From Microglena sp. YARC (lineage: Eukaryota; Chlorophyta; Chlorophyceae; Chlamydomonadales; Chlamydomonadaceae), in NCBI GenBank assembly GCA_022414725.1, contig CM039463.1, positions 59,400,326-59,464,325 on the forward strand: a DNA stretch of 64,000 bases, in the 5' to 3' direction. The notes below the pieces were generated by a model. The model saw nothing but the letters and a program-made list of their open reading frames with translations, did not search any database and was not told the origin of the DNA. Positions 1 through 64,000 of the stretch are shown piece by piece. Numbering within the stretch: the stretch's first letter is position 1; each line of letters starts with the position of its first letter. The position numbers and the translations under genes are program-made.

Positions 1-49
1 GGGTGGGGTGGGATGGGGTGGGTGGGTGGGATGGGGTAGGGTGGAGGCT

Positions 50-800
50 GGGTTATTGAGGGAAACATGTAAAGTGGATGAGGGCAGTATGTGGGGTGGA
101 TTAAGGCAGCAGGCAGTGCTAGTTAGGGTGGCAGGCAGGGTGGATGAGGGAGACATGCAGAGTGGGTGAGGGCAGTATGTGGGGTGGATGAAGGCAGCAT
201 GCAGCGTTAGTTAGGATGGCAGGCAGGGTGCATGAGGGAAACATGCAGAGTGGGTGAGGGCAGTATGTGGGGTGGATGAAGGCAGCATGCAGCGTTAGTT
301 AGGGTGGCAGGCAGGGTGCATGAGGGAAACATGCAGAGTGGGTGAGGGCAGTATGTGGGGTGGATGAAGGCAGCATGCAGCGTTAGTTAGGGTGGCAGGC
401 AGGGTGCATGAGGGAGACATGCAGAGTGGGTGAGGGCAGTATGTGGGGTGGATGAAGGCAGCATGCAGCGTAAGTTAGGATGGCAGGCAGGGTGCATGAG
501 GGAAACATGCAGAGTGGGTGAGGGCAGTATGTGGGGTGGATTAAGGCAGCAGGCAGCGTAAGTTAGGATGGCAGGCAGGGTGCATGAGGGAAACATGCAG
601 AGTGGGTGAGGGCAGTATGTGGGGTGGATGAAGGCAGCAGGCAGCGTTAGTTAGGGTGGCAGGCAGGGTGGATGAGGGAGACATGCAGAGTGGGTGAGGG
701 CAGTATGTGGGGTGGATGAAGGCAGCATGCAGCGTTAGTTAGGATGGCAGGCAGGGTGCATGAGAGAAATATGCAGAGTGGATAAGAGCAGCATGCAGAG
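50..800. repeat. 87-bp minisatellite, about 9 copies
   Basis: A G-rich unit recurs every 87 bp; the motif GCAGTATGTGGGG is at 84, 172, 259, 346 and onwards. Units differ by a few substitutions such as GTTAG/GTAAG and GCATG/GCAGG. Since 87 is a multiple of three, the minus strand stays open over several units as a 29-residue Cys/Pro/His-rich repeat, with in-frame TAA stops in the units carrying GTTAGTTAGG. It directly adjoins the putative exons at 0.65-1.54 kb, whose last exon would run into it. Confidence 0.85.
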
Positions 801-946
801 TGAATGTAGAACGTGGATGGTCTTGAAGAATTGTGGTTATGAAGCAAGGCAGCAACAAATAACGATGTGTGCTCGTCTCCATGGTGATCTCCAGCAGATG
901 CAGGGGAAAATCTGGTTTTGGAGACGTGTAGAGCCATGTGCACCTG
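647..946 (-). CDS. putative 3' exon reading into the minisatellite
   Basis: After a possible acceptor (TACAGCAG| at 946, or ATGCAG| at 954) the minus strand is open for about 100 codons. The first 45 residues look unique, including KTRFSPASAGDHHGDEHTS. The frame then enters the 87-bp minisatellite as Cys/Pro/His-rich repeat and stops at a TAA inside a repeat unit. A gene ending inside the array is plausible, but an intron or pseudogene cannot be excluded. Confidence 0.3.
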   Translation of the reverse strand, partial: QVHMALHVSKTRFSPASAGDHHGDEHTSLFVAALLHNHNSSRPSTFYIHSACCSYPLCIFLSCTLPAILTNAACCLHPPHILPSPTLHVSLIHPACHPN

Positions 947-993
947 CTGCTGTACTGCATCAACTAGGAAGGCATGGTCTGATGGTACCTTAC

Positions 994-1242
994 CTTCTCT
1001 AAAAATTCCGCCTCCAGTTCAGGATTCCCGATGCCGCTCACGTTTGCAAGATAACTGGTGACGATGAACGATACAGTTCCCACGCTGCGCGCAGAAGATT
1101 GGGGTGAACATTGCACTAAGCCACGGTGATCGATGTGGACAAGACTTTCGGTCGTAGGGAACAGTGCAATGGGGCCATGATGCAGCCAAACAATTTCCTT
1201 GGCAGCAAAGTACGAGGACAAGAGCCCGTCGGTGTGCTGGCT
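994..1242 (-). CDS. putative internal exon of an unidentified gene
   Basis: An open frame of 83 codons sits between a pyrimidine-rich acceptor (CCCCCTCTACCAG|) and a consensus donor (GAGAAG|GTAAGG). The translation looks like globular protein, containing FAAKEIVWLHHGPIALF and later SFIVTSYLANVSGIGNPELE, and does not resemble the surrounding repeats. I cannot name the family. It lies in line with exon-like sequence at 1362-1543 upstream and 647-946 downstream on the same strand, consistent with one spliced minus-strand gene. The downstream intron would be only about 40 bp. Confidence 0.45.
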
Positions 1243-1361
1243 CTGGTAGAGGGGGAAGGAGGGGTGTTCATGAAGACTTCGCATCCATCAGGCCGCGAGG
1301 CTGGTATCGGACGTGGAGCATGGGCGATATCCTAGCCAAGAGCGCAAGCCGCGCAACTTAC

Positions 1362-1543
1362 CAGGCGAACATGGTGGCGAATGAGGGCTTCCGAGGCATG
1401 GCAGCAGCGGCTCTCTTAGGAGGTGGAACTGCGGGATTTTTTTTCTGCATCGCTGGAGCTAAGGGAGCAATCTTCTTCATGCCTGGGACTGAAACTTCTT
1501 GCTTCTCCTTATCATGCTGCATGTTAACGCGCGCACCCAACAA
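1362..1543 (-). CDS. putative exon of an unidentified gene (5'-most seen)
   Basis: The frame holds about 60 residues with a basic Pro/Ala-rich stretch (PPPKRAAAAMPRK) and ends at a good donor, CCTG|GTAAGT, with the GT just below 1362. An ATG lies near the top of the frame, so this could be a first coding exon with a transit-peptide-like composition, but that is inference. No family is recognised. Joining to the exon at 994-1242 needs a phase-matched acceptor: the clean acceptor at 1242 gives the wrong phase, and a weaker AAG near 1281 would fit. The call rests on splice signals and composition only. Confidence 0.35.
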
Positions 1544-1549
1544 TTGAGC

Positions 1550-2530
1550 GAGTGGATAACTAACAGAAGGTCGAAGTGGACTACGTAGTCAAGGCAGGGA
1601 AGCATGAATGAAGAGATTATGAAGGGGAGCTTTGCAGCGACGAAATATTTTATTTGCTCTCGTACACAGGCCCCGGGGATTTCTGAGGAGTGCGAGTCTC
1701 AGCATGCAGTCGCACGTGGACACGCCACACGCACACGCACATGCTAGAACCAACTGCTTATTTTTCGAAGTCCCAGCTGGACCCAGAGCTGGACCGACCT
1801 GATTCCAGCCGGCCAGCCAGCCCCCACGCGGCACGCGCTCGTGCGCTGATTCGGCCCGGCTCCATGGTTACCCAACACCGACTATGATCCTGCTCCGCTC
1901 AATTCCAGGTAGGATAACTCAACCGGTCCACGCCCACGCTGTGAATCGTGATTCGTCATTTACCAGCTTGGCACCGAAGTTTGGCTACCTGTCCTGATGC
2001 GCAGCTACATGCCGGTCCAGGGAAGTCTACCTCCGTTGGTGCAGTAGCGTCTGATGTGCCCATGGCGTTGATGCCTTTCGGCGGATTGGGCGTAACGAAG
2101 GAAGGGAGGAAGGAAGGACGGAAGGAAGTGTTGGAGCACCATTGTTCCGTAGTCTGTTGTACGCTGACTCGCCTTCCCGCGTCCTTCACTTGGACCTCTG
2201 ATCTGAGTTATGCTGACGTATATTCCAGGTCATGCTGACCTGTCCTATAGTAAGAGTATAAAGCACTCTCCTCTCCTGATACGATACCTTTCACAGACAC
2301 GATGTAAGCTGGTCTGCTCGGTCTCCTGCCTCGTCTCCTCGTCTCCAGTCCGCCCATCCAATATGCTATGATGCCCTCTAACAGGAAGGAAGGAAGGAAG
2401 GAAGAAAATAAGGAGGGAAGGAAGGAAGGAAGGGAGGGAACGCACTGCGGCGTGGGGATGGAGACGGATGGAGACTGCTTAGAACAAACGAAAGACGGCC
2501 TGATCCAGTAGCGAAATGACCAGTGGAAAC
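1550..2530. other. no gene recognised; purine-tract simple repeats
   Basis: Only short unrelated open frames are present. Two GGAA/GGAAG simple-sequence tracts occur at about 2098-2130 and 2381-2440. I see no splice-supported exons, RNA gene or mobile element here. Confidence 0.5.
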
Positions 2531-2984
2531 AAAAAAGGACGTGAACGTGGCCTGCCTTGCCGTGGCAGACAGCGTAGGGCAGCGTGGCACCAGAATGCCC
2601 CGGGGAATGCCCAGCTGTTCACCCCAACGATCCCGGGGAATCCACGTAGATGAAAATTCGCTGCCAGGTAGATCGCCGAACCCCAATCCGGGGATCGCCG
2701 TACCCCAAACTCGTCTGTGGAAACACGCCCTAAACGGCGTCCGGGCTTTCTTGAAGCAGGGGCGAGCAAGGAGTCTCCCGGGATGGGAGAGTCGAAGGGG
2801 CGGATGGGAGCGGCGAAGGGGATATCAGGCCCGCTGTCGCCATCCGCATCCGCCGCATCGGCCATCCAGAAGGAGTGACCGACGTGCCAGCTCATAGGTC
2901 GCGCATCGTGCACCGCCACCTCATCACATTGATTTGCCGGCTCAATGGTTGTACAACGCCACCTCATCGCAGATCTGTGGCGCA

Positions 2985-3135
2985 CAGGAAATTTCAGAGT
3001 ACTAAAACCGAGCATTTCGACTGTCTCGGAACCTACCATGCCCTGACCTGATAGCACCAGGAAGGCAGCGCACGTGGGGGCGCCCAGTTCTTCGAATTGG
3101 CTGCCTCCAAGGGCGTGTTTCCAGTGGCGCAACAG
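2985..3135 (-). repeat. dispersed repeat R1, copy 1 (inverted relative to 6160-6310)
   Basis: About 150 bp match the sequence at 6160-6310 in the opposite orientation. Both translate to the same fragment containing GGSQFEELGAPTCAAFLV (GGSQFGELG... in the other copy). A 253-codon open frame on the minus strand (2479-3240) runs through this repeat, but only the repeat part is shared and no known domain is seen. It is best treated as a dispersed element rather than a gene. Confidence 0.7.
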
Positions 3136-3255
3136 TTGAAATCTGAATAATAGGCCCTCTACCCTACAGTCGAAATTTGAGGAGCCTAGCTGGCCGAACA
3201 GTGTAACGTCATTGCGCAGGTCAGCAGTGTTGTCCATCACTGGCGCTCTGGTCCA

Positions 3256-3444
3256 TCAGAGGGTCCAGCGCTGCCCCCCTCGGTCGCTGCAAGTACATTG
3301 TGCGTTGACCCTCCCTGTTCGAAGTATCCTCCTATGCGTTGTAGCAGGTGCCTGGACCGCAGGTACTTGCCTCTGTCGCTTCTGCTGCTGCTCAACTTGT
3401 TCTAGTTCTCCATGGGAACTTCCTTCGGAAGGGATGTCAGCCAT
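3256..3444 (-). CDS. small ORF or first-exon candidate, function unknown
   Basis: The frame begins MADIPSEGSSHGELEQVEQQ and runs 63 codons. A possible donor, GGCAA|GTACCT, follows residue 26, so it may be a short first exon with a Gln-rich coiled segment. No downstream exon could be linked, so this is weak. Confidence 0.2.
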   Translation of the reverse strand: MADIPSEGSSHGELEQVEQQQKRQRQVPAVQAPATTHRRILRTGRVNAQCTCSDRGGQRWTL

Positions 3445-3649
3445 CCTTGCGGAAAGCAAGTGCGGACGAGGAAATGAGCAAAGCAAGACAGATAGGAAGG
3501 AAGACAGCCGGCACGTAGTGGCCGAGGAAGATTAGCTTCCAGGGTGTGTGTGTGTGGGGGGGGGGGGGGGGGGGGTTGCGCGAGGGGGCTTCCGCCGTTA
3601 ATGAAAAGCAGGAAACAGGAGATATGCCACAAGCCAACTGTCTGCCAAC

Positions 3650-4830
3650 GGTGCAAGTGCCACGTGTTGAGTGGGTTTAGGAGATAACGTTGGCAATGTC
3701 CGAAACCAGTTGACCGGCAAGACCTGGCATGAGCGAATTTATGAACTTCTACGTGCCGAATGGCGCATGCTACTGGAGGCGCAGGCGCTTGATAAGAGGG
3801 AGCGAGGGGAAATAGTAGCAACAACCTATGAACTTGCACAATCATTCGGGCAGAATCATTTTCTGTCTGAGTTGCTCTAGCCTCGTTTAATGTGGAGGTG
3901 CTGGAGCCTCATTTCCAGCCTCGGTCTTTCATCGAAATTTCAGCTGCCGCATGGCGCATCGTAGCAGCAGGCGCAGGTGCTTGGGGTGATACTCGCAACA
4001 CCTAGGAATTCGACAATTATTCCAATCATGCGAACACCTTGCTTCGTGCCTTGCAAAATTCTGGTGCTTAACCCTTCTTCAATGGCGGAGTTGATGGAGC
4101 CTATTACCCACCTCGATCCCATGAGCTGGTGCTGGTGCGGTCTTGGCCTTCTTCTATCCATGCGAGCTACAGGCGCAGGCGCTACAGAAGTAGGAAACGA
4201 GTGAAGAGACACTCGCAACAAAATCTCACGACTTCATTATTTCTGAAACATCATGCGTACTCAGTCTCGTTTGTTCCCGAGTAAAACCCTACAGTTACAT
4301 CTCTTTCATCAATGGCGAGGCAATCTATACAGCCTCGTCCAGTGTTTTCATGGAGCATGCAGGTTGTCGTGGGACGTCTCGAGGCTGAGATGTTGCGACT
4401 ATCTCTCTCCTCGCTCATCATTTCACCATGCGCCAGGTTCTCCTCCTTCAGATCTTCTTTTACCGATTAATTCGTAGGTACTGCATAGCGCATGCAAATT
4501 GCAGGTGCAGGCACTAGAGAAGTACGGAGCGACTGCAAGATTATTCGCAACAAAATATCCAGACTTCATCTTCTCTGAAAACTAATGAGGCCAGTCTCGT
4601 GTTGTTCGTGTGTTATCCTACTGTAACGACTGTGTCAATGATGGATAGGCTTCCTTATCAGCCTCGTTTAGATTGGTCTCCGACCTCGCTAATAACTTCC
4701 TGCGTTTGCGCCTGCGCCTACATCTACCCATGCGCCATTCCTTCCTGCCGGTCCAATGGTTTCGGACGATGCCAGCGTCATCTAGTAACACCTGGTTGTG
4801 AACTCGTGGCCATTTAAACACGTGGCAGTT
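3650..4830. repeat. degenerate tandem/dispersed repeats (about 200-280 bp)
   Basis: Phrases such as GGCGCAGGCGCTTG, CTCGCAACA and CAGCCTCG recur at irregular spacing through this stretch and again at about 6290-6430. The units are diverged and carry no sustained open frame. A poly-G run lies just before at about 3555-3575. Confidence 0.5.
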
Positions 4831-4992
4831 TCTTGACAGGAAGGATGCTATACCCTAGATTCGAGAAGGAAAGGAAAAAAAGAATGATAACAAAGAGTAA
4901 AGTGAAAAGAAAGACGAGGAACCCAAAGCGTATAGTTTAGCTAAAGCTAATCTAAAAGAAAGATCGTTCCAAATGGGGCGTACTTACAATGA

Positions 4993-5614
4993 CAGCTTGT
5001 TTCCAACCAGTTAAGGGTCCGGTTAAGCGGCGGTTAAATTCGTTATTTTCGGCGCTAATCGGTGTTTGGTCGGAAACACAAAAAGTTAAGGTCCGGTTAA
5101 AGACCAACCGTCCCGGTTAGTGCAATGGCGCCCCCCCCCCCCCCCCCCCCGCCATTAAAGAAAGTTAAGGGGCGGTTAAGTTCGGTTGATGAATGAGATA
5201 TGGTGACGTCACGAAGTTGGAGCGCGCCTCTTAAAAATCACGCTGCTTTGGAGTCCCGCATCCTTCTTTCTTTCTCGGACACTCATCATTGATCGCACAG
5301 TTTCACCACAATGGATTCGCAGCAGCAGGGCACCGTCCCTGCCACGCAATTGTCGACTGATCTTCCTGAGGCAACCAGCAGCGGCCAGAAGTGGAATAAA
5401 CGCTGAAATCAGCGTATGAATCGCGAGAAAGTGCTGCAGAGCGCAGTTGCCACGTTGACCCATTTTGAACTGACCTGGTCAGGTGCAAAAGACTGCTTAA
5501 CTGGTGGAACGTTTCCAACCATCTTCCCGAAAGTTAAGGCCCGGCTAGAGGTCGAGTCTAAACCCTCCGAAACACAATCCTTAACCGGACCCCCAACTGG
5601 TTGGAAACAAGCTG
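4993..5614. mobile_element. 622-bp MITE with long TIRs and TGA target duplication
   Basis: The left end CAGCTTGTTTCCAACCAGTT is matched in inverse by the right end, and similarity continues inward over the GTCCGGTTAAG motif. The trinucleotide TGA flanks both ends (4990-4992 and 5615-5617), giving a 3-bp target duplication. Long TIRs with 3-bp duplications are typical of PIF/Harbinger-like MITEs, although the usual target is TWA. An internal poly-C run is at about 5129-5150. A 31-codon ORF is inside. No transposase domain is seen, so it is non-autonomous. Confidence 0.75.
5311..5406 (+). CDS. 31-codon ORF inside the MITE
   Basis: ATG to TGA, beginning MDSQQQGTVPATQL and ending QKWNKR. It may be the surviving N-terminus of a protein of the autonomous parent element. 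A second open frame starts nearby at 5416 and contains LTHFELTWSGAKDCL. Neither is recognised. Expression is unproven. Confidence 0.25.
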   Translation: MDSQQQGTVPATQLSTDLPEATSSGQKWNKR

Positions 5615-5975
5615 TGAGTCGCAAAATTGCGCGGCGAAATGTTCGCTGTTGTACGGATCTCGACGATCAGGTGCAGGTGCTTGCTATTGTATTGCTGTTG
5701 TGAGTGTAGGTCAACGACAGCTCAGCCCTTTTTTGTCTGGTATTTTGGTTACAAATGCCAACTGTTGACTCAAATGCTGTCGAAGCCTCCGAAGGCCTGC
5801 TGGGATTTGGGGGGGGGGGGCGCATCAATTCCGACGGACAATGCGGGCTTAGGGTCAATGTGGCAGCCGAGCTGGCATCGCAAATTTCAACTGTTGCGCC
5901 CAATTGCGTCCACTGGAAACACTCGTGCCACGCTGGCACTCAAATGCCAACTGTTGACCCCACTGGAAACACGCC

Positions 5976-6167
5976 CCAAGAAGAAGCCTTTGAACATGCA
6001 GCATCAGCGTCCGAATTCAAAAATCATTATTCGCGCGTTTCGTCAACAGATGCTCCTGGATTCGATGGTCAATTTTTCTGACGCCAGGAGCATCTGTTGA
6101 TGAAACGCGCGAATACAGATTCTTGAATTCGGACGCTGATGCTGCATGTTCAAAAGCTTCTTCTTGG
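5976..6167. repeat. fold-back element: about 85-bp arms, about 20-bp loop
   Basis: The sequence from CCAAGAAGAAGCC through CAGATGCTCCTGG is repeated in inverse from CCAGGAGCATCTG to CTTCTTCTTGG with few mismatches, around a short central loop near 6061-6081. The transcript would fold into a long hairpin. It lies next to the R1 repeat copy and to motifs (TGGAAACACGCCC) that also occur near 2716 and 3112. Confidence 0.85.
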
Positions 6168-6310
6168 AGGCAGCCAATTCGGAGAACTGGGCGCCCCCAC
6201 GTGCGCTGCCTTCCTGGTGCTATCAGGTCAGGGCATGGTAGGTTCCGAGACAGTCGAAATGCTCGGTTTCAGTTCTCTGAAATTTCCTGTGCGCCTGCGC
6301 CCCTGTGGGG
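6160..6310 (+). repeat. dispersed repeat R1, copy 2
   Basis: This is the direct-strand counterpart of the 2985-3135 repeat, with the same encoded fragment and few substitutions. It abuts the right arm of the fold-back element. Confidence 0.7.
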
Positions 6311-6339
6311 CCTGCGCCTGCTAGATCCAGGCTCAGGCG

Positions 6340-7110
6340 CTTGAGAAGTGGGCAGCAAGGGGCGAGATAGTCGCAACCTCGGAATTTCGAAAAATGTCTG
6401 CCCAATGATGCGAATTGCTTCCTTTCTTTCTTGCACGATTAATCTTATTTATCGTAGGGGGTTGCGGGTTGGGATTCGCCGCATTGGAAGATTCGTATAT
6501 CGCTCAGGTGCGGTCGGGTGCAGGTGGCAGGCTTGGACCACGGGATAGATTCGCCACGTTGGCAGATTCTCGGATTCGCCCAGGTGGCTTGGGAGATATT
6601 CTCGCGGCCTGGTCAGTTTGACCCGTTTCCGCAGGTGCTAGCTAGAAAATGGGTCAAGCAGACACCGAATGCACCGAACGCGAACGAGATTTTCACCGAA
6701 CGCCCTGGCGTACGGATTTTTTGTGCATTCGGTCAGAACGGCACAATCCTGGCCAGAATGAGCAGGTGGTAGACAGAGCTCGATGCATGCAGCGCAATCC
6801 CTAGGGCTCTCCAGCGCATCTGCAGGAAGCAACGGGATCCGCGAGCAAGGGAATTGTAGTAGAATGTAGTCCGCAGACGGACAGATGACTAAATCTTGCA
6901 GTTATCAGGAGGTGCCCAAGCCTCCAAAATGTTAGTTATGCCGATCGATTTATTCTGATAATGGGGCAATAATGATTCATGGCGATGTTTTTAGCCATTT
7001 TTCAGGTCATTCTGGCGGGTTAGCCCTCCTCGAGTTTTTTTCTATCTATTTACTCAGACCTCCAACTGACATTCTGAGACCACCATTGAGATAACGTTGA
7101 CAAGGGCAGT
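6340..7110. other. no gene recognised
   Basis: There are short imperfect repeats of GATTCG...CAGGTG type at about 6470-6600. I see no coding, RNA or transposon signal. Confidence 0.4.
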
Positions 7111-7147
7111 TCATTGGCCCCACTAAAACTTAGTGGGGCCAATGAAA
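7111..7147. repeat. perfect 17-bp inverted repeat with 3-nt loop
   Basis: TTCATTGGCCCCACTAA is followed by AAC and then its exact reverse complement. It is a very stable hairpin that could act in RNA, or be the remnant of a palindromic element. It is not next to a recognised gene. Confidence 0.9.
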
Positions 7148-7169
7148 CAATTTTCCTCTCTCTCTTAAA

Positions 7170-7410
7170 CCGGGGTGTATGGTGGGGTGTATGGTAGGTG
7201 AATGGGTGGATAATGTGGGTGGGTATGTGGGTTGAGTATGGGTGGTACAAATGGGTATGGATGGGTGCAGGCGGGTGGGCGGGCGAATGGGCGGTATGGA
7301 TGGGCGTATGGGTGGGTGAATGGGTGGTATGGGTGGATGGATGGGCGGGTGAATGAGTGAGTATGTATGGTATGGATAGGTATGGATGGGTGGTTGAATG
7401 GGTGAGTATT
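7170..7410. repeat. G-rich minisatellite (GGGTGAATG/GGATGGGC type)
   Basis: Irregular tandem units of 15-25 bp built from GGGTGGATGGGCGGG and TATGGATGG blocks. The minus strand reads as His/Pro/Thr-rich frames, which are composition artefacts. Confidence 0.8.
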
Positions 7411-7419
7411 TTGAATATC

Positions 7420-8663
7420 ACACAATCCTTGTTTGGTCATTCTGAGGGCGCCATTGTGTGCGCCATAATGTAAATACCCAGAATCCATGTTAAGAGGGTC
7501 GACTGCAATTCGGTGTTCGGACCTGGGCTGTTTAACTTCAGCTAAGTCAGGCTAAGTCGACAATTAACGGCGGGTAATCCAACGGCCTTTATCGGTCGGA
7601 TATTTTTGCAGGACTCTCGGAAACCCTCGCGGCATCGACCGGCCTGTTCTGAGAGAGGATATCGTTACATACTCAGCAAAACAATGCCAAGACCGTATAG
7701 CGACGGAGCAGTGTCAGTTTAATAAGATGGCGACAATTGGGCGGCATAAAACCTCAGAACCTGGCCCAGGAGGTAATCTCCAAGTAGCGAACGAAAAAGC
7801 ACAAATGTACTCTAAAGACTATGGCAGGGAGCTTGTCTCGCATCGTCAATGGGGGGCAGTTCTGCACGTTCGTTTCGTCGTGCGCCTACTCTTTTATAGG
7901 AGCGGCAACTCCATTCGAACTGACAAAACAACCCCCGGGGTCTAGCATCCTTTCATAACTAAACAAACTCATCGTCCCCCATTCATCCTAAGATGCACTA
8001 CAGCACCATTAATGTTTCCACAAATCCATCCCAAAGGCCAAAGCCCAAGATCATACATGATGCTACAGGGTCCCCATTCTCCCCAAGGTATAAGCCCATG
8101 TATGTTTATTTTTGTATATCTCGTGTGAAGATGGATTCATCACATTGGGTATGGATTGCAGTTCGGCCCTTTTTTAAAGTAATTTAATCCTGTGGTGCAT
8201 GGCCATCCTGTTGATAGGTGCTCCTTATATTCCCATGCCTCAAATTTGATGAAAATAGGCTATTCACGTTACATACACACGCGAAGGGTGAAACTTAAAA
8301 AAACATACAAGTGAACGGACCAAGTCCCAAGCTATGTTTGGGTGCCCATGTGGCATGTTTGGGGGATGCATGGAGTACACATCCAAAGGAGGTAGAGCTG
8401 CTAGGTGTGCACCATGCGCCATGTCCTTGCAGAAATGCAGATATATGCCACATGACTCTGCCTAGGCACCCCCATTAAGGCTTGCCTATATAGGGAGTGC
8501 CCATGGTGCCCATGAGGCCTAGCCAGATCTCCCCCCCCACGTTTAGGTGTACCCTATGCATCTCCCAAGTATGCCTCGTGGCTACTTAGACAAAGCTTGC
8601 AACTCGGTCTGATGACTTCACCATTTGAACGTTTCATACCGGGAATAGATCACCAGCCGGGCT
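7420..8663. other. no gene recognised; Copia insertion flank
   Basis: There is no convincing exon. About 7880-7975 resembles a dispersed repeat (R3) that also occurs near 15640, 32575 and 54500 (GGCAAC.CCATTC.AACTGA ... TTTCATAACTAA). The rest is unique AT-balanced sequence up to the Copia target duplication at 8664. Confidence 0.4.
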
Positions 8664-8668
8664 CCGAC

Positions 8669-8914
8669 TTTAGATTTCCGGAGCGATATGTCTTGAGCAC
8701 TCTCACAGGGAAGGAACTAGGGCGTGTGCTTACAATCGTGATAGCATGTCAAGCGACATGGAAAGTATAAGAAGGGAAAGGCGACAGTACCTCAGGGTAC
8801 TGCCGCCGGTAGGTGCCGGCCCTAACGGACGGAGGCACTACTATGGAAGCTTCCAGGCAGAAGGCCTGGCGCCCCAAGACACTCTAGCTGGACCGGGAGA
8901 ACCGGTCTATAACA
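8669..8914 (-). repeat. 3' LTR of Copia copy A
   Basis: It is 246 bp, starting TGTTATAGACCGG on the minus strand and ending GAAATCTAAA rather than the usual CA. The CCGAC duplication lies immediately outside. It is nearly identical to the LTRs at 13703-13943 and 21017-21262. Confidence 0.9.
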
Positions 8915-8925
8915 TCCCCCCAAAT
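8915..8925 (-). promoter_or_regulatory. polypurine tract of Copia copy A
   Basis: The minus strand reads TTTGGGGGGA directly before the LTR start TGTTATAG, the expected position for the plus-strand primer of reverse transcription. Confidence 0.8.
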
Positions 8926-9532
8926 TCCTGGTATTCTTTATTCATAAGAATTCCTGTAATTAGGAGGTTCTAGGGGAAAGGAAGCTAGAGTGAAAATAGA
9001 GAATTGGTGCATAAGAGAGCCCGGGGGGTATAGGCTTCTGGTTTGGCCAGTGTTCACTAATGAACGGCACTTGACCTTGTGGGGCATATGCAAGTACATT
9101 TAGAGGGGAACAAGGGGCAGAGGCAGTATAGTGACTATTATCTATTATCTAGGTAGGACTGGATTCCAGCTGTGGAGCTGCCAGGAAGGTGCAGCCATAG
9201 GGCCTTGTTCAGCTAAAAGGGCTGGATAGCAATCTGTTTGATTTCCATTAATAAACAACTTTAAAGTGGACGTCCCCCGCTAGCTCATTACTATCATTCC
9301 AGATGGAAGGATATGGTGAGGTACTTCCAGTATCATCTATAAAGTATCATAAGTCAGGAACTTAAGATCAATGCTAGGGGAAACTATGGGGCCATAGTGA
9401 TGAATCAGGAATGTACTGTAAAGGATCTGCAGGAAGCTGCAGGAGGAAAACTAATTAAGAAGGCAAGCAGCTCCCCATGATCAAGGATATGAGTGATACC
9501 AGATCACAGGTTCTTGGTCAGCGCTTCTAGAG

Positions 9533-12500
9533 TTATTCCGTTTTGAGCTTGCCAATGCAGCCAATCTTCTCTCTGAAGTCACAGAACTTGGCCCTGGGCA
9601 GAGCTTTGGTGAGCATGTCAGACATGTTGGCAGCAGTTGGGATCCAGTTCAGTTTGATACCTTCTTTCTTGGACTGCTCCTTGAGGAAGTAGAACCTGGT
9701 CCCCATGTGCTTCAGTCTGGATGAGAGCTTCTCCTGGTTCCAGGCACTAAGGGCAGCTTGGTTGTCACCATTAATGGTGAGAGCAGGGGGAACTATGCCT
9801 GTGGCAGAGTGTTGTAGTTTTCTCAACCACATTCCCTCCTGGGCTGCAGAGTTAGCTGCCATGAACTCAGCCTCTGTTGTGGACAAGGCTGTAGCAGATG
9901 CTTGGATCTTGGATGCCCATGAGATTGCTCCCCCTTGGTTGAGGAATACAAATAAAACCTGTGGTGGATTTCCTTGTGATTGGGCAGGCAGCATGGTCAG
10001 AATCACAGTAACCAATGAGAGGCTTGTTGGAGAAGGTGTAGGTGATGCCATGGTCTGGTGTATTAGACAGATACTTGAGGATACCAGTGGCAGCTTCCAT
10101 GTGGTCATGCAATGGGTGTGCACTGTGCCTGGCCAATCTGTTGACTGCTTGGGCAATGTCAGGTCTTGTGTTAACTGCCTGGTAGTTGAGGGAGCCCACA
10201 ATTTGGGCAAGGGTTAGGCCGGTGGCTGGGGTATCTTTGCCAGCATAGGGCAGGAGAGCATCTGGTAGGAGAGGCACAGGGAATCTGGTGCTGTTGGGTT
10301 CAGGAAGCATGTTGTGGGCACGCAGCAGGTCCTGGATGAACCTGGACTGGCAGATGTGTAGGGTGCCAGTTGATGCATTTCTTGTGATCTCATAGCCAAC
10401 AAACACTGAGGGGTCACCAAGGTCTCTAGTCTTGTACAGCGTCATGATGGTGGCCTTGTACTTGTCTAGGATGCTTTTGTCATAGGACAGCATAAGGAAG
10501 TCATCAACCCAGAGGAGTACCCAGATTATGGGCTTGTTGGCTGAGTTAGGGAGTACAAATAGACCTTGGTCTACGTCTACTTCTTTGAATCCTATAGCAG
10601 TCATATCTTCTTTTACCTTGAGGTACCACTGGCGAGAAGCTTGTTTGAGGCCATAAAGGCATTTCCACATGCGGCAGACCCTGCTGTGGTCCTGTTCGAA
10701 TCCTGGTGGTTGGGTGCAGTACAGTTCTTCTTCAACTATGCCATTGAGGAATGCTGTGGAAACGTCCAACTGTGCTAGGTATGCCTTGGGGTTGGCTGCC
10801 ATTGAGAGGATGTAACGAATGGTAGCATGTTTGGCCACTGGTGCAAAAACTTCATCATAGTCCATGCCTGGGCGTTGGGCATACCCTTTGGCAACTAGTC
10901 TTGCTTTGTACCTGACAATTTCTCCATCAACTGATTGTTTGATGTCAAAGACCCACTTGGTTCTTATAGCCTTGGCTCCTGATGGGAGTTCTGAGAGGGA
11001 CCAGGTGTTCATCTGTGCAAGTGCTGCTAGTTCTTCTTGCATAGCAGCTTTCCATTCTTTGGCCTGGGGGCTAGAGGGGGCTTCTTTTTCATTTTTGGGA
11101 ATGATAACTTGGTCTGCAGCTAGGAATGCTAGAAAGTTTGGGGAGTGCCTTTCTCTGCCAGTTCTTCTAGGTTCAACTAGTGATGGGTCTACTTCTAGTG
11201 GTGGGGGAATGTCAGGGCTTGGAGGTGTGGGCAGGTCCTGTTGTGGTAGAGATGGGGGGTTAGGGGGATCATCAGTTTCCTGAGGGATGTGTTCATCTCC
11301 TTGTTCAACAGTTTGGTTATTGGGTGTACTGGCTGCTGGTGTGAGATTGGATGCTGGTAATGTGAAGGTAGGCTGGTACACTGTGTCTGGGTTAAAAGAG
11401 AGGTTGTCTGGTAGGCCCCACACTTGTGGGTTGGTCTGATACTTAGCTTGTCTGGCAAGGATGTACTCTCTTTCTATGAGTTCAGACTGGGGTGGGATAG
11501 CAGGTACAGTGGTGTGTGGGATCATCTTCATCAACTTCAACTGGGATATCATCTTCCTAGTACCACAGCGTCTGCACCTGGGAATCCCTTTTGACCTGCC
11601 AGATTTTCAAATTCATTGAAAGTTATGTCTCTGGCGTCAAAAAATTTGTGTGAGGAGTCTACCACTCTGTAGGCTTTTCTTGAGTCTGAGTATCCAATGA
11701 GCCTGGTAATCTTGGCTGAGGGTGAGAACTTGAAATCTCTTGACTTAGGTGGAACATGTACATATGCTGTACAGCCAATTGTCCTGAGGTGATCTATCTT
11801 AGGCTTGATGCCATGGAAGAGTTCATATGGAGTTTTGTCGGATTCAGAGGTTGGTGAGAGGTTCCTGAGGATGCTTGCATTTTTGCCCATTTCTGCCCAG
11901 TATCTGTTGGGGAATTTAGATGAGAGGAGGAGAGCTGTGGACCTGTCATGCAGGGTTCTGTTCAGGCGTTCTGCTGCACCATTTGTAGAAGGGTTGCCTG
12001 GAACTGTGAAATTGAGGGTGATTCCTTTCCTTTTGCACCAATTTTTGAATCTGTTGCAAATGTATTCTGATCCATTGTCACAGAAAATAGTTCCAATTTT
12101 GTTCTGGGTGAGGACTTCATACCGTTCAAGCTCAGTGATTGTTGCACTGGCTACTGCACTCTTGGTTTTGTGAAATGTAACAATGGAGTATTTTGAGTAA
12201 TCATCTAGAATGCCTTGGAAGTAGAGGCTGCCATTCAGGCTAGGAATTTTCATTTTGCCACTCATGTCAATGTGAATGATTCCCATGGGTCTGGTAGCTC
12301 TGGTGTGAGATGTGAGGTAGGGGTTTTTGTCCATCTTGGAGAGGATGCAGATCTCACAGGTTTGCTTACTCATTTTCCTGAATGCAGATGAGGTGATGTC
12401 GTTTCCAATGACCATGTCTTCTGAGGCCATTCTTGCTAAGGAACTGTAGGCTAGATGTCCTAATCTAATGTGTTGTAGTTCAGCTGTCATAGGTGTCTTT

Positions 12501-13340
12501 CTGGAGACGGCTTCCATTGCTACAGCTGTCAGTGTATTCTGATCCTCTGATCAGTGTAGGATCATGTTTGACTACAGGGACTAGGTGCAGGTTACGTTTC
12601 TTGGATCCTGAGATGATGATTTTGTTATTGATGGTCATGGTACCTTCGTTAGAGGTGAATTTGATTTCCATGTTGGGTACATTTTGATAGCTGATGCCAT
12701 CGAGAACAAGTTGGGTGTGTTCTGGTCTGAGTTAAGGTGGACATTGAGGAGGTTGTGAAGTTTGCCATTCTCTCCTCTGATGAGGGCTGTGCCAGACTTT
12801 GTAATGTAGTATGGCCAGAGGCTGTGAGGACTTTTATGGGATTTATGTCTTTTATGTCATATAGAAGGCTGCATCTCCAGTCATGTGTGAGGTTGCACCT
12901 GTGTACATGATCCAGTTTTTGATATGCCTGCGTGTGTGTTTGGTTGCATTAAGGCATAGTGAGTACTGGGTTTTGTTGTCTTGCTGTGGATGTTGAGTAC
13001 TTGTGCTGGCGTTTGTTAGGGTATAGACTCCTCATCCTTAGTTTGTAAAAGGGTCTCATGTTGAGCCATGGAATGGCACAAGATCTGTGCCAGGTCTGCG
13101 TTCTCAAAATACCAGTCTGCATAAACATCTTTGAGCCAGTACATGAGGTCTATGTGCATGGAATCCTTGTACTGTATCCTGAGTGCCGGGGACATGTGGT
13201 CCAAGATGTAGATCTTAGAGTTTAAGTTTTATCTTAGGTAGGGCATGTCTATACTTTTTTCTCCATCACCTTAATATCCTGAGAGATGTCCTTCAGCCAT
13301 GGTGGAACTCTGTAGCGTTGGACTCCGACGGTGCATCCAT
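9533..13340 (-). pseudogene. Copia gag-pol polyprotein (copy A), frameshifted
   Basis: On the minus strand from MDAPSES at 13340: a short Gag-like region of about 150 residues without a CCHC zinc knuckle; a protease-like site reading MYTGATSHM; the integrase HHCC region (HIRLGHL...CEICILSK); the integrase core with HID, CDNGSEY and AAERLNRT; RT with FAPVAKHATIR, DVSTAFLNG, LYGLKQASRQWY and WVDDFL; and RNase H with YCDSDHA, STTEAEFMA and a C-terminal end at 9533. Frames shift near 13020-13210, 12480-12670, 11550 and 9870-10210. In the protease site the catalytic Asp of DSG is Tyr. Most breaks are single-base indels, some of which are absent from copy B. Confidence 0.9.
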
Positions 13341-13682
13341 TTGAGAAGGGCTGGGATGATTCAGGGTAGAAGTCGGGAGGGGGGGGGGGGGGGGGGTTAC
13401 AGTTTGGCTTGCGGGGCCGTGAGGTAAGAGTCGGCAGAAAGGGAGGAGAGGGAACGATGGGTTAACGCAGTGGAAGGGGGGGGGGGGGGGGGGGGGGGGG
13501 GGCTGGTGTTCCAGCGGGGTGCCTAGCAATCAGAGAAGATTCTGCAACTGAGATCCTTTTCCTTCGGTTGTTGCGGCGGCAACTGTAGCAGGCACTGCAG
13601 CGCGCGGAGCTCGGGATCTACGGACAGGGTAACAGGCTTGATGCGCTCAAGTCTGTTGCAGTTACTGTAGTGGAACACGTGC

Positions 13683-13702
13683 GGCGTTGATGGGCGATAA
13701 CC
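13683..13702 (-). promoter_or_regulatory. probable primer-binding site (half-tRNA-iMet type)
   Basis: Immediately after the 5' LTR the coding strand reads GGTTATCGCCCATC. From knowledge of Drosophila copia, whose PBS starts GGTTATGGGCCC and pairs with the anticodon region of initiator tRNA-Met, this looks like the same half-tRNA priming strategy with a few mismatches. The same site follows the LTR at 21017. Confidence 0.5.
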
Positions 13703-13943
13703 TTATATTTCTGGAGCGATATGTCTTGAGCACTCTCACAGGGAAGGACCTAGGGCGTGTGCTTACAATCGTGATAGCATGTCAAGCGACATGAAAGTAT
13801 AAGAAGGGAAAGGCGACAGTACCTCAGGTACTGCCGCCGTAGGTGCCGGCCCTAACGGACGGAGGCACTACTATGGAAGCTTCCAGGCAGAAGCCTGGCG
13901 CCCCAAGACACTCTAGCTGGACCGGGAGAACCGGTCTATAACA
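13703..13943 (-). repeat. 5' LTR of Copia copy A
   Basis: About 241 bp, matching the 3' LTR with small indels. On the coding strand it is followed at 13702 by GGTTATCGCCC, a likely primer-binding site. Confidence 0.9.
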
Positions 13944-14439
13944 CCGACAGGAGTGCCAATATCGCTCCACAACCGAGCCTGGCCTCAGACATGGAGCTGG
14001 CTGAGAAGATACAATTAAAGTTGAGCCCAAGTACTCATGCTTTGAGGCAGTATGGAAAATGACTTTCGCCAAAAGCGCGGTTAGCCTTACATAAAAGTGG
14101 CGCTGTGGGCCTACGCCCTGCGCGCCCTACCATACATTGAACATGTGATTAAACATTATGTTCGATGGCAATTTCCATCCCCTGTAACATGTTGAAGGTC
14201 GTACTCAAGATCATCAATGTAGGCTATCACTGATTGAACGCTAGCTGTAGGAACGCTTCCTCCTTGAACAAAATTAATGATTCCACAGATCCATTGCAAT
14301 AATCCACCCCACAACTTGCTAATTAGTTCGAAGAAGAAGAAAAAGTTTTTTTCGCGTTTACACTTTTTTTACTGCCGAAGACGGCGAGCAGCCTAATTGC
14401 TGGCCGAAGCTATGCAACCAAGTTCTAGTTCAATCTAGT

Positions 14440-15290
14440 CCGAAGCACACACTAGTGGCACGAGGGTAGCCCCAATTAATCATTTAGCTGTCATACCACA
14501 TTGCATCTGTTTAACTAGATATACCTATACCTGCATATTTTACAGTTATAAGCACACACTAGAGACACGAGGGTAGACTCAATTAATAATTTAGCTGTCA
14601 TACCACATTGCATCTGTTTAACTAGATATACCTATACCTGCATATTTCATAGTTATAAGCACACACTAGAGACACAAGGTAGACTCAATTAATCATTTAG
14701 CTGTCATACCACATTGCATCTGTTTAACTAGGTATACCTATACCTGCATATTTTACAGTTATAAGCACACACTAGAGACACGAGGGTAGACTCAATTAAT
14801 CATTTAGCTGTCATACCACATTGCATCTGTTTAACTAGGTATACCTATACCTGCATATTTTACAGTTATAAGCACACACTAGAGACACGAGGGTAGACTC
14901 AATTAATCATTTAGCTGTCATACCCACATTGCATCTGTTTAACTAGGTCTATACCTATACCTGCATATTTTACAGTTATAAAGCACACACTAGAGACACG
15001 AGGGTAGACTCAATTAATCATTTAGCTGTCATACCACATTGCATCTGTTTAAACTAGGTATACCTATACCTGCATATTTTACAGTTATAAGCACACACTA
15101 GAGACACGAGGTAGACTCAATTAATCATTTAGCTGTCGCACCACATTGCATCTGTTTAACTAGGTATACCTATACCTGCAATTTTACAGTTATAAGCACA
15201 CACTAAGACACGAGGGTAGACTCAATAATCATTTAGCTGTCGTACAACATTGTATCTGTTTAACTAGATGTAACTACAGTAAGTATACAA
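14440..15290. repeat. 107-bp satellite array, about 8 units (copy 1)
   Basis: The unit AAGCACACACTAGAGACACG...TGCATATTTTACAGTTAT recurs at about 14551, 14658, 14764, 14871 and onwards, with degenerate units near 15405 and 15555. Each unit contains TTTAGCTGTCATACCACATT. Confidence 0.92.
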
Positions 15291-15330
15291 AACTATAAGT
15301 CATACATTTCTATACCTGCATATTATAGCA

Positions 15331-15391
15331 CAGAGTCTCATACACCCTCGCGGTGTCAAGTAGACTTTAACATGTAATGTAATGTAATATT
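15331..15391 (+). repeat. LINE 3'-end fragment with (TGTAA)n tail (copy 1)
   Basis: GCACAGAGTCTCATACACCC through CATGTAATGTAATGTAAT matches the 3' terminus of the LINE at 61740-61810, including a small ACACC/GGTGT hairpin and the pentamer tail. It is either a very short 5'-truncated LINE insertion or the tail of a SINE using the same reverse transcriptase. Confidence 0.8.
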
Positions 15392-15724
15392 GTGTACCGT
15401 TAGTTATAAGCACACACTTGTGACACGAGGGTAGACTCAATGAACCATGTAGCTCAGCCAAACCACATTATATCTGTTTAACTAGATGTAACTACAATCA
15501 GTATACAAAACTTAAATTCATACATTACTATACCTATCTATTTTATAGTTCTAAGCACACACTTGTGACACGCAGGTAGACTCAATGAACCATGTAGCTC
15601 TGTCATACCACATTGTCTCGGTATGACTACATATAACTATGATTCATTCTCACCCAAGGAGGTGGGTGCCCCAGCACAAAGAAAAAACAAGGAGGACCTA
15701 GAACTGCAGGCATATCCCATTTCA

Positions 15725-15790
15725 ACAACTGGTTCAATGGTTTATCATTCGTTGAACCGATGAAGGTGCTGGGTTCGAATCCCTAAAGGT
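15725..15790 (+). other. tRNA-like sequence with pol III A and B boxes (copy 1)
   Basis: An A-box match (TGGTTCAATGG, 15730-15740) and a perfect B box (GGTTCGAATCC, 15772-15782) are spaced as in a tRNA. The anticodon stem is bulged, the T stem pairs only in part, and no acceptor stem forms. It is not a functional tRNA; it may be the head of a tRNA-derived SINE or a decayed tRNA. Confidence 0.5.
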
Positions 15791-15839
15791 GCGCTTTAGT
15801 GTCCGCGGTCGCTGTCAACCGCCATGGCACCTTTGTCCA

Positions 15840-16075
15840 CGGCTTTTTCGGCTACGAGCAGCACCTTCTAGGCAGCTCCCTTAGCCAGTCACTGGGAAGG
15901 AATACCAGTAGCATAACTAATCTTTTCGGCAACAAAGCAGCACCTTCTAGGCAGCTCCCCGAGCCAGCCACTGGGAAAGTATACCAGTAGCATAACTTAT
16001 CTTTCCGGCTACAAAAAGAAGCACCTTCTAGGCAGCTCCCTAAGCCAGCCACTGGGCTAAGCCCCAAGATTTGAA
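15840..16075. repeat. three ~86-bp repeats (CTTCTAGGCAGCTCCC), copy 1
   Basis: GCACCTTCTAGGCAGCTCCC...AGCCACTGGGAAAG occurs three times in tandem. Related CTAGGCAGCTCCC motifs appear near 17290, 32525 and in the 53-bp array at 32.7-33.4 kb, so this belongs to a wider repeat family. The duplicate is at about 23165-23395. Confidence 0.8.
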
Positions 16076-16779
16076 CATTAGCTGAAAGCTGATTCTGCCA
16101 GCTTTCATATACACTAATTTGCTTTATTTGGCGGATAGCAAGGTATGGGAGGTATTCATGGCTAAAAAGAAAAGCCATAACCAGTAGCCTCGCCTGCCTC
16201 TCCTCTTTTGGTCTTACCGCCCTCAGTGTAGCCGAGACCCCCCTGTTACACCGAATGGGTCCTACTTATACGTAAGGGTTCGGTGTCGTCCAAGGCCTCC
16301 GGCCCACGTGACCCACGCATGAACCCGGAACATGGAGGGCAACAAAGCAACCCCCAAAGGCTCTAATGTAGCACCCCCAGACCACCAAGGTACGTCATGT
16401 AGCACTTGTTGTCGTACTTGCAAGGTGTGTAATGTAGCACTTGTTGTAGCACTTGCAAGGTGTGTAATGTAGCACTTATGTTACTAGTAGCACTGAGTAG
16501 CACCTTTAAATAAAAGCATGTCAAGAAGACCCACCTCCTTAGGTGGACACCCTTGTCATCCAAACAAGCCCTAGGCGCGTCACAAGCGACGCGGAAAATT
16601 GGCGGAGAGTGTTGGCTATCGGAGTGACAGGTGGCACCAGAATCGAGTGCGGCAGACCGAAGCCAGGGTTTACGGCAAGGCCAGGAGCCAGTTAGAGCCA
16701 GGTTCCCTGTGGTCAGACAAATGGACAACGGAGTGACCCTGGGGGCTCCCGCCCCCCGAAGGGGGCTCCGCCAAAACTT

Positions 16780-17215
16780 GTCCGGTACTAAGGGGAATAT
16801 AACCCATACTATTGGTGACTCCTTGTCATACACACAAAAAACAATACCGGCACTATGGGGATGATACTATGGGGTCTCCTTGTCATCCACACAACAAACA
16901 ATACCGGGACTATGGGGATGGTACTAAGGGACTCCTTGCCATACACAACAACCAGTACGGTACTAAGGGGAACATGACCGATACTATGAGGTCTCCTTGT
17001 CATCCACACAACAAAACAATACCGGGACTATGGGATGGTACTAAGGGGACTCCTTGCCATACACAAAACCAGTACCGTACTAAGGGGAATATGACCGATA
17101 CTATGAGGTCTCCTTGTCATCCACACAACAAACAATACCGGGACTATGGGGATGGTACTAAGGGGACTCCTTGTCATACACAAAAAACATGTCTGGTACT
17201 ATGGGGATAAAGTAA
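16780..17215. repeat. GGTACTAAGGGGA satellite, copy 1
   Basis: Mixed units of GGTACTAAGGGGACTCC, ATACCGGGACTATGGGGATG and GGTCTCCTTGTCATCCACAC alternate. The second copy is at about 24100-24535. The open frames in it are repeat artefacts. Confidence 0.85.
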
Positions 17216-17590
17216 CAGTGCATCATGTTTCCTAATGCTACAACCGTCATGTCAACTTTAAGACACTCTAGCTTGCTTCAGGTTGGCCCTAGGAGCTGCC
17301 TAGAAGCTGCTACGTGTAGCCCAAAAACGAAACAGTGCTAAGGAAGGGGAGAATAACTCTTGCCCTGCATGGCCCAATAGTGCAACATGTTTCCTAATGC
17401 TACCACATGAGGTGGGGTGACAAGTTCTATGCAGCGTCGCATGCGATGCTAAAATTTGGCGGAGAAGGTTTGCGATGGAGCGACAGGTGCCGGTGGCAAC
17501 GGAAGCGAGTCAGTTACGAGACTGTTGGCTGAAGTGTCAGGCTTTGTCTCGGTCAGACGGTCGGACGGTCGGTCGGATGGACACATGGGT

Positions 17591-20500
17591 TGGTGCTGTT
17601 GGGTTCAGGAAGCATGTTGTGGGCACGCAGCAGGTCCTGGATGAACCTGGACTGGCAGATGTGTAGGGTGCCAGTTGATGCATTTCTTGTGATCTCATAG
17701 CCAACAAACACTGAGGGGTCACCAAGGTCTCTAGTCTTGTACAGCGTCATGATGGTGGTCTTGTACTTGTCTAGGATGCTTTTGTCATAGGACAGCATAA
17801 GGAAGTCATCAACCCAGAGGAGTACCCAGATTATGGGCTTGTTGGCTGAGTTAGGGAGTACAAATAGACCTTGGTCTACGTCTACTTCTTTGAATCCTAT
17901 AGCAGTCATATCTTCTTTTACCTTGAGGTACCACTGGCGAGAAGCTTGTTTGAGGCCATAAAGGCATTTCCACATGCGGCAGACCCTGCTGTGGTCCTGT
18001 TCGAATCCTGGTGGTTGGGTGCAGTACAGTTCTTCTTCAACTATGCCATTGAGGAATGCTGTGGAAACGTCCAACTGTGCTAGGTATGCCTTGGGGTTGG
18101 CTGCCATTGAGAGGATGTAACGAATGGTAGCATGTTTGGCCACTGGTGCAAAAACTTCATCATAGTCCATGCCTGGGCGTTGGGCATACCCTTTGGCAAC
18201 TAGTCTTGCTTTGTACCTGACAATTTCTCCATCAACTGATTGTTTGATGTCAAAGACCCACTTGGTTCTTATAGCCTTGGCTCCTGATGGGAGTTCTGAG
18301 AGGGACCAGGTGTTCATCTGTGCAAGTGCTGCTAGTTCTTCTTGCATAGCAGCTTTCCATTCTTTGGCCTGGGGGCTAGAGGGGGCTTCTTTTTCATTTT
18401 TGGGAATGATAACTTGGTCTGCAGCTAGGAATGCTAGAAAGTTTGGGGAGTGCCTTTCTCTGCCAGTTCTTCTAGGTTCAACTAGTGATGGGTCTACTTC
18501 TAGTGGTGGGGGAATGTCAGGGCTTGGAGGTGTGGGCAGGTCCTGTTGTGGTAGAGATGGGGGGTTAGGGGGATCATCAGTTTCCTGAGGGATGTGTTCA
18601 TCTCCTTGTTCAACAGTTTGGTTATTGGGTGTACTGGCTGCTGGTGTGAGATTGGATGCTGGTAATGTGAAGGTAGGCTGGTACACTGTGTCTGGGTTAA
18701 AAGAGAGGTTGTCTGGTAGGCCCCACACTTGTGGGTTGGTCTGATACTTAGCTTGTCTGGCAAGGATGTACTCTCTTTCTATGAGTTCAGACTGGGTGGG
18801 GATAGCAGGTACAGGTGGTGTGGGATCATCTTCATCAACTTCAACTGGGATATCATCTTCCTAGTACCACAGCGTCTGCACCTGGGAATCCCTTTTGACC
18901 TGCCAGATTTTCAAATTCATTGAAAGTTATGTCTCTGGCGTCAAAAAATTTGTGTGAGGAGTCTACCACTCTGTAGGCTTTTCTTGAGTCTGAGTATCCA
19001 ATGAGCCTGGTAATCTTGGCTGAGGGTGAGAACTTGAAATCTCTTGACTTAGGTGGAACATGTACATATGCTGTACAGCCAATTGTCCTGAGGTGATCTA
19101 TCTTAGGCTTGATGCCATGGAAGAGTTCATATGGAGTTTTGTCGGATTCAGAGGTTGGTGAGAGGTTCCTGAGGATGCTTGCATTTTTGCCCATTTCTGC
19201 CCAGTATCTGTTGGGGAATTTAGATGAGAGGAGGAGAGCTGTGGACCTGTCATGCAGGGTTCTGTTCAGGCGTTCTGCTGCACCATTTGTAGAAGGGTTG
19301 CCTGGAACTGTGAAATTGAGGGTGATTCCTTTCCTTTTGCACCAATTTTTGAATCTGTTGCAAATGTATTCTGATCCATTGTCACAGAAAATAGTTCCAA
19401 TTTTGTTCTGGGTGAGGACTTCATACCGTTCAAGCTCAGTGATTGTTGCACTGGCTACTGCACTCTTGGTTTTGTGAAATGTAACAATGGAGTATTTTGA
19501 GTAATCATCTAGAATGCCTTGGAAGTAGAGGCTGCCATTCAGGCTAGGAATTTTCATTTTGCCACTCATGTCAATGTGAATGATTCCCATGGGTCTGGTA
19601 GCTCTGGTGTGAGATGTGAGGTAGGGGTTTTTTGTCCATCTTGGAGAGGATGCAGATCTCACAGGTTTGCTTACTCATTTTCCTGAATGCAGATGAGGTG
19701 ATGTCGTTTCCAATGACCATGTCTTCTGAGGCCATTCTTGCTAAGGAACTGTAGGCTAGATGTCCTAATCTAATGTGTTGTAGTTCAGCTGTCATAGGTG
19801 TCTTTCTGGAGACGGCTTCCATTGCTACAGCTGTCGTGTATTCTGATCCTCTGATCAGTGTAGGATCATGTTTGACTACAGGGACTAGGTGCAGGTTACG
19901 TTTCTTGGATCCTGAGATGATGATTTTGTTATTGATGGTCATGGTACCTTCGTTAGAGGTGAATTTGATTTCCATGTTGGGTACATTTTTGATAGCTGAT
20001 GCCATCGAGAACAAGTTGGGTGTGTTCTGGTCTGAGTTAAGGTGGACATTGAGGAGGTTGTGAAGTTTGCCATTCTCTCCTCTGATGAGGGCTGTGCCAG
20101 ACTTTGTAATGTAGGTATGGCCAGAGGCTGTGAGGACTTTTATGGGATTTATGTCTTTTATGTCATATAGAAGGCTGGCATCTCCAGTCATGTGTGAGGT
20201 TGCACCTGTGTACATGATCCAGTTTTTGTATATGCTGCGTGTGTGTTTGGTTGCATTAAGGGCATAGTGAGTACTGGGTTTGTTGTCTTGCTGTGGATGT
20301 TGAGTACTTGTGCTGGCGTTTGTTAGGGGTATAGACTCCTCATCCTTAGTTTTGTAAAAGGGTCTCATGTTGAGCCATGGGAATGGCACAAGATCTGTGC
20401 CAGGGTCTGCGTTCTCAAAATACCAGTCTGCATAAACATCTTTGAGCCAGTACATGAGGTCTATGTGCATGGAATCCTTGTACTGTATCCTGAGTGCCGG

Positions 20501-20653
20501 GGACATGTGGTCCAAGATGTAGATCTTAGAGTTAAGTTTTATCTTAGGTAGGGGCATGTCTATACTTTTTTCCTCCATCACCTTAATATCCTGAGAGATG
20601 TCCTTCAGCCATTGGTGGAACTCTGTAGCGTTGGACTCCGACGGTGCATCCAT
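17591..20653 (-). pseudogene. Copia gag-pol, copy B, truncated in RT
   Basis: The minus strand starts at MDAPSES (20653) and stays open to 19571 through Gag-like, protease-like (MYTGATSHM, catalytic Asp again replaced) and integrase HHCC sequence. An extra T near 19627 shifts the frame into the integrase core (19662-18853). RT runs from 18728 until the duplication junction near 17591, where the frame passes into unrelated sequence and stops at 17553. RNase H and the 3' LTR are absent. Compared with copy A the first third is better preserved. Confidence 0.9.
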
Positions 20654-21016
20654 TTGAGAAGGGCTGGGATGATTCAGGGTAGAAGTCGGGAGGGGGGGGG
20701 GGGGGGGGGGGGGTTACAGTTTGGCTTGCGGGGGCCGGTGGGGTAAGGAGTCGGCAGAAAGGGAGGAGAGGGAACGATGGTTAACGCAGTGGGAGGGGGG
20801 GGGGGGGGGGGGGGCTGGTGTTCCAGCGGGGTGCCTAGCAATCAGAGAAGATTCTGCAACTGAGATCCTTTTCCTTCGGTTGTTGCGGCGGCAACTGTAG
20901 CAGGCACTGCAGGTGCGCGGGAGCTCGGGATCTACGGACAGGGTAACAGGCTTGATGCGCTCAAGTCTGTTGCAGTACTGTAGTGGAACACGTTGCGGCG
21001 TTGATGGGCGATAACC

Positions 21017-21262
21017 TTTAGATTTCTGGAGCGATATGTCTTGAGCACTCTCACAGGGAAGGACCTAGGGCGTGTGCTTACAATCGTGATAGCATGTCAA
21101 GCGACATGGAAAGTATAAGAAGGGAAAGGCGACAGTACCTCAGGGTACTGCCGCCGGTAGGTGCCGGCCCTAACGGACGGAGGCACTACTATGGAAGCTT
21201 CCAGGCAGAAGGCCTGGCGCCCCAAGACACTCTAGCTGGACCGGGAGAACCGGTCTATAACA
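21017..21262 (-). repeat. 5' LTR of Copia copy B
   Basis: 246 bp with the same ends as the other LTRs, followed outward by CCGAC at 21263-21267, which is the duplicated copy of the right-hand target site. Confidence 0.9.
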
Positions 21263-21759
21263 CCGACAGGAGTGCCAATATCGCTCCACAACCGAGCCTG
21301 GCCTCAGACATGGAGCTGGCTGAGAAGATACAATTAAAGTTGAGCCCAAGTACTCATGCTTTGAGGCAGTATGGAAAATGACTTTCGCCAAAAGCGCGGT
21401 TAGCCTTACATAAAAGTGGCGCTGTGGGCCTACGCCCTGCGCGCCCTACCATACATTGAACATGTGATTAAACATTATGTTCGATGGCAATTTCCATCCC
21501 CTGTAACATGTTGAAGGTCGTACTCAAGATCATCAATGTAGGCTATCACTGATTGAACGCTAGCTGTAGGAACGCTTCCTCCTTGAACAAAATTAATGAT
21601 TCCACAGATCCATTGCAATAATCCACCCCACAACTTGCTAATTAGTTCGAAGAAGAAGAAAAAGTTTTTTTCGCGTTTACACTTTTTTTACTGCCGAAGA
21701 CGGCGAGCAGCCTAATTGCTGGCCGAAGCTATGCAACCAAGTTCTAGTTCAATCTAGTC

Positions 21760-22615
21760 CGAAGCACACACTAGTGGCACGAGGGTAGCCCCAATTAATC
21801 ATTTAGCTGTCATACCACATTGCATCTGTTTAACTAGATATACCTATACCTGCATATTTTACAGTTATAAGCACACACTAGAGACACGAGGGTAGACTCA
21901 ATTAATAATTTAGCTGTCATACCACATTGCATCTGTTTAACTAGATATACCTATACCTGCATATTTCATAGTTATAAGCACACACTAGAGACACAAGGGT
22001 AGACTCAATTAATCATTTAGCTGTCATACCACATTGCATCTGTTTAACTAGGTATACCTATACCTGCATATTTTACAGTTATAAGCACACACTAGAGACA
22101 CGAGGGTAGACTCAATTAATAATTTAGCTGTCATACCACATTGCATCTGTTTAACTAGGTATACCTATACCTGCATATTTTACAGTTATAAGCACACACT
22201 AGAGACACGAGGGTAGACTCAATTAATCATTTAGCTGTCATACCACATTGCATCTGTTTAACTAGGTATACCTATACCTGCATATTTTACAGTTATAAGC
22301 ACACACTAGAGACACGAGGGTAGACTCAATTAATCATTTAGCTGTCATACCACATTGCATCTGTTTAACTAGGTATACCTATACCTGCATATTTTACAGT
22401 TATAAGCACACACTAGAGACACGAGGGTAGACTCAATTAATCATTTAGCTGTCGCACCACATTGCATCTGTTTAACTAGGTATACCTATACCTGCATATT
22501 TTACAGTTATAAGCACACACTAGAGACACGAGGGTAGACTCAATTAATCATTTAGCTGTCGTACAACATTGTATCTGTTTAACTAGATGTAACTACAGTA
22601 AGTATACAAAACTAT
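21760..22615. repeat. 107-bp satellite array (copy 2)
   Basis: This is the duplicate of the 14440-15290 array within the 7.3-kb duplication. It differs by a few single-base indels. Confidence 0.92.
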
Positions 22616-22646
22616 AAGTCATACATTTCTATACCTGCATATTATA

Positions 22647-22709
22647 GCACAGAGTCTCATACACCCTCGCGGTGTCAAGTAGACTTTAACATGTAATGTA
22701 ATGTAATAT
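22647..22709 (+). repeat. LINE 3'-end fragment with (TGTAA)n tail (copy 2)
   Basis: The duplicate of 15331-15391 in the second 7.3-kb copy. Confidence 0.8.
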
Positions 22710-23043
22710 TGTGTACCGTTAGTTATAAGCACACACTTGTGACACGAGGGTAGACTCAATGAACCATGTAGCTCAGCCAAACCACATTATATCTGTTTAA
22801 CTAGATGTAACTACAATCAGTATACAAAACTTAAATTCATACATTACTATACCTATCTATTTTATAGTTCTAAGCACACACTTGTGACACGCAGGTAGAC
22901 TCAATGAACCATGTAGCTCTGTCATACCACATTGTCTCGGTATGACTACATATAACTATGATTCATTCTCACCCAAGGAGGTGGGTGCCCCAGCACAAAG
23001 AAAAAACAAGGAGGACCTAGAACTGCAGGCATATCCCATTTCA

Positions 23044-23109
23044 ACAACTGGTTCAATGGTTTATCATTCGTTGAACCGATGAAGGTGCTGGGTTCGAATC
23101 CCTAAAGGT
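23044..23109 (+). other. tRNA-like sequence with pol III A and B boxes (copy 2)
   Basis: The duplicate of 15725-15790. Both pol III boxes are preserved unchanged. Confidence 0.5.
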
Positions 23110-24749
23110 GCGCTTTAGTGTCCGCGGTCGCTGTCAACCGCCATGGCACCTTTGTCCACGGCTTTTTCGGCTACGAGCAGCACCTTCTAGGCAGCTCCCT
23201 TAGCCAGTCACTGGGAAGGAATACCAGTAGCATAACTGATCTTTTCGGCAACAAAGCAGCACCTTCTAGGCAGCTCCCCGAGCCAGCCACTGGGAAAGTA
23301 TACCAGTAGCATAACTTATCTTTCCGGCTACAAAGAAGCACCTTCTAGGCAGCTCCCTAAGCCAGCCACTGGGCTAAGCCCCAAGATTTGAACATTAGCT
23401 GAAAGCTGATTCTGCCAGCTTCCATATACACTAATTTGCTTTATTTGGCGGATAGCAAGGTATGGGAGGTATTCATGGCTAAAAAGAAAAGCCATAACCA
23501 GTAGCCTCGCCTGCCTCTCCTCTTTGGTCATTACCGCCCTCAGTGTAGCCGAGACCCCCCTGTTACACCGAATGGGGTCCTACTTATACGTAAGGGTTCG
23601 GTGTCGTCCAAGGCCTCCGGCCCACGTGACCCACGCATGAACCCGGAACATGGAGGGCAACAAAGCAACCCCCAAAGGCTCTAATGTAGCACCCCCAGAC
23701 CACCAAGGTACGTCATGTAGCACTTGTTGTCGTACTTGCAAGGTGTGTAATGTAGCACTTGTTGTAGCACTTGCAAGGTGTGTAATGTAGCACTTATGTT
23801 ACTAGTAGCACTGAGTAGCACCTTTAAATAAAAGCATGTCAAGAAGACCCACCTCCTTAGGTGGACACCCTTGTCATCCAAACAAGCCCTAGGCGCGTCA
23901 CAAGCGACGCGGAAAATTGGCGGAGAGTGTTGGCTATCGGAGTGACAGGTGGCACCAGAATCGAGTGCGGCAGACCGAAGCCAGGGTTTACGGCAAGGCC
24001 AGGAGCCAGTTAGAGCCAGGTTCCCTGTGGTCAGACAAATGGACAACGGAGTGACCCTGGGGGCTCCCGCCCCCCCGAAGGGGGGGCTCCGCCAAAAACT
24101 TGTCCGGTACTAAGGGGAATATAACCCATACTATGGTGACTCCTTGTCATACACACAAAAAACAATACCGGCACTATGGGGATGATACTATGGGGTCTCC
24201 TTGTCATCCACACAACAAACAATACCGGGACTATGGGGATGGTACTAAGGGGACTCCTTGCCATACACAACAACCAGTACCGGTTCTAAGGGGAACATGA
24301 CCGATACTATGAGGTCTCCTTGTCATCCACACAACAAACAATACCGGGACTATGGGGATGGTACTAAGGGGACTCCTTGCCATACACAACAACCAGTACC
24401 GGTACTAAGGGGAATATGACCGATACTATGAGGTCTCCTTGTCATCCACACAACAAACAATACCGGGACTATGGGGATGGTACTAAGGGGACTCCTTGTC
24501 ATACACAAAAAACATGTCTGGTACTATGGGGATAAAGTAACAGTGCATCATGTTTCCTAATGCTACAACCGTCATGTCAACTTTAAGACACTCTAGCTTG
24601 CTTCAGGTTGGCCCTAGGAGCTGCCTAGAAGCTGCTACGTGTAGCCCAAAAACGAAACAGTGCTAAGGAAGGGGAGAATAACTCTTGCCCTGCATGGCCC
24701 AATAGTGCAACATGTTTCCTAATGCTACCACATGAGGTGGGGTGACAAG

Positions 24750-25732
24750 TTCTATGCAGCGTCGCATGCGATGCTAAAATTTGGCGGAGAGTGTTTGCGA
24801 TGGAGCGACAGGTGCCGGTGGCAACGGAAGCGAGTCAGTTACGAGACTGTTGGCTGAAGTGTCAGGCTTTGTCTCGGTCAGACGGTCGGACGGTCGGTCG
24901 GATGGACACATGGGTAACCCTGGGGATTCCCCCTTGAAGAGGGGGCTCCGTCAAAAACCAATACCGGTGCTATGAGGATGAAGTAATAGTGCAGTATGTT
25001 TCCTTATGCTCCCTATGTTTCCTAATGCAAAAAACACATGAAGGTGGGGTGAAAACCAATACCGGTGGTATGGGGATGAAATAATAGTGCAACATGTTTC
25101 CTTATGCTCACTATGTTGCTCCTTATGCTCCCAATGTTTCTTAATGCTACAACCACATGAAGGTGGAGTGAACACCCCCACCCTGGTTTTTAGGCCAGGT
25201 TACCTGTACAGCCTCTAAAAATGCTGGATTGAGTATGCTTGATACTAGACTTATACTACACTTGTCACTGTAGCACAAACTCAGGGCCCCCGTCAGTAAA
25301 CCAATTGTTTGGGGTTCAGTTCATCGATGCTTTTTCTTTTAAGCCCTTCTTGTCATGGTTGGGCGAGTCCCTTTAGCCTATATGGCCTACCCCTGGACTG
25401 TTAACATACATACATGCTGGATTAAATATGCTTGATCAAATATGCAGGATTAAACATGCTTGATTGATTATGCTGGATTGGTAAATAAGCAAGCAGACAA
25501 CTTGTGCTGGATGTTCAAAGGGGCGGGAGCAGTTTTTTTTACGCCGCGGGAGTCCCCGGGGTTACCCCATCGTCCGTTTGTGCGTCCGACCGTTCGCATA
25601 CGACCGCGCCCCCGAGACGAAGCCTGACACGCCAACCAACGGTCTTGTAACGAACTCGCTTCCGTTGCAACCTGTTGCTCCGTCGCGAACACTCTCCGCC
25701 AATTTTAGCGTCGCATGCGACGCTGCATAGAA
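24750..25732. mobile_element. TIR-flanked element, about 980 bp, arms of about 170 bp
   Basis: The left arm (TTCTATGCAGCGTCGCATGCGA onward to about 24930) is repeated in inverse at about 25540-25732. The arms share the TGGCGGAGAG, GTCTCGG and GTAACCC.GGGGA blocks with roughly 80-85% similarity by eye. No transposase is seen between the arms; the interior holds TTTCCTTATGCTC repeats and a dispersed R2 repeat. I found no target duplication. A related half-arm lies at about 16565-16640, and the duplicated left arm at 17430-17590. Confidence 0.6.
25262..25412 (+). repeat. dispersed repeat R2, copy 1
   Basis: About 145 bp containing CTCAGGGCCCCCGTCAG, AATTGTTTGGGGTTCA and CCTACCCCTGGACTGT. Other copies are at 54765-54905 (-), 58715-58860 (-) and 59853-59998 (+), with a fragment near 59090. 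The family is unknown and each copy is flanked by (TACA)n-like sequence. Confidence 0.8.
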
Positions 25733-25775
25733 TTTCCCGCACAGACCAAAAAGAGCCAAGAACCGAGGAGTTTGA

Positions 25776-26335
25776 GCTTACTTGCGTTGCCTTCCTGGTG
25801 GTTGGCCCCAGTGCAAGCAAACGGCTGGCAGCTTGAACCTCACGCCTCGTTAGAAGGAGTACTATTTACTTAGTTGTCTGCCTTCAAGATGGTTGCCCCC
25901 AGTGCAAGCAAACGGCTGGCGCCTTCAACCTCACGCCTCGTTAGAAGACGTACTATTTACTTAGTTGTCTGCCTTCAAGATGGTTGCCCCCAGTGCAAGC
26001 AAACGGCTGGCGCCTTCAACCTCACGCCTCGTTAGAAGACGTACTATTTACTTAGTTGTCTGCCTTCCTGATGGTTGGCCCCAGTGCAAGCAAACGGCTG
26101 GCCCCTTTAACCTCACGACTCGTAAGAAGACAAACTATTTACTTAGTTGTCTGCTTACCTGGTGGTTGGCCCCAGTGCAAGCAAACGGCTGGCACCTTGA
26201 ACCTCACGCCTCGTTAGAATACGTACTATTTACTTAGTTGTCTGCCTTCCTGATGGTTGCCCCCAGTGCAAGCAAACGGCTGGCACCTTGAACCTCACGC
26301 CTCGTTAGAAGACGTACTTTTTACTTAGTTCTTTG
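25776..26335. repeat. ~90-bp tandem array, 7 units
   Basis: The unit GGTTGCCCCCAGTGCAAGCA...TACTTAGTTGTCTGCCTTC is repeated seven times. The CTTAGTTGTYTGCCTTC phrase equals the stop-codon end of the CAS/TROL-like gene read on the plus strand, so the array seems to have grown from that gene end. One stray unit lies at 58380-58465. Confidence 0.9.
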
Positions 26336-26625
26336 CCTTCATAGCCACCTTGACCTCGCTCTCTTTGGTGGACCCACCAGTGGCCTTGGTGGATTGAAGC
26401 TTAGTTGTTTGCCTTCACAGCCATCTTGACCTCACCCTTTTTGGTGGGTTGAGAAACAAACAACTGAGCAACACCACCAGAGCAAAGAACTAAGGGGTTT
26501 TATCTTAGTTGTTTGCCTTCACAGCCACCTTTTCAACTCCCACTTTGGCCTCGCCCTCTTTGGCCTCTCCCACCTTGACCTCACCCTCTTTGGTGGACCC
26601 ACTGGTGGCCTTGGCGGATTGAAGC
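26327..26625 (-). repeat. partial copies of the gene's 3' coding end, about 3
   Basis: Just past the stop codon the last 30-120 bp of the E8 coding sequence are repeated: blocks starting at about 26327, 26400 and 26505 each contain the antisense of KVAVKANN-stop or close variants, followed by the TSGSTKEG-like end. They are non-coding relics of tandem duplication across the gene end. Confidence 0.8.
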
Positions 26626-29412
26626 TTAGTTGTTTGCCTTCACAGCCACCTTCTCAACTCCCACTTTGGCCTCGCCCTCTTTGGCCTCTCCAACCCTGAC
26701 CTCACCCTCTTTGGTGGACCCACTGGTGGCCTTGGCGGATGGAAGCTTGTCATCTGAAGTCTTATTCTCCTTGCTTGTAAGATCGCTGCTCTTCTTCCCA
26801 CCCATGATATTAATGACCTTGTCAATCTGAATATCAGCGACCTTTTCACCCTGGATATCAGTGCTCTTCTTCTCACCCTGAACATCAATGCTCTTCTTCT
26901 CACCCATGATATCAGTGCTCTTCGTCAGACCCATAAGATCAGACAACCTCTTCAGTCCCATAAAATCAGAGAACTTCCTCTCACCCTGACCATCAGTGTC
27001 CTTCTTCTCACCCTGGCCATCACTGCTCTTCTTCTCACTCTCAGACCTCTTCGAGGAATCTGATCCCCACATGCCTGCAGATGCGGCAGCAGAAGTTATT
27101 GAGGGGCCTGAAGCAGTAGGGGAAATAACAACACCCTTCTTAGGCGTAGGGACGGGCTTGTCAGCCATGATAGCAGCAGCAGCAGCAGGTATAGTAGAGG
27201 CAGCCGGGCCAGTGGAGGAGGCTGCAGCAGCAACGCTCTTGTTGGAGACAGGAACAGACTTGTCAGTCATGGTGGTGGCAGCAGCAGCAGCAATGGCGGA
27301 GGCAGGTACAGCAGAGGCGGCCGGGCCAGTGGTGGAGGCTGCAGCAGCAACACCCTTGTTGGAGACAGGAACAGATTTGTCAGCCATAGTGGTAGCAGCA
27401 GCAGCAGGAGCACCAGCGGCAGGGGCAGCAGCAGGGGCAGAAGAGGCAGCTGGGCCAGTGGAGGAGGCTGCAGCAGCAGCAGGTACAACACCACTTTTGT
27501 TGGAGACAGGGGCAGACTTGTCAGCAGTAGTGGTAGCAGCAGCAGCACCAGCAGCAGGGGCAGTAGAAGCAGCCATGCCAGTGGAGGAGGCTACAGCAGC
27601 AACACCCGTATTAGAGACAGAAACAGACTTGTCAGTCGTGGTCGCAGCAGCAGCAGCACGAGCACCAGTAGCAGGCGCAGCAGCAGGGGCAGCAGAGGTA
27701 ACCGGGCCAGTGGAGGAGGCGGCAACACCGACACCCGTGTTGGAGGCAGGAACAGACTTGTCAGTCATGGTTGAGGCAGCAGGTGCAGCAGAGGCAGTCG
27801 GGCTAATGGGGGAAGCTGAAGCAGCAGGAGGCACAACAGCACCCTTGTTATAAGTCGTTACAGACTTGTCAGCTGTGGTGGCAGCAGCAGCACCGGCAGC
27901 AGGGGCAGCAGAAGCAGCCGGGCCAGTGGAGGAGGCTACAGCAGCAACACCCGTGTTGGAGACAGGGACAGACTTGTCAGCTGTGGTGGCAGCAGCAGCA
28001 CCGGCAGCAGTAGCAGCAGAGGCAGTCGGGCTAATGGGGGAAGCTGCAGCAGCAGGAGGCACAACAACATTCTTGTTGGACGTGGGGACAAACTTGTCAG
28101 CCATGGTGGTTGCAGCAGCAGAAGCAGCAGCACCAGCAGTGGTAGCAGCAGCAGGAGCAGGGGCAGCAGAGGCAGCCTTGCTCATGGAAGAGGCGGCAGC
28201 AGCAGGAGGCACAATGCCCTTGTTATATGTAGGGACTGACTTGTCAGCCATGGTAGCGGCAGCAGCAGCACCGGCAGAGGCAGCCTTGCTCATTGGGGAG
28301 GCGTCAGCAGCAGGAGGCACATCACCCTTGTTACATGTAGGTGCAGACTTGTCAGCTGTGGTGGAAGCAGCAGAACTGGCAGCAGTAGCAGCAGCAGTAG
28401 CAACAGCTGCAGCAGCAGCAGCGGCGGCGGCGGCAGCAGTAGCAACAGGATCAGGATGGCCGTCAGGTGCAGCAGCCGCTGCGACATCAGAGGCATCCGA
28501 GCCGATGGGTGAGGCGACAGCAGCCGCAATGGCAGCATTGACCCCTGAAGGAGCTGCGGTGGCCGCGGCGTTGACAGCATCGTTGGCAGTCTCCAGAACC
28601 TTCTCAGCAGCTCCCTCCACTCCCTCCTTCTTCTCGGCCACAACAGCCCCCTTCTCTCCAGCTTCCTCCTTCTTCAAATCAACATTCTTCTCAGCCACAA
28701 CAGTCACCTTCTCTCCAGCTCCCTCCTTCACACCGACATTATTCTCAGCCACAACAGCCACCTTCTCTCTAGCTCCCTCCACTCCCTCCTTCTTCTCCGA
28801 TCCTTTCTTGACATCGACATCCTTCTCAGCCACAACAGCCACCTTCTCTCCAGCTTCCTCCTTCTTCAAATCAACATCCTTCTCCGCCACAACATCCACC
28901 TTCTCTCTAGCCCCCTCCTTCTTCACATCGACATCTTTCTCAGCAGCAGCAGCCACATTCTTGACAGCCTCCTCCTCCTCCTGCTCCTCAGCCTCACCAG
29001 CCTCCTCCCCCTCCTCCTCAGCTACTACGGCAACCATCTCCGTCTCCTCCCCCTCCTCTTCCTCCTCATCACTCATCTCCGCCTCCTCTCCCTCACTCTT
29101 CTCACCAGAATCCCCGGCCTTGTTGACACTTCCCTCCTCCTCCTCCCCCCCCCCCTCCTCTTCCTCGTCAGAATCCTCAACTTGCATCTCCTTGAAATCA
29201 GCAGGCATCCTAACCATCGTGCGTGACTTGGCACCCAGGCCGTCCATCATGTTGCTCAGGTCCCCCTTGTACGCCATGTAAATAAGGCCCACCACACCGA
29301 TGATCTGGAGCGTGTAATGGTAGTTGGTAATGGCAAGGAGAAGCATACTGGACCCCAAGGTGAAAGGGAAGGCTGCATCTGACTGGCTCCACTTGCTCCA
29401 TGACTCAGCGGT
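26626..29412 (-). CDS. E8: last exon, membrane segment plus long repetitive tail
   Basis: The acceptor TCTTGCAG| precedes TAESWSKWSQSD; the exon is open for 928 codons to TAA. Residues about 19-50 hold a hydrophobic segment (SSMLLLAITNYHYTLQIIGV then VGLIYMAYKG) like the second membrane helix of TROL. There follow an acidic Glu-rich block (about 70-155), Lys/Glu repeats of AEKDVDVKKE type (about 160-270), and about 450 residues of Ala-rich repeats each carrying ADKSVPVSNKGV or a variant. Then come decapeptide-like MGEKKSIDVQGEKK repeats and the end KVAVKANN. No ATG sits at the start of the frame, so it must be spliced. The antisense strand is also open for 471 codons, a result of GC-rich codon bias in Ala repeats. 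Confidence 0.85.
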   Translation of the reverse strand, partial: TAESWSKWSQSDAAFPFTLGSSMLLLAITNYHYTLQIIGVVGLIYMAYKGDLSNMMDGLGAKSRTMVRMPADFKEMQVEDSDEEEEGGGEEEEGSVNKAGDSGEKSEGEEAEMSDEEEEEGEETEMVAVVAEEEGEEAGEAEEQEEEEAVKNVAAAAEKDVDVKKEGAREKVDVVAEKDVDLKKEEAGEKVAVVAEKDVDVKKGSEKKEGVEGAREKVAVVAENNVGVKEGAGEKVTVVAEKNVDLKKEEAGEKGAVVAEKKEGVEGAAEKVLETANDAVNAAATAAPSGVNAAIAAAVASPIGSDASDVAAAAAPDGHPDPVATAAAAAAAAAAAVATAAATAASSAASTTADKSAPTCNKGDVPPAADASPMSKAASAGAAAAATMADKSVPTYNKGIVPPAAAASSMSKAASAAPAPAAATTAGAAASAAATTMADKFVPTSNKNVVVPPAAAASPISPTASAATAAGAAAATTADKSVPVSNTGVAAVASSTGPAASAAPAAGAAAATTADKSVTTYNKGAVVPPAASASPISPTASAAPAASTMTDKSVPASNTGVGVAASSTGPVTSAAPAAAPATGARAAAAATTTDKSVSVSNTGVAAVASSTGMAASTAPAAGAAAATTTADKSAPVSNKSGVVPAAAAASSTGPAASSAPAAAPAAGAPAAAATTMADKSVPVSNKGVAAAASTTGPAASAVPASAIAAAAATTMTDKSVPVSNKSVAAAASSTGPAASTIPAAAAAIMADKPVPTPKKGVVISPTASGPSITSAAASAGMWGSDSSKRSESEKKSSDGQGEKKDTDGQGERKFSDFMGLKRLSDLMGLTKSTDIMGEKKSIDVQGEKKSTDIQGEKVADIQIDKVINIMGGKKSSDLTSKENKTSDDKLPSAKATSGSTKEGEVRVGEAKEGEAKVGVEKVAVKANN

Positions 29413-29449
29413 CTGCAAGAGGTTTAGGGATTAGGTTTCAGGTTTCAGG

Positions 29450-30530
29450 GTTTAGGGCACAAGGCAGTAACGGCAACGATCTGTAGAGTGCAGTGGAAGT
29501 TGGTAATGGAACGTTGAAAGGGAAGGCTGCATCTGACTGGCTCCACTTGCTCCATGACTCAGCATTCTGCAAGAGGTTTCGGGATTGGGTTTCAGGGTTT
29601 CAGGATTAGGTTTTAGGTAGGGTTCAAGGTAATAACGGCAAGGATCTGTAGAGTGTGTACCGGTAGTTGATAGTGGCAAGTAGAACCAGAATGGTGCGCA
29701 AGGTGAAAGGGAAGACTGTATCTAAGCTGCTCCACTTGCTCAAAGACTCGGCAGTCTGCAAGAGGGTTTCAGGTTTCAGGGTTCAAGATAATAACGGCAA
29801 GGATCTGTAGAGTGTGTAGTGGTAGTTGGTAATAGCAAGAAGGATCAGAACGATGCCCAAGGTAAAAGGGAAGGCTGTATCTAAGCTGCTCCACTTCCTC
29901 GAAGACTCCAAAGTCTGCAAGAGGTTTTGGGGAATAGGTTTCAGGGTCCAAGGTAATAACGGTAAGGATCTGTAGGGTGTAGTGGTAGTTGATAGCGGCA
30001 AGTAGAACCAGAATGGTGCGCAAGGTGAAAGGGAAGACTGTATCTAAGCTGCTCCACTTGCTCCACGACGCGGCAGTCTGCAAGAGGGTCTCAGGTTTTA
30101 GGTTTAGGGTTCAAAGCAAGAATGGCAATGATCTGTAGGGTGTAGTGGTAGTTGATAGTGGCAAGTAGAACCAGAATGGTGCGCGCAAGGTGAAAGGGAG
30201 GGCTGTATCTAAGCTGCTCCACTTGCTCCATGACTCAGCAGTCTGCAAGAGGGTTTCAGGTTTTAGCTTTCAGGGTTCAAGGTAATAACGGCAATGATCT
30301 GTAGAGTGTGTAGTGGTCATTGATAGTGGCAAGTAGAACCAGAACGATGCCCAAGGTAAAAGGGAAGGCTGTATCTAAGCTGCTCCACTTGCTCCATGAC
30401 TCAGCAGTCTGCAAGGGTTTTTTGGGAATAGGTTTCAGGGATTAGGCTTTAGGGTTTAAGGTTTGGGATTGAAGGCAATGATCTGGAGTGTGTAGTGGTA
30501 GTTGGTAATGGCAAAGACAACCATAACGGA
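29450..30530 (-). repeat. decayed copies of the E8 acceptor and first ~110 bp, 7 units
   Basis: Units of about 155-190 bp each end, on the minus strand, in TCTTGCAG followed by a copy of the E8 start (AC.GC.GAGTC.TGGAGCAAGT...ACTACCACTACAC). The acceptors fall near 29568, 29757, 29915, 30078, 30243 and 30409, with a partial copy near 30480-30525 and a distant one at 31060-31110. The copies carry frame differences and would give truncated proteins if spliced in. Confidence 0.88.
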
Positions 30531-30569
30531 CAATATTGGAATTTCGCCCATTTTCTCCCATTTTGCCGG

Positions 30570-30629
30570 GCTGGCAACATCTTAGTAGATAAAGACGGCT
30601 GCGTGTACCTAGCTGACTTTGGCGTGTCA
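30570..30629 (+). pseudogene. protein-kinase fragment (catalytic loop to DFG), STE20-like
   Basis: On the plus strand, opposite to the host gene, the sequence encodes AGNILVDKDGCVYLADFGVS: the N of the catalytic loop and the DFG motif of a Ser/Thr kinase with the DFGVS form found in STE20/OSR1-type kinases. The similarity ends soon after and no other kinase exon is seen nearby. It looks like a captured or decayed exon piece within the E7-E8 intron. Confidence 0.5.
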
Positions 30630-30839
30630 CCACCAGGAAGCAAGGCAGCTCTTGGGACAAAGACAAACAGACCCTTGTGTGTTCCACTTTTTTTTCTTCT
30701 CGTGCGACTGGTCGCAGGTTGAGCGACTCATTGCAACTCCAATGCGACACGCTGCTGCCCCCGAACCCTGCGGAGCCCGGGGGGGCATTTCTGACTAGTT
30801 TAGCCGGACCCATGCGTCGCCATTCAGTGACGGAAGGGC

Positions 30840-31055
30840 AACGAACACACACACACACACCACACAAAACGCACACACACAACACACAACGCACACACAC
30901 CACACACAAAACGCACAACGCACGCACACCACACACAAAACGCATACACACAAAACATGTAACGCACACACACCACACACAAAACGTACACACACAAAAC
31001 ACACAACGCACCCACACCAAACACGCACTCCCACACACCACACACGCACACACAA
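30840..31055. repeat. (AC)n-rich microsatellite
   Basis: CACACA tracts are interrupted by AAAACGC/AACGC. Cys/Val-rich open frames on the minus strand are artefacts of it. Confidence 0.9.
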
Positions 31056-31168
31056 AACACAGTGATAATAGAGCCCAGTGTGGCTAGGAGGGCTACATCT
31101 AAGTTGCCAACATAAACACCTGACCCAACACACACAAACACCTTTTTAGGGTTTAGGGCTCTGCTCAC

Positions 31169-31282
31169 CAGCTTGCTGAAGATCTTATACTCATCCCTCA
31201 AGACCGTTTCAGGATCTGTGTCGTACTCCGATGAATCTTCTAGAACAGTGAGACCAGCCTCACTCCAACCATTGAAACCGCC
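31169..31282 (-). CDS. E7: end of the rhodanese fold
   Basis: Thirty-eight codons between the acceptor CCATTGCAG| and the donor AAGCTG|GTGAGC, phase 0 at both ends. It opens GGFNGWSEAGLTV, matching the conserved GG(F)xGxxGW turn that closes the rhodanese domain in CAS and TROL, and continues SSEYDTDPETVLRDEYKIF. It joins E6 (ending YIMK) and E8 (starting TAESW) in frame. This is the only copy of the exon carrying the full sequence; the adjacent array repeats only its first few codons. Confidence 0.85.
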
Positions 31283-31289
31283 CTGCAAT

Positions 31290-32470
31290 GGAGGTTGTGG
31301 TGTTGGTTGGTGGTTGGTGGTTGAGGTGGGGGTTGAAACCTCCCTGCAACAGAGGTTGTGGTGGTGGTTGGTGGTTGAAACCTCCCTGCAACGAAGGTTG
31401 TGGGGGTGGTTGGTGGTTGTGGTGGTGGTTGAAACCTCCCTGCAACAGAGGTTGTGGGGGTGGTTGGTGGTTGAGGTGGTTGTAGTGGTGGTTGAAACCG
31501 CCCTGCAACAGAGGTTGTGGTGGTGGTTGGTGGTTGAAGTGGTTGTGGTGGTGGTTGAAACCTCCCTGCAACAGAGGTTGTGGTGGTGGTTGGTGGTTGA
31601 GGTGGTTGTGGTGGGGGTTGAAACCTCCCTGCAACAAAGGTTGTGGTGATGGTTGGTGGTTGGTCGTTGAGGTGGTTGAGGTGGTGGTTGAAACCTGCCT
31701 GCAACAAAGGTTGTGGTGGTGGTTGGTGGTTGTGGTGGTGTTTGAAACCTCACTGCAACAGAGGTTGTGGTGTTGGTTGGTGGTTGAGGTGGTTGTAGTG
31801 GTGGTTGAAACCGCCCTGCAACAGAGGTTGTGGTGGTGGTTGGTGGTCTTAGGTGGTTGTGGTGGGGGTTGAAACCTCCCTGCAACAGAGGTAGTGGTGA
31901 TGGTTGGTGGTTGGTCGTTGAGGTGGTTGAGGTGGTGGTTGAAACCTGCCCGCAACAAAGGTTGTGGTGGTGGTTGGTGGTTGTGGTGGTGGTTGAAACC
32001 TCCCTGCAACAGAGGTTGTGGTGTTGGTTGGTGGTTGGTGGTTGAGGTGGTTGTAGTGGTGGTTATAACCTACCTGCAACAGAGGTTGTGGTGGTGGTTG
32101 GTGGTTGAGGTGGTTGTAGTGGTGGTTAAAACCTCCCTGCAACAGAGGTTGTGGTTGTGGTGGTGGTTGGTGGTTGAAACCTCCATGCAACAGAGGTTGT
32201 GGCGGTGGTTGAGGTGGTTGTCGTGGTGGTTGAAACCTCCCTGCAACAGAGGTTGTGGTTGGTGGTGGTTGAAACCTCCCTGCAACGGAGGTTGTGGTGT
32301 TGGTGGGTGGTTGAGGTGGTGGTTGAAACCTCCCTGCAACAGAGGTTGTGGCGGTGGTTGGTGGTTGGTGGTTGAGGTGGTGGTTGAAACCTCCCTGCAA
32401 CGGAGGTTGTGGTGTTGGTGGTTGGTGGTGGTGGTTGAAACCTCCCTACAATGGAGGTTGTGGTGTTGTG
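31290..32470 (-). repeat. ~60-bp minisatellite of decoy E7 acceptors, about 21 copies
   Basis: Each unit reads on the minus strand ...CCTCTGTTGCAG|GGAGGTTTCAACC, i.e. a pyrimidine-rich acceptor plus the first codons of E7 (GGF). The remainder of the unit is CCACCA/ACAACC sequence. Several frames on both strands stay open over hundreds of bases (QGGFNHHHNH type) only because of the repeat composition. Confidence 0.9.
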
Positions 32471-32699
32471 ATAGTGTTAGTGGTGACGACGTAGCTTTCT
32501 TTCTTAGCTACGTGCAGCAGCTTCTAGGCAGCTCCCTGACCTACCCACTGGGGATCCAACCCCCAAGATTTCAGCAGTGTACTTTTGTTGGAGTGGCAAC
32601 ACCATTCAAACTGAATCCTCAGTGTTGCTGGTTTGTGTCAGGAGTCCTACCTCCTGGGGTGAAAGTTCTTTCACAACTAAAAAAAATAGTGTTGGAAAG

Positions 32700-33418
32700 A
32701 TGACTAAGTCTGTTTCCAGGTGCACATCGTTGCTATATGTTCACCTGGGTAGCAAGTCAGGGGAGCTGCCTAGAAGCTGCTGCTGCTATATGTTCACCAG
32801 GGTAGCAAGTCAGGGGAGTGGCCTAGAAGCTGCTACTGCTACATGTTCACCTGGGTAGCAAGCCAGGGGTGCTACCTAGAAGCTGCTACTGCTATATGTT
32901 CACCAGGGTAGCAAGTCAGGGGAAATGCCTAGAAGCTGCTACTGCTACATGTTCACCTGGGTAGCAAGTCAGGGGAGCTGCCTAGAAGCTGCTACTGCTA
33001 TATGTTCACCTGGGTAGCAAGTCAGGGGAGCGGCCTAGAAGCTGCTACTGCTGTATGTCCACCTGGGTAGCAAGTCAGGGGAAATGCCTAGAAGCTGCTA
33101 CTGCTACATGTTCACCTGGTTAGCAAGTCAGGGGAGCTGCCTAGAAGCTGCTACTGCTGTATGTCCACCTGGGTAGCAAGTCAGGGGAGCTGCCTAGAAG
33201 CTGCTACTACTACATGTTCACCTGGGTAGCAAGTCAGGGGAGCTGCCTAGAAGCTGCTACTGCTGTATGTCCACCTTGGTAGCAAGTCAGGGTAGCTGCC
33301 TAGAAGCTGCTACTGCTGTATGTCAACCTGGGTAGCAAGTCAGAGTAGCGGCCTAGAAGCTGCTACTGCTATATGTCCACCTGTAGCAAGTCAGGGGAGC
33401 TGCCCAGAAGCTGCTACT
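32700..33418. repeat. 53-bp tandem array, about 13 units
   Basis: The unit AGCTGCCTAGAAGCTGCTAC...CACCTGGGTAGCAAGTCAGG occurs about 13 times with few changes (motif at 32771, 32824, 32876 and onwards). Before it, 32575-32700 is a copy of dispersed repeat R3, encoding FVGVATPFKLNPQ and PPGVKVLS, also seen at 54500-54610. Confidence 0.92.
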
Positions 33419-33469
33419 GGTAGCTGAAAAGTAAAGCTATGTGTGAGGAGGTCAAGGGGACGCTAGGAA

Positions 33470-34059
33470 ACGAAATCTGCACCATGGACAACACAAAATA
33501 TATCAAAAAGATATAAATAATAATAAACAATAAAATAGATAACACACAATAGATAAAAACAAATATGACCAATAATAAATTGTAAAATAGACGACACAAA
33601 AATAGTTGCAACAAATATAACTAGGAAAACAAAAGCTGCACCATGTGCACAACTGACAACAAGAAATAGATTAAAACAAAATATCAGTAAAGATAAATTG
33701 TAAAATAGACGACACAAAAACAGTTACAACAAATGCTAGGAACATCAAAGCTGCACCATGGGCAACACAAAATATATCAAACAAATGTAAATAATAATAA
33801 TAATAAACAATAAAATAGAAAACACAAAATAGATAAAAACAAATATAAATAAGAATGAATTGTAAACTAGATAACACAAAATAGATCAAACAAATATAAA
33901 TAATAATCAATATTCATATAGACGACACAGAATAGATAAAACAAATAAAAATAATAATGCTTAGTGGAATAGAAAACTCATGATAGATAGAACACATACA
34001 GATCATACTAAATATTAAAATATACAACACAAAATAGATAGACAAAATATAAATCATAA
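33470..34059. repeat. AT-rich repeats derived from the E6 donor side
   Basis: Units of GCACCATGGACAACACAAAATAGAT plus AATAATAAACAATAAAATAGA recur. They resemble the units at 36600-37330 that begin with a copy of the E6 end and donor (CCCACCTTCATGATGCACCACAGACAACAC). The sequence continues at 35597 after the Helitron. Confidence 0.7.
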
Positions 34060-35596
34060 TCTATATATATAAAGAAATCATGGTCGTGGTGGTCGTGGTG
34101 GTGTCATCATCGCGTACCCACGTGCCATGGGCGTGCGAAGTGTAACCGACTTGCAACCGACTTTCCGTCAAACCCAACTCGCAACACCCCGCCCAGCGAA
34201 ATTTTCAAATACCGAAACTGCAGATGCGCAAAGCTAAGAGCGCGCGCTCATTTCATCCCCACATTTGCCTCCCATACTATGACTGCAAGCAATTTAGATC
34301 CAGAAAATCCTCTCCTCGGAGGTCATTCGCTGACCCAAGCTTTGTATGGCGCTCAGCATAATCGTTTCAGTTCATTGCTTCTTCACGGAGCATGCGACCA
34401 TGATGCATGGAAACGGTCCTAATGGACAGGAGGGCCCGCAACACCGCCAGCCAGCGCTCAAAGCGAGCTTGCCAGAGCAAGGAAGATAGGGAAATAGCCA
34501 ACAAGCGTCGACGTGACGTGATGCCCGCGCTGCCCGATCCGAGGAGCTACGTCATGCTGGTAATCTCGCAAGGAGTCAGGAAAGAGCTACCGTGCCTGAG
34601 GAGGAACACGAAGCTGCTAACCAATCCAGGCGCGAAGACTATGCTGCCCAGCCTGAGGAGTTATGCCAGGATCATAATCAAGCCAGACCTTCAGATCGTG
34701 ATGCTTTTTTTCTCCGTCTGCGAGCGTTGCCACCATTCATCTCACGCATGCGCAATTTTGCCATGCCATCGCATCACATTCGTAGTGATTGGCATCCAGA
34801 TGCGATTAATTACCTTTGTTCAGATCGCCATGGCCATTCCGACCCCCTGGACACTCTCGCGCTTGCCATGCTCATCCCATCTTTGCAAGCTCTTTTCGTT
34901 GTATAGAATATGAAGTACGTTGCTGCGATTTTTGCTGTTCTGAGTTGACCGAGTATCGACTGGGGCACTGTACTAGAAGACGAAGCTGCAGGTTTGTAGC
35001 CATGCAATTGCACCGGTCCGGTATTCTCGGGGCGATCGGAATCTGAGCGTTCGCAATGTTGGTAGGTTCGACGCACAGCGGGTCCCTCTTTCTGCACGAT
35101 TGAATCCCACAGGTCTTTCTGCACGATTGAATCCTACAGGGTGAAGTGAAGGGTACGAGGTAGGGAGAAGAAGATTGTGTGTGCGTGTTGGTGGTTGGGG
35201 GAAGGGAGGGTGGTGGGGGGTAAGGTGAGAGAAAGAGAGTGCGTGTGGATGGGGTGGGGTGAGGGGTAAGGAGAGGTCAGGATGGGGGGGGGGGGGGGGG
35301 GGGATGGTATGTGTGTATGACAGGGTGGGAGGCCACACCTGATGCAGAAGGGGAATAGGTAGGGAGAAGAGGAGTGTGTGGGTGTGGGTGTGTGTGTGTG
35401 TGGGGGGGGGGAGAGGCAGGGGAGCGTCGAGCAAGGGCTGAGATGGCTGATTTCTTGATTGTGTGTAAGGGAGAGGGAGGGGGGGGGGGGGGGCATACAA
35501 GGGCGTTACCTGTTATGTAACCCAGACCAGACTAGGACCCATGGCCTGGGTGGGGGGGTAGGGGGTGGCCACCGGCCACACGGGCTACCGTACTAG
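34060..35596 (+). mobile_element. Helitron-like element, 1.54 kb, complete ends
   Basis: The left end is A|TCTATATATATAAAG, a typical plant-type Helitron 5' terminus. The right end is a GTGGCC-ACC-GGCCAC hairpin (35565-35579), 13 nt, then CTAG|T at 35593-35597. The flanks form A|T with no target duplication, and the AT-rich repeat on the left (AAATATTAAAATATACAACAC) resumes on the right, as expected for insertion between A and T. Inside are a decayed basic ORF and G-rich minisatellites (35150-35500). No helicase or Rep motif is visible, so it is non-autonomous. Confidence 0.65.
34407..34910 (+). pseudogene. decayed basic ORF in the Helitron
   Basis: One frame begins with DRRARNTASQRSKRACQSKE and KRRRD, then similarity moves to the frame at 34592 with EEEHEAANQSRREDYAAQ and HHIRSDWHPDAINYL. 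Arg/Glu/Ala-rich repeats of this kind precede the helicase region in many Helitron proteins, so it may be the N-terminal remnant of a Rep-helicase. The assignment is weak. Confidence 0.3.
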
Positions 35597-35599
35597 TAA

Positions 35600-36139
35600 A
35601 TATTAAAATAGACATCACATGATACCGTATGCGCTACATGTAATGGCAAGAATAAACATTGGCAAATGCGGTTTTTAACCTTGTTTCATGGATCACAAAT
35701 ATGTGGCAAAACTAATTTGGCAAAGGGTTTGGGTCTGGGACTTGCTCAAGTTTTGACTTGGAAACATTTGGCAAAGCTCCAATTTGCTTGTTACATTTCC
35801 TTCTTCCATGTTTAAAAGTAGGTTGATTGGAAATTTAATTTACCTCCCACCACCACAAATTTAATTTACCTCCCACCACCACACCACCACACCACCACCT
35901 GAAAAAACATCAGCCAACCACCTTAAAAGCCATCAGCCACCCACCCACCTGACCAATGAACCACCCCCACCCAAACAACCACCCATCCCACCCACCACCC
36001 ACCAGCCACCCCCACCACACACACACACACTTTAAAAAATAGTTCCTCTTGGTAATAGTCTGAAAAAGAAATGATCCAAATCAGGGCTCTGCCTGGCTAA
36101 CGGCTGAGGAAATCTGATAACCTCGTTAGTAATGTTGGT

Positions 36140-36172
<33 letters not shown>

Positions 36173-36560
36173 GAATGGTCGGTGCATTCAAATCTTCTTT
36201 GTGAAACACGTATGGGTGGCCAGAGACCTCCATATGTGGTAGTCCAGGCTCGGGGCAGATCCTTGCAACGGAACGGTGGTGGGCGAATCACCATTCGGAT
36301 CTGGGACATAGAAACGTGGCATCCGGCCAGTGTTCAAACCGCTGGCGGTCAAACCAGTCAGTGCGATAGGCGCGACCAGCTTCAACAGGCGCGACCAGCT
36401 TTAATAGGCACGACCAGCTCATTGTTTCTCGAAATCAGTGCAAGCAAGGAACGATCAAGGCGATCCGGACCAGTCGAACTGAGTTTGTTTGCATCGACGG
36501 TGTTGGACAAACTTGGCAAACGCCGGTGGCCCGGGACCGGCTCACTTACGTGCTGAAACG
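35600..36560. other. no gene recognised; low-complexity intron sequence
   Basis: TTGGCAAA repeats (35640-35800), CCACCACC tracts (35850-36030), a poly-T/poly-G run (36140-36172) and three GCGCGACCAGCTT repeats (36370-36420). There is no exon signal consistent with the host gene. Confidence 0.45.
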
Positions 36561-36599
36561 ACGTTGGCAAATGGTCGTTTGCCAAATCATTTTCCATTA

Positions 36600-37336
36600 C
36601 ATGTTGCGCACATGGTAGATGAAACATTTCCCACCTTCATGAAGCACCACAGACAACACACAATTGATAACACAAGTATACATAATAATAAGTAATAAAA
36701 CAGACGACACAAGATAGATGAAATAAATATAAATAATAATAATAAATAGTAAAATAGACAACACAAGATTGATGAAACACACATAAAAGATAGATCAAAC
36801 AAATATAAATAAAAAAATAGAAAAATAAACAACACAAAATAAGTACAGCAAACGTATCAATGATAAAAGACAGTGAAACATACAAAACTAATATGTAACA
36901 CATTTCCCACCTTCATAATATACGCTTTCTCACATTCACGATGCGCCTAAGACAACACATCATAGATAACTAAATTATAAATAATAATAAATAATAAAAT
37001 AGGCAACACGAGATATATGAAACATTTCCCACCTCATGATGCACCACAGACTAAAAGTTGATCAAACAAGTAATGATAACGCCTGGTGGGGCGTGGTGTT
37101 GAGGGAGCCCGTCGTACGAGGGTGGGGAGCGGTCTCCTACATCAACTGGACAAGCTACCATCGACAACGACCTGCAACGCCAAGAGCGGCCAAAGGGGGA
37201 GTCGAACCCCCGAATCTTTGTCCTCAAGTGATCTGGTCTACCACTAGACCATTGTATATCACTGAAAGGGGCTGTCAAACAAGTATAAGTAATAACAAAG
37301 AATAATAAATGGTAAAATAGATAAATAATCTCCCAC
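36600..37336 (-). repeat. copies of the E6 end and donor, about 3, in AT-rich units
   Basis: CCCACCTTCATGA..., the antisense of the last E6 codons plus the donor GTGGGA, recurs near 36628, 36906 and 37028, each followed by ACAACAC and AT-rich repeat. One unit at 36905 keeps about 35 bp of the exon. The true exon end is at 37337. Confidence 0.75.
37186..37260 (-). other. tRNA-like sequence with perfect A and B boxes
   Basis: On the minus strand TGGTCTAGTGG (A box, 37241-37251) and GGTTCGACTCC (B box, 37198-37208) are perfect. The D stem (GGTC/GACC) and T stem (GGGGG/CCCCC) pair fully with correct spacing of 23 nt between them. The anticodon stem and acceptor stem do not pair, so it is a tRNA pseudogene or a tRNA-derived element and not a working tRNA. 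It lies inside an intron of the host gene on the same strand. Confidence 0.55.
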
Positions 37337-37450
37337 CTTCATGATATACGCCTTTTTCACACCACCCTCGATCTGGAGAATGCGCGCAATAGCTCGAGCA
37401 ACCTCAAAGTCATTGCCGCTGTCCATAATGATGACCTTACTCTTGGGTTT
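37337..37450 (-). CDS. E6: rhodanese core, catalytic-loop region
   Basis: Thirty-eight codons from the acceptor TACACAG| to the donor ATGAAG|GTGGGA, phase 0 to 0. It encodes KPKSKVIIMDSGNDFEVARA then IARILQIEGGVKKAYIMK. The beta-strand VIIMD followed by SGNDF aligns with the CAS/TROL equivalents (IIILDS, LYILDK), where active rhodaneses have a catalytic Cys. No Cys is present, so the domain is predicted to be catalytically inactive. Confidence 0.85.
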
Positions 37451-37564
37451 CTGTGTACAACGAAATTGTAACGTGACTTTCTGTTTATCTTTTAACACAG
37501 GCTTGATGTCAGTTTTTGTGTTCATAAACGATGGTAAAATGCAGGGTTCTGTGTAGAACCACAT

Positions 37565-38350
37565 GTGTCCATAATGACGACCTTAATGTGGGTTTCTGTG
37601 TTCATTTTTTTTTATCATGAGTTTCAATCATGCGCGCAATAGAATGTGGGTTTCTGTGTAAAACCACACGTGTGTATGATGAAGACCTTACTCTCGGTTT
37701 TTGTGTAAAACGAAGGTTGAATGTGAGTTTCTGTTTTTTTCAGGTTTTTATCGTGAGTTCTGTTTTTTAACACAGGTTTCACGTGAGTTTCTGTGTTAAT
37801 CAAACTTTTGTAAAATGTGGGTTTCAGTGTAAAACCACATGTGTCCATGATGATGAGCTTTCTCTTGGGGCTCTGTGTAAAACAAAAAAGGGGTTTGATA
37901 TGTAGCAAGGGATTAAAAGTAGAGCAAGGGATTAACCACATGAGAGCTAAGTGGCCATGGTGATGAGCTAACACTTGGGTTTCTGTGTAAAAACAAACAA
38001 GGGATGGGCAGGAAGAGATTTGAAAACATAATGGGTTGGTGCTATTCAACACACAAGAGCTAAGTGGCCTTGATGATGGGCTTACACTAGGGGCTCTGTG
38101 TAAAACAAAGACAGGATGGGCAGGAAGAGATTTGAAAGCATAATGGGATGCTGCGATTCAACACACAAGAGCTAAGTGGCCTTGATGATGGGCTAACTCT
38201 AGGGGCTCTGTATAAAACAAACAAGGGATTTAATACGTAGCAAGGGATTTGATATTAACCACACAAGAACTAAGTGGCCATGATGATGGGCTTACTCTTG
38301 GGGCTCTGTTTTAAAAAAACACGACAAGGTTAATAGTTGATAGTTTTTTT
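37565..38350 (-). repeat. decayed copies of the E6 acceptor and first ~35 bp, about 8
   Basis: The antisense of ACACAGA..CCCAAGAGTAAG.TCATCATYATGGAC recurs near 37570, 37680, 37850, 37965, 38075, 38195 and 38285 at about 110-bp spacing, mixed with AAAACAAACAAGGGATT filler. Each retains an AG acceptor and the KSKVIIMD start in degenerate form. Confidence 0.75.
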
Positions 38351-38439
38351 TAAATGTATAAATGAAAGGGATAAACAGATAAGAGGTTTAGAAACCAAGG
38401 GAGGGAAACAAAAAATGTGAAACAAAATAATGTAGGGTC

Positions 38440-38625
38440 GGAACGTGCGCACAAATAAACAGACAATGGGGCAACGGGGTGGCTATGGGGGCCCCCGCCC
38501 CCCAGAAGGGGGGATTCCGCACAAATAAACAGACAATGGGGCAACGGGGTGACAATGGGGCCCCCGCCCCCCAGAAGGGGGGATTCCGCACAAATTAACA
38601 GACAATGGGGCAACCGGGTGGCTAT
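38440..38625. repeat. ~74-bp repeats, 3 units, then poly-C/(CACA) tract to 38815
   Basis: The unit CACAAATAAACAGACAATGGGGCAAC...CCCCAGAAGGGGGGATTCCG is repeated three times. Each has a C-rich/G-rich inverted core (CCCCCAGAAGGGGG) resembling the CCCCCCGAAGGGGG core near 16755. Mixed poly-C and CACACA tracts follow. Confidence 0.85.
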
Positions 38626-38844
38626 GGGGGCCCCCCCCCCCACACACACCACATCACATACCCCCCCCCACACACACACCCACACACACACACCACATCA
38701 CATACCCCCCCCCCCCCCCCCCCCTCCCCCCCCCCACACACACACCACACCACATCACATACCCCCCCCCCCCACACACACCACACACACACAGACTCCC
38801 ACCACAGACCCTCCTCCCCCACCCCACCCAACCCACACAGACCC

Positions 38845-39420
38845 CCACCAGCAATATTCACCTTGTCCAGTCCCTTCACCAGGGAAACCCAAACCTGAGA
38901 TCTGATACGACACCGGGACATGCATGTCCTATATGTTGGGCTTAGGTTTTTAGGGTGGACGAGGACACCACAACACACCACAGACCCCCCACCCCCACCC
39001 CCACCCACCCTCCACCCAACTCACACAGACTCCCACCAGCGATATTCACCTTTGTCCTGTCAGTTCATTAGCCACAGTCCTGAGATTGAGCAAATCCTCA
39101 CATGGCAACCACCAATCAGGCAATCACCAGTTACCAACCACCAATAACCAATAACTAGGGAGTGGCAACTAATATAAGTGTTTGAAAAACTAATATTAAC
39201 TAATATTATTATAGTGTCACAATAGCCGACCCCTACCAATAACCAGCAATATTCACCTTGTCCAGTTCATTCACCAGGGGGAAACAAACCTGAGATCTGA
39301 TACATCACACCACAGCCCCCCTCCACCCCCCCACCCCCAAACACACAGTCTCCCCACCAGCAATATTCACCTTGTCCAGTCCGTTCACCAGGGCAGCCGC
39401 GGTCCTAAGGGTGAGCAAGT
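38845..39420 (-). repeat. copies of the E5 3' half and donor, 4
   Basis: The antisense of CTGGTGAA.GGACTGGACAAGGTGAATATTGCTGG occurs near 38850, 39030, 39250 and 39360, each followed by lagging GTGGG/CCACC sequence. The copy at 39357-39425 preserves about 25 codons; the others are shorter or carry indels. The true exon is at 39595-39724. Confidence 0.85.
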
Positions 39421-39594
39421 CCTCACTCGTCACCCACCAACCACCAGCCACCAACCACCAGCCACCAACCAGCAACCAACTACCAACCACCAGCCACCAA
39501 CCAGCAACCACCAGCCAACAACCACCAGCCAGCAACCACCAGCCACCAGCCACCAACCACCCACTACCAGCCAACAACCACCAGCAATATTCAC

Positions 39595-39724
39595 CTTGTC
39601 CAGTCCATTCACCAGGGCAGCCACGGTCCTTAGAACGAGCAAGTCCTCGCTTGTCGCCCCCGCCCTCAGTCGTGGAGTGAGGATAGCCTCCGAGACAGAG
39701 AGGGGGAGAGCCACGGCTTGGAAC
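39595..39724 (-). CDS. E5: middle of the rhodanese domain
   Basis: From the acceptor TGTGTGCAG| to the donor GACAAG|GTGAAT: one base completing an Arg codon and then 43 codons, ending in phase 0. It encodes FQAVALPLSVSEAILTPRLR and ATSEDLLVLRTVAALVNGLDK. The VALPLSV stretch corresponds to the VISIPLEEL strand of CAS, and the following helices to its EIAALKISYLKK. A second donor, GCTG|GTGG, 13 nt downstream would break the frame to E6, so the first is preferred. Confidence 0.82.
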
Positions 39725-39769
39725 CTGCACACAGGTAATGAGGGCTTTAGGGATCAGGGTTTAGGGTTT

Positions 39770-40015
39770 ACAGTTCGAGACAGAGAGGGGGAGAGCCACG
39801 GCCTGGAACCTGCACACGGGTAGTGAGGGCTTTAGAGATCAGGGTTTAGGGTTTACAGTTCGAGACAGAGAGGGGGAGAGCCACGGCCTGGAACCTGCAC
39901 ACGGTAGTGAGGGCTTTAGAGATCAGGGTTTAGGGTTTACAGTTCGAGACAGAGAGGGGGAGAGCCACGGCCTGGAACCTGCACACGGGTAGTGAGGGCT
40001 TTAGGGTTCAGGGTC
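39770..40015 (-). repeat. copies of the E5 acceptor and first ~45 bp, 3
   Basis: The 85-bp unit AGTTCGAGACAGAGAGGGGG...GGAACCTGCACACGGGTAGT is repeated three times upstream of the true E5, each with the CTGCAC acceptor and the FQAVALPLSV start. Units are joined by TTTAGGGTTTA, which resembles telomere repeat but is part of the unit. Confidence 0.88.
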
Positions 40016-40169
40016 AAATATTTCAAACAGACAGTGGAGGTTGTTTTGGTTTATTTTGTTGTCTACATCTAATGATGCTTCATTTTATGAATCCTCACCC
40101 CAAAACCTACTCCCTTTTACCCAAACATGCTCATCAGCCTGACAAACAGCCTAACTGGCATTAAACCTT

Positions 40170-40800
40170 AAGCCAACCCAAGGAATCCATTCGCCTACCT
40201 GGCACCAAGCATCAAGCCAAGCCAAGGATTCCATTCTCCTACCTGGCACCAAACACCAAACATCAAGCCAAGCCAAGTAATTCTTTGCCTACCTGGCACC
40301 AAACCTCAAGGCAAGCCAAGTATTACATTTGCCTACCTGGCACCAAACACCAAACCTCAAGCCAAGCCAAGTAATTCTTTGCCTTCCTGGCACCAAACCT
40401 CAAGGCAAGCCAAGTATTACATTCGCCTACCTGGCACCAAGCATCAAGCCAAGCCAAAGATTCCATTTGCCTACCTGGCACCAATCACCAAACCTCAAGC
40501 CAAGCCAAATCTCAAGCCAAGGATTCCATTCGCCTACCTAGCACCAAACCTCGAGCCAAGCCAAGGATTCCATTCACCTACCTGGCACCAAATCTCAAGC
40601 CAAGCCAAAGATTCCATTTGCCTATCTGGCACCAAATCTCAAGCCAAGGATTCCATTCGCCACTCGCTCCTCCTCTTCTCGAATATCGATCAGCACCGCT
40701 TTCTGACCGTTGATCAATCTCAATCTCAAGTCAAGCCAAGCCAAGCCAAGGAATCCATTTGCCTACCTGACACCAAACCTCAAGCCAAGCCAAGCAATTC
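40170..40800 (-). repeat. ~45-bp array of E4 ends with donor, about 13 units
   Basis: Units of ATTCCATTCGCCTACCTGGCACCAAACCTCAAGCCAAGCCAAGG carry the antisense of the last E4 codons (ANGILGLRFGA) and the donor CCAG|GTAGGC, fused end to end. One longer unit (about 40646-40735) keeps the RKAVLIDIREEEER part too. Confidence 0.88.
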
Positions 40801-40809
40801 TTTGCCTAC

Positions 40810-40981
40810 CTGGCACCAAATCTCAAGCCAAGGATTCCATTCGCCACTCGCTCCTCCTCCTCTCGAATATCGATCAGCACTGCCTTCCGACCGTTGATCA
40901 TGGTCTGGGTCTTCTCAGGGCTTAAGAAGCCAGCCCAGCCTCCAAACCTGGCTTGGTTGACAGCGCCGGCTATCGTGAGGC
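40810..40981 (-). CDS. E4: membrane-proximal linker and start of rhodanese fold
   Basis: 172 bp from the acceptor GTGTCACAG| to the donor GTGCCAG|GTAGGC, entering in phase 1 and leaving in phase 2, which matches E3 and E5. It encodes LTIAGAVNQARFGGWAGFL, then SPEKTQTMINGRKAVLIDIR and EEEERVANGILGLRFGA. LSPEKTQTMINGRKAVLIDIR is the first strand of a rhodanese fold, as LTPAQTLDLL...LMVDIR is in CAS. This is the only full-length copy at the locus. Confidence 0.85.
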
Positions 40982-40984
40982 CTG

Positions 40985-42180
40985 TGACACACACGATGGT
41001 GGGCGGTGGTGGGTGTGGAGTGTGGTGGTGGTCGTGGTGGTTGGTAGGGAGCACAGGTGGGCGACGTGTGCGTGTGTGTGTGTGTGTGTGGTCGTGGGTG
41101 GGTGGGTGGTGTGGTGTGGTCGTGGGTGGGTGGGTGCGTGAGTGTGGTGGTGGTGGGTGGTGGGGTAAGAAACCGGCCCAACCACCAAACCTGGCTTGGT
41201 TGACAGCGCCGGCTATCGTGAGGCCTGTGGTAGGGAAAACAGGTGGGTGGTGGTGGGTGAGTGAGTGTGGTGGTGGTGGTCGTAGTGGTAGGTAGGGAGC
41301 ACAGGTGGGCGGTGGTCAGCGCGTGAGTACGATGGTGGTGAAGGTGGGATAAGAAGCCGGCCCAACCACCAAACCTGGCTTGGTTGACAGCGCCAGAGAT
41401 TGTGAGGCCTAGGGTAGGGAAGACAGGTGGGTGGTGGTGGGTGCGTGAGTGTAGAGGTGGTGGTGGGTGAGTGTGGTCATGGGTGGGTGGATGCGTGTGT
41501 GGTGGTGGTGGTGGTGGGTTACGAAGCCGGCCCAGGCACCAAACCTGGCTTGGTTGGCAGCGCCTGCGATTCTGAGGCCTAAGGTAGGGAACACAGGAGG
41601 GCGGTGGTGGGTGCGTGAGTGTAGTGGTGGTGGTGGGTGAGTGTGGTCGTGTGTGGGTGGGTGCGTGAGTGTAGCGGTGGTGGTGGTGGGGTAAGAAGCC
41701 GGCCCAACCACCAAACCTGGCTTGGTTGACAGCGCCGCCTATCGTGAGGCCTGTAACACACAAAATGGTGGGCGGTGGTGGGTGTGGAGTGTGGTGGTGG
41801 TCGTAGTGGTGGGTAGGGAGTACAGGTGGGTGGTGGTGGGTGCGTGAGTGTGGTCGTGGTGATGGTGGGGTAAGAAGCCGGCCCAACCACCAAACCTACC
41901 TTGGTTGACAGCGCCGGCTATCGTGAGGCCTATGACACAAAAAATGGTTAGTGGTGGTGGGCGTGTGAGTGTAATGGTGGTGGTGGTGGTGGTGGTGGTG
42001 GGCGTGTGAGTGTAGTGGTGGTAGTGGTGGTGGTGGTGGTGGGGTAAGAAGCCGACCCAGCCTCCAAACCTGGCTTGGTTGACAGCCCCAGCTATCGTGA
42101 GGCCTAGGGTAGGGAAAACAGGTGGTTGGTGGTGGGTGCGTGAGTGTGGTGGTGGTCGTGGGTGGTGGATAGTGGACACA
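40985..42180 (-). repeat. copies of the E4 acceptor and first ~60 bp, 6
   Basis: Antisense GCCTCACGATAGC.GGCGCTG and AACCAAGCCAGGTTTGG recur at acceptor positions near 41223, 41409, 41579, 41749, 41929 and 42103 (spacing 170-185 bp), each followed by CTTCTTACCCCACC and GGTGGT/CACACGC filler. All stop short of the LSPEKT part, so they are acceptor plus truncated exon. Confidence 0.92.
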
Positions 42181-42199
42181 GTTTAGGCGGTGTGTGTGT

Positions 42200-43500
42200 G
42201 AGTGTGGTGGTGGTGGTGGTGGTGGTGGCGGATATGGAATTGTTTAAAAGCTAGCAACAAAACGAAAAGTTATGAAAACAAACAACAAAACAAACGACAA
42301 GACAAACAACAAATCAAAATAATGTACCTCTTGATGCCTGCAATGGTGGGTGGGTATAAATGTACAGGTTTGATAACAAACAACAGTTCAAACAAATTTT
42401 AATGTATGACCAATGGCGACCTCGATTTTTCAGCGAGCAGCGTGATTTGACTTTTTTTGCGTCAAAAAAGGGCCGAATTGGTTCAACAGTTCAAACAAAT
42501 TTTACAGCAAAATGGTTTGAAACAAACAACAATAAAAAGAGTTTTGAGAGCAAAACAGTGTATCTGTGATGCCTGCAATGGTGGGTGGGTATGAAAGCAC
42601 AGGTTTGAAAACAAACAACAATCAAAAAAGTTTAAACAAACAACAATTCAAAAAGGTTTGAAAACAAACAATAACAACAATTCAAAAAGGTTTGAAACAA
42701 ACAAACAATCCAAAAAGGTTTGAAACAAAAAAAAACAACAATCCAAAAAAGGTTTGAAACAAAACAACAATCAAAAAGGTTTGAAACAAACAACAATCCA
42801 AAAAAGGTTTGGGAAAAAACAACAATTCAAAAAGGTTTTGAAACAAACAACAATTCAAAAAGGTATTTTGAAACAAACAACAATGTCAAAAGGTTTGACA
42901 AACAAAACAACATCCAAAAAAGGTTTGAAACAAACAACAATCAAAAAAGGGTCTTGAAACATAACAACAATTCCAAAAAGGTTTGAAAACAAACAAACAA
43001 TTTCAAAAAGGTTGTTGAAAACAAACAACAAATTCAAAAAGGTTTTGGGAAACAAACAACAATTCAAAAGGTCTTGAAACAAAACAAAACCAATCAAAAA
43101 GGAAACAAACAACAACTTCCAAAAGGTTTGAAACAAACAAACAAAACAAAGGTTGAACACAATTCAAAAAGGTTTTGAAACAAAAATCCTAGTTTGAAAA
43201 ACAGGTTTCAATTCAAAAAGGTTTGACAACAAACAACAATTCAAAAAGTGAAAACAAACACCCAATTGAAAAAACAACAATTCAAAAAGGTTTGACAACA
43301 ATCACATCAAAAAAGGTTTGACAACAACAAACACGAAAAACGTTTGAGTTTTTGAACTAACAATTCAAAAAGGTAACTTCAAACAATTTGAAACAAACAA
43401 ACTGTTTGACTGTGACCCTGCAATGGTGGGTGGGTATATAAATGGACAGGTTTTAAAAGAAACAACAAACAAAAAGGGTTATGAAACAAACAATGAAACA
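42200..43500. repeat. ~28-bp AAACAACAATTCAAAAAGGTTTG array
   Basis: Dozens of imperfect units of AACAAACAACAATTCAAAAAGGTTTGA. Between them, near 42340, 42570 and 43420, is CTGCAATGGTGGGTGGGTAT, which on the minus strand is a pyrimidine-rich acceptor (CCACCATTGCAG|) followed by GCATCA, resembling the end of E3. The Lys/Gln/Asn-rich open frames are artefacts. Confidence 0.88.
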
Positions 43501-43523
43501 AACGACAAAACAGAAAAATGTAC

Positions 43524-43650
43524 TGTGACTCCTGCAGATGGCCAGCAGCTCAGGTGCGTGTGCAAATGAGAATCTGTAGCCAGGGTTGCTGGCCACAGGC
43601 AAGTAGCAAACCAGCTGAGCGACAACAGATTCATAAAGAAAGCGACAGGG
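43524..43650 (-). CDS. E3 (approximate): region before the rhodanese domain
   Basis: The most protein-like copy of the array encodes ESVVAQLVCYLPVASNPGYR, then FSFAHAPELLAICRSH, and reaches a donor CACA|GTACAT whose phase 1 fits E4. The start is uncertain: the usual acceptor of the array (CCCCAG| followed by AVNDSF) is altered in this copy, so the 5' part may come from an upstream copy. By position it matches the segment before the rhodanese domain in CAS/TROL, but I see no clear membrane helix in it alone. Confidence 0.5.
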
Positions 43651-46600
43651 TGAGAGGGTAGCGCCCAGGGGCATAGGCCACTGAGCGAACAATGGTCAGT
43701 GGTGGTGGGTGCGATGGTCCGTTCTTGGTGGTGTGGTTTTGTGCTGTGTTATAAATGAGGCGTGCCTGAGATCTGTCTAGCCAAGGGGGGTGCTGGTCCA
43801 CAGGTGGTGTGGGGGTTGGCGTGGTGGGTCGGAAGTAGCGGGGTTGGTTGAAAACCAGCTTGAGCGACAACAGATTCAAAAGAGTCGTTCACTGATGGTT
43901 TGGCCTGGGGTAGGGATCACATGAGGGCGGTGGTGGGTGTGGGTATGGTGGTGGTGGTGGTGGTGGTTGTACTCCTTGGGCTGTGCTTTGGTGCGTGTGT
44001 GATGAGATCTGTAGCCAGGGGGTGCTGGTCCACAGGCAAGTAGCTAACCAGCTGAGCAACAACAGATTCAAAAGAGTCGTTCAAGGTGGTGTGTGTGGTG
44101 GTGTGGTGGCTAGGGCCTGGGGTAGATCACATGAGGGCGGTGTGGTGGGTGTGGGTATGGTGGTGGTGGTGGTTGGTGGTGGGGGGGGAGGGGATTTTGC
44201 GTGTGATGAGATCTGTAGCCAGGGGGTGCTGGCCACAGATTTTTTAAGTAGCAAACCATTGGGCTGACGACAACAGATTCAAAAGAGTCGTCACTGTTTG
44301 AAGTGGCTGGGGTAGGGAACACATGAGGGCGGTGGTGGTGGCTGTGGGTATGTGGTGTGGTGGTTGGTGGTGGGTGCAGGGGGTGTGGTCCACAGGCAAG
44401 TGATAGGCGAAAAGAATTCAAAAGAGTCGTTCACCGGCCTGGGGTAGAGCCGGTGGTGGGTGTGGGTATGGTGGTGGTGGTGGTGGTGGTGGGTGCGTGT
44501 GTGATGAGATCTGTAGCCAGGGGGTGCTGGTCCACAGGCAAGTAGCTAACCAGCTGAGCGACAACAGATTCAAAAGAGTCGTTTCACGCCACAATTTTAT
44601 TTGTCTGGAGGCCTGGGGTAGGGATTCACATGAGGGCAGTTGGGCGTGTGGTGTGGGTGTGGTATGGTGGTGGTGGTGTTTGGTGGTGGTGGGTGTGTGA
44701 TGTAGCATGAATCTGTAGGCAGGAGCAGGAAGAACGGTGGCTGCAGTAACCACAGGGCAGTTAATAGTCGCAACCCAGCTGAGCGACACAGATTCAAAAG
44801 AGTCGTTTCACCGGCCTGGGGTAGGGAAAAGAGGGTAGGGGTGGTGGGTGTGGGTATGGTGGTGGTGGTGGTGGTGGTGGTGGTGGGTTTGTGTGACGGG
44901 GCTGTGATTGTAAGCATGTGGTGCTGGTCAACCTGGGGAAGTTTATTTAGCCTATCCAGCTGAGGGCACAACAGTATATTGTATGCGCAAATCGGATGAT
45001 CTGTCTCAGCGCTCTGTGGGGTTAGATTGGATACACATGAAGGGCGGTGGTGGGTGTGGGTATGAGATGGTGGTAGGTTTGGTTGGTGGGTGCGTGTGTA
45101 GTAAGAGATTTTAGCTCAGGGGTGCTCGGAGTTCCACGGCAAGGTAGCTAGCAGCTGAGCGACAACAGATTCAAAAGTCGTTTCAACGCTGGTCTGGGTA
45201 TGGGATTCAATGAGGGCGGTGGTGGGTGTGGGTATGGTGGCGTGTGGGTTGGTGTGGTGGTGCGTGTGTGATGAGATTGTAGCCAGGGGGTGCTGGTCCA
45301 CAGGCAAAGTAGGCTAACACGCTGAGCAACAACAGATCAAGAGAGTCGTTCACGCTGGGGTAGGGATCAATGAGGGGCGGTGGTTGGGTGTGGGTATGGT
45401 GGTGGTGTTGGTGGTGGGTGCGTGTGTGATGAGATCTGTAGCCAGGGGGTGCTGGTCCACAGGCAATCGCAAACCAGCTGAGCGACACAGATTCGAAAAG
45501 AGTCGTTCACGGCCTGGGGTAGGGAACACAAGAAGGGTGGGTGGTGGGTGGTGGGTATGGTGGGTGGGTGGTGGTGGTGGTGGTGGTGGGTGTGTGTGTG
45601 ATGAGATTCTGTAGCAGGGGGTGCTTGGGTCCACCAGGCAAGTAGCTAACCACTGAGCGACAACAGATTCAAAAGAGTCGTTCACGGCTGGGGTAGGGAT
45701 CACATGAGGGCGGTGGTGGGTGTGGGTATGGTGTGGTGGTGTTGGTGGTGGGTGGCGTGTTGATGAGATCTGTAAGCCACGGGGGTGCTGGTCACAAGGC
45801 AAGTAGCTAACCAGCTTGAGCGAAACAGATTCAACAAGCAAGTCGTTTCACGGGCCTGGGGTAGGGATCACATGAGGGCGGTGGGTGGGGTATGGGTATG
45901 GGTGGTGGTGGTGGTGGTGGGTGCGTGTGTGATGAGATCTGTAGCCAGGGGGTGCTGGTCACAGAGCAAGAGATCAGCTGACAACAACCAGATTCAAAAG
46001 GTCGTTCACACGGCTGGGGGTAAACGGGAATCACTGAGGGCGGTGGTGGGTTGGGGTATGGTGTGGTGGGTGGTGGTGGTGGCTGCGTGTCGATGGATCT
46101 GTGCCAGGGGGCTGCCGGTCAAGAGAAGTAGCTAACTGCAGCTGAGCACAACAGTATTAGAGTCGTTCACGCTGGGGTAGGGATACATGGATGCGGTGGT
46201 GGCTGTGGGTATGGTGGTGGTGGTGGGTGGTGGTGGGTGGTGTCGTGGATGAGACTTCTCGTAGCAGGCGGTCTGCGGTCTACAGGCAAGTAGCAACCGC
46301 TGCGCACAACGATTCCAACAAGATCGTTCACGAGGCCTGGGGTACGGGACACATTGAGGCGCGTGGTGGGTGTGGTACTGGTGGTCGGTGTTGGGTGGTT
46401 GGGGTTGCTGTGCTGATGAGAATCTTTGTCGCGCAGGGGTGGCTGGTCCCAAAGGCAGTAGCTATACCAGCCTGAGCGACAACCATTCAAAAGAGCGTTA
46501 CGCTGGGGTAGGGATCACATGAGGGCGGTGGTGGGTGTGGGTATGGGTGGTGGTGGTGGTGGTGGGTGCGTGTGTGATGAGATCTGTAGCCAGGGGGTGC

Positions 46601-47600
46601 TGGTCCACAGGCAAGTAGCTAACCAGCTGAGCAACAACAGATTCAAAAGTCGTTTTCACCCTGGCCTGGGGTAGGAACACATGAAGGGCGGTGGTGGTGT
46701 GGGTTCTGGTGGTGGTTTGGTGGTGGTGGTGGGTGCGTGTGTGATGAGATTGTAGCCAGGGGCGTGCTGGTCCAAGGCAACCACGTAGCTAACCAGCTGA
46801 GCGACAACAGATTCAAAAGAGTCGTTCACGGCCTGGGGTAGGGATAACATGAGGGGGTGGTGGGTGTGGTATGGGTGGTGGTGGTTGGGTGCGTGTGTGA
46901 TGAGATCTGTAGCAGGGGTTGCTGGTCCACAGGCAAGTAGCTAACCAGCTGAGCAACAACAGATTCAAAGAGTCGTTCACGGCTGGGGTAGGGACACATG
47001 AGGTGCGGTGGTGGGGTGTGGGTATGGTGGTGGTGGTGCGTGGTGGCGGTTTTGCGTTGTGTTGATGAGATTCTGTGCAGGGGTTGCTGGTCCCAGGACA
47101 AGTAGCTAAACCAGCTGGAGCAACAAAGATTCAAAACAGAGTCGTTCACGGCCTGGGGTAGGGAACACAAGAGTGTGGGTGGTGGGTGTGGGTATGGTGG
47201 TGGTGTTTTTGTGGAGGGATGCGTGGTGTGATGAGATCTGTAGCCAGGGGGTGCTGGTCCACAGGCAAGTAGCTAACCAGCTGAGGCAAAAGAACAGATT
47301 CAAAAGAGTCGTTCACGTGGGGTAGGGATCACATGAGGGCGGTGGTGGGTGTGGGTATTGGTGGTGGTGTTGGTGTGGGTGCGTGTGTGATAGAGATCTG
47401 TAGCCAGGGTGTGCTGGTCTACAGGCAAGTAGCTACGCAGTCTAGGCGACAACATGATTCAAAGATCGTTTCACGGCCTGGGGTAGGATACATGAGGGCG
47501 GTGGTGGGTGTGGGTATGGTGGTTGTGGTGGTGGTGCGTGCGTGTGTGATGAGATCTGTAGCCAGGGGGTGCTGGTCCATGGCCTGGGGTAGGGATCACA
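43650..47600 (-). repeat. ~150-200-bp array of E3-like exon copies, about 23
   Basis: Each unit has on the minus strand CCCTACCCCAG|GCCGTGAACGA, then TCTTTTGAATCTGTTGTCGC, CAGCTGGTTAGC and GTGGACCAGCACCCCCTGGC, then GTG-rich filler. That is an acceptor followed by up to 30 codons (AVNDSFESVVAQLVSYLPVD). Copies are seen near 43771, 44006, 44211, 44508, 44707, 44905, 45108, 45285, 45433, 45605 and so on to 47559. Many carry single-base indels. A poly-G run of about 100 bp follows at 47675-47780. Confidence 0.92.
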
Positions 47601-47704
47601 GGTGGGTGGTGGTGGGTGAGCGTGTGTACAATTGGTGGTGTGTGTGTGTGTGTGTGGTGTGTTGGTGTTGTAGGGAGGGGGGGGGGGGGGGGGGGGGGGG
47701 GGGT

Positions 47705-47761
<57 letters not shown>

Positions 47762-47939
47762 GTGGGGGGGGGGGGAGGGGGTAAGAAGACGCAGTGGCGT
47801 GGTGGGTGAATGTGTGTAAGTTGTGTTTGGTGTTCAGTGGTGGGGCAAGTTAGTGGTGGTGGTGGTTGTTGTGGTGGGTGCGTGTAGTGTGGTGGGTGAG
47901 TGGTGGGTGCATATAGTGGTGGTAAATCATGAATACCAA

Positions 47940-48785
47940 AATATTTACCCCAATACTTTATTTACCCCGATTATTTACCCAAATACAGGAAAACATTCTT
48001 AATCAATACACTGCACACTGAATAGTTTTTTTCTTCAAATCGTGAAAGTGGATTTTTCCTAGCTCTGTGCTTCTAAGCTCTCCGAGGGCAGCGTATTAGT
48101 GCTTTTTATAGCTTTGTTATAGCTTTTTGACGCTTTAAGGGGTACATTTAGGGCAAAAATAACACTTTGTTTTATCATTTCTAAGGCGATATTTTCGCAA
48201 AATGAGGCAAAACTAGCGATCGCTATGTATAGCGGTTAGAACAAAGCCTGCAAGCCTGTCCCCCATTATGGTACCCAATTATTTTACCCGTATATATATT
48301 TACCCCATACTTCCCCAAATAATTTAAATATTTTAAATATTTACCCATATTACCCCAAAACACTATTTTCAACCCAGACAAGGAATACGCCTTTCTTGAA
48401 GTTCAATCTCACCAGCACATTGTCACAGATGTTGCTCTTTGATCACCCAAATCGCTTTTTCTATTTATCAAATATAAATAATTTACCACCAATACATTAT
48501 TTACCCAATACATTATTTACCCCAATAACTTGCCGATACAGTTAATTTACCCTATACATTATTTACCCAATGACTTGCCCAAATACATTATTTACACCAA
48601 TTATGTTACCCATTATTTACCCAAATAGAGGAGTTAAAAAATTTCCCCCCTTTTAAAAATTCATGCAGTCACCAGCGCACTTGTCCCCATTATTTACACC
48701 CAAACAGGAATAAGCTTTATTGATCAACCACCCTGCGCACTGGTCCGCCCATTATTTACAACCAAAACAGGAATACTTTATTGAT
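47940..48785. repeat. ATTATTTACCC-rich intron with E2 donor copies
   Basis: AT-rich repeats of CAATACATTATTTACCC type. Degenerate copies of the E2 end and donor (TCACCAGCACA..GTC.GAGATGTTG, antisense) lie at about 48408-48440 and 48666-48760, with the flanking AGGAATAC.CTTTATTGATCAA. Confidence 0.75.
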
Positions 48786-48793
48786 CAACTCAC

Positions 48794-49835
48794 CAGCACA
48801 CCGTCGGAGATGTTGGTATCGGCGCCCAAAACAGCCGTAGTGGAAGAATCAGTGACAGCTTCCATCTTACTGGAGAGAGCATCTTCAACAGACTCAACCT
48901 TTTCCGCAGCTGAGCTTCCCATTTCAGAAAAACTGGTGCTGGTGTTGGTCTTGAGTTCAGCAGCCTGATCTGAGAGCCTTTCAAATTTGGCTGGGATGTC
49001 TAGGCTGGTGGGGGGCTCTGGAACTGTCTCCGGGACAGCTGTCTGGCCTGCCTCCACTCCTGCCTTAGTGGCCTTGGTTCTTTTCGGAGACGGACCTCAC
49101 TACTGGCTCCCTTGGCTTTGGTTGCGGTTTCGGAGACAGCCTCACCACTGCTCCGTGGCTTTGGTTTGTGGTTTCAAAGACGGCCTTCACCACTGGCTCC
49201 GTGGCTTTGGTCGCGGTTTCTGAGACAGCCTCCACCACTGGCTCTGTGGCTTTGGTTGTGGTTTCGGAGACAGTCTCAACCACTGGCTCGGAGCCGTGGG
49301 TATGGTTTCCGGTAGACAGCCTCCACCACTGGCTTGGTGGCCTTGGGTATGGTCTCGGAGGCAGCCTCGACCACTGGCTCGGTGGCCTTAGAAATGGTTT
49401 CGGAGACGGCCTCCACCACAGTGTCAGCAACTTTGGTTGTGGTCTCGAGGGGAGCAACAGACCCCACGATTGAATCAGCGGCTTTGCTGGTTTCGGAGAT
49501 GGCCTCCACAATGGTATCAGCAACTTTGGTTGCGGTTTCGGCAACAGACCCAACAATTGAATCAGCGGCTTTGCTGGTTTCGGAGATGGCCTCCAAAACG
49601 GTATCAGCGGCTGTGTTGGTTTCGGAGACGGCCTGCACCACTGGCTCACTAGGGACATCAACCACTGCCACAGGGGGGCTTTCAGCTACAACCTCAGCTA
49701 CAGGAGTGCTATCAGCTACAACCTCAGCTACAGGGCTCGCAGCCATGGGGATATCCTTGGGAACCTGGTCGGAAGCTGCAGAGCTGATGAGTGGCTCGGC
49801 AGTTGTCTCAGTAGCACGCAGCTTCATGCTGGGTC
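48794..49835 (-). CDS. E2: N-terminal helical repeat region
   Basis: The acceptor TTTGGTCTGCAG| at 49836 precedes PSMKLRATETTAEPL; the donor CTG|GTGAGT at 48793 follows DTNISDGVL in phase 0. In between are 15-residue repeats of VVEAVSETTTKATEP and SIVGSVAETATKVADTI type, then SDQAAELKTNTSTSFSEMGS. The Ala/Thr/Val helical repeats resemble the lumenal N-terminal half of CAS. The frame breaks near 49308 (an extra base in GGTTTCCGGTAG) and again near 49100-49150, so two or more indels are present, which are either assembly errors or real damage. Confidence 0.7.
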
Positions 49836-49917
49836 CTGCAGACCAAAGATTTAGCAGCGCACATTGAGGGTGGACATGGAGAGCTATACTACTACATTTG
49901 TGTTGCAAATGTTGCAA

Positions 49918-50530
49918 AATGTGTGTGTGTGTGTGTGTGTGTTTGTGTGTGTGTCTGTGTGTGTGAGAGTGTGTGAGTAATATTCAATGTCACCCAGGCC
50001 AATATTGTACTGGCCCAAACTTGTTATTTAACCTACTATGTTTGTGTAACCTACTATATTTATGTAACCTACTTGGCAACCTACTATATAACCTACTATG
50101 CATTTACACAGGCCAAAACTTGTTATTTAACCTGCTATATCTTTATAAACCTTACTACCCATTTGTATAACCTACTACATAACATACGACGCATTTTTAT
50201 GACCTACTTTATAACCTACTACATATTTTTATAACCTACTATGTAACCTACTACCCATTTATATAACTTACTACATAACATACGACGCATTTGTATAACC
50301 TACTTTATAACCCACTACATATTTGTATAACCTACTATGTAACCTACTACCCATTTGTATAACTTACTACATAACATACGACGCATTAGTATAACCTACT
50401 ATATAACCTACTACCCATTTATATAACTTAGTACACAACATACGACGCATTTGTATAACCTACTATATAACCTACTACATTTTTGTATGACCTACTATAT
50501 TTGTATAGCCTGTAATATTTGTATTGTTTC
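49918..50530. repeat. (TG)n tract and ~75-bp TATAACCTACTA array
   Basis: A GTGTGT microsatellite (49921-49978) is followed by units of TATAACCTACTACCCATTTG...ACATACGACGCATTTG repeated about six times. Confidence 0.9.
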
Positions 50531-50799
50531 AAACAACCGAAGTGGGAACTCATTACTTATTGAAACCAACAACAACATACATCGCGAAGGCCCATTTCCA
50601 ACATAACTTTCACACCTGAGCGTCTCACTGGCGTCGCACCGAGTTGCTCAATCCACACAAAAAAGACACACCAAGTCACAAACAAACGACAAGACACAAA
50701 AAAAAGTGGCTCACCATGGCAAAAAATGATGCTTTTTTATGATGCTTTTTTTTGCTTTTTGCTTTTTTTCTCTGTCGTATGCAGCACACTTCCGCTTTG

Positions 50800-50960
50800 T
50801 TGGGGACCAGTTAACCAAACCAAACCAAGCCAAACCAAACCAAACCAAGCCCAACACCAAGTTAACCAAAACCAAACAAACCAAGCCAAGCCAAACCAAG
50901 CCAACACCAAGTTAACCAAACCAAACCAAGCCAAACCAAACCAAACCAAGCCAAACATAT
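50800..50960. repeat. CCAAACCAAG simple repeat
   Basis: CCAAACCAAACCAAGCCAA units are interrupted by AACACCAAGTTAACC. This is intron or upstream sequence of the CAS/TROL-like gene; minus-strand Leu/Trp/Phe-rich frames are artefacts. Confidence 0.9.
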
Positions 50961-51099
50961 TTTTAAGTTGTGTGTGTCCCTTCTATCAGCCCCTCCTACC
51001 TAAGGTTCATCTTGACTGTTGGAGGATCAGAGCTCTTTTTCACAATCAGTCAAAAACAAACAGAAAAGTGACTTTGATCAAATCCAAATGTAAGACCAC

Positions 51100-52850
51100 A
51101 AATGGATAGAGCTCGTCGAGGGGGTCACTTTAGACCCTTCATTGACCCCCTAATTATAATTTCTGAATGAGAAATGTGCTTTTTTCTTTGGGGGGGGGGG
51201 GGGGGGGGGGGGGAGGCAGATTACAAAAACTTCCGACGTAGGTATATGAAAAAAACTTCCTCACTACCCCCAGGAAAAAAGACAGGCAACGTCACAACCA
51301 AACAGAAAAGTACAAAAAAAGTGGCTCACCATGTTGACGGTGGATGGGACCCTGAATCCTGAGGCCCTGCAGAACATGTGTGAAAATTGGTTTGAAGAAG
51401 GTTGACATTCAGGTCAGAACTCTGGCAGAGTTGGTTGGTTATTGGTTGAGAATCGCAACTTTCATACAATTTGGTTGTTTACGCTTTCCCACGGGGCGTG
51501 GGGTTGAAGGAAGCTTCCCCTTCGCTTGCATTGACGAATGGTTACTGCTGGTTTGGCTTTTGCAGACTGCTACTGCGCCTGAGATCTGACTACCGCGCGA
51601 CAGCGCGGAGGAAAAGTTCTCGGCCTCTTCCAATGTGGCAGGTGGGCAATCGTGAACCTAGCAACAGGTTTGAACCCACGACCTGTCAGTCAAAGCTGGT
51701 ACTACAATATCAACCAAACCTGTGCTCTGATATTAGATTGGACATGCAAGTCCTATGTGTTGGGTTTAGGGTGAACGAGGACACCACACCACATCACACC
51801 AGACGCCCCTCCCCCCTCCAAACCAACCCACCCCAACCCACACAGGCTCCCATTACCTCCCCACCACACCCCAACCCCCATTTCCACTCCCATGCCAACC
51901 CCCCCACCCGCTGCAAACCCCATTCACTCCCACACCCACTCCACCCGCATCCCCCACCCCCTCCCACTCCACACCCCCACCAGCTAACCCATACACACAC
52001 ACACACACCCTCCAACTCCCCACCACCCAACCCCATACACTCCCCTCCACTCCAACCCCTCACCCCACCACCCAACTGATCCGACCAACCCCAGAGCCCT
52101 GGCCCCAAATGGCTCCCCCTTCCACCCATCCACTGTCGCTCTTCGACGAAAATGACCTGATTCGACGAAGCGCTTTGAAGTCCATGAGGTGAAGACGTAT
52201 CACTGTACGAAGATTGGAACATTCCATGTTGGTGGTCTCGGCTGTCGATCTCGACCGATTTCTTTACGTCTACTGCTCTTTACCCGAAGTTGCGGCAGGG
52301 CACTTGAGTCGAGAAGCGATACCCATGGTCAATGAACGGATGAATGAGCGGATGGGCAGATGGATGGGTCTGGGGAAAGGGGTGGGCAGATATGCAAGAT
52401 TGACGGTACCATGCAAGTATCGAGATACGGTAGTAGTAGAATATACCCATCCCACCCAAGCCATCGTGACGAACGAGCGCGTGCGCATGGGTCTATTGTC
52501 GGCAACGGGGGGAGGGGGGGAGTAATTGGGTCGATACTTTTGCCATGCACGCCTGGAGGACATCAGGAGGACACTTACATGGTAGTAGGGATTGTCGATT
52601 CCACCCAACCCAACCCAACTCAACCCATACCAACCCATTCCAAGCTTAAGGCTTACAATCTGGACTTTTTGTTGAGCTCCGGAAAGGCGCATGGAGCCCC
52701 CTCGTCGAAGCGAGCGCTGTACAAGCATGCCGCTCATTATGACCTGTAGTGTGTTGTTTAGTTTGTGGGGTGTGTTGGTGAGGCGGTCACAGCTGCCGTG
52801 AGTGCTTTGTGTCGAATCTCCAGACTGCAAGTAAAGGAATCCCGAACTTA
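51100..52850 (+). other. low-complexity region with weak plus-strand exon candidates
   Basis: C-rich CCCCACC tracts dominate 51780-52080. Possible plus-strand coding pieces are SLFDENDLIRRSALKSM (about 52138-52190, next to a donor-like GAG|GTGAAG), VSAVDLDRFLYVYCSLPEVA (52227-52290), and a possible terminal exon KAYNLDFLLSSGKAHGAPSS ending YKHAAHYDL-stop at 52749. They are in different frames and I cannot join them or name a family. A poly-G run sits at about 51190-51213. Confidence 0.25.
51330..51366 (-). CDS. possible E1 mini-exon (37 bp)
   Basis: It lies between TGTTCTGCAG| and the donor CAACATG|GTGAGC. A copy of the donor with flanking GTGGCTCACCATGG occurs at about 50708-50722, the same boundary-copy pattern seen in the rest of the gene. 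The reading frame that fits E2 is not convincing as a transit peptide, and the true start codon is not identified. Confidence 0.3.
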
Positions 52851-54500
52851 AAAGAACCTCGATAGGGTGAGATAATTAACCTTGGGAGTCACCGCACGGA
52901 CAGAGGTGTGGGCGGCATTGTAGGGTAGTAGGCGTGGGTGGGTTGTCAGGGCCCTCAGGAGTCACTCAAGTGTGGGTGGGGCATGGGGGCCTGGTTATCC
53001 AGGTGGATCAAAACCTGATCAAAACCGCCGATCGATGCAATACAGGCCCCTCGTTGTCGTTTGACGGGGCATGGGAAATGCCAGGCTGGCGGGGTGGATC
53101 TAGTCACCACCTCGCGAGTGGGGCCCAGTCACCGCTTGGGAGGATTGTGAGCAGGGTACCGTGATGGTGAGCCACCCCTGATGAACCCTACGTCACCTAT
53201 ATATAGGTCCCTTAACCCTTATGGCGGATGCTCCCTTCCTCGGTTCCTCGCTTTTAAGGATATTTACGTTTACTGTTTTATAGTTCGTTAAAAAATCCAG
53301 ATATTTTTCATATTTACTCTGAAATTAGTAGCGAAAAAAGCTGCAAACGTCAAGCCTCAAATAGCTGAGGAGGGCTGACCCCCCCCCCCCCCCCCCCCCC
53401 TCTCTCAAAAAAAATATAAAAATGCAAAACAAATCGCAAATATTCATGTCATATACGTCCTATACTGGATTATACCTCCTGCTGAAATTTAAGATTTAAT
53501 CTGGTTTAAGCTACCGTACCATTTCAGACCCTAAATTGTTCTATTTCCCATTCAAACCAGACTCAAGTGTGACTCAATGAGAAACACAGAGAAGCCCAGA
53601 GTTGTCTGCAAAACATGTTACAATCCAATGCAGAGTGTGGTGGTAACGTTTATACACCCAGCTTTTATTCTACCCGCGAACACTAAGCCTCGAGGCCGAT
53701 GGATAAGCCTCGAGGCCGATGGACCGTGTGAGTCAAACCAGATTCAAGTGTGACTCAAAAGGAAAAAGTGGGCAGCCCAGAGTTGGCTGAAAACAAATGG
53801 AACAACCCAATCCAATCTAGAGAGTGGTGTGGCAGCGCTTATACCGGTACCCACGTGTATTCTGCTTGTAGGATGAGGATGAGGATACATGACATTACAT
53901 TACATGTTAAAGTCTACTTGACTTGACTTGATAATGATGATTTGTACTGCCAAAGACTTCGAGCAGCCAACTTGCTGACTGGAGCAACGTAGCCAAGTTA
54001 TATAACCAAGCTCAAGATCAGTTCTACTTGAGGCACCTGGAGGCATGCGCCCATGAGCATTTTTTTAATGCATGTGTGAAAATATATTTGACAAAGTATA
54101 CTTTAATATAATGCTTCGATTTTCGATTGATTTTGATTGTATTTGTTAACGTTCACATTTTTCCTGGCAATATATTTTACTACCGGAGACGGCGATCAGC
54201 CAAATTGCTGTCTGGAATCAAGTTGTGAACTATGAAAGGGTTAGCAGCCGGTTAAAAAAACGCAAAATGAAACAATGAAGAAAAAGAGTGATTTGTTCGA
54301 GATAACATTTTCCTGGTATTAATTTGTTTACTGCCGATGACGGCGAGCAGCCAAATTGCTGGTTGAAGCTATGCAACCAAGTTCAGGTTCAAGTAACAAA
54401 GTTGTGAACTATGAAAGGGTTAGCCGCCCGTTCCCTACCGCCGTAAGACGGGGCTCCCATAAATCCACGCCCCACCAGGCGTCATCGTTACTGTTTTTGT
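52850..54500. other. no gene recognised; dispersed repeats
   Basis: It contains a poly-C run (about 53380-53402), GCCTCGAGGCCGATGGA twice near 53690-53725, and three copies of a repeat CTGCC.A.GACGGCGAGCAGCCAAATTGCTG (53950, 54180, 54330) that also occurs beside the Copia at 14372 and 21691. Near 53890 is an antisense piece of the LINE tail (ACATTACATTACATGTTAAA). Confidence 0.5.
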
Positions 54501-54690
54501 TGTTATGAAAGGATGTTCACCCCAGGAGGTGGGTCTCCCTGCACAAAACAGACACACCGAGGATTCACTTTGAATGGCTTTGCCACTCCTACGAAAAGAG
54601 TGGGCGCATCGATGGTGTAATTGTCCATTTGATTGATGACACGGTGCGCTTTAGTGATTCCTGAGGCTGGAACCAACCATGTGCCCACGT
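54500..54690 (-). repeat. dispersed repeat R3 with coding-like core
   Basis: The minus strand encodes TLFVGVAKPFKVNPRCVCFV and GDPPPGVNILS. The same core is at 32577-32700 (+; FVGVATPFKLNPQ) and in decayed form near 7880 (+) and 15640 (-). It is likely a mobile element fragment; the parent protein is not recognised. Confidence 0.6.
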
Positions 54691-54764
54691 TACCCCGTGC
54701 TGGAATCTGATTTCCGGTTTTGAATCAGGCAGTTGAGGATCAGCAGGGGTGGTGTGGGTGGTGT

Positions 54765-54905
54765 ATGTATGTTACAGTCCAGGGGACTTGCCCAACCCCA
54801 AAATCCAAAATATAGGAAGGGCTTAAAAATAAAAAGCACTGATGAACTGAACCCCAAACAATCGTTTAACCGACGGGGGCCCCGAGTTCGTGATACAGTG
54901 ATAAT
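54765..54905 (-). repeat. dispersed repeat R2, copy 2
   Basis: Antisense to the R2 copy at 25262, with internal differences (an insertion of CCCAAAATCCAAAATATA). Confidence 0.75.
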
Positions 54906-55165
54906 TTAATTATACAATAAAGGGGGATAGAGCGAGTCAGGGAAGAGTGATGCTAGGAAAATGTGTTACAAGTTACAACCATAAGCATGGAGGTTAACAT
55001 GAAAAGCATGGAGTTCCAGTATCATCAGATACTAAAAAAACTAAAATCATTGACTGCTCGCATGGAGAGATGCTTAGAATCACACAATCCGAGGTAGTCA
55101 GATGATATATAGCCACTTAATCAGACGCTACTGGCATTAAAAAGTGCACATGTAGGGTGTCCTGC

Positions 55166-57510
<2,345 letters not shown>

Positions 57511-57516
57511 TTCTTA

Positions 57517-57650
57517 GAGGGCGTTTACACGAGCAGGTTATCTCGGCCAGTTACGGTTAAGATGTACAGTTAACTAACTACGAAGCGTTTACACGACACT
57601 TTTCGCGTCAGTTATCTCGCCCAGTTAACCATTTTCGCGATAACCATAAC

Positions 57651-57685
<35 letters not shown>

Positions 57686-58167
57686 TAGTTACGGGTTAAA
57701 GGTTAAGGTTAGTGGGTCGTTAAGTTCGTTTGGCTTCCGAGCTGTGAGATATATCGGCTACGCTAGCTCCAGTCCAGTTCGTCAATTTCTGCAGATTCGA
57801 ATTTTCTAGAGCAGCAAGCAAGAAGGCATTGGCCGAGCAGATGTTGATGATCAGCTGCCAGATCTCACCCAGCAATCTCGATCGACGGGTCGCTGCGGAG
57901 CCTTGAAGTCGCTTGCTTCACAGCACGGTTCGTGCTGCGGAGCAAGGCCCGAAAATAGCTCGTCTGTCACCCAAAATTCAAAAATCACGAGGCTATCCAG
58001 AAGTACACGACCAACCTGACCGAACGCTAACTGCGAGCGCAAATGCACGTGTAAACAGAAACTGGTTAATTTTGCGTTCGTTGAGGGTTCGGGCATACGT
58101 GGCGCTAACTATTTGGTTATCTCGCCAACTTAACTGGCCGAGATAACCGGCTCGTGTAAACGCCCTC
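57517..58167. mobile_element. 651-bp PIF/Harbinger-like MITE with TTA target duplication
   Basis: The TIR GAGGGCGTTTACACGAGC at 57517 is inverted at the right end (GCTCGTGTAAACGCCCTC, to 58167). The TIRs extend inward over GGTTATCTCGGCCAGTTA with few changes. TTA flanks both ends (57514-57516 and 58168-58170). A TWA target duplication with GC-starting TIRs is the hallmark of PIF/Harbinger. A poly-C run (57651-57686) and sequence rich in CAGATG/TCGATCG lie inside. No transposase is present. Confidence 0.88.
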
Positions 58168-58379
58168 TTACACACGAATGCCGTCACCAGGTTTCTGTGG
58201 GTGTCGCATGGGGGCCCGAACGGGCACGAATTGTATCTTCAGAAGGGTACACGGCTGAAGGTGTACCGTGAAGAAGAATATAACCGTCCAACAATTCTTC
58301 TTCTTCTATACCTGTACATAGAGCTTCGACTGGACGCTAGCATGGGTAAACAACAGGCTAGGGTAGCCAGTGAAAAATG

Positions 58380-58465
58380 TGGTTGGCCCCAGTGCAAGCA
58401 AACCGGCTGGCCCTCAACCTCACGCCTTATAATAAGGCGTACTAATATGTATTTGTGTACTTAAT
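58380..58465 (+). repeat. stray unit of the 90-bp array
   Basis: GGTTGGCCCCAGTGCAAGCA...TACTTAATTGTCC matches one unit of 25776-26335, about 32 kb away. Confidence 0.8.
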
Positions 58466-58714
58466 TGTCCATTTTTAATGTAAGTTCTTTACAACGGCAT
58501 AGGCTCGATAGCGGAGAAGATACTATTAAGCGCAACAGGCGCAATCATATAGAATAAGGATGTATACTGCAAGGTACTGCAGTCACGTGCAGGCCACAGC
58601 TAGCCTGTGGCCTGGCGGCAGGCAACACGGGTCCCTGAGGAAGGAGGTACCGGTGTGCACTATGCAACTCAGAGACTGAAATATAAATCAGTAAATAACA
58701 TCCATGTATGTACG

Positions 58715-58860
58715 TATGTATGTTACAGTCAAGGGGTAGGCTAAATAGGCTAAATGGACTTGCCCAACCGTATAGGAAGGGCTCAAAAAGATTAAGCACT
58801 GATGACCTTAACCCCAAACAATCGTTTACCCGACGGGAGCCCTGAGTTCGTCCAGTGAAA
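58715..58860 (-). repeat. dispersed repeat R2, copy 3
   Basis: Antisense to the R2 copy at 25262, beginning after a GTATGTACGTATGTATG tract. A further fragment of about 40 bp is at 59085-59125. Confidence 0.8.
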
Positions 58861-58864
58861 TAGT

Positions 58865-59510
58865 CGAGTGTACAGGTATTTGTCCAAATCGAAGTCATTG
58901 AACTTGGACTCGATCGTTTGGTTTTAGCCAGATTCCTTTCAAGGATGGAAATGCTTGATACAACGTATACAAAAATGCGACTTGAATCTCACAATTAAAT
59001 TATCCCAGATGAGATGATGATTTAATTATATTATGCATCATGAGAGATCTTTGTTGTCCATACGATTATTCTGTATGTCACATTCCAGAGTTAGCAAAAT
59101 AGGCTCAAGGGACTTGCCCAGCGTCAAATACTCGATATAATTATAGACAACTAGGACACTATGAATAAAACAGCATTTTACTAACTAGCTAATTCTCGGA
59201 CATGTCTAGTAAAGTGAAATCTACTAACCCCCCTAGTAATATTTCCTGAGGACCCTTAGTAAAGTTTTGTCTATCATCCAAAGCATTTTACTAAGCCTAG
59301 TTAGCAAATTACTAACTGGATTCATCCCCAAAGCCTTTTGCTAAGCCTCTGATAATATTACCAACTGGATTCATCCCCAAAGCATTTAACTAAGCCTAGT
59401 TAGCAAATTACTAACTGGATTCATCCCAAATTGGTACGAATTCTCCCCAAATCCCAGGGAATTCGGAACTAAGCTTAGTAAAACATAGTACCCTGTACCC
59501 AAAACCCAAT
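58865..59510. other. no gene recognised; short repeats
   Basis: CAAAGCATTT(T/A)ACTAAGCCTAGTTAGCAAATTACTAACTGGATTCATCCC is repeated about three times between 59278 and 59430. Nothing else is identified. Confidence 0.5.
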
Positions 59511-59514
59511 AATT

Positions 59515-59830
59515 CCAAGTCAAGACTCACTGACTCACTGACTCACTGAATCACTAACAGATTGACTCACTAACTGACTGACTCACTGACTTACTAACTC
59601 AATGACTCACTGGCTCAATAGCTCACTAGCTCCATGAATGATTGACTCACTGACTCACTGACTCACTGGCTCACTGACTGATTGAGTCACTCGCAAACTG
59701 GCTCACTGGCTCACTGCCTCACTGCCTGATTGAATCACTGACTCATTGACTCACTGACTCACTTACTGATTGACTCACTGACTCTCTAACTCACTGACTC
59801 ACTGAATCATTGACTCATTGACTCACTGGC
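59515..59830. repeat. GACTCACT simple-sequence tract
   Basis: About 300 bp of GACTCACT/TGACTCAC with variants (GGCTCACT, GATTGACTCACT). Confidence 0.95.
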
Positions 59831-59852
59831 GCGGAGGGGCTTAAATTATCAA

Positions 59853-59998
59853 TGTAGCACGAACTCAGGGCCCCCGCCAGTTAAACGATTGTTTGGGGCT
59901 CAATTCATCAGTGCGTGTTCTTCTTAAGCCCTTCCTACACGGTTGGGCAAGTCCTTTTAGCCTATTTGGCCTACCCCTGGACTGTAAAATACACACAT
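59853..59998 (+). repeat. dispersed repeat R2, copy 4
   Basis: Direct copy of R2 directly before the LINE sequence; it begins after the GACTCACT tract and ends in ACACACATACAG. Confidence 0.8.
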
Positions 59999-60029
59999 AC
60001 AGGGAGCCCCTTGCAGTGATATATAATAG

Positions 60030-61810
60030 GTGTTTTCTGTTCTCCAATCCCTACGGAAAAACTCCTCCCCCGGGGTAGATGGTATCCCTGCAGAATGGTA
60101 CAGATTTGCTTCCCATGAGGCCAACTCCCGATTTGTACAAGCTATGACTAACCTGTTTAATCTCATCTGGAAGACTTCTTACCCTAGCCAATGGGCTGCA
60201 GCTGCCTTGGTACCCGTACCCAAATCCAAAGGCAGTGTGTATGACAAGGACAACTATCGAGGTCTTGCGGTGAGCAACTCCATAGGAAAGATCTTCTCCC
60301 TTTGCATGCTACGTAGACTAGATGATTGGTCAGAAGAATTCAACCTCAGAGCCGCTGGCCAATATGGATTTAGAAGTGGTAGGGGTACTGCAGATGCATC
60401 ATTCATTCTTAACCATATTGTAGATAAATATAGAGAAAAGAAAAACCACTCTTTGTGGCTTTTGTTGATTTCAAGAAGGCTTATGATTGGGTCAACAGAG
60501 ACTTGCTATGGGATTGCTTAGCAAGGCTAGGAGTCAAGGACCCCTATCTCAGTATTCTGAAGTCCATGTATAATCATGTTGTTTTCCAAGTTCGCCTACA
60601 TGGGGACATTGGATCCTCCTTTCCATCCCTTGTAGGAGTTAAACAAGGAGACCCCCTATCCCCACTCCTATTCGGTCTGTTCATTGATAGAATTGAATTG
60701 TTCCTCCAATCCAAGCTCCCAAATGTAGGGGCTGAGCTTAGGGGAAAGATTCTGCAACTGTTACTTTATGCTGATGACCTAGCTATAATGGCAGAATACC
60801 CGGCAGATATGCAAGCGATGCTTGACTGCCTGTGAGATTTCTGCGAGGCTACTAAGATGGCTGTGAATATAAAGAAAACTGAGATTGTCGTTTTCAACAA
60901 ACAATTCTGTGATGAGGCCCGCATGGATCCTGATTACAAATTTGTCTATGATGGAGCACAACTTTCTACAAAGTTATCTTTTATCTACTTGGGATCCCTC
61001 TTTGTGGATGGTGACTCAAGCAATCGTGCAAAAGCTGCTTTTTCTAGGATGCTCACTAAGGCCCAAAAGGCACACCACATGCTTCGTAGGCGATGCCATA
61101 CTATGGAGATATACAATATTGATCCTTACATAAGCAGGATCAGATTCGTTCTATAGCACAGTTTAGAATGGGTTCCCATTGGCTGAACACAGAAAGAATG
61201 AGGGTGGTGGATAGAGCACACATCCCTCGCTCAATGAGACACTGTCAAATGTGTGGGTTCCAAAAACCTGAGGATGAAATGCATATGTTTGAGTGCCCCT
61301 TTTATAATGATATTCGCCTCCGCTACCAGAAGCTGTTTACAGATATTTATAGGCATGTCCATGAGGATACCGACTTAACCGTATGGAATGTGGAATTCTG
61401 CGATTCCACATTCAGAACCTTTATGAATGGAAATGGCACTAAGTCTTTTTGGAGCAACCTAGCCGACTATCTTTCTACTTGTAGAAGAGCAAGACAGGAA
61501 GCCCTGGACTGCTTAGTGGCACCGTAATTTATCATCCCTTTTTTTCTTCTTCTTGTGACTTCTCATTTGTTAGCTTCTTACCTCCGCCACTGTAAGTGGT
61601 TGAGATCTGGGTCCGGCTCTAAGGGGTTTAATACCTACGCCACCAAAACGGTGGTTGGGAGTTTGGTTTGTTTGTCCTCGACACACCCCTGATGTAATGG
61701 GGTTTTTTGCTTTGTGGGTGCTTTTTCTTTTTGTTTAAAGCACAGAGTCTCATACACCCTCGCGGTGTCAAGTAGACTTTAACATGTAATGTAATGTAAT
61801 GTAATGTAAT
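60030..61810 (+). pseudogene. LINE (non-LTR) retrotransposon, 5'-truncated and internally deleted
   Basis: Translation starts within the RT domain: PGVDGIPAEWY, then YRGLAVSN, GFRSGRGTADA, a frameshift near 60450, FVDFKKAYDWVN, GVKQGDPLSPLLFGLFIDR and LLYADDLAIM. A TGA at 60834 interrupts it, then come KMAVNIKKTE and a thumb region. Near 61130 about 580 bp found in the later copies are missing. The protein ends with a CCHC finger (CQMCGFQKPEDEMHMFEC) and CLVAP-stop at 61527. No endonuclease is present. The 3' UTR ends in an ACACC/GGTGT hairpin and a (TGTAA)n tail at 61785-61810. Confidence 0.88.
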
Positions 61811-63070
61811 TGATATTCTCACCCACCTGTTTGATTCTCTTGTACAACCTATCCTGAATTTTGGCTGTGAGGTGTGGGCTCCTTCTAACCTGAACAACAC
61901 ACTTATCTCAAATGACCATGCTTGTGAGAAATGGCATAGAGGTATACTTAAACAAATGTTGGGTGTTTGCCAATCTACTACATCTAATATTATCATGGAA
62001 GAGCTGGGTAGAACCCCGTTGTGTTTTGCTTGGCTTAAACAAGCTTTGCGCTTCTGGAACAAGACCATACATAAAGAACCTGAGGATCTCATTAGAATGG
62101 CTCTTGAGGAATCTTTTGACTCCAACACTGGCTGGGTTCATGACTTGCGTTGTGCTCTCCACAAGCTAGGATCCAGTAAAAACATCAACATTTTGGAGGC
62201 TGTCGATGTCGAAGGTATTAAGTCTGAAGTTTTTGAGTCATGGAGGTTTAAGTACCCAAGTGACACCAATGCAGTTAGAGACATCCCTGATGAGAGAAGG
62301 GTTGGCTTTAAACGCCTCCGATACCAAAAATGGTTCGCAGCCAACAGCAATGATGAGAATGGCTTGATTCCCTTTACATCCGCCTTACATAAGCAGGATC
62401 AGATTCGTTCTATAGCACAGTTTAGAATGGGTTCCCATTGGCTGAACACAGAAAGAATGAGGGTGGTGGATAGAGCACACATCCCTCGCTCAATGAGACA
62501 CTGTCAAATGTGTGGGTTCCAAAAACCTGAGGATGAAATGCATATGTTTGAGTGCCCTTTTTATAATGATATTCGCCTCCGCTACCAGAAGCTGTTTACA
62601 GATATTTATAGGCATGTCCATGAGGATACCGACTTAACCGTATGGAATGTGGAATTCTGCGATTCCACATTCAGAACCTTTATGAATGGAAATGGCACTA
62701 AGTCTTTTTGGAGCAACCTAGCCGACTATCTTTCTACTTGTAGAAGAGCAAGACAGGAAGCCCTGGACTGCTTAGTGGCACCGTAATTTATCATCCCTTT
62801 TTTTCTTCTTCTTGTGACTTCTCATTTGTTAGCTTCTTACCTCCGCCACTGTAAGTGGTTGAGATCTGGGTCCGGCTCTAAGGGGTTTAATACCTACGCC
62901 ACCAAAACGGTGGTTGGGAGTTTGGTTTGTTTGTCCTCGACACACCCCTGATGTAATGGGGTTTTTTGCTTTGTGGGTGCTTTTTCTTTTTGTTTAAAGC
63001 ACAGAGTCTCATACACCCTCGCGGTGTCAAGTAGACTTTAACATGTAATGTAATGTAATGTAATGTAATT
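61811..63070 (+). mobile_element. LINE 3' segment, second tandem copy (1259 bp)
   Basis: It starts directly after the first copy's tail with DILTHLFDSLVQPILNFG and stays open to the stop at 62786, giving 305+ codons that include the part deleted from copy 1, the CCHC finger and the C-terminus. It ends in the same hairpin and (TGTAA)n tail. The period to the next copy is exactly 1259 bp. Confidence 0.9.
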
Positions 63071-64000
63071 GATATTCTCACCCACCTGTTTGATTCTCTT
63101 GTACAACCTATCCTGAATTTTGGCTGTGAGGTGTGGGCTCCTTCTAACCTGAACAACACACTTATCTCAAATGACCATGCTTGTGAGAAATGGCATAGAG
63201 GTATACTTAAACAAATGTTGGGTGTTTGCCAATCTACTACATCTAATATTATCATGGAAGAGCTGGGTAGAACCCCGTTGTGTTTTGCTTGGCTTAAACA
63301 AGCTTTGCGCTTCTGGAACAAGACCATACATAAAGAACCTGAGGATCTCATTAGAATGGCTCTTGAGGAATCTTTTGACTCCAACACTGGCTGGGTTCAT
63401 GACTTGCGTTGTGCTCTCCACAAGCTAGGATCCAGTAAAAACATCAACATTTTGGAGGCTGTCGATGTCGAAGGTATTAAGTCTGAAGTTTTTGAGTCAT
63501 GGAGGTTTAAGTACCCAAGTGACACCAATGCAGTTAGAGACATCCCTGATGAGAGAAGGGTTGGCTTTAAACGCCTCCGATACCAAAAATGGTTCGCAGC
63601 CAACAGCAATGATGAGAATGGCTTGATTCCCTTTACATCCGCCTTACATAAGCAGGATCAGATTCGTTCTATAGCACAGTTTAGAATGGGTTCCCATTGG
63701 CTGAACACAGAAAGAATGAGGGTGGTGGATAGAGCACACATCCCTCGCTCAATGAGACACTGTCAAATGTGTGGGTTCCAAAAACCTGAGGATGAAATGC
63801 ATATGTTTGAGTGCCCTTTTTATAATGATATTCGCCTCCGCTACCAGAAGCTGTTTACAGATATTTATAGGCATGTCCATGAGGATACCGACTTAACCGT
63901 ATGGAATGTGGAATTCTGCGATTCCACATTCAGAACCTTTATGAATGGAAATGGCACTAAGTATTTTTGGAGCAACCTAGCCGACTATCTTTCTACTTGT
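63071..64000 (+). mobile_element. LINE 3' segment, third tandem copy, cut by window end
   Basis: Nearly identical to 61811-62740; the few differences include AAGTATTTTT for AAGTCTTTTT near 63960. The array may continue beyond the window. Confidence 0.9.

Follow-up and report, generated by a model that had tools for sequence, protein, structure and literature searches.

Mirage-like tandem copies of exon boundaries in the introns of a green-alga genome

The introns of a minus-strand gene in the window (the whole stretch of DNA analysed, 64,000 nucleotides) hold tandem copies of the adjoining exon edge together with its splice site. The gene resembles CAS/TROL-like rhodanese genes, and copies of the same kind occur in most introns of a sample drawn from the same genome. 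The duplicated units include splice junctions no more often than they include points inside introns, the exon parts of the copies drift out of frame, and the repeats inside coding exons have periods that are nearly all divisible by three. By their structure the arrays can be filed as mirages, and we consider it likely that frequent tandem duplication that is blind to junctions, combined with a selective filter, formed these mirage minisatellites. Exon-boundary minisatellites had concerned a few lancelet genes and now extend to most sampled introns of a green-alga genome. Two old questions can thus be put to the test at scale: by what means the spliceosome selects one of several near-identical sites, and how introns lengthen.

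Junction copies within a CAS/TROL-like gene

The name CAS/TROL is putative and follows the initial annotation and a resemblance of the product to CAS/TROL proteins of plants and algae; it is accompanied by a match to the Pfam Rhodanese domain. Exons E4 to E8 were joined through GT/AG sites into a single open frame of 1105 residues, with one placeholder base in front representing the last base of E3. The earlier proposal of one working copy per exon, with matching phases, is supported for E4 to E8. The Rhodanese match (E 4.1e-06) spans E4 (40810..40981), E5 (39595..39724), E6 (37337..37450) and E7 (31169..31282; all coordinates are those of the window and all features of this gene are on the minus strand). 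Since this single match crosses them, the splices from E4 to E7 are independently supported. E7 has an alternative donor 24 nt further on, and either donor preserves the frame. The nearest solved chain to the product is the rhodanese-domain protein 8tfs (E 1.9e-06), and the partly joined model found no homologue at E<=0.001 among the 8000 candidates sharing most words with it. The last coding exon, E8 (26626..29412), contains many in-frame repeats. E2 (48794..49835) contains in-frame coding repeats and a frame-disrupted stretch, where the reading frame shifts several times within about 250 bp of the coding repeat (49060-49330, or ~49.33-49.06 kb), perhaps through consensus error, an extra intron or damage being the other readings. 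E1 is a candidate only. Candidate E3 (43524..43680) is uncertain, as it was fitted by phase alone and the last copy of the E3 array is without an acceptor.

Each exon with its flanks and each junction was searched against the window using BLASTN (E<=0.01), with the working copy excluded. This revealed 56 junction-spanning copies at nine junctions, every one of which shares the gene's strand and lies to the intron side of its own junction. At acceptors, the search returned 6 copies for E4 (41166..42172, with 59-63 nt of exon), 3 for E5 (39776..40014, 34 nt of exon, unit ~85 bp), 5 for E6 (37566..38109, 26-31 nt of exon; 8 by nhmmer), 20 for E7 (31333..32484, 7-11 nt of exon) and 6 for E8 (29515..30454, 52 to 113 nt of exon, unit ~163 bp). 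At donors, there was 1 copy for E2 (48361..48434), 8 for E4 (40149..40716, unit ~44 bp; 13 by nhmmer), 4 for E5 (38845..39435) and 3 for E6 (36616..37040; 1 at a stricter cut-off). Identity between copies and working junction ranges from 71 to 98%. The copies have family-specific edges in common, belong to units of about 40 to 176 bp and contain only one exon end each. Within the introns, donor copies sit toward the 5' end and acceptor copies toward the 3' end. The same search detected no junction copy in the window for the E7 donor, the E2 acceptor, the candidate E1 donor or the candidate E3 points. Probes from the sampled middles of E5, E6 and E7 gave 0 copies in the window and that of E4 at most one, and E2 and E8 carry coding repeats of their own. 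On the E3 side, an array of units made up of an intron end and an exon-like start (43553..47583, period ~167; nhmmer and TRF) occupies 24 places by nhmmer, the last of which overlaps candidate E3, and many single-base indels were seen among its copies. The coding end with its stop codon is also copied downstream (26324..26627), first as 124 nt at 96.8% identity and then as shorter pieces. An alpha-tubulin exon probe had 0 BLASTN matches in the window, and TRF reported no array in that gene.

These results confirm what the initial annotation had described, namely exon-boundary copies in the introns, a stop-codon end copied downstream and an alpha-tubulin gene lacking such repeats. Its copy counts agree with ours once the working copy is added, the count of about nine at the E6 acceptor agreeing by nhmmer only (8 plus the working copy). 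The 56 copies also support its view that tandem duplication over splice junctions has left many decoy sites. Separately, telomere-like CCCTAAACCC motifs lie within the acceptor-side units of E5 and E8 (29420-29660 and 39740-40014).

Junction copies in other genes of the genome

The genome searched comprises 568 Mb in 2390 contigs. Introns were kept where the junctions were exact, that is, where the profile positions on both sides agreed within about 1 residue and the GT/AG sites were in phase. For CCT/Cpn60 genes, 40 adjacent exon pairs yielded 22 that were resolved and 19 that were kept. A first kinesin set of 15 pairs gave 10 resolved and 8 kept, and a further 8 kinesin pairs were all resolved, with 7 kept. 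The CAS/TROL-like gene contributed only four introns, from E4 to E8. Using 130-nt flanks, junction copies were found in 27/38 introns and 18/22 genes (CCT, kinesin and CAS). At this flank length 37/76 junctions had copies, and at 70-nt flanks 36/76.

The CCT set was picked without sight of the repeats and showed copies at 9/19 introns and 13/38 junctions. Several copies at profile-matched exon edges were present in 8 of the 11 CCT/Cpn60 genes, a single copy in one and none in two. Kinesin genes also carry junction copies, at a rate that may be too high because these genes were selected for compactness from a list already showing some repeats. Contigs C1, C2, C3 and C5 are among those with genes that show the pattern. 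Hence the phenomenon is not confined to the CAS/TROL-like gene, as had been supposed at first, and exon-edge duplication looks common in this genome.

Two further observations concern the kinesins. Two of the kinesin profile matches (G000:C2:15919754-15920484 and C1:145291615-145292182) contain the same domain end two or three times consecutively, so a protein profile search is already enough to reveal such copies. The kinesin loci L055 (C1:190743900) and L056 (C1:190769600), about 26 kb apart, look like recent copies of each other since their donor and acceptor sequences are identical.

Divergence of the copies and decoy splice sites

When 118 copies were compared with their working copies, codon positions 1+2 differed at 8.9% (355/3985), position 3 at 19.0% (374/1965), intron sites at 12.8% (1107/8671) and splice letters at 7.2% (17/235). 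In the exon parts, 42/43 indels break the frame. The roughly twofold excess at position 3 over positions 1+2 is the expectation for freely drifting copies combined with mainly silent change in the exon. Pure drift on both sides would predict near-equality between intron sites and third positions; the intron figure is lower, and the low-divergence E7 array weighs heavily in it. The copies thus drift largely like non-coding DNA, and neutrality describes them well, though not perfectly. Each copy gives a coding exon edge a largely unconstrained counterpart, and this provides a within-gene clock.

Repeats inside the coding exons behave differently from those elsewhere in the window. Among TRF rows with periods >=10 bp lying wholly inside E2 or E8, the period is divisible by three in 24/26 (the rows overlap and hence are not independent), and the two exceptions overlie the frame-disrupted stretch of E2. 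For rows in the rest of the window, the counts over the three residues are 52/50/49. The best reading is that selection acts as a filter, which keeps duplications in frame within coding exons and lets them stand in introns and over junctions. The share of sequence lying in TRF arrays is 59% for the introns between E2 and E8, 74% for E8, 15% for the remaining window (1-26000 and 51500-64000) and zero for the tubulin gene. In four arbitrary stretches elsewhere, the share was 48, 33, 5 and 19%, the first stretch including 1000 N.

Most splice letters are kept in the copies (218/235, in 118 copies). Site scores were learned from the sampled introns, leaving one out. By these scores, 48/118 decoys (20/33 donors, 28/85 acceptors) equalled or surpassed their own working site, and decoys this strong were present at 24 of the 37 junctions that have copies. 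Local site strength alone is therefore insufficient for site choice. The cell must somehow ignore the spare splice sites, and how it chooses is the interesting question. Given the placement of donor copies toward the 5' end and acceptor copies toward the 3' end, the outer sites would have the advantage if real exons were recognised as units, and it is probably in this way that splicing ignores the decoys.

Alternatively, the decoys could be functional, serving as redundant or stepping-stone acceptors or tuning the splicing of long introns. Such a role is suggested by the acceptor decoys that match or exceed the working site, by the greater frequency of copies at acceptors than at donors (23/38 vs 13/38, p 0.04) and by the acceptor AG letters, changed in 7/169 where codon positions 1+2 in those copies differ at 9.5% (difference of -0.094 to -0.013 by bootstrap). 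However, within single arrays the AG/GT columns show no general excess of conservation over the others, the exon parts are frame-broken, and donor GT letters are changed in 10/66, compared to 7.6% at positions 1+2 of the same copies, with a bootstrap interval that includes zero. We regard functional decoys as an unlikely explanation of the arrays. General protection of AG/GT in decoys had first looked strong (107/112 letters), and was discarded when alignments within arrays gave no general excess and the pooled 17/235 changes proved to be near the rate of codon positions 1+2. In these within-array alignments the E4 acceptor profile also caught units of the E3 array via a shared CCACC tract, making that row mixed, and nhmmer found no copies for the E6 donor row.

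Donors (13/38) were also duplicated less often than points inside introns (p 0.01), so junction duplications are not all tolerated alike. This asymmetry between donors and acceptors, together with the better-kept acceptor AG, is a hint that comes from uncorrected tests on related copies. One tentative possibility is that splicing in this alga deals differently with the two kinds: decoy acceptors would be tolerated and even retained, perhaps serving as intermediate steps in the removal of long repetitive introns, whereas decoy donors would be selected against and erode. If true, the genome, rich in duplicated splice sites, would be a natural experiment on how the spliceosome finds the right end.

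Placement and origin of the duplications

As a control, the identical search was centred on random positions in these introns, each 100 nt or more from the intron's ends. Duplicated random points numbered 111/285 for CCT, 42/60 for CAS and 85/120 and 79/105 for the two kinesin sets; the corresponding junctions numbered 13/38, 6/8, 9/16 and 8/14. Pooled, 36/76 junctions and 317/570 random intron points lay in duplicated units (Fisher p 0.18), the p values here being rough because points within one intron are non-independent. For exon-middle points the figure was 59/380. The junction share is no higher than that of intron points, so the units cross junctions much like any intron point. In the CCT genes, coverage is level in the intron at 0.38-0.47, is 0.44 in the last 10 nt and 0.39 in the first 10 nt of the exon, and is 0.21 at 90-120 nt. 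The exon-side edges of the units are spread over 11 to 129 nt at 30 junctions (search reach 130 nt). The random-point test replaced a hand estimate of expected junction spanning on collapsed introns, which was dropped because it depended on ancestral intron lengths. The initial annotation had suggested that duplication repeatedly starts across splice junctions. The refutation test that it had itself set, applied to the sample, went against this suggestion, since junctions were not enriched and edges were scattered. Duplication aimed at junctions is not detectable in these data.

A junction-targeted process tied to splicing or transcription, such as RNA-templated repair, R-loops at exon ends or AG/GT microhomology, could appeal to the 6/8 CAS junctions and the 7/8 acceptors of the first kinesin set that lie within arrays. 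Acceptor-side coverage also climbs from 0.41 to 0.53 approaching the junction (19 CCT introns), which may reflect a slight acceptor preference of the duplication. Against this, random intron points are duplicated as often as junctions, donors fall below them and the exon-side edges follow no fixed position. Collectively, these results make targeting improbable.

In the explanation that we consider likely, junction-blind duplication followed by a selective filter, arrays would be founded by short tandem duplications with ends anywhere in the gene. Where a duplication straddles a junction, the original exon would stay intact at the outer edge and the extra copy would become intron; a duplication of this kind would be nearly harmless and could thus persist and be amplified. 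Within coding exons, duplications would survive mainly at lengths divisible by three. The junction copies would then be a by-product of duplication plus filter, drifting as non-coding DNA. The duplication itself may have proceeded by slippage, unequal exchange or break repair, and the ancestral introns were presumably short.

An assembly or consensus artefact in repetitive DNA is scarcely credible. The single-base indels among the E3 copies and the frame changes in E2 do look like consensus errors, but the junction copies differ from the working junction to the extent given above while sharing family-specific edges, and the pattern recurs on several contigs. Dispersed intron elements (introners) or whole tandem duplication of exons for alternative use would account for repeated intron sequence in many genes, but are most improbable, as the arrays copy their own gene's junction (119/119 copies in that junction's intron, as 34/34, 43/43, 30/30 and 12/12, searched only inside the fetched loci) and, where a duplicated exon would have both splice sites and an open frame, the copies have one exon end, reach 11-129 nt into the exon (search reach 130 nt) and do not keep the frame.

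The original description of mirages reportedly concerned amphioxus Adh3. In the passages considered here, mirages are minisatellite-like repeats of exon-intron boundaries in amphioxus Adh3, the globin genes BflGb6 and BflGb9, TnC and PGBD5, with units of 10-160 bp that are 81-100% identical in BflGb6 (PMC3087553, PMC3902484; TnC and PGBD5 as further cases in the latter). For the globin mirages, these passages give units of 150-160 bp, many AG/GT kept and array instability, and RT-PCR suggests regular splicing (PMC3087553). As far as the passages go, the algal arrays are alike in having tandem units that span one boundary, at either an acceptor or a donor, and in retaining many AG/GT. The unit spans the boundary in the 56 copies at nine CAS junctions and at 36/76 sampled junctions, and many but not all copies keep AG/GT. 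On this structural evidence the algal arrays are filed as mirages, and the earlier statement that no such system has been described gives way to the amphioxus cases (PMC3087553, PMC3902484). What is new is the host, which belongs to another kingdom, and the scale, with as many as 20-24 copies, several junctions in one gene and 27/38 sampled introns. Normal splicing, length polymorphism and somatic instability of the array are, in the same passages, amphioxus evidence, whereas the alga is known here from the sequence of one assembly. In the literature searched, which had most subscription journals outside its scope, we recognised no report of mirages outside amphioxus.

Other systems share single aspects. 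Intron gain by tandem genomic duplication (the Rogers model; Gao and Lynch 2009; Hellsten 2011; as related in passages of PMC3443670 and PMC3087553) likewise involves in-gene tandem duplication that multiplies splice signals. In that model, duplication of an exonic AGGT creates a new intron, whereas the algal introns have extra copies of their own ends. In Chlamydomonas and Volvox, tandem-repeat density is highest in introns and coding sequence and greater near intron-exon junctions, and the survey passages considered make no mention of units that include exon and splice site (PMC3887541). Dual-specific splice sites in tandem repeats, for example in human UBC, are also splice sites multiplied by repetition. 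According to the part considered (PMC10809524), the repeat there is coding and the sites are used, whereas the algal copies lie outside the coding sequence and are not known to take part in splicing.

Several other features were observed in the window. Scans for tRNA and Rfam families found nothing in it. Two Copia-like element copies with RVT_2, rve and gag_pre-integrs domains lie on the minus strand at 9533-12550 and 17553-20713. Near them one set of tandem arrays is present twice, ~7.3 kb apart (14443-17208 and 21762-24533), which points to a large near-tandem duplication with its own minisatellites. RVT_1 reverse transcriptase fragments lie on the plus strand at 60030-62786, where one protein stretch occurs twice, at a spacing of ~1.26 kb (61123-61527 and inside 61800-62786). 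Chain 6u42, which we take to be a Chlamydomonas entry, is the best match to the window's alpha-tubulin, with 950 bits compared to 908 for the next chain, which makes a chlorophyte source probable. A mostly-G run of 109 bp occupies 47673-47781.
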